A program made the translations under genes and the position numbers. The notes under the pieces are model-generated. The model was given only the letters and a program-made list of their open reading frames with translations, was not told the origin of the DNA and searched no databases. 64,000 bases of DNA from an uncultured bacterium (GTDB lineage Bacteria; Patescibacteriota; Gracilibacteria; Absconditabacterales; Absconditicoccaceae), in NCBI GenBank assembly GCA_947168815.1, contig CAMVNG010000002.1:1-64000 (forward strand). The letters run 5' to 3'. Shown here piece after piece: positions 1 through 64,000 of this stretch. Numbering within the stretch: the first letter of the stretch is position 1; the number at the start of each line of letters is the position of its first letter.

Positions 1-1850
1 CAAATTCATGTGTATCATATATGCTCGGAGATAAGTCTGAGGTTATTGCAAATGCAGAAGGAAATAGAACAACTCCTTCAATAGTTTATATTAAAGGTGA
101 CGAACTTTTAGTGTGAGATTTGGCGAAAAGAAAGGCAATTCTTGAACCAAAAAATGTTATTTATGAAGTAAAAAGATGGATTGGTAGAAAATATTCAGAA
201 GTTAAAAAGGAACTAAAAGATGTTACATATGATACAAAAGAAGGTAAAGATGGAGGTGTACTAATCGTGGTTGATGGTAAAGAATATAAACCAGAACAAA
301 TTTCAGCATTCATCTTGCAAAAATTAAAGAATGATGCTGAAAAATTTTTATGAGAACCTGTTACACAAGCTGTTATAACTGTTCCTGCATATTTTAATGA
401 TTCTCAAAGAAATGCAACAAAAGCTGCATGAGAAATTGCTGGATTAAAAGTAGAAAGAATTATTAATGAACCTACTGCTGCTTCTCTTGCATACTGAGAG
501 GGTAAAAAAGAAGATGAGAAAATTGTTGTTTTTGATCTTTGATGAGGAACATTTGATGTCACTGTTCTTGATATTTGATCAGAATGAACATTCCAAGTTC
601 TTTCAACTTCATGAGATACACAATTATGATGAGCAGACTGGGATCAGAGAATAATTAATCATATTGTTGATGCATTTAAAGCAAAAGAATGAATCGATTT
701 GAGAGATAATGCAATGGCAATGCAAAGAGTTAAAGATGAGGCTGAAAAAGCAAAGAAACAATTATCATCTGTTGAAAGAGTAGATATTTCAATTCCTTTC
801 ATTACTACAGGTTCAGATGGACTTCCTAGGAACTTGGATGAGTCTTTGACAAGAGCTCAATTCGAAAATATTACTTCAGATCTTTTCGATAGATGTAAGG
901 AACCAGTGCAAAAAGCATTAGCAGATTCAAAATTACAAAAATCAGAGATTAATGATATTATTCTTGTTTGAGGTTCAACAAGAATGTTGAAGGTTAAATC
1001 AATCGTTAATGAAATATTCTGAAAAGAACCTAAAGCAACAGTAAACCCAGACGAAGCAGTTGCCCAATGAGCTGCAATTCAATGAGGTATTGTTCAAGGA
1101 GATGTTAAAGACATTCTACTTCTTGATGTAACTCCATTATCATTAGCTGTTGAGGTTGAATGAGGTATTGCACATGTGATGATTCCTAGAAATACAACAA
1201 TTCCAGCTAAAAAATCAAATATTTATACTACAGCAACAGATAATCAAAATGCTGTAACAGTTCATGTAACTCAATGAGAAAGACAATTTTCAAGAGATAA
1301 TAAATCTCTTTGAATGTTTAATCTTGAAGGAATCCCTCCAATGAGAAGAGGACAACCACAGATTGAAGTTACTTTTGATATTGATGCAAATGGTATTCTA
1401 AAAGTGACAGCACAAGAAAAGTCTACATGAAAGTCACAAGAAGTAACAATTCAGTGATCAACAAATATTTCTGATGAAGATATTGCACAAGCAAAAGCTG
1501 ATGCAGAAAAGTTTGCAGAAGAGGATAGGAAAAGAAGAGAAGTTGTAGAATCAAAGAATAAGCTTGAATCTTTGGTATATCAAATTGAGAATTTAATGAA
1601 TGAACAAAAAGATAAAATCTCTGATGAGGATAAAGAAAAAATTCAAAAATTAATTGCAGATGGTAAAGCTGTAAAAGATAAAGAAGATGTAGAAAAATCA
1701 CATGTTGATGCTGAAATAGATAGGATTCAAAAAGAATTCCAAGAATTATTCCAGAAGTATCAAGTACAGCCAACTCCAGATCAACCACAAGAAGATAATC
1801 AAGAAAATAATGAAAAACCAGCTGATGGAGAAGTGATTGATGCAGATTAA
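1..1850 (+). CDS. dnaK: Molecular chaperone DnaK (Hsp70), 5' truncated by window edge
   Basis: ATP-driven chaperone that binds exposed hydrophobic peptides in the cytosol, working with DnaJ and GrpE. The reading frame starts at base 3 and only about the first ten residues are missing. Visible are the phosphate-binding motif DLGGGTFDVT near 528-558, [11 protein letters not shown] just before it, ILVGGSTRM near 952-978, and a normal beta substrate-binding domain followed by the helical lid. The C-terminus is a disordered Pro/Gln/Asp tail ending GEVIDAD. Nine or more in-frame TGA codons fall at conserved glycines, including two of the three in GGGTFD, which is direct evidence for UGA as Gly. No dnaJ or grpE lies in the window. 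A strong terminator follows the TAA. Confidence 0.98.
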
Positions 1851-1869
1851 TATATATGTTAAATTAAAG

Positions 1870-1898
1870 AGACAGCAATCCCAAAAGCTGTCTTTTTT
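1870..1898 (+). terminator. Intrinsic terminator of dnaK
   Basis: Inverted repeat AGACAGC/GCTGTCT with a 10-base loop followed by six T, 20 bases after the dnaK stop. The same GACAGC/GCTGTC stem is reused after the giant operon at 53511. Confidence 0.85.
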
Positions 1899-1920
1899 AT
1901 ATAAAATTCTTGATTTTATC

Positions 1921-1949
1921 TTGACATTAATGAGCAAGTTAAATATAAA
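1921..1949 (+). promoter_or_regulatory. Strong sigma70-type promoter
   Basis: Consensus -35 TTGACA (1921-1926), exactly 17 bases, then TATAAA (1944-1949). It starts a short transcript of about 240 bases ending at the 2163 terminator. The first bases, TTGACATTAAT, resemble the promoters of the UGA-free genes at 4148 and 58242. Confidence 0.75.
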
Positions 1950-2003
1950 AAGAGTGTTCAATATGAACAACGTAAAATAAAAACAAAACAAAAAGTTTAA
2001 AAA

Positions 2004-2141
2004 ATGAAGAAAGATGATCAAAGAGTCGCACAGCAACAGCGACGCAAAACGAAGAAAAAGCACAGCAAAATGCAAGTAGAGAACCACCGTTCCTCAAGGA
2101 AGAGCCAGAAGATGGCGCTCAAGAAGATGTGCGGGCTTTAA
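2004..2141 (+). CDS. Small basic protein (45 aa) or small RNA; unresolved
   Basis: Between a consensus promoter (1921) and a strong terminator (2163) lies a short, relatively GC-rich transcript. One frame gives a 45-residue, very basic peptide starting MKKDDQRVAQQ and rich in Lys, Arg and Gln, with no UGA codon and its only Gly encoded by GGG. A second frame (about 1976-2165) is open, acidic and Pro-rich, and runs almost to the terminator, but it lacks an ATG. Neither frame has a Shine-Dalgarno. The leader upstream of the ATG is A/C-rich (repeated AAAACAAAA), like the leaders of the other UGA-free genes. The strong transcription signals are clear. Whether the product is a peptide or an RNA cannot be told from the sequence. 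I saw no tmRNA, SRP or RNase P hallmarks. Confidence 0.4.
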   Translation: MKKDDQRVAQQQRRKTKKKHSKMQVENHRSSRKSQKMALKKMCGL

Positions 2142-2162
2142 CCCCTGCTACTGTGCTCAATT

Positions 2163-2197
2163 AAGCGTGAGGATTTCCTTACGCTTTTCTTTTTTTA
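2163..2197 (+). terminator. Intrinsic terminator of the small transcript
   Basis: Stem AAGCGTGAGGA/TCCTTACGCTT (one G-U pair) with a very short loop, followed by TTTTC and seven T. Confidence 0.88.
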
Positions 2198-2273
2198 TTA
2201 ATTTTTACTTGCAATATTATTTGATATCCTTTTATTCTAAATAGTATTTTACCCTTATACCTTTTTTGTTTAT

Positions 2274-3443
2274 ATGAAGAAAGCACCTCTTTGACTATTG
2301 TTCTTATGAAGATTAGAAGAAGAAAAAGGATTTGATTTGATTTTTGATTTTATTAATCAATATCCAAATAAAGAGCTTCCATTTGAATTGTATATTTTTT
2401 GAAGTTGAAGCTATGAACAAGGTCTTTTAGAACTTTCTTATCGTTTTAAACAAATTCATTACTTTTGATGGAAACCACTTATAGAAGTAGAAAGATATCT
2501 TGATAATATTGATTACTGTTTGATGCCTTCTAAGTTTTTAGAAACTTTTTGATTAAGTGCTATTAATGTATTGAAACGATGAATACCTGTTATTTGATTT
2601 AAAAAAGGTGGATTAATCCCATTTATTCAAGATAGATACGACATCTCTCAGTGTAAGTGAAGTTCAGATTTTTCAAAATTTTCTGAGATGATATTAAAAC
2701 TACAGGAAGAAAAAGAAAATAATACATCAACATTTTATAAGGATCTTGCCAAATCTTCAATATTAACAGCTTCAAAATATACAAAAGAAAAGCGGTTTGA
2801 AAATTTCAAACTTCTATCATCTGATTTGAAGGGTAAAAAGATTGTTATGGTAAGCGATTTTATAAATAAAATATGAGGTATTGAAACATATATTCATGAT
2901 GTAAAAGAAATTCTAGAAAAGGAAGGATATGAGGTTAAATTATTTTGAAATACCTGTCCTAAGTGAAGGCGAGGAAAATATAAAAAGCTCTTTTGAATAT
3001 GAATAGGTCTGTTTAATATAATTGATGCAATAAAGTTTAGAGCTTTTATCAGGAAAGAGAATCCAGACCTTATTCGATATCATAGTATGATACGTTGGAT
3101 GGGATGGATGCCTCTTTATTTTACTAGAAATTATAAAGCTAAGAAATGGATGATGTACCATGATTTTTGATATTTTACACCTTATCCACATAAGCTTTAT
3201 GAGACAAAAGGATTGGAAAAATTAACTTTCAAGAACTATTTAAATCTAGCACATACAAAGAATCCTTTAAAGCTATTGATGGTATCATGAAAATATGCTT
3301 CTCTTAATTTACTAATTCACCAATTGAAGAATCAAATAGATCTTCATCTTACTCCTTCTGAGTTTATGGTTCCTATTGTTTCTAAAGCATTTTGAATTTC
3401 AAAAGAAAAAGTAAAAGCATTTAATCATTTCCTTCAAGATTAA
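2274..3443 (+). CDS. GT-B (GT4-like) glycosyltransferase with swapped domain order
   Basis: A 389-aa protein likely transferring a sugar from a nucleotide-sugar donor for surface glycans. The two Rossmann domains are in reverse order. Residues 1-145 match the C-terminal, donor-binding half of GT4 enzymes: FLGRLEEEKG near the start, then SKFLETFGLSAINVLKRG and PVIGFKKGG. A linker of about 40 residues follows. Residues about 187-389 match the N-terminal half: KKIVMVSDF, then NKIGGIETYIHDV, and at the very end LTPSEFMVPIVSKAFGISK plus KAFNHF, the segment that normally leads into the C-terminal domain. The frame is continuous with TGA as Gly. The start ATG follows a U-rich leader. Two tandem enzymes that lost their outer halves would give this product. 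The sugar and acceptor are unknown. Confidence 0.8.
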
Positions 3444-3475
3444 AAAAGCTACCATAACGAAATCGTTATGGTAGC
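3442..3475 (-). terminator. Terminator of the 3489 gene (12-bp perfect stem)
   Basis: GCTACCATAACG and CGTTATGGTAGC pair perfectly around a 4-base loop. On the minus strand six T follow directly. It overlaps the stop of the convergent glycosyltransferase gene. Confidence 0.9.
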
Positions 3476-3488
3476 AGTTTGCAGTACG

Positions 3489-4022
3489 CTAAATTTCATC
3501 AAGTGCGAGTAATTCTTCCGAAATTTTTTGTTTATCAACATCATCTTTTGCTAGTTCGAATTCAAGCTCTTTAATTCGTTGTTTTAAAGTAATCTTTTCA
3601 TCATCATTGCAAATTAGAAGTTGTTGTTCATAGATTTCTTTTTGTTTTATTTGTTTACCTTCTTTGGTGTTTTCCAGCATTAATTCAAGCTCCTTAATCG
3701 TGATTTTTTTGTTGATCTTAATCGTTTTATTATGTTCTTTTCTAACTTGACTATTAAGTCGAGGAATTAAGATATAACCAGCGATAATTTCAGCAAAGAA
3801 TGATTTTCCGCCTTTTTTAATAAAGCGGTAGAGCATGAATAAATCAAGGAATGTTGGAATAAATCCAATGCTGATGAAAAAACAAAGAATTCCAAAGGCG
3901 GTTTTGGGGATACCCTGAGGTAAAAAATAAAACACAATCGCACAACATAAGACTCCTAAAAATAGAAATGTTAATTTCCAGAGGAGTTCCTTTAAGTAAA
4001 ACCAATAAAATTTTTTTTGCAT
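3489..4022 (-). CDS. Unknown small membrane protein with charged C-terminal coil; UGA-free
   Basis: A 177-aa protein I do not recognise. Two hydrophobic segments (about 15-33 and 42-66) are followed by a short FxxKKGGKSFF turn, then a long Lys/Glu/Gln-rich helix (about 105-177) likely to form a coiled coil. All eight glycines use GGN codons and none uses TGA, unlike neighbouring host genes. It is a single gene: promoter TTGCAT-17-TAGTAT at 4051-4079, an A-rich leader ending AAACAAATAC directly before the ATG, and its own perfect terminator. The same AAACAAATAC-ATG junction occurs at the gene at 42356. No catalytic motif is visible. It ends with TAG. Confidence 0.75.
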   Translation of the reverse strand: MQKKFYWFYLKELLWKLTFLFLGVLCCAIVFYFLPQGIPKTAFGILCFFISIGFIPTFLDLFMLYRFIKKGGKSFFAEIIAGYILIPRLNSQVRKEHNKTIKINKKITIKELELMLENTKEGKQIKQKEIYEQQLLICNDDEKITLKQRIKELEFELAKDDVDKQKISEELLALDEI

Positions 4023-4050
4023 GTATTTGTTTTTTTAAGTTTGAGTTTAT

Positions 4051-4079
4051 ATACTAAACTTTTTGTGCTTTGAATGCAA
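4051..4079 (-). promoter_or_regulatory. Promoter of the 3489 UGA-free gene
   Basis: Minus strand: -35 TTGCAT, 17-base spacer, -10 TAGTAT. The leader after it reads about 20 bases of mostly A with a few C and T before the ATG at 4022. Confidence 0.55.
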
Positions 4080-4101
4080 CAAAAAATGGGTGATGAGGGA
4101 T

Positions 4102-4138
4102 AAAAAAAGGAGGTAAAATGAAATTCATAGTGCCTCCT
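4102..4138 (-). terminator. Terminator of the 4148 gene
   Basis: Minus strand: AGGAGG...CCTCCT outer stem with an inner ATGAA/TTCAT stem, followed by seven T. It lies 10 bases after the stop of the gene. Confidence 0.75.
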
Positions 4139-4147
4139 AAATTTTGA

Positions 4148-4714
4148 TTACTTTTTAATAATGAGTGGTTCAAGAAGATGGAAAAGTCTCTTAGTTGGAT
4201 AGATATAATTTTCACCATGTATATCTTCAATCCTGAAATACTCATTTTTGCACAGGTAATGGTAACTTGACCTTAAAGTATCTCTGAATTCTGAATAAGA
4301 GAGGTCTAAGATACAAGTTTTGATGTTTCCTAAAGGAAAACTTGTGTAAAATTCGATTTCCGGAGCATCATGGCCGCGACCATAGAGTCCAATACTGAAC
4401 AATTCCTTAAGATAATAGAGTAACTTCAATTTCCTTAATTTCCTTTTTTTCAGCTGATTGGCTCTAATCATTCTCATATGAGAATCCCATTGGCCTTGTG
4501 CTTCTTGTAGAGAAAAGTCAAAATCCTTTTCTGCTACGGCAACCCATTTACCGGCTTTAATTGAGTGTTCGAGGAACCATGCCAGAAACTCTTCTTCTTC
4601 TTTTTTCTCTTTCCCACAATCCATAATAAGATAGGGGAGTTCATACCGTTTGAAGCTGATTTGACGGGGAGTGAAGTCAACTTCGAATTCAATTACTTTT
4701 GTTCGTACTTTCAT
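4148..4714 (-). CDS. Unknown 188-aa soluble protein; UGA-free
   Basis: Unrecognised protein with no signal peptide or membrane segment. It has a cluster KKEEEEEF near residue 37, a basic stretch KKRKLRKLKLL near 90, and a mixed alpha/beta look overall. All eight glycines use GGN and no TGA is present. Local GC is clearly above the surroundings around 4360-4385. It has its own promoter (TTGACA-16-TATAAA, 4750-4777), a leader of A runs interrupted by C and containing GAAATACAAAAA, and its own terminator. It sits head-to-tail with the UGA-free gene at 3489, but each has separate signals. Function unknown; probably an acquired cassette. Confidence 0.72.
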   Translation of the reverse strand: MKVRTKVIEFEVDFTPRQISFKRYELPYLIMDCGKEKKEEEEFLAWFLEHSIKAGKWVAVAEKDFDFSLQEAQGQWDSHMRMIRANQLKKRKLRKLKLLYYLKELFSIGLYGRGHDAPEIEFYTSFPLGNIKTCILDLSYSEFRDTLRSSYHYLCKNEYFRIEDIHGENYIYPTKRLFHLLEPLIIKK

Positions 4715-4749
4715 AGCGCTCTTTTTGTATTTCTTTTTGTTTTTTTCTA

Positions 4750-4777
4750 TTTATATTAAAATAATATTAAATGTCAA
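4750..4777 (-). promoter_or_regulatory. Promoter of the 4148 UGA-free gene
   Basis: Minus strand TTGACA, 16 bases, TATAAA. The start TTGACATTTAAT is nearly the same as at the 1921 and 59051 promoters. Confidence 0.7.
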
Positions 4778-4815
4778 GATAGAGATATAAAACAACTCCT
4801 TGAAATTCAATTAAA

Positions 4816-4845
4816 AAGAAAAAAAGACAACTAATGTTGTCTTTT
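4816..4845 (-). terminator. Terminator of glyS
   Basis: Minus strand AAAAGACAAC/GTTGTCTTTT stem with loop ATTA and a trailing T-rich tract. The stem begins inside the glyS stop codon. Confidence 0.8.
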
Positions 4846-6289
4846 AATTATCTAAATAATAATTTTTTAAGTCTTCAATCTTAACTCTTGTTTGTTCCAT
4901 AGAATCTCTTTCTCTAACGGTTACTGTTCAATAGTTTGGAGAATCTTTATCAACACTTTCTTGATCAACAGTTACACAATATGGAGTACCAATTTCATCT
5001 TGTCTCCTATATCTTTTTCAAATTGCTCAACCGTCATCATATTCACATTTGAAAGACTTAGATAAATCCCTAAAAATCTTTTCAGCTGTTTCAACTTGAG
5101 CAACGTCTTTCTTAATAAGAGGAAGAATTGCAAATTTTACAGGAGCTAATTGCTTAGGGAATCTAATAACAACACGGCTTTCTCCATTTTCTAAGTTTTC
5201 TTCATCATAGAATTCAAGCATAGTAACCATAACTTGTCTTCCAAGTCCAAATGATGCTTCAATACACCATGGAATATATCTTTCTCCAGTATATGGATCA
5301 GAGTACTGCATATCTTTAGCACTGTATTCTTGATGTTGAGACAAATCAAAGTTAGTTCTATTATGAACTCATTGTATCTCTCAAAATCATCGTGGATATA
5401 GATACTCAACATCAACAGCAGCAGCTGCATAGTGAGCTAACTTTTCATGATCTTTAAATCTAAGATGATCTGGACTGATTCCAATAATTTTAGTCCAATA
5501 TTCCATACAGTCTTTCTTCCATTGATTATAGATATCCATAGCCTTTTCAGAATCAGCAGGAACAAAATATTCGATTTCCATTTGTTCGAATTCCCTTGTC
5601 CTGTATAGGAATTGACCTGGAGTAATTTCATTTCTAAATGCTTTTCAAACCTGAGCAAGTCCAAAAGGTATTCTAGCTCTTGTAGTATCTAGTACAGCTT
5701 TAAAATCAGTGAATAAAGACTGACATGTTTCAGGTCTCATATATACTTTTGATGCATCATTTGCAACAGGTCCAAGATGAGTCTCAAGCATCAAGTTAAA
5801 GTTTCTACATTCAGTCCAATCTGCAGCTTCTTTTGTGTCTGGATTTTGAGGGATATGTTCTATAATGAAAGCTCTCATTCAATCATTTCCCCAACTCTCA
5901 GGTGAAAGATTTTTTACTCAGAACTTCTTAGCTAAATCATCATCACTAAGTCATTCTCTATTTTTTTCAAAAAAATCTTCAATTAATTTATCTGCTCTAA
6001 ATCTTTGTCATGTCTTTTTATCGTCAATGAGAGCATCAGAAAAAGATGCTAAATGTCAGCTTGCTTTCCATGTTGTTGGATGTGCTATTATAGCAGTATC
6101 CATAAAAATAATATCATCTCTTTCTTGTGTAAAATGTTTTATCCAAAGGTCAGAAATATTCTTTTTCAATAAAGCACCATAAGGTCAAAAATCCCAAGCA
6201 TTAGCAAGTCATCAATATATTTCTGAATTAGGGTAAACAAATCCTTTTCTTTTAGCCCAAGCAACAACAGTCTCTAATGAATTAGCCAT
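4844..6289 (-). CDS. glyS: Glycyl-tRNA synthetase (alpha2 type)
   Basis: Charges tRNA-Gly in the cytosol. In this code it should also charge the tRNA-Gly that reads UGA. The 481-aa class II enzyme of the dimeric (single-chain) type begins MANSLETVVAWAKRKGFVYP. It shows the NAWDFGPYG motif near residue 29, MRPETCQSLF (family consensus RPETAQ, here with Cys), motif 2 RTREFEQMEIEYF, and motif 3 ASFGLGRQV. The C-terminal anticodon-binding domain has APVKFAILPL and a long region ending YYLDN. Several TGA codons lie at conserved Gly. It is expressed alone, with an upstream AT-rich region and a terminator overlapping the stop. Confidence 0.96.
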
Positions 6290-6337
6290 TATACAGGTTT
6301 AATGTGTAAAATTATGAAATACAAAAAAATATTAATT

Positions 6338-6556
6338 CTATTTTTTAGTTTGTTTTGTTTTTTGAAGATCTCTTTTCAATTCTTGTACTCATAAAAGAAA
6401 AAACTCCTTAATTCAACGTATCTTAGGTTTTGCAGTTTCCTTTATATCTTCGATAAGAGAGTCTTGTAAATCTAAATCAGGTACTTTATCAAGTCAAGCC
6501 ATCTTTCAAAGGACGACTTTTACCATTTTTTTATGAATTAAATCATCAAGTGCCAT
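6338..6556 (-). CDS. Small conserved-looking hypothetical protein (72 aa)
   Basis: A short soluble, Lys-rich and helical protein, MALDDLIHKKMVKVV to QKTKQTKK, 48 bases upstream of glyS on the same strand and therefore probably co-transcribed with it. Four TGA codons are read as Gly, so it follows host codon habits. I recognise no domain. The start is the first ATG after a clear AT-rich gap, and the ORF was hidden by TGA under the standard code. Confidence 0.6.
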
Positions 6557-6680
6557 GTTCCGCAAGAAGAAATAAATTCACGAAAAGGGTAGTTATTCTA
6601 AAAGAAAAAGCAAGAATACTTTGCCATGAAGACCTTGACTTAATTAGAATATATTATAATATATTGTTATTTATTGATTA

Positions 6681-6714
6681 AAAAAACTGATGAGGAGCTC
6701 ATACCTTATCAGTT
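6681..6714 (-). terminator. Terminator of the ABC-ATPase transcription unit
   Basis: Stem AACTGATGAGG/CCTTATCAGTT. On the minus strand seven T follow. It lies 33 bases beyond the stop of the 6747 gene. Confidence 0.8.
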
Positions 6715-6746
6715 ATAATATTTAATTACCAATACAAACAAAGTAA

Positions 6747-7277
6747 CTATTTCTTTTTACAAATTTTTTTACTTGCATTTTTTTTCTCCCTAATTTGATC
6801 TTTCATAAGCAATTGATGAATGTCCATCCTTGTTTTAGAAGCATTACAGAATTCATCGATACTCAATACTAGGATTCATTTAACCCCTTGAATAAGCGTA
6901 ATTAATTCGTAACCATTATCGCTTAATTTTTTAACATATATTTTTTCCTTAGCTTTGCTGAGTTTTTTCTCAGGCATAAAGAAATAACTTAAATCTTTTT
7001 CAGAATATGAAGTTTTATCATGATTTTTTTCTACTAGAGAATTAATCTTTTCAGTATTTTGAGAATTTAGATATTCAAGATATTCACAAAAACTATCGAT
7101 ATTCTTATCAATATTCTTTAGTTTATACCAATGAAGGTATTTTAGTGAAGTGATAACTTCTTCTTTAATATATCCAGCAATTGTTAGAGAAGATACACGT
7201 CCACTAATTGCATTTAAAAGTTCTTCAGTTTTCGTCATGTGGGTAAGAGTTTCGTGCAATAAATGCTTTAATGTCAT
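6747..7277 (-). CDS. Unknown 176-aa helical protein encoded with an ABC ATPase
   Basis: The protein is mainly alpha-helical, starting MTKLKHLL-like (MTLKHLLHETLTH), with the charged stretch KKLSKAKEKIYVKKLSDNGY near residues 105-125 and a basic tail ending KKICKKK. The first ATG overlaps the end of the ABC ATPase by ten bases, so the two are translationally coupled and probably work together. One TGA-coded Gly follows LIQGVK. No membrane segment is visible, so it is not the permease. It may be a regulator of, or partner for, the ATPase. I do not recognise a family. Confidence 0.65.
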
Positions 7278-7990
7278 AGACTAATAGTTTTTATATCAAT
7301 ATGTTTTTTAAGATATTCAAGTAATACAGTATCGTGAGTTACAAGAACAATAGTATTTCAAATTTCATTTGCTTTAATAAGAATATCAGCAATTTGTAAT
7401 GTGCTTTCATAATCAAGATTTCAAGTTGGCTCATCCGCAATAATAAAATCAGGAGCATGTATAAGTGCTCTTGCCATAGCTATTTTTTGCTTTTCACCTC
7501 AACTTAATTTTTTAATCTCAGTTGTTTCGATACTTGAAATATCAAGAAGCGTATTAATAGCTTCATATTTTTTCTTAATTTCGGTTAATGGAATTTGATC
7601 TAAAACTAGAGGATAAATTACATTCTGTTTTGCAGTGAGAGAATTGATAAGTTGATAATCTTGGAAAATAATTCCAATTTTTCTTCTATATCTTTGTATT
7701 TCATCATCACCAAATTCTGCCATATCTTCCATTTTGTAGTAGATAGTTCTTTTTTCAGGCTTGATTTGCCCGATTAGAAATTTAACAAGAGTTGATTTTC
7801 ATGTTCCAGATTTACCTGTTACGACAACAAAATCTCCTTTAGTTAAACTAAAATTGAATTTTTTGAAAAGAATTTTCTTACTATCTTGATATCACCATGT
7901 CATGTTATCAATTTGAATAAGAGGAATCCTAGTCTTCTCTTGTTCTGAAGAGTTAATTCTTTTACTTTCTTTTGAGATATCTTTATCCAT
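7268..7990 (-). CDS. ABC transporter ATP-binding protein, FtsE/LolD-like
   Basis: A 240-aa ATPase of the FtsE/MacB/LolD class, which powers extrusion or mechanotransmission rather than import. Motifs: Walker A GKSGTGKST near residue 60, Q-loop IGIIFQDYQLI, signature LSWGEKQKIAMARAL with the signature Gly read from TGA, Walker B DFIIADEPTGNLD, and H-loop LVTHD. An extra 30-residue polar N-terminus precedes the domain. In standard code the gene would stop at an ATGA overlap with the next gene. With UGA as Gly it runs on two codons (Gly-His) to TAA, overlapping the 6747 gene by ten bases. No permease partner is adjacent. Confidence 0.88.
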
Positions 7991-8135
7991 AAAGATCCTA
8001 TGAAAATAATAAAAAGTTCTTTTTTTTCTTCATAAAGTATACTCTAAAAAAAATGAATTTACAAAAAAATATAAGAGCTTAAAAATAATAAACTTGACAA
8101 AATCATTGAGTATATATTGTACGTTACTTTATAAT

Positions 8136-8163
8136 AAAAAAAGCTTAAAGACGAGCTTTAAGC
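8136..8163 (-). terminator. Terminator of the FKBP-like lipoprotein gene
   Basis: Perfect 8-bp stem GCTTAAAG/CTTTAAGC around a 5-base loop, with seven T on the minus strand. It lies 25 bases after the gene's TAG. Confidence 0.85.
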
Positions 8164-8187
8164 CATATTATGTAAAAACTTAAAATC

Positions 8188-8913
8188 CTAGTTAAATACT
8201 TGGTTCGTCTCGATAATGTCAGCTTTGTTGAGACCATTATTTGTTGTTGTGGTTTTTTCAATATCTTTAAAATCACAAACATAATTTTCATTACAATAAG
8301 GTTCTCCGACAGCGATGCATTTATAATCACATTGATTCTTTTGTTGCGCTATGAAATTTTTTGAAATGTAGTTGGAAATATCAATATATTTTTTATTAAT
8401 TGGAATATAACATCACAATGGGCATCAAGGAATAATCATTCAACAGTCACTATCTACAAAACAACTTTTATATCAGCTAAAAATTTCAATAATCTTTTCC
8501 TTATTGGCATATTCAGAAAAACTAAGTTCATTAATGTTTGTAACTTTATAGTAGTGACTTCATGCTGCTCAATCTATTAATTCAACTTCTCAATCAAAAT
8601 AGAGCGTATTCCCAGGAAGTAATGCATATCAGTTCTTTCCAATAATATCTTCTCGAATTCATGGGATAAAGAATAAGATATCAGTATGATCTTCAAATCC
8701 CTTTTTTAATACCAAGGTTCAATCATCAAGAGCTCATCAATACTGAACAAGAGGAGAAATTCCCTCGACTTCCATCTTGTTATCATAGCTAAAGCCAACA
8801 ACATATTCTTGCACAAACTCTTGTTCTGTTTCCTGTTGTTTGTTACATCAAGATAAAAGAAAGCAAAGTCAAAAAACAAAAGTTACTAAGATAAGTATAT
8901 TTATCTTTTTCAT
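8188..8913 (-). CDS. Lipoprotein with degenerate FKBP-like domain and Cys-rich C-terminus
   Basis: A 241-aa exported protein. The N-terminus MKKINILILV...LCFLLSGCNK carries a lipobox with Cys near residue 22, so it should be lipid-anchored outside the membrane. The middle (about 55-125) reads VQYGGALDDGT... FFIPGIREDIIG...LLPGNTLYFDVEL-like and resembles FKBP peptidyl-prolyl isomerases, but parts of the active-site pattern are altered and activity is doubtful. The C-terminal third has eight or more Cys (CFVDSDCGMIIPGCPLGC, then CDYKCIAVG, YCNENYVC), a likely disulfide-bonded knot. TGA supplies the Gly in GMIIPGCPLG. A disulfide enzyme gene (10695) is nearby, which would suit such a client. 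Single-gene unit with its own terminator. Confidence 0.72.
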
Positions 8914-8933
8914 ATTTATGTTATTGAAAAATA

Positions 8934-8949
8934 AATAAAAGAGTTACAA

Positions 8950-8959
<10 letters not shown>
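8934..8959 (-). terminator. Terminator of proS
   Basis: GAGTTAC/GTAACTC stem overlapping the proS stop, followed on the minus strand by a T-rich tract. Confidence 0.7.
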
Positions 8960-10461
<1,502 letters not shown>

Positions 10462-10620
10462 ATGTAATTATCAAAAAAATCTAAAAATTCAAAAAATTCT
10501 ATTTATAATTGATAAAATTTCGTGGGGACATGGGACGTATGAAAACACATACTTTAAAAAATAAAGTAAATAACTTGAATTAATATAGCTTTCTAAAAAA
10601 TATTTTCAATTCATTTAATA

Positions 10621-10653
10621 AAAAAAGGGAATGTTATTTTGTCCATTCCCTTT
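10621..10653 (-). terminator. Terminator of the DsbA-like gene
   Basis: AAAGGGAATG/CATTCCCTTT stem with a T run on the minus strand. The rest of the gap 10462-10694 shows only AT-rich sequence. Confidence 0.82.
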
Positions 10654-10694
10654 AGTTTACCTTTTGTATTGGTATTTTAGGATTTTTGTTTGGC

Positions 10695-11603
10695 TTATGA
10701 ATTATAACAAGCAGCAAATTCATTAGCATCTAGTCCTAATTTATCAGCAATAGCTGCAATACCATTTAATGAGAAATCAGATTCAGCCATAGCTGCGTCT
10801 AAGAATTCATAGTAAGCTTTAGATCCATTTAATTCTCCAGCACAATCAACTCCTTTAGCTCCTAAAGGTGCATTTGGATGAAGTGAAGGAATAGGCATAT
10901 TTTTAAATACTAAAGCTATATTATCATCTTCATCAACGATGTTTTCAAGAGATCTGTCATTATAATGTCTTTTACAGAAAGGACAAAGAAGATCAGAATA
11001 TTCAACAATGATAATTTTAGCATTACTTTTATCGTCTTTGTAATAAACTCCATCAAGTAGAGCAGATAGTTGTTCTTCAGTTAATGTTCCAGCGTTACCC
11101 ATATCATCAGTAGTAGCTGAACCATCTTGAACAGAAGCAATAGCAGCTTCAAAAGCTGATTGAGGATAAGCACCTCCAACTGCTTTAAACATACGAGTTT
11201 CAGTATTAATAACAGCGTTACCAGGAGTTCCACTTAGACCAAAAAGGTTATAAGCTTCTTCTGAAGTTGCATTCCATTCATCATTACTAGGAGTTTCAAG
11301 ATTTGATTCTACATCTGAAGATTCAGTTTGAGAACCTTTCATTTGAGCAACTTGGTTATCAATGTTTTCATTGATTTCTTTTAAGTTATCTTCTGTCATG
11401 TAGGCATCGTAAAGTTTATCTACATTTTCAGCAGAACCATAAGGAAGTTCTACACCAATTTTATGCAATGTATTAACTTTCTTGTAAATACAAGTTCATA
11501 GAGCAGCTCCTCAGATAAGAGTACATGCACTCAAAATAACAGCAATCCATGCTAAAGTGTTTGTGCAAGAGCAACAACAACTCTTTGCTTCTTTTCTTTC
11601 CAT
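10695..11603 (-). CDS. Membrane-anchored DsbA-like thioredoxin-fold protein with permuted domain order
   Basis: A 302-aa predicted thiol-disulfide oxidoreductase of the cell surface. A cytosolic Cys cluster (KSCCCSCTN, residues 8-16) precedes one membrane segment (about 17-38). Outside, the part that normally ends DsbA comes first: LFGLSGTPGNAVIN with the cis-Pro motif near residue 145, then VGGAYPQSAFEAAI. After a linker comes the part that normally begins DsbA: KIIIVEYSDLLCPFCKRHYN with the CPFC active site near residue 220, NMPIPSLHPNAPLGAKGV and the helical domain, ending at FAACYNS where DsbA would normally run into its cis-Pro strand. This is a circular-permutation layout. The first stretch is readable only with TGA as Gly. 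Likely partner: the Trx-CcdA fusion at 34469. Confidence 0.82.
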
Positions 11604-11635
11604 GTTTTAAAATCTATATAAAAGGATAAAATAAA

Positions 11636-12130
11636 CTAGTAATTAGTGTCTTCATTTTCATATTGTCAGTTATATTCATTGTCCCCATAATCATCGTAAT
11701 CATAAGCATCATCAGAATATTGTTGCAAAGTTGATTCTAGATTATATATTTGATCTTTAACGTAATTTTTATATTCATCAGTATTATATAAGCTCTCCAA
11801 TGTTTTAATATGTTCTTCTCATCCATTTCAAATCTCAGTCCAGTAATTAATTTTATTGACTTTGCAGAGTAGAATGAATAAGAGTACTAGATTAGTTAGA
11901 AGAACTAAAAGTTCAACACCATGCATTATCTTTCCTAAAGTGTGTCATTTTTTGCAATTACATCTGCAGTTTTCTCAACATTCACATTCATTTACTCTTT
12001 TTTCATAAGATTCTTCTTTAGCAACTTCAAGTACAAGAGCTTTAGGTTTCCTTACAGCAGTTGCTTTCTTCTTTGGTGTTTCTACCGCTTTTTCTTTTTT
12101 CACAGTTTTTGTTACTTTTTTTTCAACCAT
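11636..12130 (-). CDS. Single-pass membrane protein with juxtamembrane Cys cluster
   Basis: A 164-aa protein upstream of, and probably co-transcribed with, the DsbA-like gene (32-base gap). It has a Lys-rich N-terminus (MVEKKVTKTVKKEK), then CECGENCRCNCKK near residues 48-60 with six Cys, one membrane helix (about 70-90), and a C-terminal domain ending in an acidic Tyr/Asp stretch (YDYDDYGDNEYN). The Cys cluster just before the membrane segment mirrors the one in its neighbour, suggesting shared metal binding, acylation or an inter-protein disulfide. The Lys-rich start also resembles the protein at 25872. No known family recognised. Confidence 0.65.
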
Positions 12131-12291
12131 AACAAAAAAATTTCATATAAAATACTTAAAATATCAATAGTTTTCTTCCTTATCATTACAAGCATTTCTA
12201 AAAAAAATGATTTGACAAAATGGATGAAATTGAAAAATAATAGTCCTATTATTTAGAAAACTTGATGTAATATGGAAAAGTTACAGGAAAT

Positions 12292-12320
12292 TTGATTTAT
12301 TTTAAAATTTTGAGTATAAT
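12292..12320 (+). promoter_or_regulatory. Promoter of the 12358-14047 unit
   Basis: TTGATT, 17 bases, TATAAT. The transcript would begin near 12327 with a U-rich leader. This places the first gene's start at the ATG at 12358 rather than at the upstream TTG. Confidence 0.65.
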
Positions 12321-12357
12321 TTCTTATAGAGATTATTTTATTCCTTATTTTGAGATA

Positions 12358-12579
12358 ATGTTAAATCTTAAAAAAGAAAAAAATGCATTTAAAAATCTAA
12401 GTTTAGAAGAGAAACAAAACAAAATTGAAGCTCGAGTCTCTGAACTTTCTGAGCATTATGATTACTTTAAAGATTTAAAAGCTTATATAAGCGATCATCA
12501 TAATGAATTGGATGAAGAATTTTTAGACGCAGTATTTGAGGTTATTATTAATTTAGCAAAAGAAATCGAAAAATTATAA
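12358..12579 (+). CDS. Small acidic helical protein (73 aa)
   Basis: Unrecognised, probably an all-helical protein: MLNLKKEKNAFKNLSLEEK then repeated Glu/Leu/Lys heptad-like spacing, ending EIEKL. It contains no glycine, so UGA use cannot be judged. It precedes the 479-aa gene by 28 bases and should be in the same transcript. The upstream in-frame TTG lies at the -35 box and is not a plausible start. Confidence 0.55.
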   Translation: MLNLKKEKNAFKNLSLEEKQNKIEARVSELSEHYDYFKDLKAYISDHHNELDEEFLDAVFEVIINLAKEIEKL

Positions 12580-12607
12580 TTTTTTTATTTTCTAATGTCT
12601 GATAGAA

Positions 12608-14047
12608 ATGGCAAATGATGTATTGGAATCAGGAGAGATTTTAAAAAATGATGCAGAAAATACACAACTAAGAGAAGATTTGGATAATCTTGCAAAGTCT
12701 ATTGATATTAAAGAAAATTCATTAGATAAAGTTAATGCACTTTTTAAAAAATTAGAAGAGGTTGATCCTGATGCAAAAAATAGAGCATTGCAGTATGCAT
12801 TGGATAAGGCAAAAATTACAGTTGGTAATAAAGAAATAACAGTTTCTGAAATAGCAAAGTCTTTTGATAATGCAGTAGAACAAGATAATTGAACATGGAA
12901 AATTAAATTAAAAGATGGAGCTGAAGAGAATGATAAAACTATTGTTGAATGATTTTTGAATGAAAAAAAATCATCATTGGCTCGTTTGATTCAATTAGCT
13001 TCTAAACATGCTTCTCTTCAAGCGAAAAAATGATATGGAAGAGATGGCGGTGACACTTTGGTTGACGTAGGAGTTGACAATGTGTTTTGAAATCAAACAT
13101 TAAGAGCTTTATCTTGATTGCAAGAGTGGATCGAAGGAGATTATACTAAAGAGGTTGATGTTTCAACATTGGATACGCCTGAAAAAGTACTTGGATTAAA
13201 GTTTATACCACGTAGTTTGAAAGAAAAAATTGAAGCAGAATGAAATGAGAATGTAAAGAATATGTGGAAAGATGAAAATTATGAATTTGTAAAAGAGTAT
13301 ACAAATAATTTTGCGTTAAAACCTAAGGGAACAAGTGTTGTGGCTCATAATGATGTTCCAGATGTTCCAGATGCTCCAGATTTTATGGGAACTATTGAGA
13401 CGGATTTAAAAGAAGACATTTTAAATTCTCTAAAACAAGATGCGTCTGAATTACTAGGTACACAGTATTTACCAACTTTAACATGAGAAGAAATAACTAT
13501 TAAGAAAAGTTGAACTAATATTGAAGAAAAAATTTCAGTAAAAAAGTGTTTAAAACAAGATAAAAATATAAATCATGAATTCATTAAATCTGCAGTAGCA
13601 AATGCTATTGATAAAATAAAGACAAAAGAAAAAGCTATTAAATGAGCAGATTTAATTAAAACGAAGAGGTATGAATTAACAGATATTTTTTCATCAGATC
13701 TTTCTGAATTTGATAATGATGTTGATAAATCAAGAGTTAGAAATTTCTTTTGAGTAAAAGGTAATAATACTCGATGAGGAATTCAAGGTACATTAAAATG
13801 AATTTCATTCAATCAAACAGTAGCTGAAGGTGAAAATATTTGACTGGTAGTAAGTCAAAATGCTTCTCGGGGTAATTATATGAAATCCGAATTGCTTAGT
13901 TATAAAAATAACGTAGCTTTAAAACTAAATGCGAAGGATATTGTTGATGATGATTATTTATTAAAAGAGGATGCTTTAAAAGGAAAACTAAAAACTGCAA
14001 TAATTTGAATTATAAAAGATCCGACTTACGCAGCCACACTGACATAA
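12608..14047 (+). CDS. Large hypothetical protein with a peptidoglycan-binding-like segment
   Basis: A 479-aa protein with many TGA-coded glycines and no signal peptide or membrane helix. Around residues 145-180 it reads GRDGGDTLVDVGVDNVFG then NQTLRALSGLQEWI, close to the DGxFGxxTxxALxxFQ pattern of PG_binding_1 domains. The rest is Lys/Glu/Asp-rich with a VPDVPDAPDF linker near 245. N-terminal helical, then linker, then envelope-type domain, with no signal peptide, is the same design as in the 43476-53499 operon, so it may belong to the same system. Its stop abuts the stop of the convergent pseudouridine synthase gene (14047/14048). Confidence 0.6.
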
Positions 14048-14722
14048 TTATACTTCAACCAACTTCCATTCTCATGGATTAATTCAGTCAAGATTCCAAT
14101 CTCAAATTCTTAATCTTTTGAGATATACAACTTTATTATGAACAGATTCTAACATCCTTTTAACTTGGTGATATTTACCCTCTGTAATAGTTAAAAGGAT
14201 TTTTTTATCTTCAATTTTTTCAACTTTAGCTGGTTTAGTATTATATCAATCATCAAGGATAACTCAATGTTCAAGTTCTAAACAAGAGTCTTCATTAATT
14301 TCTTTTTCAAGCCAAACTTCGTATTCTTTTTCTTTGTCCCGTTTAGGAGAGATAACTTGATGAATAAATTGACCATCATTTGAAAGAAGTAATAGTCATT
14401 CTGTGTCAACATCTAGTCTTCAAGCAACATGAAGTAGGTTAACATAAGGGCAGTCAAGCATCTGTTTCTTATAACTAAGGTATCAAAATTCATCTTCATC
14501 AGAAGAAATATATCATGCACTTTTATAAAGTATACAGTATACTTGTTCCAATACTTTAATTTCTTTTCAATCCAAAGAAATAATTTCTCATCATTGAAGT
14601 TTATAGTCTGCTTTTTTTATAATTTCTCAATTAACTAAAACAGCTCCTTTTTTACACATGAGAGGAGCTTCCCTTCTGCTAAGTAATCACAAATTTGCCA
14701 AATATTTATCTAATCTTTGCAT
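14048..14722 (-). CDS. rRNA pseudouridine synthase, RsuA/RluB family
   Basis: Converts a specific uridine in rRNA to pseudouridine. The 224-aa protein begins with an S4 RNA-binding domain (MQRLDKYLANLGLLSRREA, then KGAVLVNG). The catalytic motif is GRLDVDTEGLLLLSNDGQ, in which the first Asp is the nucleophile, and the C-terminal ITEGKYHQVKRML matches the family. Which rRNA position it modifies cannot be decided. It lies four bases after the truncated lepA on the same strand, and is therefore probably co-transcribed with the translation genes lepA and fmt. Confidence 0.92.
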
Positions 14723-14726
14723 GGTA

Positions 14727-16175
14727 TTAGTTATCTCTAGAAATTAATTTAACAAAAGTATCCGTAGGTACTTCTACATTACCAATGGCTTTCATTCTTT
14801 TCTTTCCTTCTTTCTGTTTTTGAAGAAGCTTTCTTTTTCTACTGACATCTCATCAATAACATTTAGCCAAAACATCTTTTTTTACAGCAGAAATATTTTC
14901 ACGAGCAATAATTTTATTTCCTAATCCTGCTTGTAGGGGGATTGCAAATAGATGTTTAGGAATGAGTGTTTTAAGTTTTTCAACAACTTCACGTCATAAA
15001 TAATATGCTTTATCATTATGAACAACCCAAGTCAGAGCTTCTACTTTTTCATTATTAATAAAAATATCTAATTTAACTAAATCATCAGCTTGATAACACT
15101 TAAATTCATAGTTCATGGTAGCATATCATTTAGTTGATGATTTTAAACGATCATAAAAATCAACAATAATTTCTCACATCGGTAATTCATAATGCCAAAC
15201 GACTCTCGTGGCATCAAGATATTCCATATGTTTTAATTTACCCCTATATTCCTGGCAGAGTGCCATGATATTTCAAGCAAATTCTTCAGGTCATACAATT
15301 TCAACATTTGCAATAGGTTCAAGAATCTCATCAATCATACCTTGTTCAATCATGTCAGATCATGATTTTACAACAATCCAAGGTCTTAAAATTTCTCCTA
15401 ATTTCGTAAAACGTGGGTTCTCTAACATTGTTCAAAAAATACCTTCTGCGTGTTCAAGTGTAGAAATTTCATCGGCATGTAACTCAAATCATTCTTTTTT
15501 TAATATTTCATGATAGAGTCATGTTTGAATTAATCCTTTCAAATTCATTCCTGTTTTTATAAGAGGAATGGAAAGATTCTTAGATTTTACTAAATACATC
15601 ACTGTAGGAATTGTGAAAATAGTATCTAAGTTATATTCACGGAATAATCTTTCTTTGATAATATCCATATGGAGCATACCTAAGAATCAGCAACGAAATC
15701 ATAGTCCTAAAGCTTTTGAATCTTCCATTTCAAATGTTACAGCACTGTCATTGAGAGAAAGCTTCTCTAAACTATCTTTTAATTTATCATATTCAGTTGA
15801 ATCAATCGGATAAACTCCTGCGTACACATAAGGGGTTACTTTCCTAAATCAAGGAATTAAATATTGGTTATATTTTTCTGCTTCTTCGAGTTTTCAAACT
15901 TTAGTCTTTAATATGGTATCTCAGATTTGAACATCCCTAACTGATTTTTGTCAGGTAACAATATATCAAATTTGACCTTCATCTAATGTTTTATCAGCAT
16001 GATATTCAGGAGTAAAATGACCTACTTCTGTAGGTTGAAAGGATTTTTCAGAATGGACTAGATAAACTTCTTCTCATGCAGAGAAGCTTCAATCAACAAC
16101 TTTTACATAGGCGAGTACTCATTTATATGGATCAAAAACTGAGTCAAAGATAAGTGCTCTTGAAATAGTTTCCAT
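14727..16175 (-). CDS. Elongation factor 4 (LepA) lacking the GTPase domain
   Basis: EF4/LepA back-translocates ribosomes using GTP. This 482-aa ORF starts [19 protein letters not shown], which matches the beginning of LepA domain II, and goes on through [36 protein letters not shown], the domain V-like EEFAGNIMAL, and the LepA C-terminal domain ([31 protein letters not shown]). The roughly 190-residue G domain with its P-loop is absent. A TAG lies a few codons upstream in frame, followed by an AT-rich gap and then the Fmt gene, so it is not hidden nearby. An insertion of about 70 residues (about 225-300) occurs before domain V. Either lepA is split with the G domain elsewhere, or this is a remnant or repurposed factor. 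Confidence 0.88.
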
Positions 16176-16241
16176 AAAAAAATCCAAAAAATAAAACAGC
16201 ATAAAACTAAGGAATTAATCAATTATTTCAAGGATTAATGC

Positions 16242-17432
16242 TTATTTAAGATATCCATTTTTAAAACTTTTAAAGTCCATTCCCTTCTTTCCTTCTGGTT
16301 TTAAGACGATTTGTTTAATAGCTTTGTTAAGATTATTATCTTTTGTTAATAGAGGAGTATCTTTTTTATCAAGAAATTTAACTTCATCAATAATTATTTC
16401 TTCAATACCTACTTTCTTATCATTTATAGTAAATCGAATTTTTGGCCAAAGAAAATATCAACGGTATTTTGCATAAACTTCATCTAGTGGAAGAGTATAT
16501 GGATCAATTTTTCAATCTTCTTTTACTATTTTTTTGCAATAATTGGCTTTATTTTCATCTTGTTCTTGTTCTTTTATCATTCCTTTTCAATAGTCCCATA
16601 GCGTATCGTTTAAGAACTCAGGACTTTTTTCTTTAAAACTTTCTATTAAATCTTTAACAGTCCATTCAAATGGTATTTTAAATGCAAGTTTATCAATAAT
16701 ATTTCATGTATCCATTCCTTCATCCATGTGCATAATAGTAATTCAACTGACCTCATCCTTGTTTAGAAAAACAGTTTGAAGAGGCGATGCTCAACGATAC
16801 TTAGGCAATAAAGAACCATGTACATTGATTGCTCAGAAAATAGGAATATCTAATATTACTTGTGGAAGAATCTTTCCATAGGCAATTACAACATAAAAAT
16901 CAGCAGCTTTTTCTATAAGCCAATCATTAAAGTGTTTACCTTCCAATGATTTATCAGGATGAATTTTTGTAGGTGTATAAATATTTTCATTAGCTATTCA
17001 GAGTTCTAATGCCTTTGTTTTTATAACATTCGGTGTTATTTTTAATCATCTTCAAACAGGTTTATCCTCTTGCGTTACAACTCAAACGATTTCAAATCTT
17101 TTATCATTATATAGTTGCTCTAAAAAAGGAACACCAATTTCAGCAGATGAAAAGAATACAATGCGGTAATGATCTGGATCATACATTTTTTTGTTACGAG
17201 GTTTACATGATAAAATTCTATCAGTGAGTTTAGGTAATCAATGTCGAAATCAATATCTTTTTAAAACCTGGATTCCATAGGCGCTACAATGAGGTTCGTG
17301 TGTACAAATTTCCCCTTTTAAAAGAGGTGATAGGATTCACATATCAGGAGAAAGAGTCCATTGATAAACACGAATTACTCCAATAGATATCCATGCAAGA
17401 AGTTTATCAATTATTTTTAGAAACTCCATCAT
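16242..17432 (-). CDS. YidD-methionyl-tRNA formyltransferase fusion
   Basis: A 396-aa fusion. Residues about 5-75 are a YidD membrane-insertion-efficiency domain: RVYQWTLSP, then CTHEPHCSAYGIQVLKRYG (family CRFxPTCSxY) and LTDRILSCKP. From residue about 90 it is Fmt, which formylates initiator Met-tRNA: RIVFFSSAEIGVPFLEQL (family FxGTPEFA), VVIAYGKILPQ, INVHGSLLPKYRGASPLQ and MDEGMDTG, containing the Asn-His-Asp catalytic set, then the C-terminal OB-like domain. The joining stretch was read codon by codon (17219-17102) with no stop. An in-frame ATG within the linker (KKMYDPDHY) could allow separate Fmt synthesis. The start overlaps the upstream membrane-protein gene by 29 bases, and lepA follows 66 bases downstream. 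Confidence 0.88.
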
Positions 17433-18729
17433 TTGATTCAAATTGAGCTAAAGCACTAAGATATCAAAGGATTATTCCATATGGAATAAAGAATAAATAA
17501 TTGACCATGCTATCTTCAAATACATGTAAGAACAATCACATAATGAATAAGGCTACAAGTCATTTTTGTAAAGCTAGGAATGTCTGATAATAATCATTTC
17601 ATCCTTCATTTTTTTTAAGAAGTTTAATACGAAGATTTTTTTGTTTGTAGAGTCATAGTAGGAGAACTCAACATCGAATGAGAAATCCCATAGTTCCCAT
17701 ATCTAAGAGTAGTTGAAGATAATAGTTTTCTGGTAGAAATTCTCAACTATGATGAATGGCAGGTCATGAACTTCAGAGTCAATATCATAGAGGTTGGTTA
17801 ATAACTTCTTGTATTCAATTCCATTTTGCTTGAACATGAAGTATTGTTGAGTCCCATTTCCATATAGAAAGTCAAATAATTCACAAAAGAAAGAGGCAAA
17901 ATAGTGTAATGCTAATCTTTTTGTGGACTAAAAGAGGTTTTATGTTATAGAGGAGAATAACAATAATTCATCAAATAATAGCAGCTCTTGAAAGGGTGGC
18001 AAGGATACTAACAATCCAAAGTAGAAGAATTACTGCATTTATCCAATCCTGTTTTTCCCAATTTTTAATCTTCTTTATGCTTTTAATAGGAAAGAGGTAT
18101 ATAATTAACGGAAAAAAGAGAACGAGAAAATATCAATAATTATTCGGTCATGCAAAAAGTCATTGCCATCTTAAGCTTCCTTCATATCAAGTAAGATAAT
18201 AAATAGGAGGATGTTCTCAATAATGAAAATCATCTAATTTACCATATCATAAAGAAAAGAAAATATCTGGGAAAAGAAGCTTTAAAAATTGCCAAATTCG
18301 TCATACGATGACAATACCAACAAGTCAATATTTCAAAAAAGATTTTCGATTTATTTTTTTTATATGTTCATTTGCTTTGTAAAAATATCAAATAGCACTT
18401 GAAGAAAGAAGGATAAGCATCCGCCAAAGGCCGTATTTAATTCCAATTAAAATATCATTATAGGTTTTGTGAAAACAAAAATATGATACAGCACAACTAA
18501 ATAATAAAAGAATTACGAAACTTATTAAAATTTTCCATCGTGTTTTAAAATATCATTTCCAATATTTTATGTTAATCAAAAAAATGAACGCACAAAAAAC
18601 AATCCATATTCAATCTCTTAGTAATGCTAGATGTGATTGATCAATACTTCAAATTCCATATCAAAAAATAGTAACGATTATATGATAGAGGACTTGAAAG
18701 AGTAAAAATCAACAAAGAAACCCAAACAT
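17404..18729 (-). CDS. O-antigen ligase-like polytopic membrane protein
   Basis: A 441-aa protein with about ten or more membrane helices rich in Phe, Leu, Trp and Ile. The periplasm-type loop near residue 330 reads GSGPAIHHSGEFLPENYYLQ followed by LLLDMGTMGF, matching the Wzy_C/WaaL motif GxG..HxxHNxYLxxLxxxG. The TGA codons supply the glycines. It likely joins or polymerises a lipid-carried glycan. It starts just downstream of the terminator at 18776, and it overlaps the YidD-Fmt gene, so the two are on one transcript. The first good ATG is chosen; the frame is open further upstream without another ATG. Confidence 0.78.
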
Positions 18730-18775
18730 GAAAAAAATATATCAGTAAAAGAATGACTTGAGTATGTAGATGTAA

Positions 18776-18811
18776 TAATAAAAAGCAAGAAGTTTTTAAC
18801 ATCTTGCTTTT
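18776..18811 (-). terminator. Terminator of the OLD-like gene
   Basis: AAAAGCAAGA/TCTTGCTTTT stem. On the minus strand the T run continues past it. It separates the nuclease-like gene from the ligase-fmt-lepA unit. Confidence 0.82.
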
Positions 18812-18829
18812 ATAATATTATTTTAAGTT

Positions 18830-20770
18830 TTAACCAAAAATATGTTTCATAATATCCTCTAATTCATTCCTTTTTTCTGCAAAGTTCTCATCATGAAGCC
18901 AATCATAGAAATAAGCATTACAAAAATATGCAACATAAGCTAAACCTTTTTTTTCTGTTGGAACATAAGTTTCAATTGCTCATTCTTTCAAAATGAAAAC
19001 ATTTTGTGAATACATTTTTTCAATTCACTTTATAATTGCTTTATGTTTCTTAGGATTAAAAGTAAGAATAGTCTTAACAAGTCTATTGTAGTAATCACAA
19101 TACTTTTTTTCAGCCCTTTGTTTTTTAACTTGTTGATTTGCCATTAAGTAATATTTATTTAATTCAGCTCTAGAGAAAAATCAGAAATCAACAGTATTAT
19201 CCCGGTCTCATATAAAATAATTCTTAATATCAAATCTTCTTAAAAATCTTCTTCGAGCAACAAAAGATCCCTTACCATTAATATTAATAATTTCATAATC
19301 ACGAATTTTATCTTTCCATTCAGGAAGTGTTTTTAAATAATTTAGATAAAAACTGAAAAAATAGGCATCTGTATCTCATTCAACAAGGATAAGCTTATCA
19401 ACAAAAAATATTTTTGAAAGATTTTCAAATCTTAGCATATGCATAAGTGTAGCATCATCATAATCTACAGTAATTCTTGGAGCTGAAATTAATGAATTTT
19501 GGTTTTTATCTTTATACACCCTATATACAGAATTAAGATTTTTTTCATTAATAAAAAGACCAGAATTTGTTGAAAAAATGAATTGAGTTCAAAGCTGTTC
19601 ACTAATGTTTTCACAAACTTCAGCTAATTCTTTTTGATATTGTGGATGGATATGAAGCTCAGGTTCTTTAATAATAATAAATCAATCTGTTAGATCATTA
19701 CCATAAAGTCAAAAAATTATGGTTAATAAAGATTTTTCTCAGTCACTTAGATCATCAAAATAGGAGATTCTTTCTTGTTTATCAGTCATATAAAGACTTA
19801 TTGTTCAATTAATATATTCAACTTTTAAATTTCTTCAGAGATATTTCTTAATCATATAGCTTAAGCTTTTGAAAAATGAAGAACTTTTTAGTTTCTCATC
19901 TATCATGTCTTTGGAGATTTCTTCATGATTTCAATTACTTACTTCTTCTGAAAAATGTTCAAGGATACTCCAAATTTTATAAATACATTCTGTATATCAG
20001 ATGAGACTATTCCTACTATATTCTAAATCATAGATAATGTGGTTAGGATCAACGAAATTATCAAATCTTACTTCAGTTCTATGGGTATTAAGAATAGTAA
20101 AGGTTTTTTTCAATAAAAACCATTTCTTTTCATTTGATTTCCTCTCATAGTTATTGAAAATAGTGATAAGAATCTGAAATAATTTTTGATATCTTATGCA
20201 TGAAAGAATAAATTGTTCATGTTCTGACAAAAGAGATTCATCAATGATAAATTCTTGTGTTTTTTCATTAAATGATGCAGATAATTTTAAGCTATGATTA
20301 CCCTCCAAAAAAGTTTCTATTTTGTGAGGAGGAAATTCTAGGTTAAGCTTTGAATATTTTGATATTAATGCATTAATTTTTGAATAGTATTTACAGACAA
20401 ATCAAATATTTTCGAAGTCTAAATTTGATAATTCTAAAGAAATTTCAATTTGTGCAGGTTGATCAGGAGTTTGATTATTTGTTTGAAGTTTTTTAGTGTG
20501 ATTCGCTTTGGGTTGAATTGTTTTTCTAGTTGTTCTATTTTTTACTATATACTCTTCATTGTAGACATAATCATACATCAAAGTTGAGAAAAACTCTTCC
20601 AATATTCTTATAAAATTGCTTTTTCATGAAGCATTATTTCCTATAAAAATTTTTACTCCTTGATATCCGTTTTCTCAAAAAAAAGAAATAGGAGAATGTT
20701 CTTTAAAATTTTCCTTGTTCATATAAGGGAAACTTAAGAGATTTGAAATTTTAACTTCTTTAATTTGCAT
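18830..20770 (-). CDS. OLD-family-like AAA ATPase with TOPRIM domain
   Basis: A 646-aa protein. The N-terminus MQIKEVKISNLLSF and IFIGNNASGKSNFIRIL (Walker A near residue 45) begin an SMC/RecF-like ATPase. The ABC-type signature SDGEKSLLTIIFGLYG and Walker B-like FIIIKEPELHIHPQYQ lie near 335-370. The C-terminal part has FFVDKLILVEGDTDAYFF, the TOPRIM glutamate plus DxD-like motif of OLD nucleases. Walker B carries Lys where Asp is usual (KEPE for DEPE), so the ATPase may be altered. OLD proteins cut DNA and many act in phage defence. Here there is no adjacent GajB-like helicase or reverse transcriptase, so this would be a stand-alone (class 1-like) protein. TGA codons are abundant, so it is long resident in this code. 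Confidence 0.8.
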
Positions 20771-20978
20771 GTCTTTTCTTTTTTATTAAAAAACTCCTAG
20801 AATAATTATATGCTAAATGATAGATTTTTCAAATTTTAAGCCTGCTTTATTGATAAAAAATGGTGAATAATATTATGTTTAAAAATTAATTAAAGTGACA
20901 AAAAAATATTAGTAGTCCTTGTATTAATTCCCTAATTTTTTATAAACATGGTTAGTTTTTTATTTAGTTTTAGATGTA

Positions 20979-22304
20979 ATGGCAGAATTACGTCCAAGTG
21001 GATTCCCAGAATATAGCCCTTCACAACAGTTAATTTTTGATTCTTTGAAGGCAACAATAGAAAAGAATTATCAATCTTTTTGATATACACATATTCATAC
21101 TCCAGCTGTAGAAAAAAATACAGTACTTTTGTCTAAAAATTGAGAAGAAACAGGGAAACAAATCTTTTGATTATACTGAATGGCTCAAGGAAAGGATGAT
21201 TTAAAAGAATATGGATTACATTTTGATCTAACAGTTCCTTTTGCAAGATATACTTTAGATCGAGAAAATGCATTAACATTTCCTTTTAAAAGATATCAAA
21301 TTCAACCTGTTCGAAGAGGAGAAAGAGCTCAAAAAGGAAGATATAGAGAATTTTTCCAATGCGATATCGATGTAATTTGGAAATGAGAAAAAAAATATCT
21401 TTATTATGATGCAGAAATTATAGTTACTCTTTGAAAAACCTTAGAAGAGATATTTAAAGTTTGTAATATTGAGGATACCCCTGTTTTTCATATTAGTAAT
21501 AAAAAAATAATTAATGCATTTTTAAAAAGTATAGCAAAAGGAGAAGAAGAATCTAAGAAAATATCTAATCTAATAGATAAAGTTAATAAAATCTGAGAAG
21601 AAAATTTTGTAGCAACTTTAAAAGAAGATTTGGCTATCTCAGAGGGTGATATTAAAAAGATATTGGATTTTATTCATGTTCGTATAAAAAGTGTTGAAGA
21701 TTTATCTAGTATTAGTCAATTCTGTAACGATGAAGATTACCTTGTATGAATAGATGAACTTCGTGAAGTCCTTACTTATCTTGAACAATTAAGAGAAGTT
21801 AAAAAATCACATTTTGAATGGGAAGTAGATTTGGAGATAATTAGAGGATTAGATTATTATACAGGAACTATATTTGAAGCAGTATTTAAAAATGATAGTG
21901 GATTGGGATCTATCTGTTGAGGAGGAAGATATGAAAATTTAACAGGATATATAGATCCTAAAAAAAATGATTATGCATGAGTTGGTTGAAGTATTTGAAT
22001 TAGTAGAATATTATGAAAAGTATTTGAGAAAGAGAGTCTTAAGAAACAGACGATAGCAGATTATCTATTCTTGAATTTTTGAGGTGATATGAAACCAGTT
22101 TTTGAGTTGGCTGAAACATTTCTAAAGGAGGGAAAATGTATCGAAATGTATCCAGAGTCTGATAAATTGTGAAAACAGTTTGGATATGCAGATAAAAAAT
22201 GAATTCCTTATGTTGTCGTTTTCTGAGAAGGTGAAAGACAAGATGGAATTTATAAAATAAAAGATATGAAAACAGGTGAGGAGAAAATAGAAAAATTAAG
22301 TTAA
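20979..22304 (+). CDS. hisS: Histidyl-tRNA synthetase
   Basis: Charges tRNA-His. The 441-aa class II enzyme shows THIHTPAVE (motif 1), [30 protein letters not shown] (motif 2), the His-specific [20 protein letters not shown] and a C-terminal GGSIGISRI motif 3 followed by the anticodon domain. Of these glycines several are TGA. The start ATG at 20979 follows a U-rich leader. The 208-base gap upstream holds a possible promoter (20915-20950, AT-rich) but no box I would defend. engB follows after 21 bases. Confidence 0.96.
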
Positions 22305-22325
22305 TGTTTTAGTTTTTTTGTCTCT

Positions 22326-22907
22326 ATGGAAGTTCGCCCCATAACAAAAGTGGATTTTTTGAAATCAGTTGCAAAAGTTTCAGAATGTCCGAAAGATAAT
22401 TTACCAGAAGTGGCTGTTATATGAAGATCAAACGTTTGAAAATCAAGTTTGATAAATTTGCTTATGCAGAAAACTGTTGCGAAAGCCTCAGATAAACCAT
22501 GAAAGACCCAATTAATTAACTATTTTCTTGTAAATGATTCATGGTACCTTGTGGATTTACCATGATATGGTTATGCTAAATCAAGCTTGGAGAACAGGAG
22601 AAAATGGATTGATGAGACATATAAATACTTTATAACAAGAAAACCCCTTGTTTTATTATTAATAGATTGAAGTATATCTCCACAAAATATAGATTTAGAA
22701 TTTATGCAAGAGCTACAAAACGAAAACTTGGATTTTATTATTGTTGTTACAAAAATAGATAAGGCTTCTCAAAAGGAAGTGAGTAAGAATATGAATCTTT
22801 TAAAAAAGAAATTGTCAATTCTTAATTTTCCTGAAATTTTTCTAACCAGTTCTGTAAAAAAAAGATGATCAGAAGCTTTATTACAGTATATCGAAAAATA
22901 TTTTTAA
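22326..22907 (+). CDS. engB: Ribosome biogenesis GTPase EngB (YihA/YsxC)
   Basis: GTPase needed for 50S subunit maturation. It has 193 aa, the usual length. G1 GRSNVGKSS, G3 DLPGYGYAKSS, G4 VVTKIDKAS and G5 SSVKKRG are all present. Six of its seven glycines are TGA, including both in the P-loop, so the protein is unreadable in standard code. It is likely in an operon with hisS 21 bases upstream. Confidence 0.97.
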
Positions 22908-22960
22908 GTTTTATTTAAGGTAAATAATTATTATCACAACGTTTTAAATTATAAATTAGA

Positions 22961-24313
22961 ATGTTTAAGAACCTTAGAACTTCAAAACAAATTTCGTTAA
23001 AATTTACGTTATTTTCAGCTGCTATTCTAGTAGTAGTTGCCTTTATAGTAAATCTATTTTTCTTTTATTCTTGGTATATCGAAGCAAAACAACCTTCATT
23101 TTCTCAGGTAAGAGTATTGTGAGGATTTTTCCCTCAACCTTCTAAAGACTATCCATCATTTTTAGATAGGGAATGAGGGAATACGTGAGAAAATAATCCT
23201 CCATTAGAGAGAAGAAACATGCAAAGGAAAATTGATGGTACCAAGTTTTCTCCAAAGGAAAAATTTCCTCTTCATGAATTGCGTTTAGACTCAGATTCTG
23301 AAGACGCAAAACAGTTTTTAGAAAAGAATAATTTTTTGAGTATCGTAGAAATAGATTGATATTATTTGTATATACAAAAAGTTTGAAATGAGGTATTGGT
23401 TCGTAATGTAACATCACAGGTAAATTTACAGACATCATTAATCTGGATAACAATATGTGTATTTGTTTTTTGAACTCTGCTTTCTTATATTGTCTCACTT
23501 TGGTTTGTAAAAACATCCCTTAAAAAACTAAATACCTTAAATGAGGCATTAGAACATTTGGATATCGATCATTTGGATAAAAAAATAGATATTGTTTGAG
23601 CAGAGGATGATGAAATAAATAAAGTTATAAAAGTGTTTAATAAAGCAATAGAAAAAATTCATTTACAAACGATTTGATTAAAGGATTTTGTAAGAAATGC
23701 ATCGCATGAATTGAGAACACCTTTAATGTGAATATCAACTTTGATTGATGTTGCTCGTAAATCAAAAGACTATGAAGGTGCTTTAATAGAAGTAAAATCT
23801 GAAATTAAAAGAATGGATGCATTATTGGAAACTCTATTATTGATAACAAGATTAGAAGAGACTGTTTGATTGGAAAAAGAAATTATGGATCTTGTTCCTA
23901 GTATCAAAAATACAATTAAACAATTAGAGGATGAATATAAAGAAAAAGATATTCATGTGTCCGAGGAATTGCCTAATTCTTTGATGCTTTCTGTTCATAA
24001 TCAATGATGGCATTCTATTATGACAAACTTATTAAGGAATGCATTTAAATACGTTGATGATCAGGGGAAAATTAATATTAAACTTAACGAAAAATCATTA
24101 GAAATATGTAATACATGAAAAATCATTGAAAAAAATGATATTGATCATATTCGGGAAAGGTTCTGGCAAGGAGACAATTCTCATTCAGATTCAAAAAGTT
24201 TTTGATTATGATTATATCTTTCAAAGCTATTTGCAGAAAAACAAGAATTCGATTTAACTTGTGAAAGCGAGGAGTGAAAGGGAACAATATTTATTCTTAA
24301 ATTTAATTGATAA
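22961..24313 (+). CDS. Sensor histidine kinase
   Basis: Membrane sensor of a two-component system, 450 aa. Two membrane helices (about 20-42 and 165-188) flank an extracytoplasmic sensor of about 120 residues, so an envelope or outside signal is likely. A HAMP-like linker follows. The H-box is VRNASHELRTPL near residue 250, N-box TNLLRNAFKYV, a G1-like CNTG (Asn in place of the usual Asp) and a G2 box KSFGLGLYLSKL with TGA-coded Gly. The last codons are Asn-TGA(Gly)-TAA. The response regulator begins one base after the stop. Its target genes are unknown. Confidence 0.93.
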
Positions 24314-24314
24314 A

Positions 24315-24977
24315 ATGCCTTATTCCTTATTATTAGTTGAAGACACAAAAACTATAGCAGAGAGTATTAAAAAATACTTAGAGCTAGATGGACATAAAGT
24401 TATGCGAGTTGATCATGGTACATATGCTAATGAATTAGTTAAGCATCAGAGTTTTGATATAATCCTTTTGGACTTAATGTTACCATGAGTTGATGGTATA
24501 AGTATTGCAAAAACAATAAGATCAGTACATCCTGAGACTCCTATTCTTATTATGACAGCAAAATGACAGTTGGAAGATAAGTTGGAGTGATTTGAAGTGT
24601 GAGCAGATGATTATTTAGTCAAACCATTTGATTTAGAAGAACTTGAAGCGAGAATTTTGGCTTTATGAAAAAGATTACCTAAGAAGCAAGAATTAGTTTT
24701 TGAAGATGTTCGTTTGGATGAATCACAGAAAAAAGTATTTAAGTGAAATGAAGAAATCAAATTATCATTAAAAGAGTTTCAAATATTGGAAATGTTAATG
24801 AAAAACCAAGGGATAGCAATATCTAGGTTGGATATTATAGAAGAAATATGGTGAGGGGACGCTTGATTTGAGGAGGATTGAAAATTAGACGTATATTTAT
24901 CTACTATAAGGAGAAAAATAGGGAAAGATAGTATAGAGACAATTAAAGGATTTTGATATAGAATGAATAAAAATTAA
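24315..24977 (+). CDS. OmpR/PhoB-family response regulator
   Basis: Partner of the kinase directly upstream. The 220-aa protein has a receiver domain with LLVEDTK (acidic pair), DIILLDLMLPG with the phospho-accepting Asp near residue 52, TAKG and LVKPFDLEEL (Lys). The C-terminal winged helix has LKEFQILEMLMKNQG, ISRLDIIEEIWGGD and DVYLSTIRRKIGK. Ten of seventeen glycines are TGA. Its stop overlaps the stop of the convergent 24974 gene by two bases. Confidence 0.95.
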
Positions 24978-25747
24978 TAAAATTTTTCCACATCCAAATC
25001 TTTTGTTGTATAAAGTTCTAAAGTTGAAGGGGAGGTGAAAATAAACTTAGCTTTTGGGAAAATACTAAACAGAAGTTGTCATGAAAAGACATTTTCACAT
25101 TCAAATAAAGTTGATTCTGTTCCATATATAGTGTCATCACGAGGATGTTTTTTTAAGAGGATTGGGGCATCAATAGAGTTGAGAAGATTCTCAATCCTTT
25201 TTTTATATTGTTTATCATGATTATCATGACAGTTAGGTTCAGTAAAGACAACACTGGAAATCTCTTTAGGAAGCATTTCTATCTCTTTTAAAAATCGTTC
25301 TTTGAGTTGATTATTAACAAAAGATATTTCTATTTTTTTTCAAAAACCAACGCGTTCAGGATGAGAAAGGAAAACATCACTTTTTAAAAAAATAATCTTT
25401 TCGTTATCTTCTAAGGAATTTTTATCGAATTCGCTATAAAAGCTCATTCCTTCTTCTATAAATATGAATTTAGAAATACTAAATTTTTTATATAAAAAGC
25501 TTAATCCGTCATTTTTAATAGGGGTCGGACGTATTATATATTCATAATTATTTTTAATTTCATCCTGAGATAAGATATTATATTTAGTGTGTGTTTGAAG
25601 TCGTTCTTTCGAACTATCCAACTGCTTTTTGTTATTCGGATATTTTTTATTAATCACAATATCAAAATCTTTGACTCATAGCTCTTTAAGAGCAAAAAGA
25701 CTTTGGGCTAAAATTCGAGGATTATTATAAATAACAAGTGCTTTCAT
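24974..25747 (-). CDS. Putative sialyltransferase/polysialyltransferase-like glycosyltransferase
   Basis: A 257-aa protein starting MKALVIYNNPRILAQSLFAL. Three spaced motifs resemble the GT52/GT38 bacterial sialyltransferase superfamily: FIFIEEGMSFY (acidic pair plus Gly, near residue 110), LLKKHPRDD (Lys-x-His-Pro, near 210) and FTSPSTLELY (Ser-rich, near 240). These families add sugars, often sialic acid, to surface glycans using CMP-sugars. The match is by motif only, the protein is short for the family, and no CMP-sialate synthesis gene is seen in the window. It is convergent with the response regulator. Confidence 0.5.
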
Positions 25748-25871
25748 AGTGAATTATTAATAAAAATATATTTAATTAAGTATACAAGAGTCTCTTTATT
25801 TTTGCAAAAATTTCAAAAAAAGAAAAAGCTAGTTCTGAATAAACTAGCCTATGAACAAAAGAAATTTCTAT

Positions 25872-26762
25872 TTAATTTAGATTATAATTCTGTGGCCAAA
25901 AGAAAGGAGAACGAGAACATCAATCCGTTTTACATTCAAGTGCAGAGAATAGAGTTTTTCAATTACGAGTATAAAGAGTTACCTCCCAATTTTCAGTGAA
26001 TGATTCTCAGGAATCAATAGTATATTTAAAGGTATATCCATATTTCCTTGTATGTTTTTGTGCATTTTCAGATCATTCAACATAGGTAATATTATCTAAT
26101 GATACATTCTCATTTAAGTGATTTGTGAAGATTCATATATTCTTTTTACCCCAGTGATTTGCCCAAGTATTAGTCTTTTTTAAAGGTGTATCAACTAAAG
26201 TATTCATTTCATCAACCTGATTGTTAATCATATATGAATAGAAATCTTGAATAACCTGCATGTCACCTGCAACATCAAAACTAAGATTTTCGTTTTCTGG
26301 TTGAACACTAATATTTTCATCAATAGAATTATTTTCGATATCTTGATATTCTATATTTTCTGGTTCATCTGCAATAATATATTCTTCCTGAACTTCTTGT
26401 GGTTGTGGTTCTTCTTCTATTTGAAAGTATTCTACAGGAACATTTTGTTGAATCTCATTATACCCTTTTCAGTAAATAAATGCTTTATAAATTGAAAAGA
26501 GAAGGAATGCAAGTGAAAAAGAAAAAAGAATAATAAGCCAAGTAGGAATCTTTTCATCTTTTCCACTAGGGTTTTTTTGCAAAAAATCATCCTTTTTTGC
26601 AGATCTTTCTGTAGTCTTAATAGCAATCTTTTTTGCAGAAGAAGCCTTAATAACTTTAGTTTTCTTTTCTTCTGCTTCTTCCTTGCTAACTTTTTTAGTG
26701 ACTTTTTTTGTTGTCTTTCTTTCTTTTTCTTTTTCGGCTCGTTTTGTTTTTCTTTCTACCAT
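25872..26762 (-). CDS. Single-pass membrane protein with Lys-rich N-terminus and NTF2-like extracellular domain
   Basis: A 296-aa protein. Residues 1-72 are strongly basic (MVERKTKRAEKEKERKTTKK...), one membrane helix lies at about 77-95, and an acidic Pro/Gln/Glu linker (PVEYFQIEEEPQPQEVQEE) follows. The C-terminal 120 residues (VIQDFYSYMINNQ to the end, with two Cys) have the pattern of an NTF2/SnoaL-like fold, which is a guess from the start helix plus strands. The Lys-rich cytosolic tail resembles the start of the 11636 protein. pheS lies upstream on the same strand after 32 bases, so they may share a transcript. Confidence 0.6.
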
Positions 26763-26794
26763 GGTGGTGAGTGAAGGAAAATAAAAGATTAGGA

Positions 26795-27817
26795 TTATCG
26801 ACTTTTTGCAAATCTAAGATCTCCATTGGTAAGATATCTAATATCTTTGATACCATATCTTACAGCAGCAAGCCTATTTACCCCCATTCAGAATGCGAAT
26901 CCTGTCCATCATTCATCAGGATTGATTCCTGCATTTCTAAGTACTGCAGGATGAATCATTCATGCTCATAAAATTTCCATCCATTTAGACATTTCTTTTG
27001 CTCCTGTCTTAGGGTTAGTGTATTCATATCTAGTATCTATCTCAAATCCTGGTTCAACAAAAGGGAAATATCAAGGTCTCATTCTAATCTCAACTTCTTT
27101 TTGTAGTGCTGCAGATAAGAATCTTGTAATAATACTCTTAAAATGACCAATGCTTACATTTTTGTCTACATAAACACCCTCAAATTGATAGAACATTGTA
27201 TCGTGAGTAGCATCAACATTTTCAAATCTATAAACTCTTCAAGGGAGAACGGCTTTAATAGGAACTCCATATTTTCTAAGTACATAATTTTGTCCAGCAG
27301 AAGTATGAGTTCTTAAAACATAGTTTTCACCCCTTTCATCTCTTTCAGATAAATAAATTGTATCATGCATTTCTGTTGCTGGATGTGATACAGGAATATT
27401 AACAGCTTCAAAATTCTCAAATTTACTTACAGCATCTGTTCAACTTTCAACTATAAATCACATACTGTGAGCAATTTCCTCTAGTTCTCTTCTTACTTTT
27501 GTTAAAAGAGAATAATGTCATTCATCAAGTTCTTTTCATGGAAGAGTAATATCTATGACTTCTTTTTCTAATTGTTTATTAATTTCAGCAGTTTTTAATT
27601 CATCAAATTTTTTCTGGTATGCTTCCTGAAGTGCTAGTTTCATGGAAGATAGCATACCTCATTGTACTTTTTTTTCTTCTGGAGAAAGAGATCAAAGAGC
27701 TTTTAAACTTTCAGTAATACTTCATTTTTTTCAAAGGAGAGCTTGAAACCAGTTCTCAAGTTCATCAAGAGAGGATATGTTAGTAAGCTTAGATAATTCT
27801 TCTTCAAGATTTGGCAT
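26795..27817 (-). CDS. pheS: Phenylalanyl-tRNA synthetase alpha subunit
   Basis: Catalytic alpha subunit of PheRS, which needs a PheT beta subunit. No pheT is adjacent, unlike the usual pheST order. The 340-aa protein has the N-terminal coiled-coil, SHPATEMHDTIYL, VLRTHTSAGQ (motif 2 region), VYRFENVDATHDTMFYQFEG and the C-terminal GMGVNRLAAVRYGIKDIR motif 3 with TGA-coded Gly. Normal length for the family. Confidence 0.95.
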
Positions 27818-27897
27818 GAAAAATAACAATAACGAATAAAACTAGTAAAGAATTTAGTGTTTTATGCTATCTTTTCAAGTGTTTTTATTGAAATGAT

Positions 27898-28875
27898 TTA
27901 ATGATTTATGTTGTAATAGCTGCAGAACCATTTGCAAAAATTTTCAATTCATTCTTCAATAGCATAGCGAGGTTCCCATCATAATACATTTTTTGTGTAT
28001 TGTATATCAGCGTTTGTTTCAAGCATATCTCATGGTTGTAAAGGAAGGTATTTTTTCTTTGCCTTTTTACCAAGGTTTTTTTCAAGCAAAGAGATAAGAT
28101 ATTCTAGTTCAACGGGCTGGTGATTTCATAAATTAAATAAATCATATTGTGCTGAATAATTGATAGATTTATAAATACCTTCAACAATATCATCGATATA
28201 AGTAAAATCTCTCTTCATACGTCAAAAATTATATACTTCAATTTCTTCTCAATGTATTATCTTATCGGCAAATTTAAATATAGCCATATCAGGTCTTCAC
28301 CATGGTCAATATACAGTAAATAACCTAAGTCATATTGTTTGTAATCAAAAACTATGAGAGTAAGAATACGCCATTAATTCGTTAGATCTTTTAGTCGCTG
28401 CATAGAGGGAAATAGGCTTATCAATACTATCTTCAACAGATAAAATTTGTTTTTTATTGTTTCAATAAACACTAGAACTAGAAGCATAAATATAAGATTT
28501 AATTTTATATTTATTTGATAAATAGAGGAGATTAGAAAATCCAATTACATTTGATTCAACATAAACAAGAGGATCGGTAAATGAGTGTCTAATTCATGCT
28601 CGAGCTGCAAGATTTATCACTTTGCTAATTTGATTATTTCTGAAAACGAATTCAATACTGTCTAAATTTGATAAATCTCAGTGATAAAATCTATAGTTAT
28701 CATACGATTCTAGTATTTTTCTTCTATCAACTTTTAAGGCAACATCGTAATAATCGTTTTCGTTATCAAATCATATTACGTTATAGCCCTCATCAAGAAG
28801 ACGTTTTGCAAGATGAAATCAGATAAATCAAGATGCTCCTGTAATCATAAATACCTCTTTTAATGATGGTTCCAT
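27898..28875 (-). CDS. NAD-dependent sugar epimerase (UDP-glucuronate 4-epimerase-like)
   Basis: Short-chain dehydrogenase of the extended type, 325 aa, making nucleotide-sugar precursors for surface glycans. It has the NAD motif [29 protein letters not shown], the Ser/Tyr-x3-Lys set ([19 protein letters not shown]) and [14 protein letters not shown]. The order and RAGIRHS plus [16 protein letters not shown] segments are closest to UDP-glucuronate 4-epimerases; the exact substrate is uncertain. Two starts are possible: 28875 (MEPSLKEVF) or 28848 (MITGAS). Confidence 0.85.
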
Positions 28876-29006
28876 GAAAGCAATATATGAATAAAGGATT
28901 AAACAACTATTAAATCTTATAGAAAAACTAAATTTAAACGCAAGTTGAATTGGGTTAAGGATTAAACAAAAAAATTCATCATGAAGATGAATTTCTTTAA
29001 GAAATC

Positions 29007-29091
29007 CGGTGAGGGTGGGATTCGAACCCACGGTACGTTTCCGTACGACTCGTTAGCAGTGAGTTGATTTCAGCCTCTCATCCACCTCACC
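29007..29091 (-). tRNA. tRNA-Ser (anticodon GCU)
   Basis: Class II tRNA of 85 bases with 7-bp acceptor GGTGAGG/CCTCACC, a D arm, anticodon loop CTGCTAA, a long variable arm with stem GTACGG/CCGTAC-like, and T arm GTGGGTTCGAATCCCAC. The discriminator is G and CCA is not encoded. The last pair of the anticodon stem is A-C. The anticodon GCU reads AGC/AGU. No tRNA-Gly for UGA is present in the window. Confidence 0.95.
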
Positions 29092-29200
29092 ATTGTGAAA
29101 TGGTACAGATTTCTGCTCAATTGTATAACGAATTAATATTGAATTTCAAGAAGAAAATACTACATATAAGATTGATAATTTAACTTACCTCTATATTTGA

Positions 29201-29797
29201 ATGAACGAACTAACAACATGAGTTGAAGATTTTGGTCCGGTAAGAGAGGATACGAATCAATTAACCGAAGAAGCAGTTCAACGCGTTCAAGCGCAAGCAA
29301 AACAAGCAAAACAGATAGCACAGCAAATTAAAAAGGATAAGGCGATAAACAATCAACTTGCAAAGTTTCTCAGCATTTTAATGAGAAAAATTGATAATGA
29401 AGATTTAATTCAAGCTATCGTTTCTACGTTTTTTAAAACAACAGATCAAAGGAATCAAATAACTTATTTAAGAAAAGACATTAATGTATACGTTGTTGTT
29501 TGATTTTTTGTTCCTTTTTTCTTACAAGAAGCAGAGGAATTAAAGATTATGTGATTTTATGAAAATCTTTGAGTAAAAACTGCATCAAAAAACTTAGAAT
29601 CATACGTTTCATACTTATGAAAGGTTTCTGAAGTCTATCATGATAATATTCCAATAGATCAATGACCATTAATAACTCTCATTATTTTAATTGCAAAAAC
29701 TTGGATTTATTGAGAAAATCAGCCATTAACGGAAGAGGAATTAAAACAAAAAACAATGGACGCTCTCTATTGATGAGCTGCACTTCCAAAGAAATAG
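29201..29797 (+). CDS. Hypothetical protein (198 aa) with Gln/Lys helix and hydrophobic middle
   Basis: Unrecognised. It begins MNELTTGVEDFGPVRE, followed by a long Gln/Ala/Lys helix (about 24-45), a segment VYVVVGFFVPFFLQEAEELK (about 90-110) that could be one membrane or amphipathic helix, and LITLIILIAKTWIYG near 160. It has several TGA-coded Gly. It lies upstream of the YqeY-like gene (76-base gap) and the pilin-like gene, all on the same strand. Confidence 0.6.
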
Positions 29798-29873
29798 CCA
29801 AAATTTCATTTGTAATTAAAAAAGCTTTAATTATATACTTAGTTATTATTTTACCTGAATATAGTTTATAACA

Positions 29874-30314
29874 ATGCTCTATGAAAAACTCTTAGAGGAC
29901 TATAAGATAGCGATGAAGGAAAAACAAGAAGTGAAAAAAACAGCACTTAACTTTGTTCTCGCCCAAATTAAGAATAAAAAAATTGAATTACAAAGAGATC
30001 CTAATGATGATGAGATAATTGCAATACTAAAAAAGGAAGTTAAGGCATTAAATGAGGCTATTTGATTTCTAGAAAAAGCGAACAAGCCAGAAGAATTAAG
30101 TGAAGAACAAGAAAAAAAATCAATAATTGAATGATATCTTCCTCAAATGTTGGATCGTGAACATACAAAAACTCTTATTGATGAAATAATTCAGAAACAA
30201 TGAATAACAGACTTAAAAACATGAAGAGGTATATTGATGAAAGAGCTTATGTGAGCACATAGATCAGAACTTGATTGAGCATTGGTAAATGAAATAATTA
30301 ATAGTATGCTTTAA
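29874..30314 (+). CDS. YqeY-like protein (GatB/YqeY domain)
   Basis: A 146-aa helical protein matching the YqeY family, related to the tail domain of the GatB amidotransferase subunit that contacts tRNA. Characteristic parts are LLEDYKIAMKEKQEVKKTAL at the start, KKSIIEGYLPQML in the middle and a C-terminal GRGILMKELMG. Its cellular role is not well defined. No gatA, gatB or gatC is in the window. Gly residues are largely TGA. Confidence 0.88.
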
Positions 30315-30331
30315 TTCTTTATGTACTTTGA

Positions 30332-30751
30332 ATGAAAGTATTAAAATATATATGATTGTGTTTGAGTATTTCTGTATTTGGCTTCCTAAGCTTGTTTGTA
30401 TTTGCTGAGGGAGAAACGAAAACCGAATGTAAAGGAATCAAACTTAATACAAATGTTCCATTTGTTTGAAATTGTATTGAAGTGAATGATTCTACAAGTA
30501 CTACTTCAACAACACCATTGAATGCATTTCCGAAACTTATGTGATCAATGATGAACCTTTTAATGACAGTTATAATGGTGATGTCATTATTACTAATTGT
30601 TTATGCATGAGTTTTGATGACAATGGAATGAGCTCCATTAAAGATAACACAAAAGTGAATGGATATTATTACAAAAGTAGCAACTTGATTAGCTTTATTA
30701 TGAGCTTCTTGAGTGATATTAAAAGTTATTAATCCAAATTTCTTCACATAG
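30332..30751 (+). CDS. Type IV secretion pilin-like protein (VirB2/T4SS_pilin type)
   Basis: A 139-aa protein with a signal peptide (MKVLKYIGLCLSISVFGF...FAEG), a short exported segment with two Cys (TECKG, GNCIEV), and two membrane helices: about 75-98 (MMNLLMTVIMVMSLLLIVYAG) and about 112-132 (ATGLALLGASGVILKVI). This arrangement fits the T4SS_pilin family that is common in candidate-phyla bacteria. Eight of eleven glycines are TGA. It starts 17 bases after the YqeY stop. No VirB4 or VirD4-type ATPase is in the window, so whether it forms a pilus here is open. Confidence 0.65.
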
Positions 30752-30794
30752 AAGATAATAAAAAAAATTATTTTATCCTTATAAATATTTGATA

Positions 30795-31205
30795 ATGGCT
30801 GTACAATTAAAATTTGATTGAGGATTTCAAATCGAGAATGAATTGTTTTTTTGATATACATATACTCATAACTCACTAATTAATCTTGCGAGTGATCTTT
30901 GAGAAGATATGAGGTATAATGAATGAGAAACAACAATAATAGATTATCCATGAGAATATGATATCAGAGGATGGACAATTAAAGCAATTCGTTGAATGAA
31001 TGGAAAACTCAACTACTTAATTCAAAAAGAGAATAAAAAAATAGGAATTATTCAATCTCCAGATGTTCTTGAGCTGCAAGAAGTTGATTGAATGGATACA
31101 TGGCTCTATAGGGGTGAGGCAATTGAAAAGAAATTTGATCAATTAGAAATTGAAGGTGAGAAAATAAATCTTGAAACTTTTGGTCAAGAATCAGATGCAG
31201 AGTAA
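30795..31205 (+). CDS. Metallo-beta-lactamase-fold-related protein, short
   Basis: A 136-aa protein. It has the IIDYPGEYDIRGWTIKAI pattern near residue 50, typical of the N-terminal region of UlaG-like metallo-beta-lactamase-fold hydrolases, and a strand-rich remainder. The HxHxDH metal site is not visible, so if it has this fold it is a partial or non-catalytic version. It lies in the same direction as the pilin gene (43-base gap) and ends at a bidirectional terminator. Confidence 0.45.
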
Positions 31206-31219
31206 GAAAAAATTATCAA

Positions 31220-32044
31220 TTAATTAGGCTTCTCATTCATCATTTTTGAGAAGGCCTTTTTATAAAAGAGCGAAATTGCTGCTAAATCTTCCTCACTCTC
31301 AATATTAAAAAAATCATCGGAAAGGACTGCTTCGAAAGACATTTCAGGAAGCTTGAGTCAGTAGAGATATTCAATAAAAAGGTTGAAGTTTTTTTGTGCT
31401 ATTTTTGTGATAGTATAGATATCAATATTATCATTAGGATATTTTTCTTCTAACATCTTTTTTGTTTCTCAAAGCCAATAATCGACACCTCATGAATCAA
31501 GGAATATCTTATATAGTACTTGTCATATTGTAGATATAATTTTTGGATTCTTTAAATCCCTTAATACTTGTTCAAGATTTTCTCATGAAATACTTTTAAT
31601 CTCATCTACGCTAAGATTCTTACTAATCGATTGTATCATACCTTCTTGCATTATATCTTGTTGGCATACAAGTGAGTAAGCACAAAAGAAATTAAAGAAC
31701 TCATTTTTTTTAAGAACATCAAACTTTTGACATCAAATTCTTTGTAATTCTTTTTTTATACGAGTTATATATAGTGGTATTTCCTTCCTGTTACTACGTG
31801 TAAAATCTGGATCAAAAAGTTCAAAAAAGAAAGTTACAAATTTCTCTAAAGAATTATCCTCATTAATATTTATAATATTCTGAAAATCTTTTTTTGAGGC
31901 ATATTTTTTTAATGTTTTAAAAACATTTCCAAACCACTTATCTCACTCTAAAGTAGAAAATAAGTCTTTAATAATGGTATCTTCTTTAATCCATTCAAAT
32001 TCTCCAATTTCTTGGTCGAAATTTTTATCTTTTTCTTTTCACAT
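31220..32044 (-). CDS. Hypothetical protein A of a tandem paralogous pair (274 aa)
   Basis: Unrecognised helical protein starting MGKEKDKNFDQEIGEF. It can be aligned by eye with the gene just upstream at 32069: LQRIGCQKFDVLKKNEFF pairs with LETLGVKKIDLLNENDFY, and FLDSGGVDYG with FIESGGITHG. The pair therefore arose by duplication. There is no signal peptide or membrane segment. A 24-base gap and the same strand indicate one operon. Confidence 0.62.
31226..31262. terminator. Bidirectional hairpin between convergent genes
   Basis: GGCTTCTCA/TGAGAAGGCC (one bulge) followed by a T run on the plus strand; the minus side is AT-rich. It overlaps the end of the minus-strand gene at 31220. Confidence 0.65.
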
Positions 32045-32068
32045 AGTTACATGAGGAATAAAATAAAA

Positions 32069-32881
32069 TTAGCTAGGAAGCTGATCAGAAAAAAATAGAG
32101 GAATAACAGAACCTTCTTCATATATATTGTTATTTTCAACTTCTTCTTCCTGAAGTTCATAATCTCATAGATCAAGGATCTTAAAATCAGTAATATGAAA
32201 ACCGAAAAGCTCTTCAAGGTATCCGTTAAATTTGTTTTCTATCGCATTTATGAGTTCTCATTTTGTAGGATGATAATCGAATTCTTTATATGCTTCTTGA
32301 AACCAATGAGTAATTCATCAACTTTCAATAAAAATATTCTGGATATTTTGAGCTAAAATTAGTGAAATTTCAGGATTGTTTTTTTCCTCATCTAATAATT
32401 TTTTTAATTCTCGTTTTTTATTCTTTAATCTATCAAAAGTTTCATCGCTGATATTACTAAAAATATCGTAAATCATCTTTGATTTCATTATTCCTTGGTA
32501 AGTAATACTGAAGTGAAGGGTAAATAGGGTATAAAAATCATTTTCATTAAGAAGATCTATTTTTTTTACTCACAGTGTTTCTAATTTCTTTTGTAATAAA
32601 GCAGATGATTTTTCAAAATTTTCTTGGTCGATATCTTTTTCTTTAATATGTGTATTGTAGCTAAGAATAAAACTTTTTAAAAAATGATTAAACTCCTCAG
32701 TATTGCTACAATCTATTTCAGTGTTCTCTTTTCATTCTTCAATAAGATGTTGAATATCAATAAAAAGCTGATTATAAAAAGTCCTTCCTTCTAAAGTATT
32801 GAAAATTGCATTACATATTTCTTTGGGAGATTTCCATGGCGTCTCATTTAAAAACTTCTCATTTTTACTTATTTTTTCCAT
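32069..32881 (-). CDS. Hypothetical protein B of a tandem paralogous pair (270 aa)
   Basis: First gene of the duplicated pair (see 31220). Starts MEKISKNEKFLNETPWKSPK, all-helical in appearance, with FIESGGITHGFQEAYKEF near residue 185 and an acidic end (YELQEEEVENNN). The glycines in SGGITHG include TGA codons. The function is not known; similarity to protein A is clear but low, so the duplication is not recent. It lies 62 bases after the M23 peptidase gene on the same strand. Confidence 0.62.
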
Positions 32882-32943
32882 GACAAGAAAAATACTAATA
32901 AAACGTAATTTATTTTTTGTTTTTGTTCTATAATATTTTTATG

Positions 32944-34014
32944 TTAGAGGGAATTTAATATGTTTTGTATAGTTTGGTTTTCTGAGAATTTTGTGCGTAA
33001 GGTCGCAATCATCTCGTCAGAAAGAACAAAAAGAGTATATTTTTTTAATTTTGTATTTCAAAGCTTTATTGTCAGTTTATGAAGTCAAGCTGTATTTCAA
33101 ACAACATTAATATCTCTTCAACTTCAAAGATATGCTATTTTTTTTGCTGAAAGATCGAGTCATTGAGTACTTTCTAAATCTAATTTTTCTTTTAAAAATC
33201 AATCTCTAATATCATTAGATTTGGGAGTGATAGAAAGGATGGTACTGTTTCATTGCTTAAAAACAGTAGTTCATAATTTGTAATTAATTTCATCTTTTGA
33301 GAGATAATTAGAGGACTGGCTAATTAGATTATCCTTATGCTCTGCAAGATAGATAGCTCAATTTGTCTCCAAAAAGAGGAGTGGATCAAGAGTATTGTCT
33401 TTGATTTTTGCCCAACATCTTCCTTCATTAACAATTTCAGTTATACTTCATTCGCATCCACTTGGGAAATATGGATGTTTTCCCTCAGAAGTATCAATTT
33501 GAAAATGGACATGAATTCAAGTGGTATTTCAAGTTTTACCCATCTTAGCAATGAGTTGTTTTTCATTTACCGTATCTCAAACTTTAACAAGAATTTCGTC
33601 TAGATGAGCGTATACACTCCATAATTCAGAACTTCATGCTTTATGTTTAATGACAATAGTATTTCATCGATCACCTTTTTCTCATGCTTCAACAACTTCT
33701 CAGTCTCACATCGCATAGATTGGAGTTCCAAGAGTGCTTGCAATATCTACACCTTGATGAGATCAAAATCAAAAATCTCGTCAGTCATAATATGTACCTC
33801 ACCACATTACGGTGTAAATTTCGCGATAAAGAGGAGAATTTTTATATGATAAATAATCAGCATTAATTATACGTGGAAGTTCTATGCTGCAAATACCTCA
33901 AGTAGATCAACAAAAATTTCAAGAAACTTCCTGAACAGGATACGACCGTCAAAAAGTCTGAGAAGTTATTATGCTACATAGAATTATTCATAAACAAAGA
34001 AAACTTTTTTTCAT
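32944..34014 (-). CDS. Secreted M23-family peptidase
   Basis: Zinc endopeptidase acting on peptidoglycan crosslinks, 356 aa. It has a signal peptide (MKKSFLCLGIILCSIITSQ). The LytM domain begins near residue 85: GSHQGVDIAS (HxGxD metal ligands) and TGIHVHFQID (HxH), with VYAHLDEILVKVGD and KMGKTGNTTG between. Residues about 240-356 form a second, strand-rich domain of unknown type ending LNSL. The surroundings were read codon by codon because twenty or more TGA-Gly codons break it in the standard code. Could remodel its own wall or attack a host wall. Confidence 0.88.
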
Positions 34015-34097
34015 TTTTAAACAAAAGATTAAAAAAGCTTAAGCAGTATATTGTTTTTGTATGAAATTAAAAGTTAAAAAAAGTAGGGAATTATAAC

Positions 34098-34125
34098 TTG
34101 TATTTTTCTTTAACAAGGGTACAGT
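34098..34125 (+). promoter_or_regulatory. Promoter of the 34157 UGA-free gene
   Basis: TTGTAT, 16 bases, TACAGT. The leader that follows contains CCAAATACAAAAC, the shared AAATACA motif. Confidence 0.45.
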
Positions 34126-34156
34126 AGCTGTATCCAAATACAAAACTAATTTGCCT

Positions 34157-34348
34157 ATGGATGATTTCTACTTAACTTCAAATGCTGCGTTGCTATTATC
34201 GAACGCGCGAGCTATGCAACCTAAAGAGGGAGAAAATGAGAATTTAGGAGGAATATCAAAATCTACATTGAAAGCTCTTATTGGACAATTTCTTGGCCTT
34301 TTAATTGGTTGTATACTCTGTGGGGTAATATCTTTACTCTGTAAGTAA
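34157..34348 (+). CDS. Small single-pass membrane protein (63 aa); UGA-free
   Basis: MDDFYLTSNAALLLSNAR then a polar stretch and one C-terminal membrane helix (LIGQFLGLLIGCILCGVISL) ending LLCK. Seven glycines, all GGN, in only 63 residues; host membrane proteins use mainly TGA. It is a stand-alone unit: promoter at 34098, A/C-rich leader with AAATACAAA, terminator at 34359. It could be a tail-anchored protein or a small toxin-like membrane peptide, but no antitoxin is visible. The start ATG at 34157 is preferred over the upstream TTG. Confidence 0.6.
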   Translation: MDDFYLTSNAALLLSNARAMQPKEGENENLGGISKSTLKALIGQFLGLLIGCILCGVISLLCK

Positions 34349-34358
34349 GAAACAAGTT

Positions 34359-34389
34359 AAAAAAGGTGGTTGAATGTAACCACCTTTTT
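34359..34389 (+). terminator. Terminator of the 34157 gene
   Basis: AAAAAGGTGGTT/AACCACCTTTTT stem with T run, 11 bases after the stop. Confidence 0.88.
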
Positions 34390-34468
34390 ACGAATTATAT
34401 TTATATTTAATGTTGATTTTTCCCTTATTATTAGTAGAGTATCTTTGCTTTAATTCTTATTTTTTGTA

Positions 34469-35725
34469 ATGAAAAAAATTTTAGCATTATTGTGATGAAT
34501 ATTATTCTCATGTGGTTTTGTATTTGCTAATGATATTCCAACCCTTATTCTTTTTTATGGAGAGACTTGTCCTCATTGTAAAAATGAAGAATGATATATA
34601 GCTGAACTTCAAGATAAATATGAATTTAATCTTGAATGATATGAGGTATATTATGATACAGATAACCAAAAATTGATGGAAAAATACGCAGAACAGTTTT
34701 GAGAAAATTTCAATGGAGTACCTTTAGTTATTATGTGAAATGACTATTTTCTATGAGAAAGTTATGAGAAAACAGAGGAATTATTAAAGAAATATGCACA
34801 ATTAAAAATAGTACCAGATTCAAAAAAAACTACTAGCATTGAAAAGATAGAGAATCCTAATTCTCAACCTGTAGAATTAACAGGGAATCAAGGAATACCT
34901 GAAATAGAGGTTACAAATTTTGATTTTACAGGAGACGAAACGATTTGAATTATTGTGTCAACTTGAGATACAGAAAATGATAATCAAGATGATCAAACTT
35001 TAAAATTATTAGGGAAGGAAATATCATTAAAAAGTGTAGGTCCAGTTGTTTTTTGAATGTTATTAGGTTTTGTAGATGGAATTAATCCATGCATGTTTTG
35101 AGTACTGATATTCTTATTAACATATTTGGTTTCAGTTGGTTCAAAAAAGAAAGTACTATATTCAGGTCTAATTTTTGTGATAACGACATTTGTTCTCTAT
35201 TTTGCTATTATGTACTTAATGCATAAAGTTATCTTTTCAACAATGGCTTTATTACCATACATAGCATATATTAAGTTTGCTATAGGAATTATTGCTATTA
35301 TATTAGGTATAATAGAGGTAAAAGACTTTTTCTTTGCATGAAAATGGATTTCTTTAAAGATACCTGCTGCTGTTAAACCAACTCTTGAATATATTACAAA
35401 AAAAGGAACATATATGAGTGCATTTGTACTTGCAGTTTTATCAACTTTTGTTGAACTCCCTTGTACTATATGAATTCCATTAGCTTATGTTTGAGCTGTA
35501 TGAGAAAACATAAATATTCTTTTAGCATTATGAATTTATAATCTCTTCTTTATTATTCCGTTATTAATAATTGTCTTTGGTATTTATTATTGATTGTCAG
35601 CATTTAAGACGGATGAAAATTGAAATATGGCAATTAATGATAGTTCATCAAAGAAAATAATGAGACTTGTTGCTGGTCTTGTCTTAATACTTCTATGAAT
35701 ACTATTTATTACAAAAGTTATCTAA
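34469..35725 (+). CDS. Thioredoxin-CcdA/DsbD-like fusion, thiol-disulfide electron carrier
   Basis: A 418-aa membrane protein that likely passes electrons from the cytosol to extracytoplasmic thiols. It has a signal peptide (MKKILALLGGILFSCGFVFA), then a thioredoxin/glutaredoxin-like domain with LILFYGETCPHCKNEE (CPHC near residue 32). A spacer follows, then a CcdA/DsbD membrane domain of six helices from about residue 195. The two membrane cysteines are visible in DGINPCMFGVL and FVELPCTIGIPLAY. A natural partner is the DsbA-like protein at 10695. Many Gly are TGA. A shared terminator follows. Confidence 0.88.
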
Positions 35726-35730
35726 TAATG

Positions 35731-35768
35731 AAAAGGCATCCTATTGAAAACATAAGATGCCTTTTTTT
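35731..35768. terminator. Bidirectional terminator
   Basis: AAAAGGCATC/GATGCCTTTT stem with a T run on the plus strand and T's on the minus side. It serves both the Trx-CcdA gene and the convergent UGA-free gene at 35772. Confidence 0.85.
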
Positions 35769-35771
35769 AGT

Positions 35772-36350
35772 TTAACTTTCCCAGGCTTTCTGAACCATTT
35801 CCTGAAACTTTGTAGGCTGTTGTTTCGTGCTAAAGAATTTTAGAGCAATATCAATAAGTCCATTTTCATCTTGTACTTTTGAGATATCAACAATGCCAAG
35901 GGCGACTGCCATCCAAAACTTCTTTTCAAAGTACTGATTGTCCCTATAAAAATCTTTCTCAGAGACAAGAACCTTTATAGGTAAAATATCAGCAACTTGA
36001 GTAAAAATAGCAGTCCAAGTTTTTTGAATTAAGTTGAATTGTCTGGAAAGGGAAGTTGTGTCTAGAACTAAACACGCAGCTTTATATAGAGGGTTATATT
36101 TTCCCTCAGCCTTATCAATAAATCCACGTGCATATTCTGAAATCATTTTAGGATACAGCTTTTCTGAATCTTGTTTTTCAAGGATTCTTTCAGAATAAAG
36201 TTTACTGAGTTTTACTTTATCTTCATTAAGCTGTTCTAAAGAAATCCCTAATACTTCGGCTATAACTTTATCAGGGACATGAGCATACAGAAGATCTCGG
36301 ATACTCTGAGCTCGTCGTTCTAATTGATAATCTGTTTTGTTCATAAGCAT
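35772..36350 (-). CDS. Unknown 192-aa soluble protein; UGA-free
   Basis: All-helical looking protein with an HTH-like stretch near residue 28 (KVIAEVLGISLEQLNEDKV), which would suit a regulator but is not conclusive. Five glycines, all GGN. Its leader is A-rich (AAAAATAAAAACAAAAAATC before the ATG). A weak promoter (TTGAAA-17-TAAGCT) overlaps the end of apt. It shares a terminator with its convergent neighbour. The second ATG (MNKTDYQL) two codons in could be the start. Unrecognised; a member of the UGA-free class. Confidence 0.65.
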   Translation of the reverse strand: MLMNKTDYQLERRAQSIRDLLYAHVPDKVIAEVLGISLEQLNEDKVKLSKLYSERILEKQDSEKLYPKMISEYARGFIDKAEGKYNPLYKAACLVLDTTSLSRQFNLIQKTWTAIFTQVADILPIKVLVSEKDFYRDNQYFEKKFWMAVALGIVDISKVQDENGLIDIALKFFSTKQQPTKFQEMVQKAWES

Positions 36351-36407
36351 GATTTTTTGTTTTTATTTTTCATAAGCTTAATAAACTTGATAGCTATTTT
36401 CAAGAAA

Positions 36408-36935
36408 TTATATTTTTATTAATGTTGTGAGTTCAGAATCTCAAAAAATATCTCTTCAATGTAATCCCTCATCTGTGATTTCAATAAGAAAATTAATATA
36501 GATTTTTTTAGGATGAAATTTTTTTACAAGATTTTCTACTGCTTTCATGGTCCCTCAAGTTGCTAAGAGGTCATCATGTAACAATACAATATCATCCTCA
36601 TTTATGGCATCTTCATGGATTTCAATACTATCTGTTCAGTATTCTTTTTCATAAGTTTCACTAATTGTTTTAGCAGGTAATTTTCATGGTTTGCGAGCTA
36701 AAACTATTCATGCTCATAATTGGTAAGCCAAAGTAGAGGCAACAACAAATCAGCGACTTTCAATTCCAACTATTTTTGTAATTCACTTATCTTTATATAA
36801 ATCATACAACTCATTAGTCATAATTTTTAAACATTTAGCGTCTTTAAACAGAGTAGTAACATCACGAAAGTTAATTCCTTTGATAGGAAAATCTGGGATG
36901 CTGCGAAGATGCTCAAGTAAATATGGATTGTTCAT
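36408..36935 (-). CDS. apt: Adenine phosphoribosyltransferase
   Basis: Makes AMP from adenine and PRPP, a purine salvage step well suited to a cell with reduced biosynthesis. At 175 aa it is of normal length: IPDFPIKGINFRDVTTLF near the N-terminus, VGIESRGFVVASTLAYQLG, LARKPGKLPAKT, and the PRPP-binding loop IVLLHDDLLATGGTMKAVEN (family VLIVDDVLATGGT). TGA supplies glycines in GAGM and TGGT. Confidence 0.94.
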
Positions 36936-37040
36936 ATGAATAATATTTGATTAAAAACATCATCCTTATAAATTTCTAATTGATATATTCAATAAAATTT
37001 CTATATATTCAAATAGAGATTTATACTATTCAAACAGGGC

Positions 37041-37772
37041 ATGTCATTTTTCAAATCATTCTTAGATAAAATATTAGGTTCAAATACTCTCTATTATCCT
37101 TGATGCCTAACTAAGGTTATGCTTCCTGAGATAGAAAAGAATTATGAGGAGATTTTACATCAACTTTGAATCGATTTTATTAAACTTTCTGATAAGGAAT
37201 ACTGTTGTTGATCTCCTGTTTTGAGAGCTGGAATGAAAGACGCATATGAAAAAATAAAAGAAAGGAATATTCAAATTTTTAAAGAGCATGCTGTTTGATT
37301 AATTATTACAAATTGTCCAGCTTGTTATAACATGTTAAAATATCAATATAAATTAGAAGAAGAACATGGAATTAAAGTAGAACATATTACACAGACGATT
37401 AAGAGAAATGAAAAAAAATTAAAAGATAGTGATCTTTTAAAAGAAATAACTTATCATGATCCATGCCATTTATGAAGACTTTCTTGAATTTATGAAGAAC
37501 CAAGAGAAATCCTTAAAAAAATTGGTTATCAGGTAAATGAATTGAGAGAGAATAGAGAATCTTCATTATGCTGTTGATGAGGTTGAGGTCTCGTTAATAA
37601 TAATCCTGAACTTTCTAAAAAAATCTGTAACCAAGTATTAGAACAAGTATGAGATTGAAAAGTAATGACCTCTCCATGTCCAATGTGTTATTTCCAATTT
37701 AAAAAACATGCAAAAGAGAAAATTACAGTTAAAGAATTCTCAGAAATTATTTTAGAAAACAAAGAAAAGTAA
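37041..37772 (+). CDS. CCG-domain Fe-S protein (GlcF/LutA/HdrB-like)
   Basis: A 243-aa subunit with two CCG cysteine repeats: YYPGCLTKV with YCCGSPVLRAG, and HDPCHLGRLSG with SSLCCGGGGL plus SPCPMCYFQF. Such domains bind Fe-S clusters and pass electrons in glycolate or D-lactate dehydrogenases and in heterodisulfide reductases. Its stop overlaps the next ATG (TAATG), so it is coupled with the ferredoxin-like gene, forming the two halves that GlcF fuses into one protein. Confidence 0.88.
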
Positions 37773-38155
37773 TGGCAGAAAGAATCGTGAGAAATGAAAA
37801 TACAAAATGTAGTCACTGCTGATTGTGTAGAAATGTTTGTCCTGCATATAAAATTTTAAAAGATGAACTAGTTTCTCCAAGAGCAAAGAATATCAGTATT
37901 GATGCGTTTATGGATAATCAAATTCAAATTGATTGAAAATATTTTTTCCAGTATTGTAATTGATGTAATGCTTGTGTAGCAGCATGTCCTGTGAAATTTT
38001 GATTTGACGTAATTAAGGCAAGAGAATATGTTATACAGCATTGATTTAATTCAAAGGAAAATCAAGAAATGCTTGAAAAAATAGAAAAGCGAAGAAATCC
38101 ATTTTGAGAAATAAAGAAATGAGCACCAGCTCCAGATAAATTATATTGTTGTTAA
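37772..38155 (+). CDS. Two-[4Fe-4S] ferredoxin subunit
   Basis: A 127-aa protein with two clusters of the 4Fe-4S type, TKCSHCGLCRNVCP and CNGCNACVAACPVKFG, and a C-terminal tail ending DKLYCC. It probably wires the FAD subunit downstream to the CCG subunit upstream. Overlap of start and stop with the upstream gene and a 20-base gap to the FAD gene indicate a tight three-gene operon. Confidence 0.9.
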
Positions 38156-38175
38156 TTTATTTTTATCAGACACCT

Positions 38176-39330
38176 ATGAAATTCTATTCAGATAATCATC
38201 ATAGCTTTGTTTACAATATTGATGCTTCTCATCTTATACAAAATGAAAACGTAGAGGTATTTTTACCTGAAAATAAGGATGATATAATTGCAATTGTGAA
38301 AAAAGCAATAGATGAAAATAAGAGAATAATTTGTAGAGCTTGATGAACGAATTTAGTAGGAAATTGTTTACCAAGTGATGGAAGTTATGTAATAGATTTT
38401 TCAAATTATAATGCTGTAATAGATAAAGATTGAAGCTCAATAACGCTTCAACCTTGAATTACAAATGATAAACTAAATGAGCTCCTAAGATTGGATGGAT
38501 TATATTTCCCTGTTGTATTATGATCTCATGCATCTGCTGAAATATGAGGTATGATTGCAACAAATTGAGCAGGAATGAGGGCTATTAAGTATGGTAAAAT
38601 GGAGAATCGAGTAGAGGAGTTAGAAGTGCTTTATGTTGACGAAAAAAATGAGATTAGAATAGAACGTTTTAGTGAAGAAGAGAAGGATGATTTTTTGTGA
38701 TCAGAATGAAAAATCTGAATTGTTTTAGAAGCTAAATTAAGGGTAATTCCTCTTCCATGAAAAACCAGTATGGAATTTAAAGGCTTTGAAAAAGTAAAAG
38801 AGGCACTAGCTTATGTTATAGACGTTAAATCAAAAAATACTTCAGATCTTTCAGCCTTAGAATTATTAAGTCCACAAGTAGCTGAATACCTCAATCTTGA
38901 AAAAAAATACTACATTCTTGTAGAATATGAAAATGAAGAATGCTGAGAAATAAAAGATGAGGAAGTTATAAGAGAGTTGCGAGGGAAAAGGGACGCCTGT
39001 TATGCGGTTACGATTAATGCATGATATGATCAAATAGAGGATCCAGAAATAAATATAGAAAACGCAGAAGAATTTTTTCTTTTCTTTGAAGAAAACAATA
39101 TTCCAATTTTCTGACACATTTGAATTTGAGTACTTCATCCTCATTTCAAATCATCTCAAAAGGATTTAGAAAATAAAATGTATGCATTAGTTCAGAAACT
39201 GTGATGAAGTGTCTCTTGAGAACATTGAATAGGTAAAAAAAAATGAAATTATTTATCAGAACAAGATAAGAAACACTTCATGGAAATAAAATTAAAACGA
39301 GATCCAACGAATAGATTCTGATATGAATAA
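38176..39330 (+). CDS. FAD-linked oxidase subunit, GlcD/D-lactate dehydrogenase-like
   Basis: A 384-aa flavoprotein of the VAO/PCMH family. It has the FAD-binding FLPENKDDIIAIVKKA and CRAGGTNLVGNCLP (residues about 35-70), GSHASAEIGGMIATNGAG (about 115-132), and the C-terminal substrate domain with FGHIGIGVLHPHF and SGEHGIGKKK, whose His residues are typical of 2-hydroxy-acid dehydrogenases. It probably oxidises D-lactate or glycolate and passes electrons to the two Fe-S subunits upstream. The substrate cannot be settled from the sequence. It ends at a terminator. Confidence 0.88.
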
Positions 39331-39354
39331 AACTTCCTCAATGGAAGTTTTTTG
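39331..39354 (+). terminator. Terminator of the dehydrogenase operon
   Basis: AACTTCC/GGAAGTT stem, short loop and six T, directly after the stop codon. Confidence 0.85.
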
Positions 39355-39402
39355 CTAAAAAGGAAAAAATCGATACAATAATTGTGTTTATCTAAAAATA
39401 GA

Positions 39403-40521
39403 ATGATGACAAAAGATAATAAAATGAAAGAAAGTGGTATGGGACTTTACATAGTATTTTTGATTATTTGAGCTGCCCTATTATTCTCAATGTCCGCATT
39501 CGCTTTAGAGGATTCTGAAGGGATTCCATTTTTAATATTTCCCTTAATTATGTGTTGAGTAGGAGGATATTGATTATACAAAAGGATAATGAAAATGCGT
39601 AAAAAAAGGACGCTTTTGGCAAGAGGTATAAAAAAAGACTTAAGAATTACTGAAATAAAATCAACAAATTTAGTGGTATTCAGCTGATCTGCAAGAACAC
39701 CATATAGTGGATACCGTATTATTGCAAAAGATTGAGAAAAACAGTATGAATCAGAAACGTTTTATGTGAAGGCAATATCAGAATTTGCTAGAGTAGGAGA
39801 TATTATTCCAGTATATTATTCGCAAGAAAATTCTAATTTCTATTGGTGCGATGTTGATAGTATTATAAGAGAAGCACAACCAGAGTTTTCTTTTAAAACT
39901 GCTGGAGATAATAAAGAATATAAAGAAAACCTAAATGAGTTTAAGGAGTTAGCATGAAGAGATGTTATTTATGATGAAATAGATTCCTCAGAAAAACCGA
40001 AGGTAACTTTTGTAGATTATGTTCCTTCGATAATGATTTTCCTTATGTTAGCTATGATTATTTGTAGTTTATGAACTGTTCTAAATTTCTCTGATATTAG
40101 TAAAACTTTTAGTAAAGAGAATATCACGGATATTATCTATGTACATCCAGAAGTAATAATTATGCTTTTCCCAATAGTAATCTTACTAATTCTTGGAATA
40201 AAAAGTGTATTACAGATAAGAAATAAACAAAAAATGATAGAAAGTTGAATAAGAATAATAGCTCAAGTTACGGATATCAAGATTAAAAGATGAAAGAATA
40301 CAAGTTATATTATTTATGCAACAAATTGAGCTAATGATTTTAAAAGTGATCCAATATCTTTTTGTACTTATGAGGTAGGGGATAAAATCCCTGTCTATGT
40401 TGATGAATTTGATAATAAAAAATATTGGGTAGATACTTCAAAATCCCGTTTTACAATTAATAATTTAGTAAATAAATTTAACGATTTTTTAGGGAATGGA
40501 ATGATAAAAAAGGGAAATTAA
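39403..40521 (+). CDS. Membrane protein with two DUF3592-like repeats
   Basis: A 372-aa protein with two matching halves. Each half has one to two membrane helices followed by a small beta domain: SAFARVGDIIPVYYSQENSN-like (AISEFARVGDIIPVYY near residue 126 and TYEVGDKIPVYVDEFDNKK near 325). This VGDxIPVYY pattern is typical of DUF3592-like domains of unknown role. Helices lie at about 13-35, 45-60, 206-230 and 248-266. TGA-Gly are frequent. There is a terminator before it and a convergent MATE gene after it. Confidence 0.68.
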
Positions 40522-40539
40522 TAAAGAGCTCAGAGACAC

Positions 40540-40576
40540 AAAAAAAGAGCAGATGAATATTTTAGTATCTGCTCTT
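40540..40576 (-). terminator. Terminator of the MATE exporter gene
   Basis: AAGAGCAGAT/ATCTGCTCTT stem with seven T on the minus strand, 30 bases after the MATE stop. Confidence 0.85.
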
Positions 40577-40605
40577 GAAATATTATAAAGGAAATAGAAT
40601 TCTAT

Positions 40606-42060
40606 TTAATTTGAGATTAAACTTCTTTCAGCAACAATTTCATAAAGTTCTTTAGAAATATTCGTACTTTTTAAAGATTTCTCTTTTATATCTTCCTCTT
40701 TATTATGTTTTTTACAAAGTGATTTATTTTCTTTCATCAAGAACCCTAAAGCGAGAAGTACAGAAACAAAATCCGCAACAGCTCCAGCATATAGAATTCA
40801 CATAATACCAAAAATGTGTCAAAGAATGAAGAAAGCAGGTATAAGAATAATAATCTGTCTTGAAAGAGATAATAACACACTTATTCTGCTTTTTCAAATA
40901 GATTGGAAGAATATTCATGCAGGAATTTGAATTCAATAACAGAAACAGAAGAATAGATAAATCTTAAACGCTAATATAGCAAACTCAATATACAGTGCAT
41001 CTCATGCTCCAAAAATTCAAATAATAAGTCCAGGAATGGTTTGGAAAAGGATAAATGCAGTAATTCAAACAATTGAGCAAACAATTAATACTAAGTTTAA
41101 AGTCTCTCTTACTCTATGATATAGCTTAGCTCAGTAGTTGTATCCAACAATAGGTTGTGATCAAACAGAAATTCATAAAATGATACTATTCAAAATCATA
41201 GCCAATTTCATAACGATACCAAGAACAGTGATAGGAATATCTGGTCAATACTTAGAAAGGCTTCAATATTTAGCGAGTAAGTTATTAGAAACAGCAATAA
41301 CTGCAACAATACTGATTTGGTTGATAAGACTACTAACACCTAATCCAGCAATTTTACCTATATAATGTAAATCAAAGGTAAAGATATTACGAGTTAGACT
41401 TATTGAATTAAGCCTTGTTATATACCAGGTATTGAGTGAAAAGGTAATAAACTGAGAAATAATGGTTGCATATGCTGCTCATGCAATACCCAAATCAAGA
41501 ACGAAAATGAAAAGAGGGTCTAATAGAGTATTAATAACTGCTCAAATAATCATAGATAACATAGCAAATTTAGGATTTCCATCGGCTCTAATAATTGAGT
41601 TGAGCGTGATTCAAATCATAAAGAAAGGAATTCCTAACATTATAATTCAACCATAAGTAGTTGCATATTCTCTCAATGCATCCGTACAACCAAAAAGATT
41701 AAGAAGTTGTGGTAAGAAGGTTAAAGTAATTCAACAAAAAATTAATGAAGTAATTACAGACATAAAAATACCTGTAGCAACTCATTTAGCAGCTTCATCT
41801 TTCCTCTTTTCTCAAAGTTTTAGACTTAGCCAACTAGCGGATCAATCTCAAAAAAGACATCAGAATCAAAGACAAATCATTGTTAATGGGAAAACAATAT
41901 TTGTTGCTCCGTTTGCTAGATATCAAATTCCTCTTCCTATAAAAATCTGATCAACAATATTATACAATGCATTTACAATGAATGAGATTACACATGGAAT
42001 AGAAAAGCTAATCAATAATTTAGATATTTTTTCCTTTCACAAGAAAGTTTCTTTAGTCAT
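40606..42060 (-). CDS. MATE-family multidrug/sodium antiporter
   Basis: A 484-aa exporter with twelve hydrophobic segments in two repeats. Typical segments: SFSIPCVISFIVNALYNIVD near residue 18, QIFIGRGIGYLANGATNI, GIPFFMIGITLNSIIRADGN near 150 and the later NLLAKYGSLSKYG region. The family removes drugs, flavins or other cations using Na+ or H+. Gly are mostly TGA. A hairpin with a T run sits in its leader at 42104-42127 and may control its expression. The C-terminus carries a cytosolic Lys/Glu-rich tail. Confidence 0.9.
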
Positions 42061-42103
42061 AATAATTATGTAAGTAAAATTAGTAATAATGAAATTCCTC
42101 CGC

Positions 42104-42127
42104 AAAAAAAATCTCTAAGAATAGAGA
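42104..42127 (-). promoter_or_regulatory. Leader hairpin with T run (possible attenuator) upstream of the MATE gene
   Basis: Minus strand TCTCTA/TAGAGA short stem followed by eight T, ending about 44 bases before the MATE start. Its position, after a candidate promoter and before the gene, suggests transcription attenuation or a small regulatory RNA. The stem is short (6 bp). Confidence 0.4.
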
Positions 42128-42193
42128 AGTTTATTAAACTATAAATTCTATGTTAGAAAAATAGAGTACTAATGAAAAATTTACAGCCAAGAA

Positions 42194-42221
42194 CTTATAG
42201 TGATTGAATATTTTAATTCAA
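42194..42221 (-). promoter_or_regulatory. Candidate promoter of the MATE leader
   Basis: Minus strand TTGAAT, 16 bases, TATAAG. Would give a leader of about 130 bases containing the 42104 hairpin. The remaining sequence of the 42061-42355 gap is AT-rich, with no convincing ORF. Confidence 0.4.
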
Positions 42222-42263
42222 CAGGATTTTTATTAAAACAATAACAAAAATTCTAGCTTTCTC

Positions 42264-42292
42264 TTGAATTAGAAGAATGTGTTGTGTATATT
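42264..42292 (+). promoter_or_regulatory. Promoter of the 42356 UGA-free gene
   Basis: TTGAAT, exactly 17 bases, TATATT. The leader contains a small hairpin CGACA/TGTCG at 42324-42338 and then an A/C-rich run to the ATG. Confidence 0.55.
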
Positions 42293-42355
42293 AATTTTAC
42301 TATTCAAAAAATGAATAGTGGTACCGACAGCCAATGTCGAACAAAAAACAAATAC

Positions 42356-42682
42356 ATGTGTATGATAAAAACGTCATTTAAACATGATTCGGTAATTATT
42401 ACCGACTCTCTCGAGGAGGCTACTGAGATTGATCCAGAGCTTCAGAATGTAGATCTCTTGGTAATTGGAGGTAAGCTTGCTCGGCAGAAGAATTGGAAGC
42501 CGGCAGAAGACCAACAGCAGATTCCAGAAGAATTTCTTGCAGATTCTCAGCTTAAGGACAAGGTTGTGGTCCGTATAGGATTAGGTTATCTTTTCTTGCT
42601 GGATGTTGCGACGAAAACCTGTATTAAGGTCTTTGACACAAAACTGCCTAATACTTTGAATCGTTATCTATGTGCCTACTAA
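42356..42682 (+). CDS. Unknown 108-aa soluble protein; UGA-free, high GC
   Basis: Starts MCMIKTSFKHDSVIITD and includes LLVIGGKLARQKNW and VVRIGLGYLFLLDVATK. No recognised domain. Its four glycines are all GGN, and its codons are visibly more G/C-rich than those of the flanking genes (for example 42440-42560). The ATG is preceded by AACAAAAAACAAATAC, the same leader end as at the gene at 3489. An in-frame ATG at 42311 would add 15 residues but lies before the leader hairpin. Own promoter and terminator; monocistronic. Confidence 0.6.
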   Translation: MCMIKTSFKHDSVIITDSLEEATEIDPELQNVDLLVIGGKLARQKNWKPAEDQQQIPEEFLADSQLKDKVVVRIGLGYLFLLDVATKTCIKVFDTKLPNTLNRYLCAY

Positions 42683-42699
42683 AAGGGGGAGTAAAATTT

Positions 42700-42732
42700 A
42701 AGCTAAGAAGTAATTGCTTCTTGGCTTTTTTC
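42700..42732 (+). terminator. Terminator of the 42356 gene
   Basis: AAGCTAAGAAG/CTTCTTGGCTT stem (G-U pairs) with a T run. Confidence 0.85.
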
Positions 42733-42741
42733 TTAGTTATT

Positions 42742-42770
42742 TTGAAATGAAATATTGTTGATATTATAGG
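42742..42770 (+). promoter_or_regulatory. Candidate promoter of the 42812 UGA-free gene
   Basis: TTGAAA, 17 bases, TATAGG. Followed by an A-rich leader (AAGGAATAAAAATAAAAATAAT) to the ATG. Confidence 0.4.
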
Positions 42771-42811
42771 GATATTTTTTAAAAGTAAGAAGGAATAAAA
42801 ATAAAAATAAT

Positions 42812-43324
42812 ATGAAAAATATTTTGGTACAAGAAAGAGACGAAATTATAGATGATTTAATTTCGTATTATCGTTTCCTAAAAAGGGATACACGTAATCA
42901 TTTCTTCAATGCACTTATAGCAAAAAAAAATATAAGCAAACAATCTGATGCTAAAAAAATAGAAATCAATCAATTAAATGAATCATTGTTAAGAATTCAA
43001 TCTCAATATAAGCGTTTGATCATTAATATTTCAATGATTTTACGAATGAAATATGATTGGAATCACGTTCCGCAACAAACAAAAAAATTGTTGCTTGGAA
43101 AATTAATTTGGCATTATCAAGAAAACGGTCTTAGGTCAAAAAAATTACATTTAAGGCGGCTTTCTAGATTGATTAGAAATGCAGAAGATAAAAACAAAAT
43201 CAGCGAGTATAGAAATATAGCTAGAGATGTGAAAAATAGCTATTATATCATTAAGAAAAAACTAGCTATTGCTATAAGTCTTCGAAGAAATGAAATCTTA
43301 AAAGGTATAGAGTTAGATGAATAG
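42812..43324 (+). CDS. Unknown 170-aa basic helical protein; UGA-free
   Basis: A Lys/Arg-rich, helical protein (MKNILVQERDEIIDDLISYY ... EILKGIELDE) with no membrane segment. Basic stretches such as KKLHLRRLSRLIRNAEDKNK near residue 110 suggest nucleic-acid or membrane-surface binding, but no family is recognised. It has only three glycines, all GGN, so by itself the lack of TGA is weak evidence. The layout (A-rich leader, own terminator overlapping the stop) links it to the UGA-free class. It sits just upstream of the giant operon but is separated from it by the terminator. Confidence 0.62.
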   Translation: MKNILVQERDEIIDDLISYYRFLKRDTRNHFFNALIAKKNISKQSDAKKIEINQLNESLLRIQSQYKRLIINISMILRMKYDWNHVPQQTKKLLLGKLIWHYQENGLRSKKLHLRRLSRLIRNAEDKNKISEYRNIARDVKNSYYIIKKKLAIAISLRRNEILKGIELDE

Positions 43325-43340
43325 TCTAACTCTTTTTTTT
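43309..43340 (+). terminator. Terminator overlapping the 42812 gene stop
   Basis: AGAGTTAGA/TCTAACTCT perfect 9-bp stem spanning the TAG stop, then eight T. Confidence 0.9.
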
Positions 43341-43475
43341 TATAATAATGTATTAATTTTTAAGGTATTAACAAAAAGTCAAGATGCTAAAAAAGTTATT
43401 AATCTTAATTTAATCCCTTTTTTTAACTTTTATTTATACTTAGAATAGACTGTATTTTATATATATTCTCAAGTG

Positions 43476-46400
43476 ATGCCAACTCCTAATATTAATGTAT
43501 TAGAACAGAAAAGAGATGATATTCGTGCATCTTTGGATTCTCTTAAAGCAGCAACAACTCAAGCTGAAAAAGGGAGATTACAAAAACAAGCGGATCAGCA
43601 AATCAAAGATTTCTATAAAGAAATCTCAAGTATTCACGCAGAAAATGCAACAGAGCAAGGGAAATTAGATGCACTTAAAACAGAAGTTGATGGATATAAG
43701 CAAGAAGTAACTAAGCTTCTTGAGCAAACAAGGGATAATTTAGCTGCTTTACAAGAGCAAGCACAAACAAATCAACAAACACCAACTCAAACTCCTTCTC
43801 AAGCTCCAGCACAGACACCAACGCAAGCACCAACCCAGAGCCAAACACCTGAAAATCAACCAGCAGAACAAAAGGGTTTTTGGAGAAAAACAAAAGATTT
43901 TATTTCTGAAAATTGGGAAGCTGCAACAAGTTGACAGAAATGGAAAGAAGAGCCAGGGACTAATTTGGTTCGTTGGGGAGCTTTTTTAGGAACGGGTGTT
44001 GCTGTTTGAATATGAGTTAAGAAATTATGGAATTGGGCATTTTGAGATAAAAAGAAGGAAAAAGAATCAAATGAATGAAATTCTGATTCATGAGAAAGTA
44101 AATCATTCTGGAAAACAGGATGGTGAAAGTTTCTTAAGTGGTCAGGACTTTGAGCATGAGCATACTATGTTGTTCATGGTTTAAAAACAGGAAAATGGGG
44201 ATTGTGATATCTTTTTGATTGGAAAGAAAATTCTCCTACCTCAACAAAATGAGAATTGTATGATAATTATACAGAATTAGCCGAAAAAGATCCTGAAAAA
44301 TACAAGGAATATGAAAAATTCGGTACAAATGTTAATACGATGTATGATAGTATATGGGAAAGAGAAAAGAAATATTTTTGATCAGATTCTCAAATTGTTT
44401 TATGAGAAATTTGAGATAGAGCAAAAGAGGAGAAAATCCAAAAGGCTGAGAGTTTTAAGAATATCGATACAAGATGACTTGTACCTTATTCGTTAGATAA
44501 TTACTACGCAAATGTTTGAGAATTATTATCTTATTGATGAGTAAGTAAATATCTAAGAGCAAAAAATATTGAGGAATATAAGCAGAAGATAACTGGTTTT
44601 GGAGCTGAATGGTTTGATAAAACAATGGTTCCATTTCTATCAAGTTTTGCTAGTTTTTCTACTTTTTGAATCCTCAGTACAGATACTGCACAGCAAAAAA
44701 TGGATAAATTTTTCAATTGAATAAGAGATAATGCAGATGATAATATGCAAATATTGGATTTATTCTTCAGACAATACACTAAAGTACTTACTTATATGGC
44801 AGATAAAAAGAATGCATTAGCAGCAAAAAAGGCAAGAGAAATAATTTCAAGGCAGTGATATGACGGAAAAGCTTGGCCATCAGATCCAGATGAACAGGAA
44901 GAAATGATTAATGAAGCTATTAATGATTCTGAATGGATAGATAAAAATTTAAAATCAACAAGTTATTGAGCATTTATGAGTTCAAGTATCTTATGAGCAA
45001 GCAAAATTCTAGAACAAGAAACACTAAATCAGAGTGAAATGACTGATGAATTGAAAGAAGTAGTTGATGAGGTCGATTCACAAACAGAAAAACTACTTTG
45101 ATGATTTGATAATAACGCATTTACAAAAGCAGAGGCTAAATTAAATGCTGGATCGTCGCTTGAAATGAGTGAAAAAGAATGATTAAAAAAGGTAGCAGAC
45201 AATATAATAGATGATTTATGAGACACACAAGAGTGAGGTTGGTTATATGATACATTTGATTACTGATTTGAACTTCTTGGATTAAGCGAAGCTGATAGAC
45301 AAACAATATTAAAAGAGTCTTGAATTACTGATGCTCTTACAAAAACTGCAACTTCAATCAAAACTCTTCAAAATGAAGTATTTACAAATCCAACAAAAGA
45401 AAATGTAGCTCAATTAAAGAAATTAGTTGGAGAATATACTTCAATGAAAAAAGAAATAGCTGTTGCGCTCTATGCAATACAAGAGGCAAAAGAGAACAAG
45501 GATGCAGCAGATACAGTTGCACAAGTTCTTTGAGCTATGGGAACTTGATTATTTCACTTCATAGGTTCAATGAATGATTTAATTCATCGAAGAGCAGATA
45601 CATGAGATATCATAAATATATTCATATGATTAACAATTTCTGGTGGAATAGTTGAATTCTGATGAAGATTATCATGAAAAAAATGGGCTATAGTTGCTGG
45701 ACATTATTCAAGAAAAGTAGGTTTAGCACCATTGGCACTGGCTGAAATGGGATTATGACATACTAAATGGTGATGGGCAGTAAAAAGACGTATCAAAGAT
45801 TTATCAAAAGTGAATAGGGCTTGAGCAGAAAACTTACTAAAAAAGAAAGTTATAGAATGAGTACTTTCACCAAGGCAAGTTAAAGACATAGTAACTAATG
45901 ATCCAGAGATTATGAGAAAAATAGTAGTTACTAGTGCTGATACAAAAGAACAAATATTTAAAAAATTTGTAACTAATTTATTTGAGGGATCTCAAGAGCA
46001 AGCTAACCTCTTTATTAAGTACTATGGTAAAACTAAAGGTTTAGTTTCTTGGACAAGAGCATCAGTTAGAGACTGATGATTAACAAGTCACGCACATAAT
46101 ATAGAAATTAATACAGCTGCATTTGATGAACTGAAAAAGTTTGATATAGAAATTGAAAAATTAGGAGGATGATCTGCTCAAAGAAAATTCTTTGATAAAA
46201 TGATAAAAAAAGCAAACTGAGTCGATGATTTATCATTCCTTAATAAGTTAATCAATAATAATGAATTTAAAACAGCATTAACACAAGATTCTGTAAAGCA
46301 ACTTAGGAAATTGAGTATTGCTGAATTTAAAACATTAGAATCAAATGGAAATTTAGCAAAATTTCTAAAAAACGAATTACCTCTAGATACTATGATTCGT

Positions 46401-46946
46401 GAATTAAAATGAACAAAAAAAGTAGCTCAAGAAGTTGTTGAAGAAGCTGTTGAAGTTGCTGATACACCTGCAAGAAGAGCTTTTAATGCTGGAATTGATA
46501 GAGCATTGTGAAAATTCGATGAATTTGCTGATAAAAGGCCTTTCGAATATACAATTAACAAATTGAAGGCATTAAAGAAAGATGCAACACTAGCTGATGA
46601 GGAAATGGAAATTTTTGCAAAATTTATAGACAATTGATTCCATCCAAAGTTCATACCAGAATTGAAAAAATTATTTGATATTAAGGCTAAAGTTTGAGCA
46701 GGGGATGCTGCAGAAGAAATGGGTACAAGATTAAAAAGATTATTGGCAGATGGAAATTTCCCAGAATTTAATGGATATCTAAGAAATCCAGATTTCTGAA
46801 AAATGTTTAAAAATGCACAAATAGATAATGTATTAGAACTATCAGAGAACCTCAAAAAAACATTTAGTAAGTTCTGAGAATTGGCATCTCAAGCAACTAA
46901 GAATGCAATGAAGAATGTTATGAAAGTAATTCTTAAGGTATTTTAG
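43476..46946 (+). CDS. Giant membrane-associated protein 1 of the envelope operon (1156 aa)
   Basis: First gene of a four-gene operon. An N-terminal coiled-coil (about 5-95) is followed by a Gln/Thr/Pro linker (about 105-135, repeats of TPTQAP type), then KGFWRKTKDFISENWEAATS and two hydrophobic segments: LVRWGAFLGTGVAVGIGVKK near 170 and LGAGTYYVVHGL near 225. Further hydrophobic stretches lie near 690-760. The rest is a long, mostly helical region rich in Lys/Glu/Ala with ARRAFNAGIDRALGKFDEFA near residue 1010. There is no signal peptide. I recognise no family. Gly are mostly TGA, so it is a native, long-resident gene. Confidence 0.7.
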
Positions 46947-46966
46947 ATTTTATTTTAGATTGGTAA

Positions 46967-49900
46967 ATGGCTTCTGTTGAACAATATAAAGAAGATATTG
47001 CAACAAAATACTTGGATCAATTCAAGTCTGAGCTAAACTTTTTCGAAAAAGCCATGATTTTACCAATCACAGGAAAAATGAAAGAGATTTTAAAATCAGA
47101 TAAAAAAATAGATGCACAAAAATTATCTGATTTAGAAGATCTTTGATTTCGAAGGAAAGTGTTATGAGCGAAGTTTTGAGATAAAGTATTATTTGAATCA
47201 TTAGTTAATAAGACATTTAATTTCTTAAAACAACAACAAGAAAAAATTATTGAAGCTCAAACTCAATGAAAACTTGATGTTCTCTTAAATGAAGCGATTA
47301 ACTGAAAGTTAGAAGATTTAAATCAAACTGTTGCTCAAGCAAGTGATGAACAACAGCAGTCACAACAGGCACAATCTCAACAAGTACAAGACCAACAATG
47401 AGAACAAGCTCAGCAAGGACAAACAGAACAGCAATCTTGAAACCAAGAAAGTCTTACTTGAAATGAGGATAGAGATTGATGATTCTCAATGAATGATCAT
47501 GCTGTTGAAGCTGGAATATGAAGTGCTGCTGTTGCAACAGGAGCATATCGTCAGAGCATATCACAAGTAGAAAGAAGACTTTGATTAACACCTAAACAAC
47601 TTCCAGAAAGTTTTGATAAAGCAAGGACACAGGAAATGTTCTGAAAACTAGCAGACAAAATGGAGGAGAAACTTAATTGATGAGCAAAATTAAATAGACT
47701 ACAGAGATATACATATCAAAAGTCTATAGCTAATTTTAGAGAAGCATCTAAATCATTAGACAATGCGACAGCTGATGCATATAAAGCTTGGCAAAAGATT
47801 TGAGATAGGTTGCCTCCTCAATTCTTAAAGCATCTTAATATAGATCATCACGTATTAGATTTAATTGATGCATTACCTGAAAAAGAATTAAAATCTCTAA
47901 TCTGAAAAAATGAAAAACAAATAGTTAATATCCTAAAAAGAAAAGGTATTCAAATTTCTGAAGATTTTGCAAAAAGTTTAAAAATTGCAACAAATGTACA
48001 GGAAATAAAGCAGATTACTAATGTTGCAAGAAATGGTAGAAAATTAGCAAGTTTCTTGAAAGGAGTAAAAGGAATGTGAGTAATAACATTCTTATTTATG
48101 TGATTTGATGTATGGAATTATTTTGATGCTAGTAAAGAAGCAGAACTTGTTTCAAAACTTAACAGTATAAGATGACAAGTACTTCAGGATGAAGCAACAG
48201 CACAACTAATTATTTGAGTTTGATGAGTATTAGCAGAAGCTTTATGATTATTCTGTGTTTGTGCCGCAGGTTGAAGTGTAGGTTGACCAATAGGAACAGC
48301 AGTATGAGTTTGTATTGGTGTTATAGTATGAGCTATTTCAATGATTACAAGTTCTTATCACGCATCTAAAGAATTCTATTCACAAAATAGACATGATTTT
48401 ATTAATAAGAAAAGAGCGGAAGTTAAACAATCAATAGTTCAACTCTTTGAATCAGATCGCCTGGGAATGGATGAAGGTATGAAAGAATCTATAAAAGAAG
48501 CAAGGGGACCAAATTCTGAAGTTAACACAATGGAAGATGCTTGGGAAGCTCTAATTTATCAAGAAGAAATTTCTGAAGGATGATATGATTATCTTTCTTG
48601 GTATTATGGTTCATGAGAAACTGAAGAAAATTTCTTAAATAAATTATCGCAGCAAGAAAAGGATGAATATCAACGTGAGAAGGAAAAGATGGAACAAGTA
48701 ATTAATATTAGAATGGAATATATTAAACAGCATATTTCGGATAATCATTCTTCAGAAAGCTATAAAGCTTTGAAAGAAGCTATCAATAATAATAAATGAA
48801 TAGCTTATGTTGAACAAATTCTTGCTGATGCTAAAATTTACAGCTATCTAAAATCAGAGGATGAAAATCCATATATTGAAAATTATAAAACGCTTGATAT
48901 TAAAGGATATAAAGAGGCTTATAGAAATAAGTTACAATCCGAATACTCAGAACAATTTGCTATTTTTGAAAAATTAAAAACTGAAAATCCTATTTTGTTA
49001 GATGAAATATGTAGAGGAGCAAAAGCTTCAAAACCAGCATTAACTTCATATATTGAATCATCTCAACAGGGAACAGAATCAGAGACAACACTTTATTCAC
49101 CTTCAGAAATTGAGAAATTAAAGAAAAACTTGGATTTTGTTGAAAAGTACGATCATTATAGAAAGCTTTGAGTGTCTCAAGAACAAATTACAGAAGCGTG
49201 AATATCAGAAACATGATTAGATTATAATTATATTGAACAAGTATTATTAGATTTAAATTCATTATCTAAGAGACCAAAACGAGAAAAAGAAAAATCAATG
49301 AAGTATTTATCATCTGCTGAGTATAATACAAGAATTGATGATCGAGAAGTTGAAACATCAAAAAGTTTGTTTCAGAATATCCTTTACAGTATTGCAAAAG
49401 AGGTTCATGGATATACAGGTAAAAACGATAAACAAGAATTAGTCGGTTTTTATGCATTAAGTTGAGATGTAACCTGAATCTATATGAATGGGAAATGGAA
49501 AGTTAATGAGGATTGGGAAGTAGATTGAACTATTGATAGTCCAGATATAATGACAAAAGAAGAAATGTTAAAAGTAATTGTATGAGAAGTTGAATTAGAT
49601 ACATCTGTCGAAGCTGCTGATGAGAAAGTTACACAGGAAGTTAGAGAAAGAATAAAAGAAATTATCGAAAGAGAATTTAGTTTTAGAGAAAAGAAAAAAG
49701 AATATGAGGAAAAGATTGTAGATTATATTAAATCTCAATGATGATCCGGATATATGGAATTACCAAATGATTTGATAATACAAGCACGTAAATCATGAAT
49801 AGGGGAGATAGATAAATTCTTATTTACATATGAAAATTGAAAAATCAAAGCATTATGACGTTGAGATACAGCAGGTAAAGTTCTGAATTTTGATAAGACA

Positions 49901-51286
49901 GGGACAGAAATAACCTATGAAGTTACTAATAAACTTCGTGAATCATATACACAAGAGGAAGAAAGATTGATGAAGAAAGTTGATGAGATGAAAGAAAAAC
50001 TAACAAAGATGAGAGCACTTGAGGGAGATGCGTTATGATGAGGAACAAAAGAGGATGCTTTAGATATACCAGTAGAAATAGAAAGATTGATGAGTAAGAA
50101 ATCAGCAGAATGGCAAGATGCTAAAGATGCTATTCTTTACATGCAGCCATATACAGCACAGGATTTTCTATCAAAAAAAGCAAAAGAGTATTATGAATAT
50201 TTTGAAGGTATGTATGTTGGTCTTTTAAGTGAAATTACGAGAAAGAGTAGCTTCTTAAATTCTGATGATATTGATGAAGTTGATGAGTTCATGCAAGCGT
50301 CATCATTTGTCTGAGTGAATATAGTTAATATAGAAAAATGAGAACTTAAATTAGCTACAGCTGTTGATGAAAAAGTATGAGAATATCTACTCAAACTTCT
50401 TGAACTTTATAAAGATGAAGCTACAGGGAAGACAGTGAAAGAAATGCTCTTATCAGAAGATAGTGCATTGCAAGAAAAATGACAAGAATTGGCTAAAGGA
50501 CTCCATATGTTATGTTTAGAAGAATCAGTGATTAAAAGAGATTCAGAATGAAACATTAGTTCTTATACAACATTAGATATGAATGATTCAGATTTTGAAA
50601 GAGTGAAAACAAAAATGAAGGATGTTTTATCTCAGAAGCAATTTCAAGAAATACATAATGAGTATCAAAATGCCGCAGTAGCACAAGTATGAGAAGTAAA
50701 ATCGAGAAGAATGGAGTGATGAGAGCAAAAAGTACATCAAGAAATTAATAAAATAACAGATAATATAATAAATACTATGAACCATATAGATTGGGCTCAT
50801 ATGAGAAATAATCCAAAATTTGTTCCAGATCAGGAACAATTAAAAGAGGGAGAAGTCTCTTGAACATTTGATTCTCGATGATTTAAGGAAAAAGTGACAC
50901 TCATTATAGAATGAGATAAAATACTTTGACTGAAAATTAATTGATTGGATATAGTTTATTGAAAAGATCCAGAGAGTCATAATTCATTATTTTGAAATAT
51001 GAGTGAATCATCAATACATGATTCAATTGAGGAATGATTACGTACAGCGAATTTAATCAATTTTATAAAGGATAATGCAAAGAAAAATCCTTATTGAAAA
51101 TCAGCTGTAGGTAGATCATGGGGTACTTATTGATACTATCACCGAAGTAATGGTTGAGATTTAGAAAGAGATGTTGTAAATAATATGAACGACTTTAATA
51201 TATTAGAAAGTGACACAATAGAAAAGTATTATTACATGATTAAGGACAATGAAGACTTTATCCATTATATTAATTCATTTGTTTAA
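46967..51286 (+). CDS. Giant membrane-associated protein 2 of the envelope operon (1439 aa)
   Basis: Follows gene 1 after 20 bases. It has a helical N-terminal domain (1-115), a Gln-rich linker (about 125-165, QQSQQAQSQQVQDQQG type), then a helical block and a Gly-rich hydrophobic hairpin near residues 365-465 (KGMGVITFLFMGFDV; then GVGGVLAEALGLFCVCAAGG with GPIGTAVGVCIGVIVGAISM). The remaining ~970 residues are soluble, acidic and helical, with YGKSAVGRSWGTYGYYHRSN near the C-terminus. It lacks a signal peptide. Overall layout resembles gene 1: helical head, low-complexity linker, membrane insertion, long helical body. The glycine-rich hairpin could be pore-forming; this is a guess. Confidence 0.7.
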
Positions 51287-51326
51287 AAGAAAACAATAAT
51301 AAATTTATTTATTTAAATAGAGTAAC

Positions 51327-52328
51327 ATGGAAGCAAAAGAAGCATTTGAAAAGATTCTAGATTCAATTGATGGAGAAAATGATGAAGTTAAGGAACAACT
51401 TCAGACAGTTAAGGAAGGAATCGCAAAAAAGTATGTAGATAAAAAAGTCAATGAGAATCCAATTCTAGAACCGTTTAATGATCAACTAGAATCTTATTTA
51501 GCTAATGATGGAGGAATAGAAGATACATTTCTTGATATTTTTAGGGAACATGGATTATCTTTACTTTTAACAGATACAGAAATGACAGCATTAAAAAATG
51601 TAAAAGAAAGGCTAGCTTGAATGAAAGAAGTTCCAACAGAAGGAGCTCTTGCATCCTTAGAAACAGAAATTATATGATGAAGTACTTCAACGCCAGCTAC
51701 TTCTCAAACACCGGAACAAACAAATACTCCTGAAACATCTACTCCTGAAACACCTAGTCAACCTACTTCAATAGAAGCAAGTGCTGAGCAGAAACCTTTT
51801 ATAGAAAAAGTATATCAATCTGCTGCGAGTCAAATATGAAAACCATATGTTTGGTGATGAGTTGGTCCAAACTGATATGATTGTTCTTGATTACGGAATT
51901 GGGCATTTAAACAGCAAGGTATTGATTTCAGATCTCGTTTAACAGCTTCCGCATTTTCTGGAGCTGATGTAGATATTACAAAAGATAAGGTTCAAGCTGG
52001 GGATTTTATGTATTGGGACCAAAAACCATGAACCAAAAAACATAATCCAATTTACCATATTGAAATGGTTATTTCAAAGCCATATGAAAAGAATGGAAAG
52101 AAATATGTAAGGACCTTATGATCTTCTACAGATGCGAAAGATGACTGTAGAAATTATGTTTGAAAGTGAGTTCAAATTAGAGAAAGAGAAATGAAAGATT
52201 ACCGTCATTTTTGAAGGCCACCATATTATTATCAATTAGCTCAATATGAGAAAACATGAAATAAACAAGATTTAGCAGCAACTTCACATGCACCTTCATC
52301 TGATATTCAACAGAGAGTAGTTGCATAA
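51327..52328 (+). CDS. NlpC/P60 peptidoglycan hydrolase 1 of the envelope operon
   Basis: A 333-aa protein. Residues 1-97 form an acidic helical domain. A Thr/Pro/Glu linker (about 118-145, TPETSTPETP type) leads to an NlpC/P60 cysteine peptidase domain: IGKPYVWGGVGPNGYDCSGL with the catalytic Cys near residue 190, VQAGDFMYWDQ and IYHIEMVIS with the catalytic His. Such enzymes cut D-Glu-diaminopimelate bonds in wall peptides. No signal peptide is seen, so export must use another route, such as the giant proteins beside it. The spacing to gene 2 is 40 bases. Confidence 0.85.
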
Positions 52329-52344
52329 TTTATATTATTAAAGT

Positions 52345-53499
52345 ATGAAAATGCCAGAAACTTATACTCCTGAGGCGCCAGAATCCAAAGAAATTAAGTT
52401 TAATCCAGAAGAGCTTAAGGCACAAGAAAAAATCGTTCAAAAGCAATTCGTTGACGATGTGGTTGATGAATCTTTTGAATTAACAGTTCCCTTGGATTTT
52501 AGAACAATGGATGCTCTAAAAAAATATGTTCTTGAAGGGAAATTGAAATCAAATGAAAATCCTGAACTTGAGAGAATCGTTGAAGGAAGAATCTCCCACT
52601 TTACGGCATGGAAATTAAAATATTTCTATGATAATCCAGGAAAATCAATAGCCGAGATAACACTGGCTATCACAAATGATAAAAGATTTGTTCCAAAATA
52701 CGATCCATTGCAGTCGATTGCAGCTGTTGAACCTTTGGCACCTTGGCAAATGAGACAGAATACACCAACAGCACCTGCAGCTCCTAAACCAATTACGGTT
52801 AATAGGCCGGCAACTCCTAGAAAGGTACCAAGGACTATAGCAAGACCTGCACCAAAACCAGAACAATCATTAGTTGATAGGGCGAGGTCAACAGCATGAC
52901 AAGCCTGGAATGTTTTTAGAGGAGCTATCGATGATGCTTGAGAATATGTTTGAGATTTGTTTGATCAAGTTACAAATTGGATATCAAAAAATTTGATAGA
53001 CTTGACCGAAATATCTCCAGAAGAAATTCCAATAGTTTGAAGTATTGTTAAGGAGGCAATTAATTGGATGAAAGTACCTTATGCATATGGAGGAACATGA
53101 AGGAGAGGAATCGATTGTTCTGCTTTTATGTCTAGATTGCTTGCTGCTGTTGCATGAAAAGATTATAATCCAAAGACTGATCGTTATACTACAGCGACAC
53201 TGAAAAATATTAGTAAAAGGATTGCAAGTTATAATGATGTAAAACCATGAGATCTAGTCTATTCGAATAAATGATGACATGTGGAAATGATAATAAAAAT
53301 TCGAAAGGAAAAAGATGGTTGGTACGCTTATACTTTATGATCAGCAAGATCAAATCCTATGGATCAAAACGGACAAAAATTGACCACTGTAGTTAATTGA
53401 AAGACTGTAAGATGTTCGTGACCATGATATAGGAAAAGAAAGGTTACAGGATCTATCTATAGACCAAAAATTTATGATGCAATAACACACGCAGCATAA
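52345..53499 (+). CDS. NlpC/P60 peptidoglycan hydrolase 2 of the envelope operon
   Basis: A 384-aa protein starting MKMPETYTPEAPESKEIKF. The N-terminal acidic domain (about 15-130) differs from that of hydrolase 1. A Pro/Ala/Arg-rich linker (about 132-175) leads to a helical segment and an NlpC/P60 domain: VPYAYGGTGRRGIDCSAFM with the catalytic Cys near residue 257, VKPGDLVYSNKWGHVEMIIKI-like His region (GGHVEMI), and GSARSNPMDQNG. No signal peptide. It ends the operon at a strong terminator. Two different heads on similar hydrolase domains suggest separate targeting by the same apparatus. Confidence 0.85.
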
Positions 53500-53510
53500 A
53501 AATGTATTAT

Positions 53511-53542
53511 AAAAAAAGACAGCAACTAAGCTGTCTTTTTTT
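53511..53542 (+). terminator. Terminator of the giant envelope operon
   Basis: AAAAAGACAGC/GCTGTCTTTTT stem with T run; the same core stem as the dnaK terminator. The minus side also carries A/T runs and may serve secD. Confidence 0.9.
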
Positions 53543-53559
53543 ATAATTAAGAATAATTC

Positions 53560-55779
53560 TTATTTTTTATTCTTATAAACTGTTTCTAACATCTCTTCAA
53601 TAAAAGGAACATTAAGAATAAGAGTAAGAAGAGCTGTTAAGATAATCATAGAACCAAATCACTTAAACATATTAATTCCATACGCGAAAAGAAGAAGACC
53701 AATAAGAAGTGTTGAAATTTGTCCGTCTCTAATAGCAGCCCAACTTCTTTTTGTAGCAGTATCAATTGCTCAAAGATATGTTTTACCTCATTTTACTTCT
53801 TCATTCATTCTCTCAAAGATAAGAATGTTTGCATCTACAGCCATACCAATTGAAAGGATGATAGCAGCAATACCTGAAAGAGATAATGCATAATCGATAA
53901 GCTTTAAAATAGCAGCAAGAACAACGATAAACATAATCATAGTTGTTGTTGTTACAATAGCTTTTCTTCCTCCATAAATGCAGAATATATAAATAATAAT
54001 TGCTAGCAATCCAACAACAGTAGCAATAAGAGCTCATTGGAAAGCAGAATCTCATAGAGAAGGACTAACTTTTTCTTCTTGAAGAAGAATTAATGGTGCA
54101 GGCATATTTCAAGAATTTAATTCTTTAGCAGTTTCTTGAGCCTTTTCTTTATCAAAACCTCCTGAAATTTGAGCTCTACCATCACAAATTCTAGTCTGAA
54201 TAGTTGCAATTGTAGCTGGTACTCATCCAATAAAGATTGCCATACTTCTTCCAACGTTATTTGAAGTTACTTCACAGAAGATTTCTTTACCTGCTCAGTT
54301 AAATTCAATACCAACACTTGGTTCTCAGAGTTGAGTAGTTTCAGGTCTAGCAAATGAGAAATATGCTCCATTTAATGGACTTCAATCTTTACCTTCTGCA
54401 AGAATCCATGAAGCTCTATCTTGAACAAAAATCTCATCTATAGAGTAAATTGTTTGACTTTTGAGACTATCTTCAAGAGCGTTTGCATCTTTAACTCAAT
54501 TTACAACGATGAATGAATAAATATCTTCTCATTCTTCTTTTACATCTTTAGTGTAAACAACATAACTTGTTGAACCATCTGTATATATTTTTGCTTCATT
54601 TAATGCTGGTTCATATCCTTTAACGTATTCAGATAATGTTTTTTCTTCAATATAATTGTCTGCAATTTCTGTTCATGTTTGTATATCTGCATCTGGATTT
54701 GCTTGAAGAGCTGATTGGATAGCTTTCAAATCAGCTTCAAAATCTTTTTCAATGGCTTCAATATTATCATCACTTTCTCCTAAAGTAGATGCTTTTTCTA
54801 ATTGAATAATTCTTGCTTTATAAGCTTTTTTATCTGTATCTGTTGCCTTTCCAATATTATATGTTAATACATTTCAGCTAATTACATATTCTCCATCAGC
54901 TATACCCTTATTATTATCCTTTTCTTCAACAATTTCATATGTTAATCCATTTTCATTAGCAGCACTAACGATATCTGCTGATGTGAATGTAGTTTTATTT
55001 TCTGTATCTCTTCATGTAACACGGAATATTAAGAATCAATTAATATCCTCAGAAGAAATAGAACCATCTTCATTTTGATAATTACTTGTAGTGTATGTTC
55101 ATGATATAATATTTGAAATTTGATTTAGAGGAATCGTATTTAGTGTTGTAAGGTTGTCCTTATAAATATCAGGGAGGACACTAAGTGTTCATGAAATACT
55201 TTGTGCATAAATATTATCAGCTCACTTGTTTTCATAAAGTTCAATCATTTTATCAGGATTAAGAAGAACTTCAGCTCTTATTTTATCAGCTTTTTCTTCT
55301 CTTTTGGCAATTGTTTCTGGTGTAACTTCATCTTGACTAGCAAGTCTAAATTCAAGCTCTACAGTTTTACCAATAATTTCTTTTGCTTGATCAAGGTCGG
55401 CAACTCAACCAATTTCAACAACAACTTGTGTTTCATTAGCAAGTCTTTGAATATATGATTTATAATCACTAACTCAAAGAGTAGAAATTCTAGAATCAAT
55501 ATTTCTTAGAATAACTTCTTCAACATTCTTTTTTGCTTCAGGTAATTCACTGCTACTGTATACTTCTTCGTATTTACTATAATCAATTTTATAAACGAGT
55601 TTAGTACCTCAAGAAATATCAAGTCCTTTTCTAAAGTGATTAAGACCATTTGAAGTGAAAATCCAATCTCTTTCAAAAGTTTCAGAATTAAATGATCTTC
55701 CTACGAAGAGAACAAAAAATAGACAAATCACAAAGATACAAGCCATTGTAATTCTTCTTGTCGTCCAAAATCCTTTCAT
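53560..55779 (-). CDS. secD: Preprotein translocase subunit SecD
   Basis: Helps pull proteins through SecYEG from the outer side using the proton gradient. The 739-aa protein has a first membrane helix (about 8-27, [16 protein letters not shown]), a large extracytoplasmic P1 region and then the C-terminal helices: [64 protein letters not shown] (the D4-like motif), and [20 protein letters not shown]. The P1 region is longer than usual, holding inserts rich in Glu/Asp/Thr. No secF follows. Start at 55779 rather than the upstream TTG. Confidence 0.93.
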
Positions 55780-55868
55780 TACACTAAATTTCAATATTTA
55801 AAAATAAAACAATAGGAATATATAGTTTTTGAGTGTGAATACAAGCTAAATTGATGCCTCGTGAGAAA

Positions 55869-56924
55869 TTATTCTATTTCAAAAACGAATCAATCATGAT
55901 CGGATCAATCGATGTGAATTTTTTTAAAGTTTTTAACTTTTAATGAGTTGGTAACAAATGCCTGATCAATATGACTCCAGAGGATAGGAAAATATCAAAT
56001 ATATTTTCTGAATCGTGTTGGTAGAAATGTAAAATCTTTATGTATTTTTAACATTTCTGATAAGTTTCGTGTGAAAAGCATAGGAACGCTTCTTGTAATA
56101 TTCCTAAACTTTCATTGAAAATCATTAACAAAGGTTTTATAGTAATGAGACCATGGACTAAGGTTAAAATCTCAGATCATAATAATTTTTGCATCTTCAT
56201 CTCTTGAGTTCTCATGTTCTAGAAAGAATTCTTTTTTTATTATATTAAGTTGTTGATTCCTTTTTTTAAAATCAAAATATGAGGTAGGTGAGCTGGTATG
56301 AATGAGATAAAAATAGTAAGGAATACTATCTTTTTCTACCATGAAATATCAATATTTCCATGCACTTGTTTGTTTAAATATTGAGTGAAAGTTAGTGATT
56401 GGATATTTACTCATAACAACACTTCATCCAAAAATTCTTGATCGATTAGTTTTGTCAAAATATGGATATTTTTCATTGATATAATCTTTTAAATTTTCTT
56501 CATGCTCATCTGAAAATTCAACGAACATAACAACATCTGGATCTTCATTAGATATAGTCTGTTTTATGGCGTCATAATTAAAATTCTCTTTATAGATGTT
56601 AGAAAACAATATTTTTATAGGAGCATCTAGTTCTCACTTTTCTAAATAGTCTTGATTATAAAAATTATTTAACTCATTCGCATATAATCAAAAAAGAATT
56701 CAAAATAAGATTAAAAACAAAGGGGAAAGCTTTATTTTTAACGATTTTTTTTGACTTTTTGAATATATATTTTTTCAGACAATGAAGAGTAAATAGATAA
56801 CTATAAGTAAGAGAAATCATCAAATATATGGAAGAAAACTAATAATTAATTCTCCATTATATCATTCTCTAAAGAAAAACAGTATAAGAAATCACAAAAA
56901 TAATATTGATAATATGATAAGCAT
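55869..56924 (-). CDS. Membrane-anchored endonuclease/exonuclease/phosphatase (EEP) family protein
   Basis: A 351-aa protein. Two or three hydrophobic helices (about 1-75) precede an EEP-fold domain: KILFSNIYKENFNYD with Asn, DPDVVMFVEFSDEHEENL with the metal-binding Glu, MIGDFNLSPGSHYYK (family GDFNxxP), and the C-terminal IDGSDHDGFVFEIE (family SDHxP) with the catalytic Asp-His. These enzymes cut phosphodiesters; membrane-anchored members may act on nucleic acids or lipids outside the cell. A typical close match is YafD-like. Its exact substrate is unknown. Confidence 0.85.
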
Positions 56925-57021
56925 TAATTTATTCCAAGAATAAAGTCATCCGAACTTATAAAAATATAAATAATATTATCAAGATATTATAAAGTAATGG
57001 GGTAAATAAAATATCATTAAT

Positions 57022-57050
57022 TTGACGAAATATGTTGTTATCATTATACT
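57022..57050 (+). promoter_or_regulatory. Promoter of the 57079 gene
   Basis: TTGACG, 17 bases, TATACT. The transcript would begin near 57057, so the ATG at 57079 is favoured over 57055, and the upstream TTG in the -35 box is excluded. Confidence 0.65.
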
Positions 57051-57078
57051 TAAGATGAATTTTATTAGTGTGAAGAGG

Positions 57079-58188
57079 ATGGAGACACTTGCAAGTTTAG
57101 AAGATAGAAAATCATTTAGCACAATACATTACCTATTGAAGACGGTTAATGATTTTTTATCTGATTGCTCAGATGAGGAGCTTGAGTACTTTAAACAGCA
57201 AGCAGTTCAATTAGAAGAATATGATGTTGCTAAATGGATAAAAGAGGAGCAGACACAAAGATCATTTTCATCTAAAAGAATGCCATCTGAAGTTATTCAT
57301 TTGGTTCAAAAAAGTTCAGAAGATGTTGAAAATATTTTGAAGGAGAAAGTTCCATCTAATAGTAATGTTTTAAATAGTTCAAATGATTTAAATACAAATA
57401 AAAATCAAGATTCTGTTCAAAGCAATGAATCTGGTCGAAGTACACAAAGTACTAACTCTATTCAAAATGTAGATGGAGATTCTAAAAATTCTTCTAGTGA
57501 AAATAAATCAGCCAAAATTGTCCCAATTCAACAGCCTGTATATCAAGAAGAGAATCTTAAAAAGAAGAGACTCCTTGATTTTGTACTGCCCAAGAAATGG
57601 GACCCCTTAAAAAAAGTTGAAAGTAAGAATAATTGAATTGATGGTATTGCACAAACGACAGAAAATTGAAGTGATAATGGCGTTAAAAAAGAAGATAATA
57701 TTTCAAAAACTTTAGACATTAATATCCCCCAAAAATCTGAGACTACTCCAATTAAAGATATTAAGGAAAAGTGAACTATGACGATCATATCTGATGATGT
57801 TGAGGTCTCAAAAGAATTATTACTTTCGGATTTAAAAAAGAAAGCAACATTGTTAAGGGAGAAATCTATAAACTTAGTACAAAACCATTTTGAAAACGAT
57901 GTTAGATATTCAATGTATGTGAAAGAATTAATATCTTATTTCGAAGAAGCGTGTTCTAAGAACTCTGATTTAATTCAATCATTGTGATTAAATGAATCGT
58001 TTGATGAGATTTATGGTAGATATAAAACGCTACAAACAGGCATGGTCGCTGAACAAATAACAAGGGCTGAGTATTTTAATTGAGTAATCTCAATGTTTGA
58101 AAACTTGGAAGATACAATAGAAAAAGCAAAAAAATGAGAACTAAAAGATTGATTATGAGACTGAAGTAAAGAATTAATACTAAAATAA
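57079..58188 (+). CDS. Hypothetical protein with long disordered Ser/Asn middle (369 aa)
   Basis: N-terminal part METLASLEDRKSFSTIHYLL to about residue 75 is helical (DELEYFKQQAVQLEEYD type). Residues about 95-230 are low-complexity, rich in Ser, Asn, Asp and Lys (NSSNDLNTNKNQ). The C-terminal 130 residues are helical (LLLSDLKKKATLLREKS, LISYFEEACSKNSDL, YGRYKTLQTGMV). TGA-Gly codons occur only in the second half (from 57633). No signal peptide or known domain. Possible scaffold or surface-linked protein; the disordered middle gives little sequence signal. Confidence 0.6.
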
Positions 58189-58222
58189 AAACCCCTCCTT
58201 GAATTACAAGAAGGGATTTTTT
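58188..58222. terminator. Bidirectional hairpin between convergent genes
   Basis: CCCTTCTTG/CAAGGAGGG on the minus strand (one G-U) with five T; the plus strand has one C-A mismatch and eight T. The better stem on the minus side suggests it is mainly the terminator of the 58242 gene. The TAA that would end a UGA read-through of that gene lies in its loop. Confidence 0.75.
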
Positions 58223-58241
58223 TTATAAAATTACATTGTGG

Positions 58242-59000
58242 TCATTCTAACAGAGCAAATCCACAAGCATCTTCAGCAGAGGATACCGTAAGACTGATTA
58301 TTCCAGGTTGCATAACTTTAACATAGATCCGTTCTGCGTGATCTCCAGCCTGTTGTACAAGCGTTGTGCCAGAGGCAAATGCAGGGAATTGCATAATACC
58401 CGAACGTATTGAATCAATCTTAATTAAGTTGCCAGTTTTATCGAGAGACTCACGACTAGTTTCCAAGAATTCGATTGAACAAATATCACTTTTGCGCAGA
58501 CTATCCGAATATTCTTCTACCCAGAAGGGGATTTCCAAAAGGCTATCAGATTTAGATGAATACTTGAGAAGTTTTGCAACATAGATACTATCGTTTGGTC
58601 GCAGTATTTGTGTTGAACAGTCCCACTCTATGGAGTCTCCATTTTCATCAAATAACGCCCATAAAGGAATTCTTCTCCCAGTTTCGATCACAATGAGATA
58701 CTTTTTACCTGCAGGAATGTCAGTATATAGTTCAACACTATCATTACCCATAATTTGTGTAATACCGTCATCCGAAGGGGTCATAGATGGAATAGATGGT
58801 TTGTACTCAAGTGGTCTCTTTTGATAACCATCAATGAGCTTGCCTCTAGTCTTTTTCAGGATACAGGAATCAATCTCTTGAAGAGCTTGTTCGTCATCTG
58901 CTTTATATCCCTGAGGGATAGAAAGCCACACTAGGAAGAACACGACTATTAGTGTACATGTCCAGCCAATTTTCGTTTTTAAAGAACTTCTTTTACTCAT
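58242..59000 (-). CDS. Unknown exported or membrane-anchored protein; UGA-free and apparently ending at UGA
   Basis: A 252-aa protein with a short basic start (MSKRSSLKTK), one hydrophobic segment (about 11-29) and a strand-rich extracytoplasmic region with recurrent Asp-Ser pairs (NDSIYVAK, KSDSLLEI, YSDSLRKS) and several Cys. All 15 glycines are GGN and there is no internal TGA. GC content is visibly high. The frame reaches TGA after CGFALLE. If UGA is read as Gly here, 12 to 13 extra residues follow to a TAA at 58204, inside the terminator loop. Promoter TTGACA-16-TATTAT and an A/C-rich leader with AAAATACAAAT lie upstream. The start at 59000 follows the leader. Unrecognised; very likely from a standard-code donor. 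Confidence 0.68.
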   Translation of the reverse strand: MSKRSSLKTKIGWTCTLIVVFFLVWLSIPQGYKADDEQALQEIDSCILKKTRGKLIDGYQKRPLEYKPSIPSMTPSDDGITQIMGNDSVELYTDIPAGKKYLIVIETGRRIPLWALFDENGDSIEWDCSTQILRPNDSIYVAKLLKYSSKSDSLLEIPFWVEEYSDSLRKSDICSIEFLETSRESLDKTGNLIKIDSIRSGIMQFPAFASGTTLVQQAGDHAERIYVKVMQPGIISLTVSSAEDACGFALLE

Positions 59001-59050
59001 AATACTAGAAAATTTTGAGGATTTGTATTTTGTTTTTTTTTGCGAGGGGT

Positions 59051-59078
59051 ATAATATCAAATATAATATTAATGTCAA
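59051..59078 (-). promoter_or_regulatory. Promoter of the 58242 UGA-free gene
   Basis: Minus strand TTGACA, 16 bases, TATTAT. Excludes the longer ORF beginning at 59096, which would start upstream of the promoter. Confidence 0.65.
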
Positions 59079-59146
59079 GAGAAAAAGAAATTGCATTTTT
59101 ACGCCTATTATTTAGAAGATAAATGTTTTAATGATTAAGAAATAAG

Positions 59147-59707
59147 ATGAAAAATTTTGAATATTGCAAATATACATATTTACATAGAAGAGCATTACTT
59201 CACTATATTCAAAAAAATCAATATTTAACAAATGATGAAAAAATAATTCTAATAGAAAGAGCAAAGGTTCATGATATGGATAAAATGACTCTTTATTTTT
59301 TTCGAGAGAAGGAAAAAGCATCAAAATATCATAGAGAACACTCAACACACCATATTAAGCATTGAAAAGTTTTTTCTGAATATGATCTATTAGAATCAAT
59401 TTTTGATTATGAATGCGCTGCATTAACTAAACCTGATAAACCATTGAATGCATATGATACAGTCCTTGCATATTATGCTGATTTTAAAAATGATTATTTA
59501 CCTATATTAGAGAGATTGCATATGGATGAGTCCTATCTTGCTGTCGATGAAGATGATAAAAAATATATTGAGAAATTCTTGCCACAAGAAGCTGATATTA
59601 TTTCAGAAATCCAATCTTATTTAATTCAGAGTAATGATGTCTTGTATAAACAACTTTGAAGCGATTTGTGCTCAGAAAAAGAGTATAGAGATTTAAAATT
59701 TTGATAA
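59147..59707 (+). CDS. Hypothetical protein resembling DUF5662 (His/Asp-rich)
   Basis: A 186-aa soluble protein. MKNFEYCKYTYLHRRALLHY starts it; the stretch RAKVHDMDKMTLYFF followed by KYHREHSTHHIKHG (residues about 40-75) closely resembles DUF5662-like proteins with a HD...HH metal-type pattern, whose role is unknown. The C-terminal half is helical and acidic (FLPQEADIISEIQSYL). Only two or three glycines, including TGA at the end before the TAA. Divergent from the UGA-free gene at 58242; the intervening 150 bases hold that gene's promoter. Confidence 0.58.
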
Positions 59708-59890
59708 ATATCTTTAATTACTTTATTTAATGGGACTTTTAATAATTAAATTAAAATGTAATTTTCCAAGAATACGGATATAAACTATTGTTAAACCATT
59801 TTCTTGAACTAACTGAAATGGTAAAATAGTAAATTTTATGTATGATTTCGTAAAGATTTATCAGTTTTTAATTCGGAATTTAAAATACTA

Positions 59891-59919
59891 TTGACTTAAT
59901 TTAATAAAAAATATATGAT
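59891..59919 (+). promoter_or_regulatory. Promoter of the polysaccharide deacetylase gene
   Basis: TTGACT, 17 bases, TATGAT. The gap 59708-59890 otherwise holds a weak hairpin ACCATTT/AAATGGT (59795-59822) and no gene. Confidence 0.6.
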
Positions 59920-59925
59920 ACTGCT

Positions 59926-59945
59926 CGGAATTTTTATTTATTCCG
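59926..59945 (+). other. 5'-end stem-loop of the deacetylase mRNA
   Basis: CGGAA/TTCCG around an AU-rich loop, located at the predicted transcription start and directly before the ATG. It may stabilise the 5' end or tune initiation; the short stem makes this tentative. Confidence 0.35.
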
Positions 59946-59952
59946 CTTTGAA

Positions 59953-60975
59953 ATGAAGAAATCAACTATATGAAAACTGATTTTTGCATCTTCTTTAGCT
60001 CTATCAGCATGCTCAGATTGAAATAAACAGAGTAATGGTGATCAAGTGGACGAAGAGGGTGGCATAGAATATGTTGTAGATGAAGTTAATGACCAGTTAG
60101 GAACTGTAATTAGATATCCTGAAAAATATAAGAATTGGGATAGGTTTGATGAGCAATGACATAATATTTCCGAAAAAATGAGAAATCATGGGTTGGAAAT
60201 AGATACCTTACAAACAGATTCGTTAGAAGCCGATTCTTTGATAAATAGTACAGATACTGTTCCTGATTCACTTGAGAGGCATGAATGAACAGAAGATTCA
60301 TTAAAAATTGATTCGTTGTTCGGTCCCACCGATGATGAAAAACAATTACATCCATTTGAAGTTTTCTCCATTGATAAAAAAATTCAAAAAGTACAGCATC
60401 TAACAGGAAGAGAAGTTTTCATAACTATCGATGATTGACCATCTGAATATACTTCTGAAATTGCACAAGAACTTCATAGAAGAGGACATGAAGTTACCTT
60501 TTTTGTAGTAGGAAATAATGTTAAAGAAAAATATTATCCAGCGATGCAAAAGGCTGTTGAACTTTGACATGAATATGGTAATCATTCCACGACTCATCCT
60601 AATTTTAGAAAAATTTCTTTATATTCTGCAAAAAGTGAGTTGGAAACAACTAAAGAAAAAATAGAAGAGGCTGGAATTTCACCTGCTCCATATTTCAGAT
60701 TCCCTTACTGAAATGAGTTTAAGGATCAAGAGGCTTTTGATAAATACTTAAAGGAAATATGATATGAAAAAGTCTTCCGAACGATAGATACTCGTGATCG
60801 AAATAAAAAAACAACAAAGAACGAATTGATTCGTTCTTTAAAGGATGTTAAACCGTGATCTGTAATTTTAATACACGAGAGACCATATACAGTCGAAAAA
60901 ATTATACCTCCACTAGATTCTGTCTTAAAATCAAAGTGATTACATTCAGTTCCATATCGCCCCATAAAGAAATAA
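59953..60975 (+). CDS. Lipoprotein polysaccharide deacetylase (NodB domain)
   Basis: Removes acetyl groups from a surface polysaccharide or peptidoglycan, outside the cell. 340 aa with a lipobox near residue 20 (ASSLALSACSD), an acidic Asp/Ser/Leu-rich spacer (DSLEADSLINSTD, EDSLKIDSLFG; about 85-120) that extends it from the membrane, then the NodB domain: VFITIDDGPSEYTSEIA (Asp pair), LGHEYGNHSTTHPNF (the two metal His), FRFPYGNEF, and a C-terminal ILIHERP. Several of these glycines are TGA. It has its own promoter. Confidence 0.9.
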
Positions 60976-61078
60976 ATTTCGATGATATATTTTAGTAATC
61001 ACCTTAATATTACTTATGCTTGAAAATAGCAAATAAAAAGTTATCAAAAGGATAATTTTAAATTTTAGTATAATAATC

Positions 61079-62374
61079 ATGAAAAAAGGATACGTAATAA
61101 CAGCTTGTTTATATTTTTTTGTTATCCAATTCTTCATTATTTGAGCCTTATGGTGAGATTCTCATTTTTATACATTATGAGGAATAAATTTTTTGGTATT
61201 TGTTATTTTCCTTTTTTGAGTATCTGTATTAAAAGATAATAATAAAGAAAAGAAAGAAATATATCCAATTGTTAAGGAGAGAGTATCTCAAGAAAGAGTT
61301 GTTGAAGATAAAGTTGTTGTAGAAGAAAAAAATAATGAAAACGAAGCTCCTAGAAGGATAAGGAATGAAGCGCCTATTTCAGAATCTAATATTGAATATA
61401 TTAAAACTAAAATTAATCGTACAAAAAGAAAGCCATTAGCTGAATGAAGTCCTCTATATCGTTTCTTAGTTTTTCTACTCGCATTGTTAGGATTTTGAGG
61501 AATTCTATACTTGTTTTGGGAATCATTAGATTTTATAGCATCAGTTATTGGAGCTGTTGCAATGCTTATCTTTATAGGGGTTTGTTTTAAGGCCTGAAAT
61601 ATTCGAAGAAAGAGTTTACTTTCATCTGTATATTTTTGGATTTTCCTTCTTCTTTTAATATGAGGTATTTTATGATTAGTTTTTTCAGGTAGCTCAACAG
61701 TTGAAAAAGTAAAAGAAGACATCTCTGTATTCTTTGATGGTGTAAAATGAGAGGAAATTAACAATGATGTTAATGAAGAAGAAAATTCTTGATTCTTATA
61801 TGAGATAACAGGAAGTATTTCAGATATTTCTCTAACATGAGAGAATATTGAACCTTTATCTTGAGATAATGATATCGTTTCATCTTGAGAAAGTGATGAG
61901 ACTCTTTGAAATCAAGTTATTGAGAATGAGCAGCCAGTAGAAGAGGCAGTTCAACAACCAAAGGAAGAAAAAACAGCTACAGTTGAAAATGTTGAACCTA
62001 AACCAACTGTAACTACAACACCTAAAAAAGAACCAACTTCACAGGTAACAATGATTGAGGCAATTAAACATCTTATTTCTGCATATAATATACCTGTTTC
62101 AAAATCAACATCTTCTAAGTTTACATATGTCTCAAAGTCTAATGCAAACTATCCTTATATGAAAACAGCTTTAGAAAAGAAAATGATTTGAACAACAACA
62201 AATCCAGATATGATTGTAAGCTGTGAAGTATACATGGTAATGAAAGGGTTGGCTGAAGGATGGAATATTACAAAATCAGCAGATCTTAAGGAAAATTATT
62301 GGAATATGGCAGAATCTAAAGGTTTATTAAATTGATGTGTTAAAGGAGCAAAGCTAACATATGCTAATCTTTAA
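61079..62374 (+). CDS. Multi-pass membrane protein with acidic linker and C-terminal SLH-like domain
   Basis: A 431-aa protein with two hydrophobic helices near the start (YVITACLYFFVIQFFIIGAL, NFLVFVIFLFGVSVL), a charged cytosolic loop (about 60-115), further helices (about 125-205: FLVFLLALLGFGGILYLF, VIGAVAMLIFIGVCFKAG, SVYFWIFLLLLIGGILGLVFS) and an acidic/Pro-rich linker (about 240-325). The final 100 residues, YPYMKTALEKKMIG and TNPDMIVSCEVYMVMKG, look like surface-layer-homology motifs but this is weak. One TATAAT (61067 region) lies just before the ATG. Own terminator. Confidence 0.6.
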
Positions 62375-62394
62375 AAATTAAATATTCTATTCCT

Positions 62395-62424
62395 AAATTC
62401 CTAGAGTAATCTAGGAATTTTTTT
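62395..62424 (+). terminator. Terminator of the 61079 gene
   Basis: AAATTCCTAGA/TCTAGGAATTT perfect 11-bp stem, 4-base loop, followed by T's. Confidence 0.9.
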
Positions 62425-62432
62425 AAATTAAA

Positions 62433-62461
62433 TTGCATTAAAAGTAATAATTCCTTATAGT
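62433..62461 (+). promoter_or_regulatory. Promoter of the 62483 UGA-free gene
   Basis: TTGCAT, 17 bases, TATAGT, then a short A-rich leader (AAGAAAAAAAATATAATAAT) before the ATG. It starts 9 bases after the preceding terminator. Confidence 0.55.
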
Positions 62462-62482
62462 TAAGAAAAAAAATATAATAAT

Positions 62483-63061
62483 ATGGTGTCAATAAGGTAT
62501 AATAAAACATTATGGATTGCTCTGTTCTTAAGTCTTTTTTTTAGCTTCTCTTTTATTTTCTCTGATGTGTTATTCGAAAGAAATGATTTAGGATATAAGG
62601 CTTTAAGTATTCTAAATCAATTCTTTGTGACTATCTTTATGTCTTTAGTAATCTATTGGATCGTCGTTAGAACTAGAGATACGGATAATCAAGTGGTACA
62701 GCTTAGAGGCATACTTAATTTCATAAGTATTGTTATTAAATCATTTGATACAGAGGGAAAAAATGAAAAACTTGTCAAATTAGAAGAATTGAAGGCGAAT
62801 CTTGAATTAGGTAGAAAAAGAATTAAAAGATTTTCGATTTTGGGCATTGCATTGATTAGTTTACTATTAGTAAATGGGTTACTCAATTGCTTTATTGATT
62901 ATTTTACATCACAGAACGCTTTGATTAGTCCACTTATTAATGATGAAACGGATATAGCAAGATTGACGGCTATAAAACGTTGGATCCCCTTTGTCCTTCT
63001 ACTTCTTGCATTTATGCTAGTGCCAAGTTTTATGAGAACAAATCCTTATGAGGAGAAGTAA
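62483..63061 (+). CDS. Unknown four-helix membrane protein (192 aa); UGA-free
   Basis: MVSIRYNKTLWIALFLSLFF leads into four predicted helices (about 8-28, 43-63, 112-132 and 166-184), with a cytosolic helical loop between the second and third (VVQLRGILNFISIVIKSFD, EGKNEKLVKLEELKANLE). Six glycines, all GGN; a membrane protein of the host would use mostly TGA. It has its own promoter, an A-rich leader and a terminator spanning the stop codon. No family recognised. Confidence 0.65.
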   Translation: MVSIRYNKTLWIALFLSLFFSFSFIFSDVLFERNDLGYKALSILNQFFVTIFMSLVIYWIVVRTRDTDNQVVQLRGILNFISIVIKSFDTEGKNEKLVKLEELKANLELGRKRIKRFSILGIALISLLLVNGLLNCFIDYFTSQNALISPLINDETDIARLTAIKRWIPFVLLLLAFMLVPSFMRTNPYEEK

Positions 63062-63074
63062 TGCTTCTCCTTTT
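63051..63074 (+). terminator. Terminator overlapping the 62483 gene stop
   Basis: AGGAGAAG/CTTCTCCT stem spanning the TAA stop, followed by T's, as at 43309. Confidence 0.8.
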
Positions 63075-63136
63075 AACTAAATTAAACTTGAAAAGAAATA
63101 TAGTTTTGATAAGTTTAGCGTAGTTTTATTTTTTTG

Positions 63137-64000
63137 ATGCAGAAAAATCTTATGGCAAAAAAATTCTATATTACAACTGCAATAGCCTATATGAATGCAG
63201 GTCCACATGCATGACATGCTTTAGAGATTGTTCAGACTGATGCATTAGCAAGGATGTATAGATTTTTATGATATGAAGTAACATTTCAGACATGAAGTGA
63301 TGAACACGGTATGAAAATTTGGAATGCATCAAAAGCAGCATGAAAGGAGGTTCATGAATTTGTAAACGGGAATGTAGAACTTTTTAAAACATTGTATAAA
63401 AAGTTAGATATTTCTTATGATAGATTTTTACAAACATCAGATCAAGAACGCCATTATCCTTGAGCACAGTTAATGCGAAAACGTTTAATGGAAAGCTGAG
63501 ATCTTTATAAAAAGTCATATAAATGACTTTATTGTGAGGGATGTGAGGCGTTAAAATTAGAAAAGGATTTAATAAATGGTAGATGTCCAGATCATCCAAA
63601 CAAAGATATTCAGATTATAGAAGAGGAGAATTACTTTTTTAGACTTTCAAAATACAGAGATCAAGTTGCTCAATTGATTAAAGATTGAGTATATAAAATT
63701 GAGCCTGAAATTAGAAAGAACGAAATACTTTCATTCTTAGAAAAAGCTGAAGATGTAAGTTTTTCTCGTCAAAAGTCAAAAATGCCTTGGGGAATTCCTA
63801 TTCCATGAGATGAAGAACATGTTATGTATGTTTGGTGTGATGCATTAACAAATTATATAACATGAACAGGTTTCTGAATAAATGACGATTGGCAGAAGAT
63901 TTGGCCTGCAGATGTACATGTTATATGAAAAGATATCTTAAGATTTCATGCTGCTTTTTGGCCTGCAATGCTTTTATCAGCTAACTTGCCACTACCAAAA
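63137..64000 (+). CDS. metG: Methionyl-tRNA synthetase, 3' truncated by window edge
   Basis: Charges tRNA-Met. The visible 288 residues include the HIGH-type motif NAGPHAGHALEIVQTDAL (PHAGHA for HIGH), QTGSDEHGMKI, a zinc-knuckle region YCEGCEALKLEKD with RCPDHP, and YVWCDALTNYITGTG, GKDILRFHAAFWPAML. The KMSKS motif lies beyond the window. Start could be 63137 or 63152 (MAKKFYITTAIAY). TGA-Gly occurs in the HGHA-like motif and elsewhere. The formylase for initiator Met-tRNA is encoded at 16242. Confidence 0.95.

Follow-up and report, generated by a model that had tools for sequence, protein, structure and literature searches.

For which cell are genes written that hold no UGA in a genome that reads UGA as glycine? 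The window analysed here, a 64,000-nucleotide stretch from an uncultured member of the Absconditicoccaceae, carries nine genes of this kind, hereafter class genes, in contrast to the ordinary genes around them:

2004..2141, + strand: class gene 1, basic ORF of 45 aa judged by sequence and codon counts, GC3 0.63, stop UAA
1921-1926 and 1944-1949, + strand: TTGACA and TATAAA of class gene 1, with a hairpin terminator at about 2163-2197
3489..4022, − strand: class gene 2, membrane/coiled-coil protein of 177 aa; 8 Gly, 0 UGA, two CGA; leader ...AAAAAAACAAATAC-ATG
4148..4714, − strand: class gene 3, 188 aa; 8 Gly, 0 UGA, one CGA, one CGG; promoter TTGACA at 4777-4772, leader ...AAACAAAAAGAAATACAAAAAG, private terminator
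34157..34348, + strand: class gene 4, membrane protein of 63 aa; 7 Gly, 0 UGA; leader CAAATACAAA, hairpin at about 34362-34388
35772..36350, − strand: class gene 5, HTH-like protein of 192 aa
42356..42682, + strand: class gene 6, 108 aa, GC 0.41, 0 UGA; leader ...AACAAAAAACAAATAC-ATG; upstream TTGAAT 42264-42269 and TATATT 42287-42292
42812..43324, + strand: class gene 7, 170 aa with only 3 Gly, GC3 0.22, compositionally the weakest
complement(58242..59000), − strand: class gene 8, 252 aa; none of its 15 sense Gly is UGA; the UGA at 58244-58242 is the stop
59001..59085, − strand: promoter and leader of class gene 8, TTGACA then TATTAT/ATTATA, A-rich leader AAAAAAAAACAAAATACAAA
58190..58225: bidirectional hairpin common to the ordinary gene 57022-58188 (+) and class gene 8 (−)
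62483..63061, + strand: class gene 9, membrane protein of 192 aa; 6 Gly, 0 UGA

Class gene 1 is the shortest and weakest of the nine. An assignment of 43473-46946 and 46967-51286 to rpoB and rpoC was dropped, the second being only 26–32% identical in relatives.

A class of UGA-free single-gene cassettes

The initial annotation had counted about 57 glycines without UGA in these nine genes. The count is exact: 23 GGA, 17 GGT, 11 GGC, and 6 GGG. The sole UGA is the stop of complement(58242..59000), whose position 58242 had been mistaken for a gene start. Given that UGA makes up 61% of glycine codons in the genome, the probability of finding none among 57 is about 5e-24, a value to be read knowing that the nine genes were chosen for the absence of UGA. 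A genome-wide survey of UGA fractions, the check that had been suggested, gave 33 ORFs of at least 100 aa without UGA where 4.0 were expected in a 448-kb sample, and 63 against 8.9 expected in 766 kb. These 766 kb, taken as stretches of the 1,294-kb genome, underlie our statistics. They confirm that the class is real. With 8 members per 100 kb sampled, roughly a hundred single-gene cassettes are scattered in the genome. Class genes were selected by UGA at no more than 15% of glycine codons and GC3 of at least 0.215, a filter that also passes a small number of spurious ORFs, as happens at L002:7227 and in the L127 tRNA cluster. UGA-free genes of three related genomes (G025, G038, and G039) were excluded because those genomes hardly use UGA as glycine. 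The class is richer in GC, as had been noticed in several of its genes, with a GC3 of 0.22–0.63 versus 0.12–0.24 in ordinary genes, and it contains GGC and CTG codons, both very rare in ordinary genes.

The cassettes also share expression signals. Expectation maximization on 65 class upstream regions recovered the motif TTGAAT-17-TATAGT, which fits the promoter proposed; the general pattern is TTGNNN-17-TATANT, and the fit is 1.61 nats per sequence for the class versus 0.63 for ordinary genes. Crude scoring of −35 and −10 hexamers did not separate the two sets. A hairpin followed by a U-run lies within 90 nt of 76% of class genes versus 34% of ordinary genes, in line with the private terminators proposed. 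The cassettes are thus single genes with an autonomous promoter and terminator, as are phage morons. The leaders, described as A/C-rich, are A-rich only. In their last 20 nt, A and T reach 0.54 and 0.23 in the class versus 0.35 and 0.45 in ordinary genes, and C is 0.10 versus 0.11. Since C is not enriched, "A-rich with AACAAA/AAATACA" is the better description; AACAAA occurs within 50 nt in 56% of class leaders and in 7% of ordinary ones.

Searches of Pfam, PHROGs, and NCBIfam gave nothing convincing for the nine window proteins, in agreement with the earlier statement that none has a recognised function. Class gene 9 contains a DUF1761-like segment below the Pfam cut-off. Class gene 5 belongs to a family found only in the window genome (G000) and its sister genome (G002). 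The G002 homologue, with 25% identity (E 1e-8), is UGA-free too and combines a sigma-70 region 4 with an RNAP alpha-CTD-like domain. Class gene 3 is single copy in its own genome. Sister cassettes encode thymidylate synthase (ThyA), thymidine kinase (TK), a PlsC-like acyltransferase, HU, and PhoH. Most class proteins lack a known domain, and PADLOC found one weak match to defence systems among 46 of them.

Two codes in one genome

Codon alignments confirmed that the resident code reads UGA as glycine and CGA/CGG as tryptophan, and tRNA(UCA) and tRNA(UCG) are both present. The CGA/CGG codons of ordinary genes in this genome stand opposite Trp at 32 sites and opposite other Arg codons at 4. Those of class genes align with Arg at 5 sites and never with Trp; they sit on conserved arginines, including the catalytic Arg of thymidylate synthase. 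Family-wide, the CGA/CGG codons of UGA-free ThyA copies fall in Arg columns 18 times (NPDS-R-R and YQ-R-S among them) and in Trp columns twice; those of UGA-bearing copies do so once for Arg and 57 times for Trp (Fisher p 1.6e-14). All three exceptions trace to two copies misbinned by UGA count alone: the ThyA of L195 has the U-rich leader of an ordinary gene, and that of L203 stops at its first UGA. Across 28 related genomes, the copies fall into two clearly separate code groups. Eight genomes hold one ThyA in each code, and in three of them the copies adjoin.

In class genes, in-frame UGAs are found almost only at the 3' end, ahead of the hairpin. Class gene 8 illustrates this in the window: its UGA precedes a hairpin of −19.5 kcal/mol, and reading it as glycine would extend the frame by 76 codons, past the terminator. 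The standard-code ThyAs of G000 and G002 both end in LDIG[IV]-UGA and their read-through tails are unrelated; UGA likewise stops the copies of G012 (APVAV-UGA) and G059 (AVSI-UGA). RF2 was not found, the single RF-like gene scoring far below the prfB cut-off. Read by the resident code, class genes would have Trp at a catalytic Arg and run through their UGA. UGA is never a sense codon in the class and serves as stop, and CGA/CGG mean Arg. There is therefore strong support for the suggestion that these genes have been kept readable for a standard-code background. Two codes are present in one genome, and both are maintained.

Age of the cassettes and alternative origins

All four PlsC-like copies group in a single clade (99/97) nested among sequences of gut Bacteroidales; on this tree, the class gene is one capture from gut Bacteroidales followed by divergence across two genera. 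Its GC3 is 0.25–0.46, versus 0.5–0.86 in the Bacteroidales relatives. For TK, dS is 1.1–2.2 and dN a low 0.13–0.15, so that synonymous sites are near saturation, and nine class genes with 126 glycine codons in all use UGA at none of them. TK adjoins a UGA-only gene in both G001 and G002, and was not found in nine Bacteroidales genomes, eight of them with a close PlsC relative. Ordinary ThyA, standard ThyA, and AckA follow each other in three species, and some class positions are syntenic between species. The two-code split, its age, the action of purifying selection, and a common cassette architecture are shown.

These data bear on whether standard-code donors gave the genes so recently that there was too little time to gain UGA. 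The initial idea that the cassettes were acquired stands for one gene, the PlsC-like one; foreign-looking composition would fit a recent transfer, and some other UGA-free islands of the family look like one, for example, a pilin-like cluster in L037. Recent acquisition is excluded because of divergence, purifying selection, and synteny: the PlsC clade has a single origin, GC3 has already shifted from Bacteroidales values with UGA still at zero, and promoter, leader, and terminator are uniform, unlike those of the donor. The idea is contradicted for TK, ThyA, and PlsC and could still hold for individual orphans; for the class it is improbable. Nor is it likely, to a still lesser degree, that the epibiont itself expresses the class and simply avoids UGA, for instance owing to slow decoding. 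A second, unrelated low-UGA group, the highly expressed EF-Tu, L11, and S4 genes, does shun UGA through codon choice. It lies outside the class, having low GC3 and almost no GGC where the class has the opposite, and avoidance cannot account for the class because of its CGA/CGG at catalytic Arg and UGA as stop. Least credible is assembly chimerism, the mixing of host or phage DNA into the bin. The genomes are indeed MAGs, and G002 has 6% contamination. However, completeness is 99.7% and contamination 1.4% for G000, individual cassettes are embedded among code-25 genes on long contigs, and the architecture recurs, with conserved neighbours, in MAGs that are independent of one another and span at least five genera.

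A mobile element with two hosts deserves more weight, although we regard it as rather unlikely. Cassettes would then be accessory phage or plasmid genes that shuttle between two bacteria, the recoded epibiont and another with the standard code, for which they are written; the chromosomal copies would be domesticated or left-over insertions. The term moron-type, used initially, suits some copies, which are flanked by phage genes of the other strand in prophage-like contigs of code 25 (L020; G002 C22), but not the nine window genes, which stand alone between ordinary chromosomal genes. Most sampled copies, including these nine, are outside prophages. Published work has inferred phages associated with CPR as well as standard-code bacteria, whereas every prophage it describes in these bacteria uses code 25 alone (PMC10746230). 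The structural phage genes flanking cassettes are dense in UGA and would fail in a host with the standard code; they do not form a contiguous code-11-compatible phage genome. IMG/VR scans returned no relatives of PlsC, TK, two window proteins (P0002 and P0003), or orphan family A1, and ThyA relatives in viral contigs reached only 45–46%. In tblastn searches of phages and plasmids, ThyA and TK stayed below 60% identity without a donor, and the sigma-4 protein had no phage match. The conserved position of standard-code ThyA beside AckA also argues against such an element.

Where the proteins may be made, and known systems

That selection has long kept the standard code suggests that class proteins are made in another cell; we infer that this cell uses the standard code and is probably the epibiont's host, or is reached via a mobile element visiting both. 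The reading we prefer, with a probability of roughly 45%, is that the proteins of the standard-code cassettes maintained in the epibiont chromosome are made not in its own cytoplasm but in one using the standard code, likeliest that of the bacterium, host or prey, to which an epibiont of this type attaches. The class promoter is sigma-70-like, unlike the Bacteroidota type, and the host therefore need not belong to Bacteroidales. Tentatively, the epibiont may deliver a gene set in the code of its host, which would transcribe and translate it to provide nucleotides and lipids for the parasite. A phage-like particle, type IV secretion, or another contact route would carry cassette DNA into the host, to be expressed there by host RNA polymerase and ribosomes. 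Thymidylate synthase, thymidine kinase, the PlsC-like acyltransferase, and regulators might then raise the supply of thymidylate and phospholipid, compounds that the parasite would be unable to make itself. Vampirococcus, a relative, can synthesize neither nucleotides nor lipids and feeds on the cytoplasm and DNA of its host (PMC8080830). Among candidate routes, no PF03432 relaxase was found in 25 genomes, and the match to a T4SS coupling protein in this genome is weak (4.6e-6). A search of 393 Bacteroidales genomes, run without a positive control, found no delivered copy of one orphan family.

Provided that the codon evidence stands, genes in two mutually unreadable codes are stably kept in a single bacterial genome, contrary to the working assumption of one code per genome and of recoded cells unable to use standard-code genes. 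Annotation with a single code would mistranslate the whole class, with wrong residues at CGA/CGG and false C-terminal extensions. The code would serve as an inherent marker of genes destined for another cell: standard-code genes in any recoded symbiont would become candidates for host-directed expression, and host manipulation by uncultured CPR epibionts would become testable from sequence alone. Should the host-delivery reading be true, one bacterium would exert genetic control over another as its host, and the differing codes of the partners would be what reveals it.

Phage morons are monocistronic genes with their own promoter and terminator and a foreign composition, often antisense between phage operons. 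The class shares these traits, yet most of its copies are outside prophages, and whereas morons are read by the lysogen, class genes would not be read correctly by the resident code. Integron gene cassettes have attC as a common recombination site and depend on an integrase; class cassettes have promoters of their own. In Agrobacterium T-DNA, a bacterium keeps genes for which it has no use of its own and whose signals fit the host cell. We propose a likeness in logic, the presumed host here being a bacterium; T-DNA has border repeats, a relaxase, and transfer; for the cassettes, transfer is proposed.

Code-11-compatible phages of Gracilibacteria and Absconditabacteria, for which breadth of host range was proposed as the reason, likewise tie UGA-free standard-code genes to code-25 bacteria (Liu et al. 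2023, mBio, PMC10746230). They are whole genomes defined by spacer matches, whereas the class consists of single genes, with CGA/CGG standard as well, among code-25 genes of the chromosome and of prophage-like contigs. The same resident code, UGA as Gly and CGA/CGG as Trp, was assigned to Absconditabacteria with one code per genome (Shulgina and Eddy 2021, PMC8629427); the parts of that study considered here do not describe a second, standard-code gene set. Lak and related phages use a code unlike that of their host, with code-specific gene sets and their own code-switch machinery (PMC10746230). Like this genome, they hold two codes in one replicon, divided by gene group; here, no RF2 was found, the recoded partner is the cell, and the standard set consists of metabolic and orphan genes.

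A UGA-poor gene class with its own signals

The source genome of the window (1.29 Mb, 99.7% complete; the window covers positions 1-64000 of its contig 2) translates UGA as glycine. The reading frames of its ordinary genes stay open only with this assignment, UGA represents 61% of their Gly codons, and a tRNA with a UCA anticodon was found (labeled SeC by ARAGORN). A single release-factor gene matches the prfB model, far under the cut-off and with nine in-frame UGA, and RF2 therefore appears to be absent. Relatives retrieved by name come mostly from rumen or gut MAGs, and every genome used here is a MAG.

The nine window genes that the initial annotation had described as UGA-free contain 57 sense Gly codons and, by codon count, no sense UGA. 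Genome-wide, UGA-free ORFs are in excess (33 observed vs. 4.0 expected over 448 kb; 63 vs. 8.9 over 766 kb). Class genes have a GC3 above 0.22 and use GGC and CTG, and are set apart from highly expressed genes, which avoid UGA at low GC3. As the class filter uses UGA content, independent evidence comes only from CGA/CGG, UGA position, leader, promoter, terminator, and phylogeny. The leader with its AACAAA motif, the promoter, and the terminator are features outside the class definition, and the distinct leader, own promoter, and private terminator initially proposed were all recovered. Leaders are A-rich (54% A and 23% T, vs. 35% and 45% in ordinary genes), with AACAAA in 56% of them (7% in ordinary genes). 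The promoter motif is sharper than that of ordinary genes, with a 17-bp spacing, and a private terminator follows 76% of class genes versus 34% of ordinary genes. We found no earlier account of such a class in the open-access literature.

Some ordinary genes, highly expressed or secreted, are also low in UGA: those for EF-Tu, L11, S4, and a thioredoxin-like exported protein.

Low-UGA ordinary genes
Window, 10695-11603: low-UGA ordinary gene
L009:162-1334: low-UGA ordinary gene
L007:19256-19696: low-UGA ordinary gene
L127:12717-13337: low-UGA ordinary gene

Their GC3 is low and GGC is nearly absent; this is a separate translational effect, UGA being a disfavored Gly codon. A UGA-free, SD-led, polycistronic pilin-like cluster in a distant relative (G007, L037:132-2883) looks like an ordinary recent transfer outside the cassette class.

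Code and products of the class genes

For Absconditabacteria, Shulgina and Eddy (PMC8629427) predicted an additional reassignment of CGA and CGG to Trp, which provides an independent test of the class code. In ordinary genes of the source genome, 32 CGA/CGG sites align with Trp of relatives and 4 with other Arg codons. In class genes, CGA/CGG align with Arg at five sites and with Trp at none (Fisher P = 1.7e-4 vs. ordinary genes). In-frame UGA of class ORFs lie nearly always at the 3' end, ahead of a strong hairpin, as in the window gene complement(58242..59000). UGA is thus a stop in class genes, which are written in the standard code, bearing out the suggestion that they were kept readable in a standard-code background.

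According to Pfam, class products include an acyltransferase, thymidine kinase (TK), HU, thymidylate synthase (ThyA), and PhoH; a UGA-free gene in G016 was read by eye as a putative purC. The remainder are mostly small orphans, membrane or soluble. A UGA-free gene of the sister genome G002 (L116:4851-6083, 410 aa) encodes HTH, sigma-70 region 4, and RNAP alpha-CTD-like segments, its N-terminal part resembling the window gene 35772..36350 (minus strand); it may serve the cassettes as a transcription factor. Lipoprotein-like signal peptides of the class (TSC-ES and SSC-SN; L013:16-291 and L131:16392-17192) look unlike those of the source genome's ordinary lipoproteins (LTG-C, LAG-C), which may hint at the membrane for which they are destined.

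Several cassettes lie antisense between code-25 phage genes, as insertions; the remainder are solitary in the chromosome. The prophage-like contigs (L020, contig 13 of the source genome; L115 and L116, contig 22 of G002) carry several antisense standard-code cassettes among structural genes dense in UGA. The orphan family A1, present among these cassettes, occurs at least four times in the source genome.

Thymidylate synthase in two codes

ThyA is the cleanest case of the standard code in the class. The source and sister genomes' copies are 71% identical over the gene and both end at LDIG[IV]-UGA, beyond which the sequences are unrelated. In a census of the family, ThyA was present in 28 of 49 genomes. 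CGA/CGG fall at 18 Arg and 2 Trp columns in copies without UGA, and at 57 Trp and 1 Arg columns in copies with UGA (P = 1.6e-14). All three exceptions trace to two copies misbinned by UGA count alone: L203, in which the first UGA is the stop (at APVAV), and L195. The latter (G061) lacks UGA but has a U-rich ordinary-type leader, and its CGA/CGG fall at Trp columns; it is an ordinary gene that would be put in the wrong set by its UGA content alone. Genes are better classified by CGA/CGG identity and leader type. Since several of the Arg encoded by CGA/CGG are conserved substrate-binding residues (NPDS-RR, YQ-R-S), an inactive enzyme would be expected from translation in the resident code.

Eight genomes (G011, G016, G022, G040, G043, G046, G062, and G063) have one ThyA per code. 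In G040, G043, and G046 the two copies adjoin, ahead of ackA, and the standard-code copy carries a promoter, an A-rich leader, and a terminator of its own. Mapped onto the ThyA tree, the code label takes 4 changes, versus 11 with labels shuffled, indicating that lineages in the standard code have been kept through the divergence of genera. One ThyA (L191, G041), UGA-free and with an A-rich leader, is nested in a same-genus clade of UGA-bearing code-25 copies; it may have been rewritten from the resident into the standard code, or reflect chance.

Maintenance and place of reading

The PlsC-like acyltransferase of the class occurs in four species, three belonging to one genus and the fourth to a second, with no sense UGA in any copy. 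These copies form a single clade (99/97) amid sequences of gut Bacteroidales. In the loci read, donor-type genes have a GC3 of 0.5-0.86 and other upstream signals, so the cassette signals were not brought along with the coding sequence. TK is 81-85% identical across three species (dS 1.1-2.2, dN 0.13-0.15) and in both G001 and G002 adjoins the same UGA-only gene, whose proteins are 51% identical. Sense UGA is absent among 126 Gly in nine coding sequences (four PlsC, three TK, two ThyA); GC3 has moved towards the resident genome, still without gain of UGA. The class is old and under selection, and we give about 0.93 as the probability of a standard-code gene class being both real and maintained.

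Standard-code reading can be kept by selection only where a gene is so read. With RF2 apparently absent and CGA/CGG as Trp in the resident cell, the genome's DNA (or RNA) must time and again be active in a cell that uses the standard code, and the class is probably read in another cell. The main rival to a host-directed role, a mobile element with two hosts, one recoded and one standard-code, accounts for the codons equally well; phages with links to bacteria of either kind have been suggested, although the prophages in that study are code 25 only (PMC10746230). Reading by the host, with host control as its purpose, is a tentative proposal that we put at somewhat under even odds; we infer host-directed expression, host identity, and vehicle. 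Under host control, thymidylate and phospholipid genes would be expressed in the host to the epibiont's benefit. Such a benefit would be plain in view of Vampirococcus, since these related epibionts consume host cytoplasm and are without nucleotide and lipid synthesis (PMC8080830).
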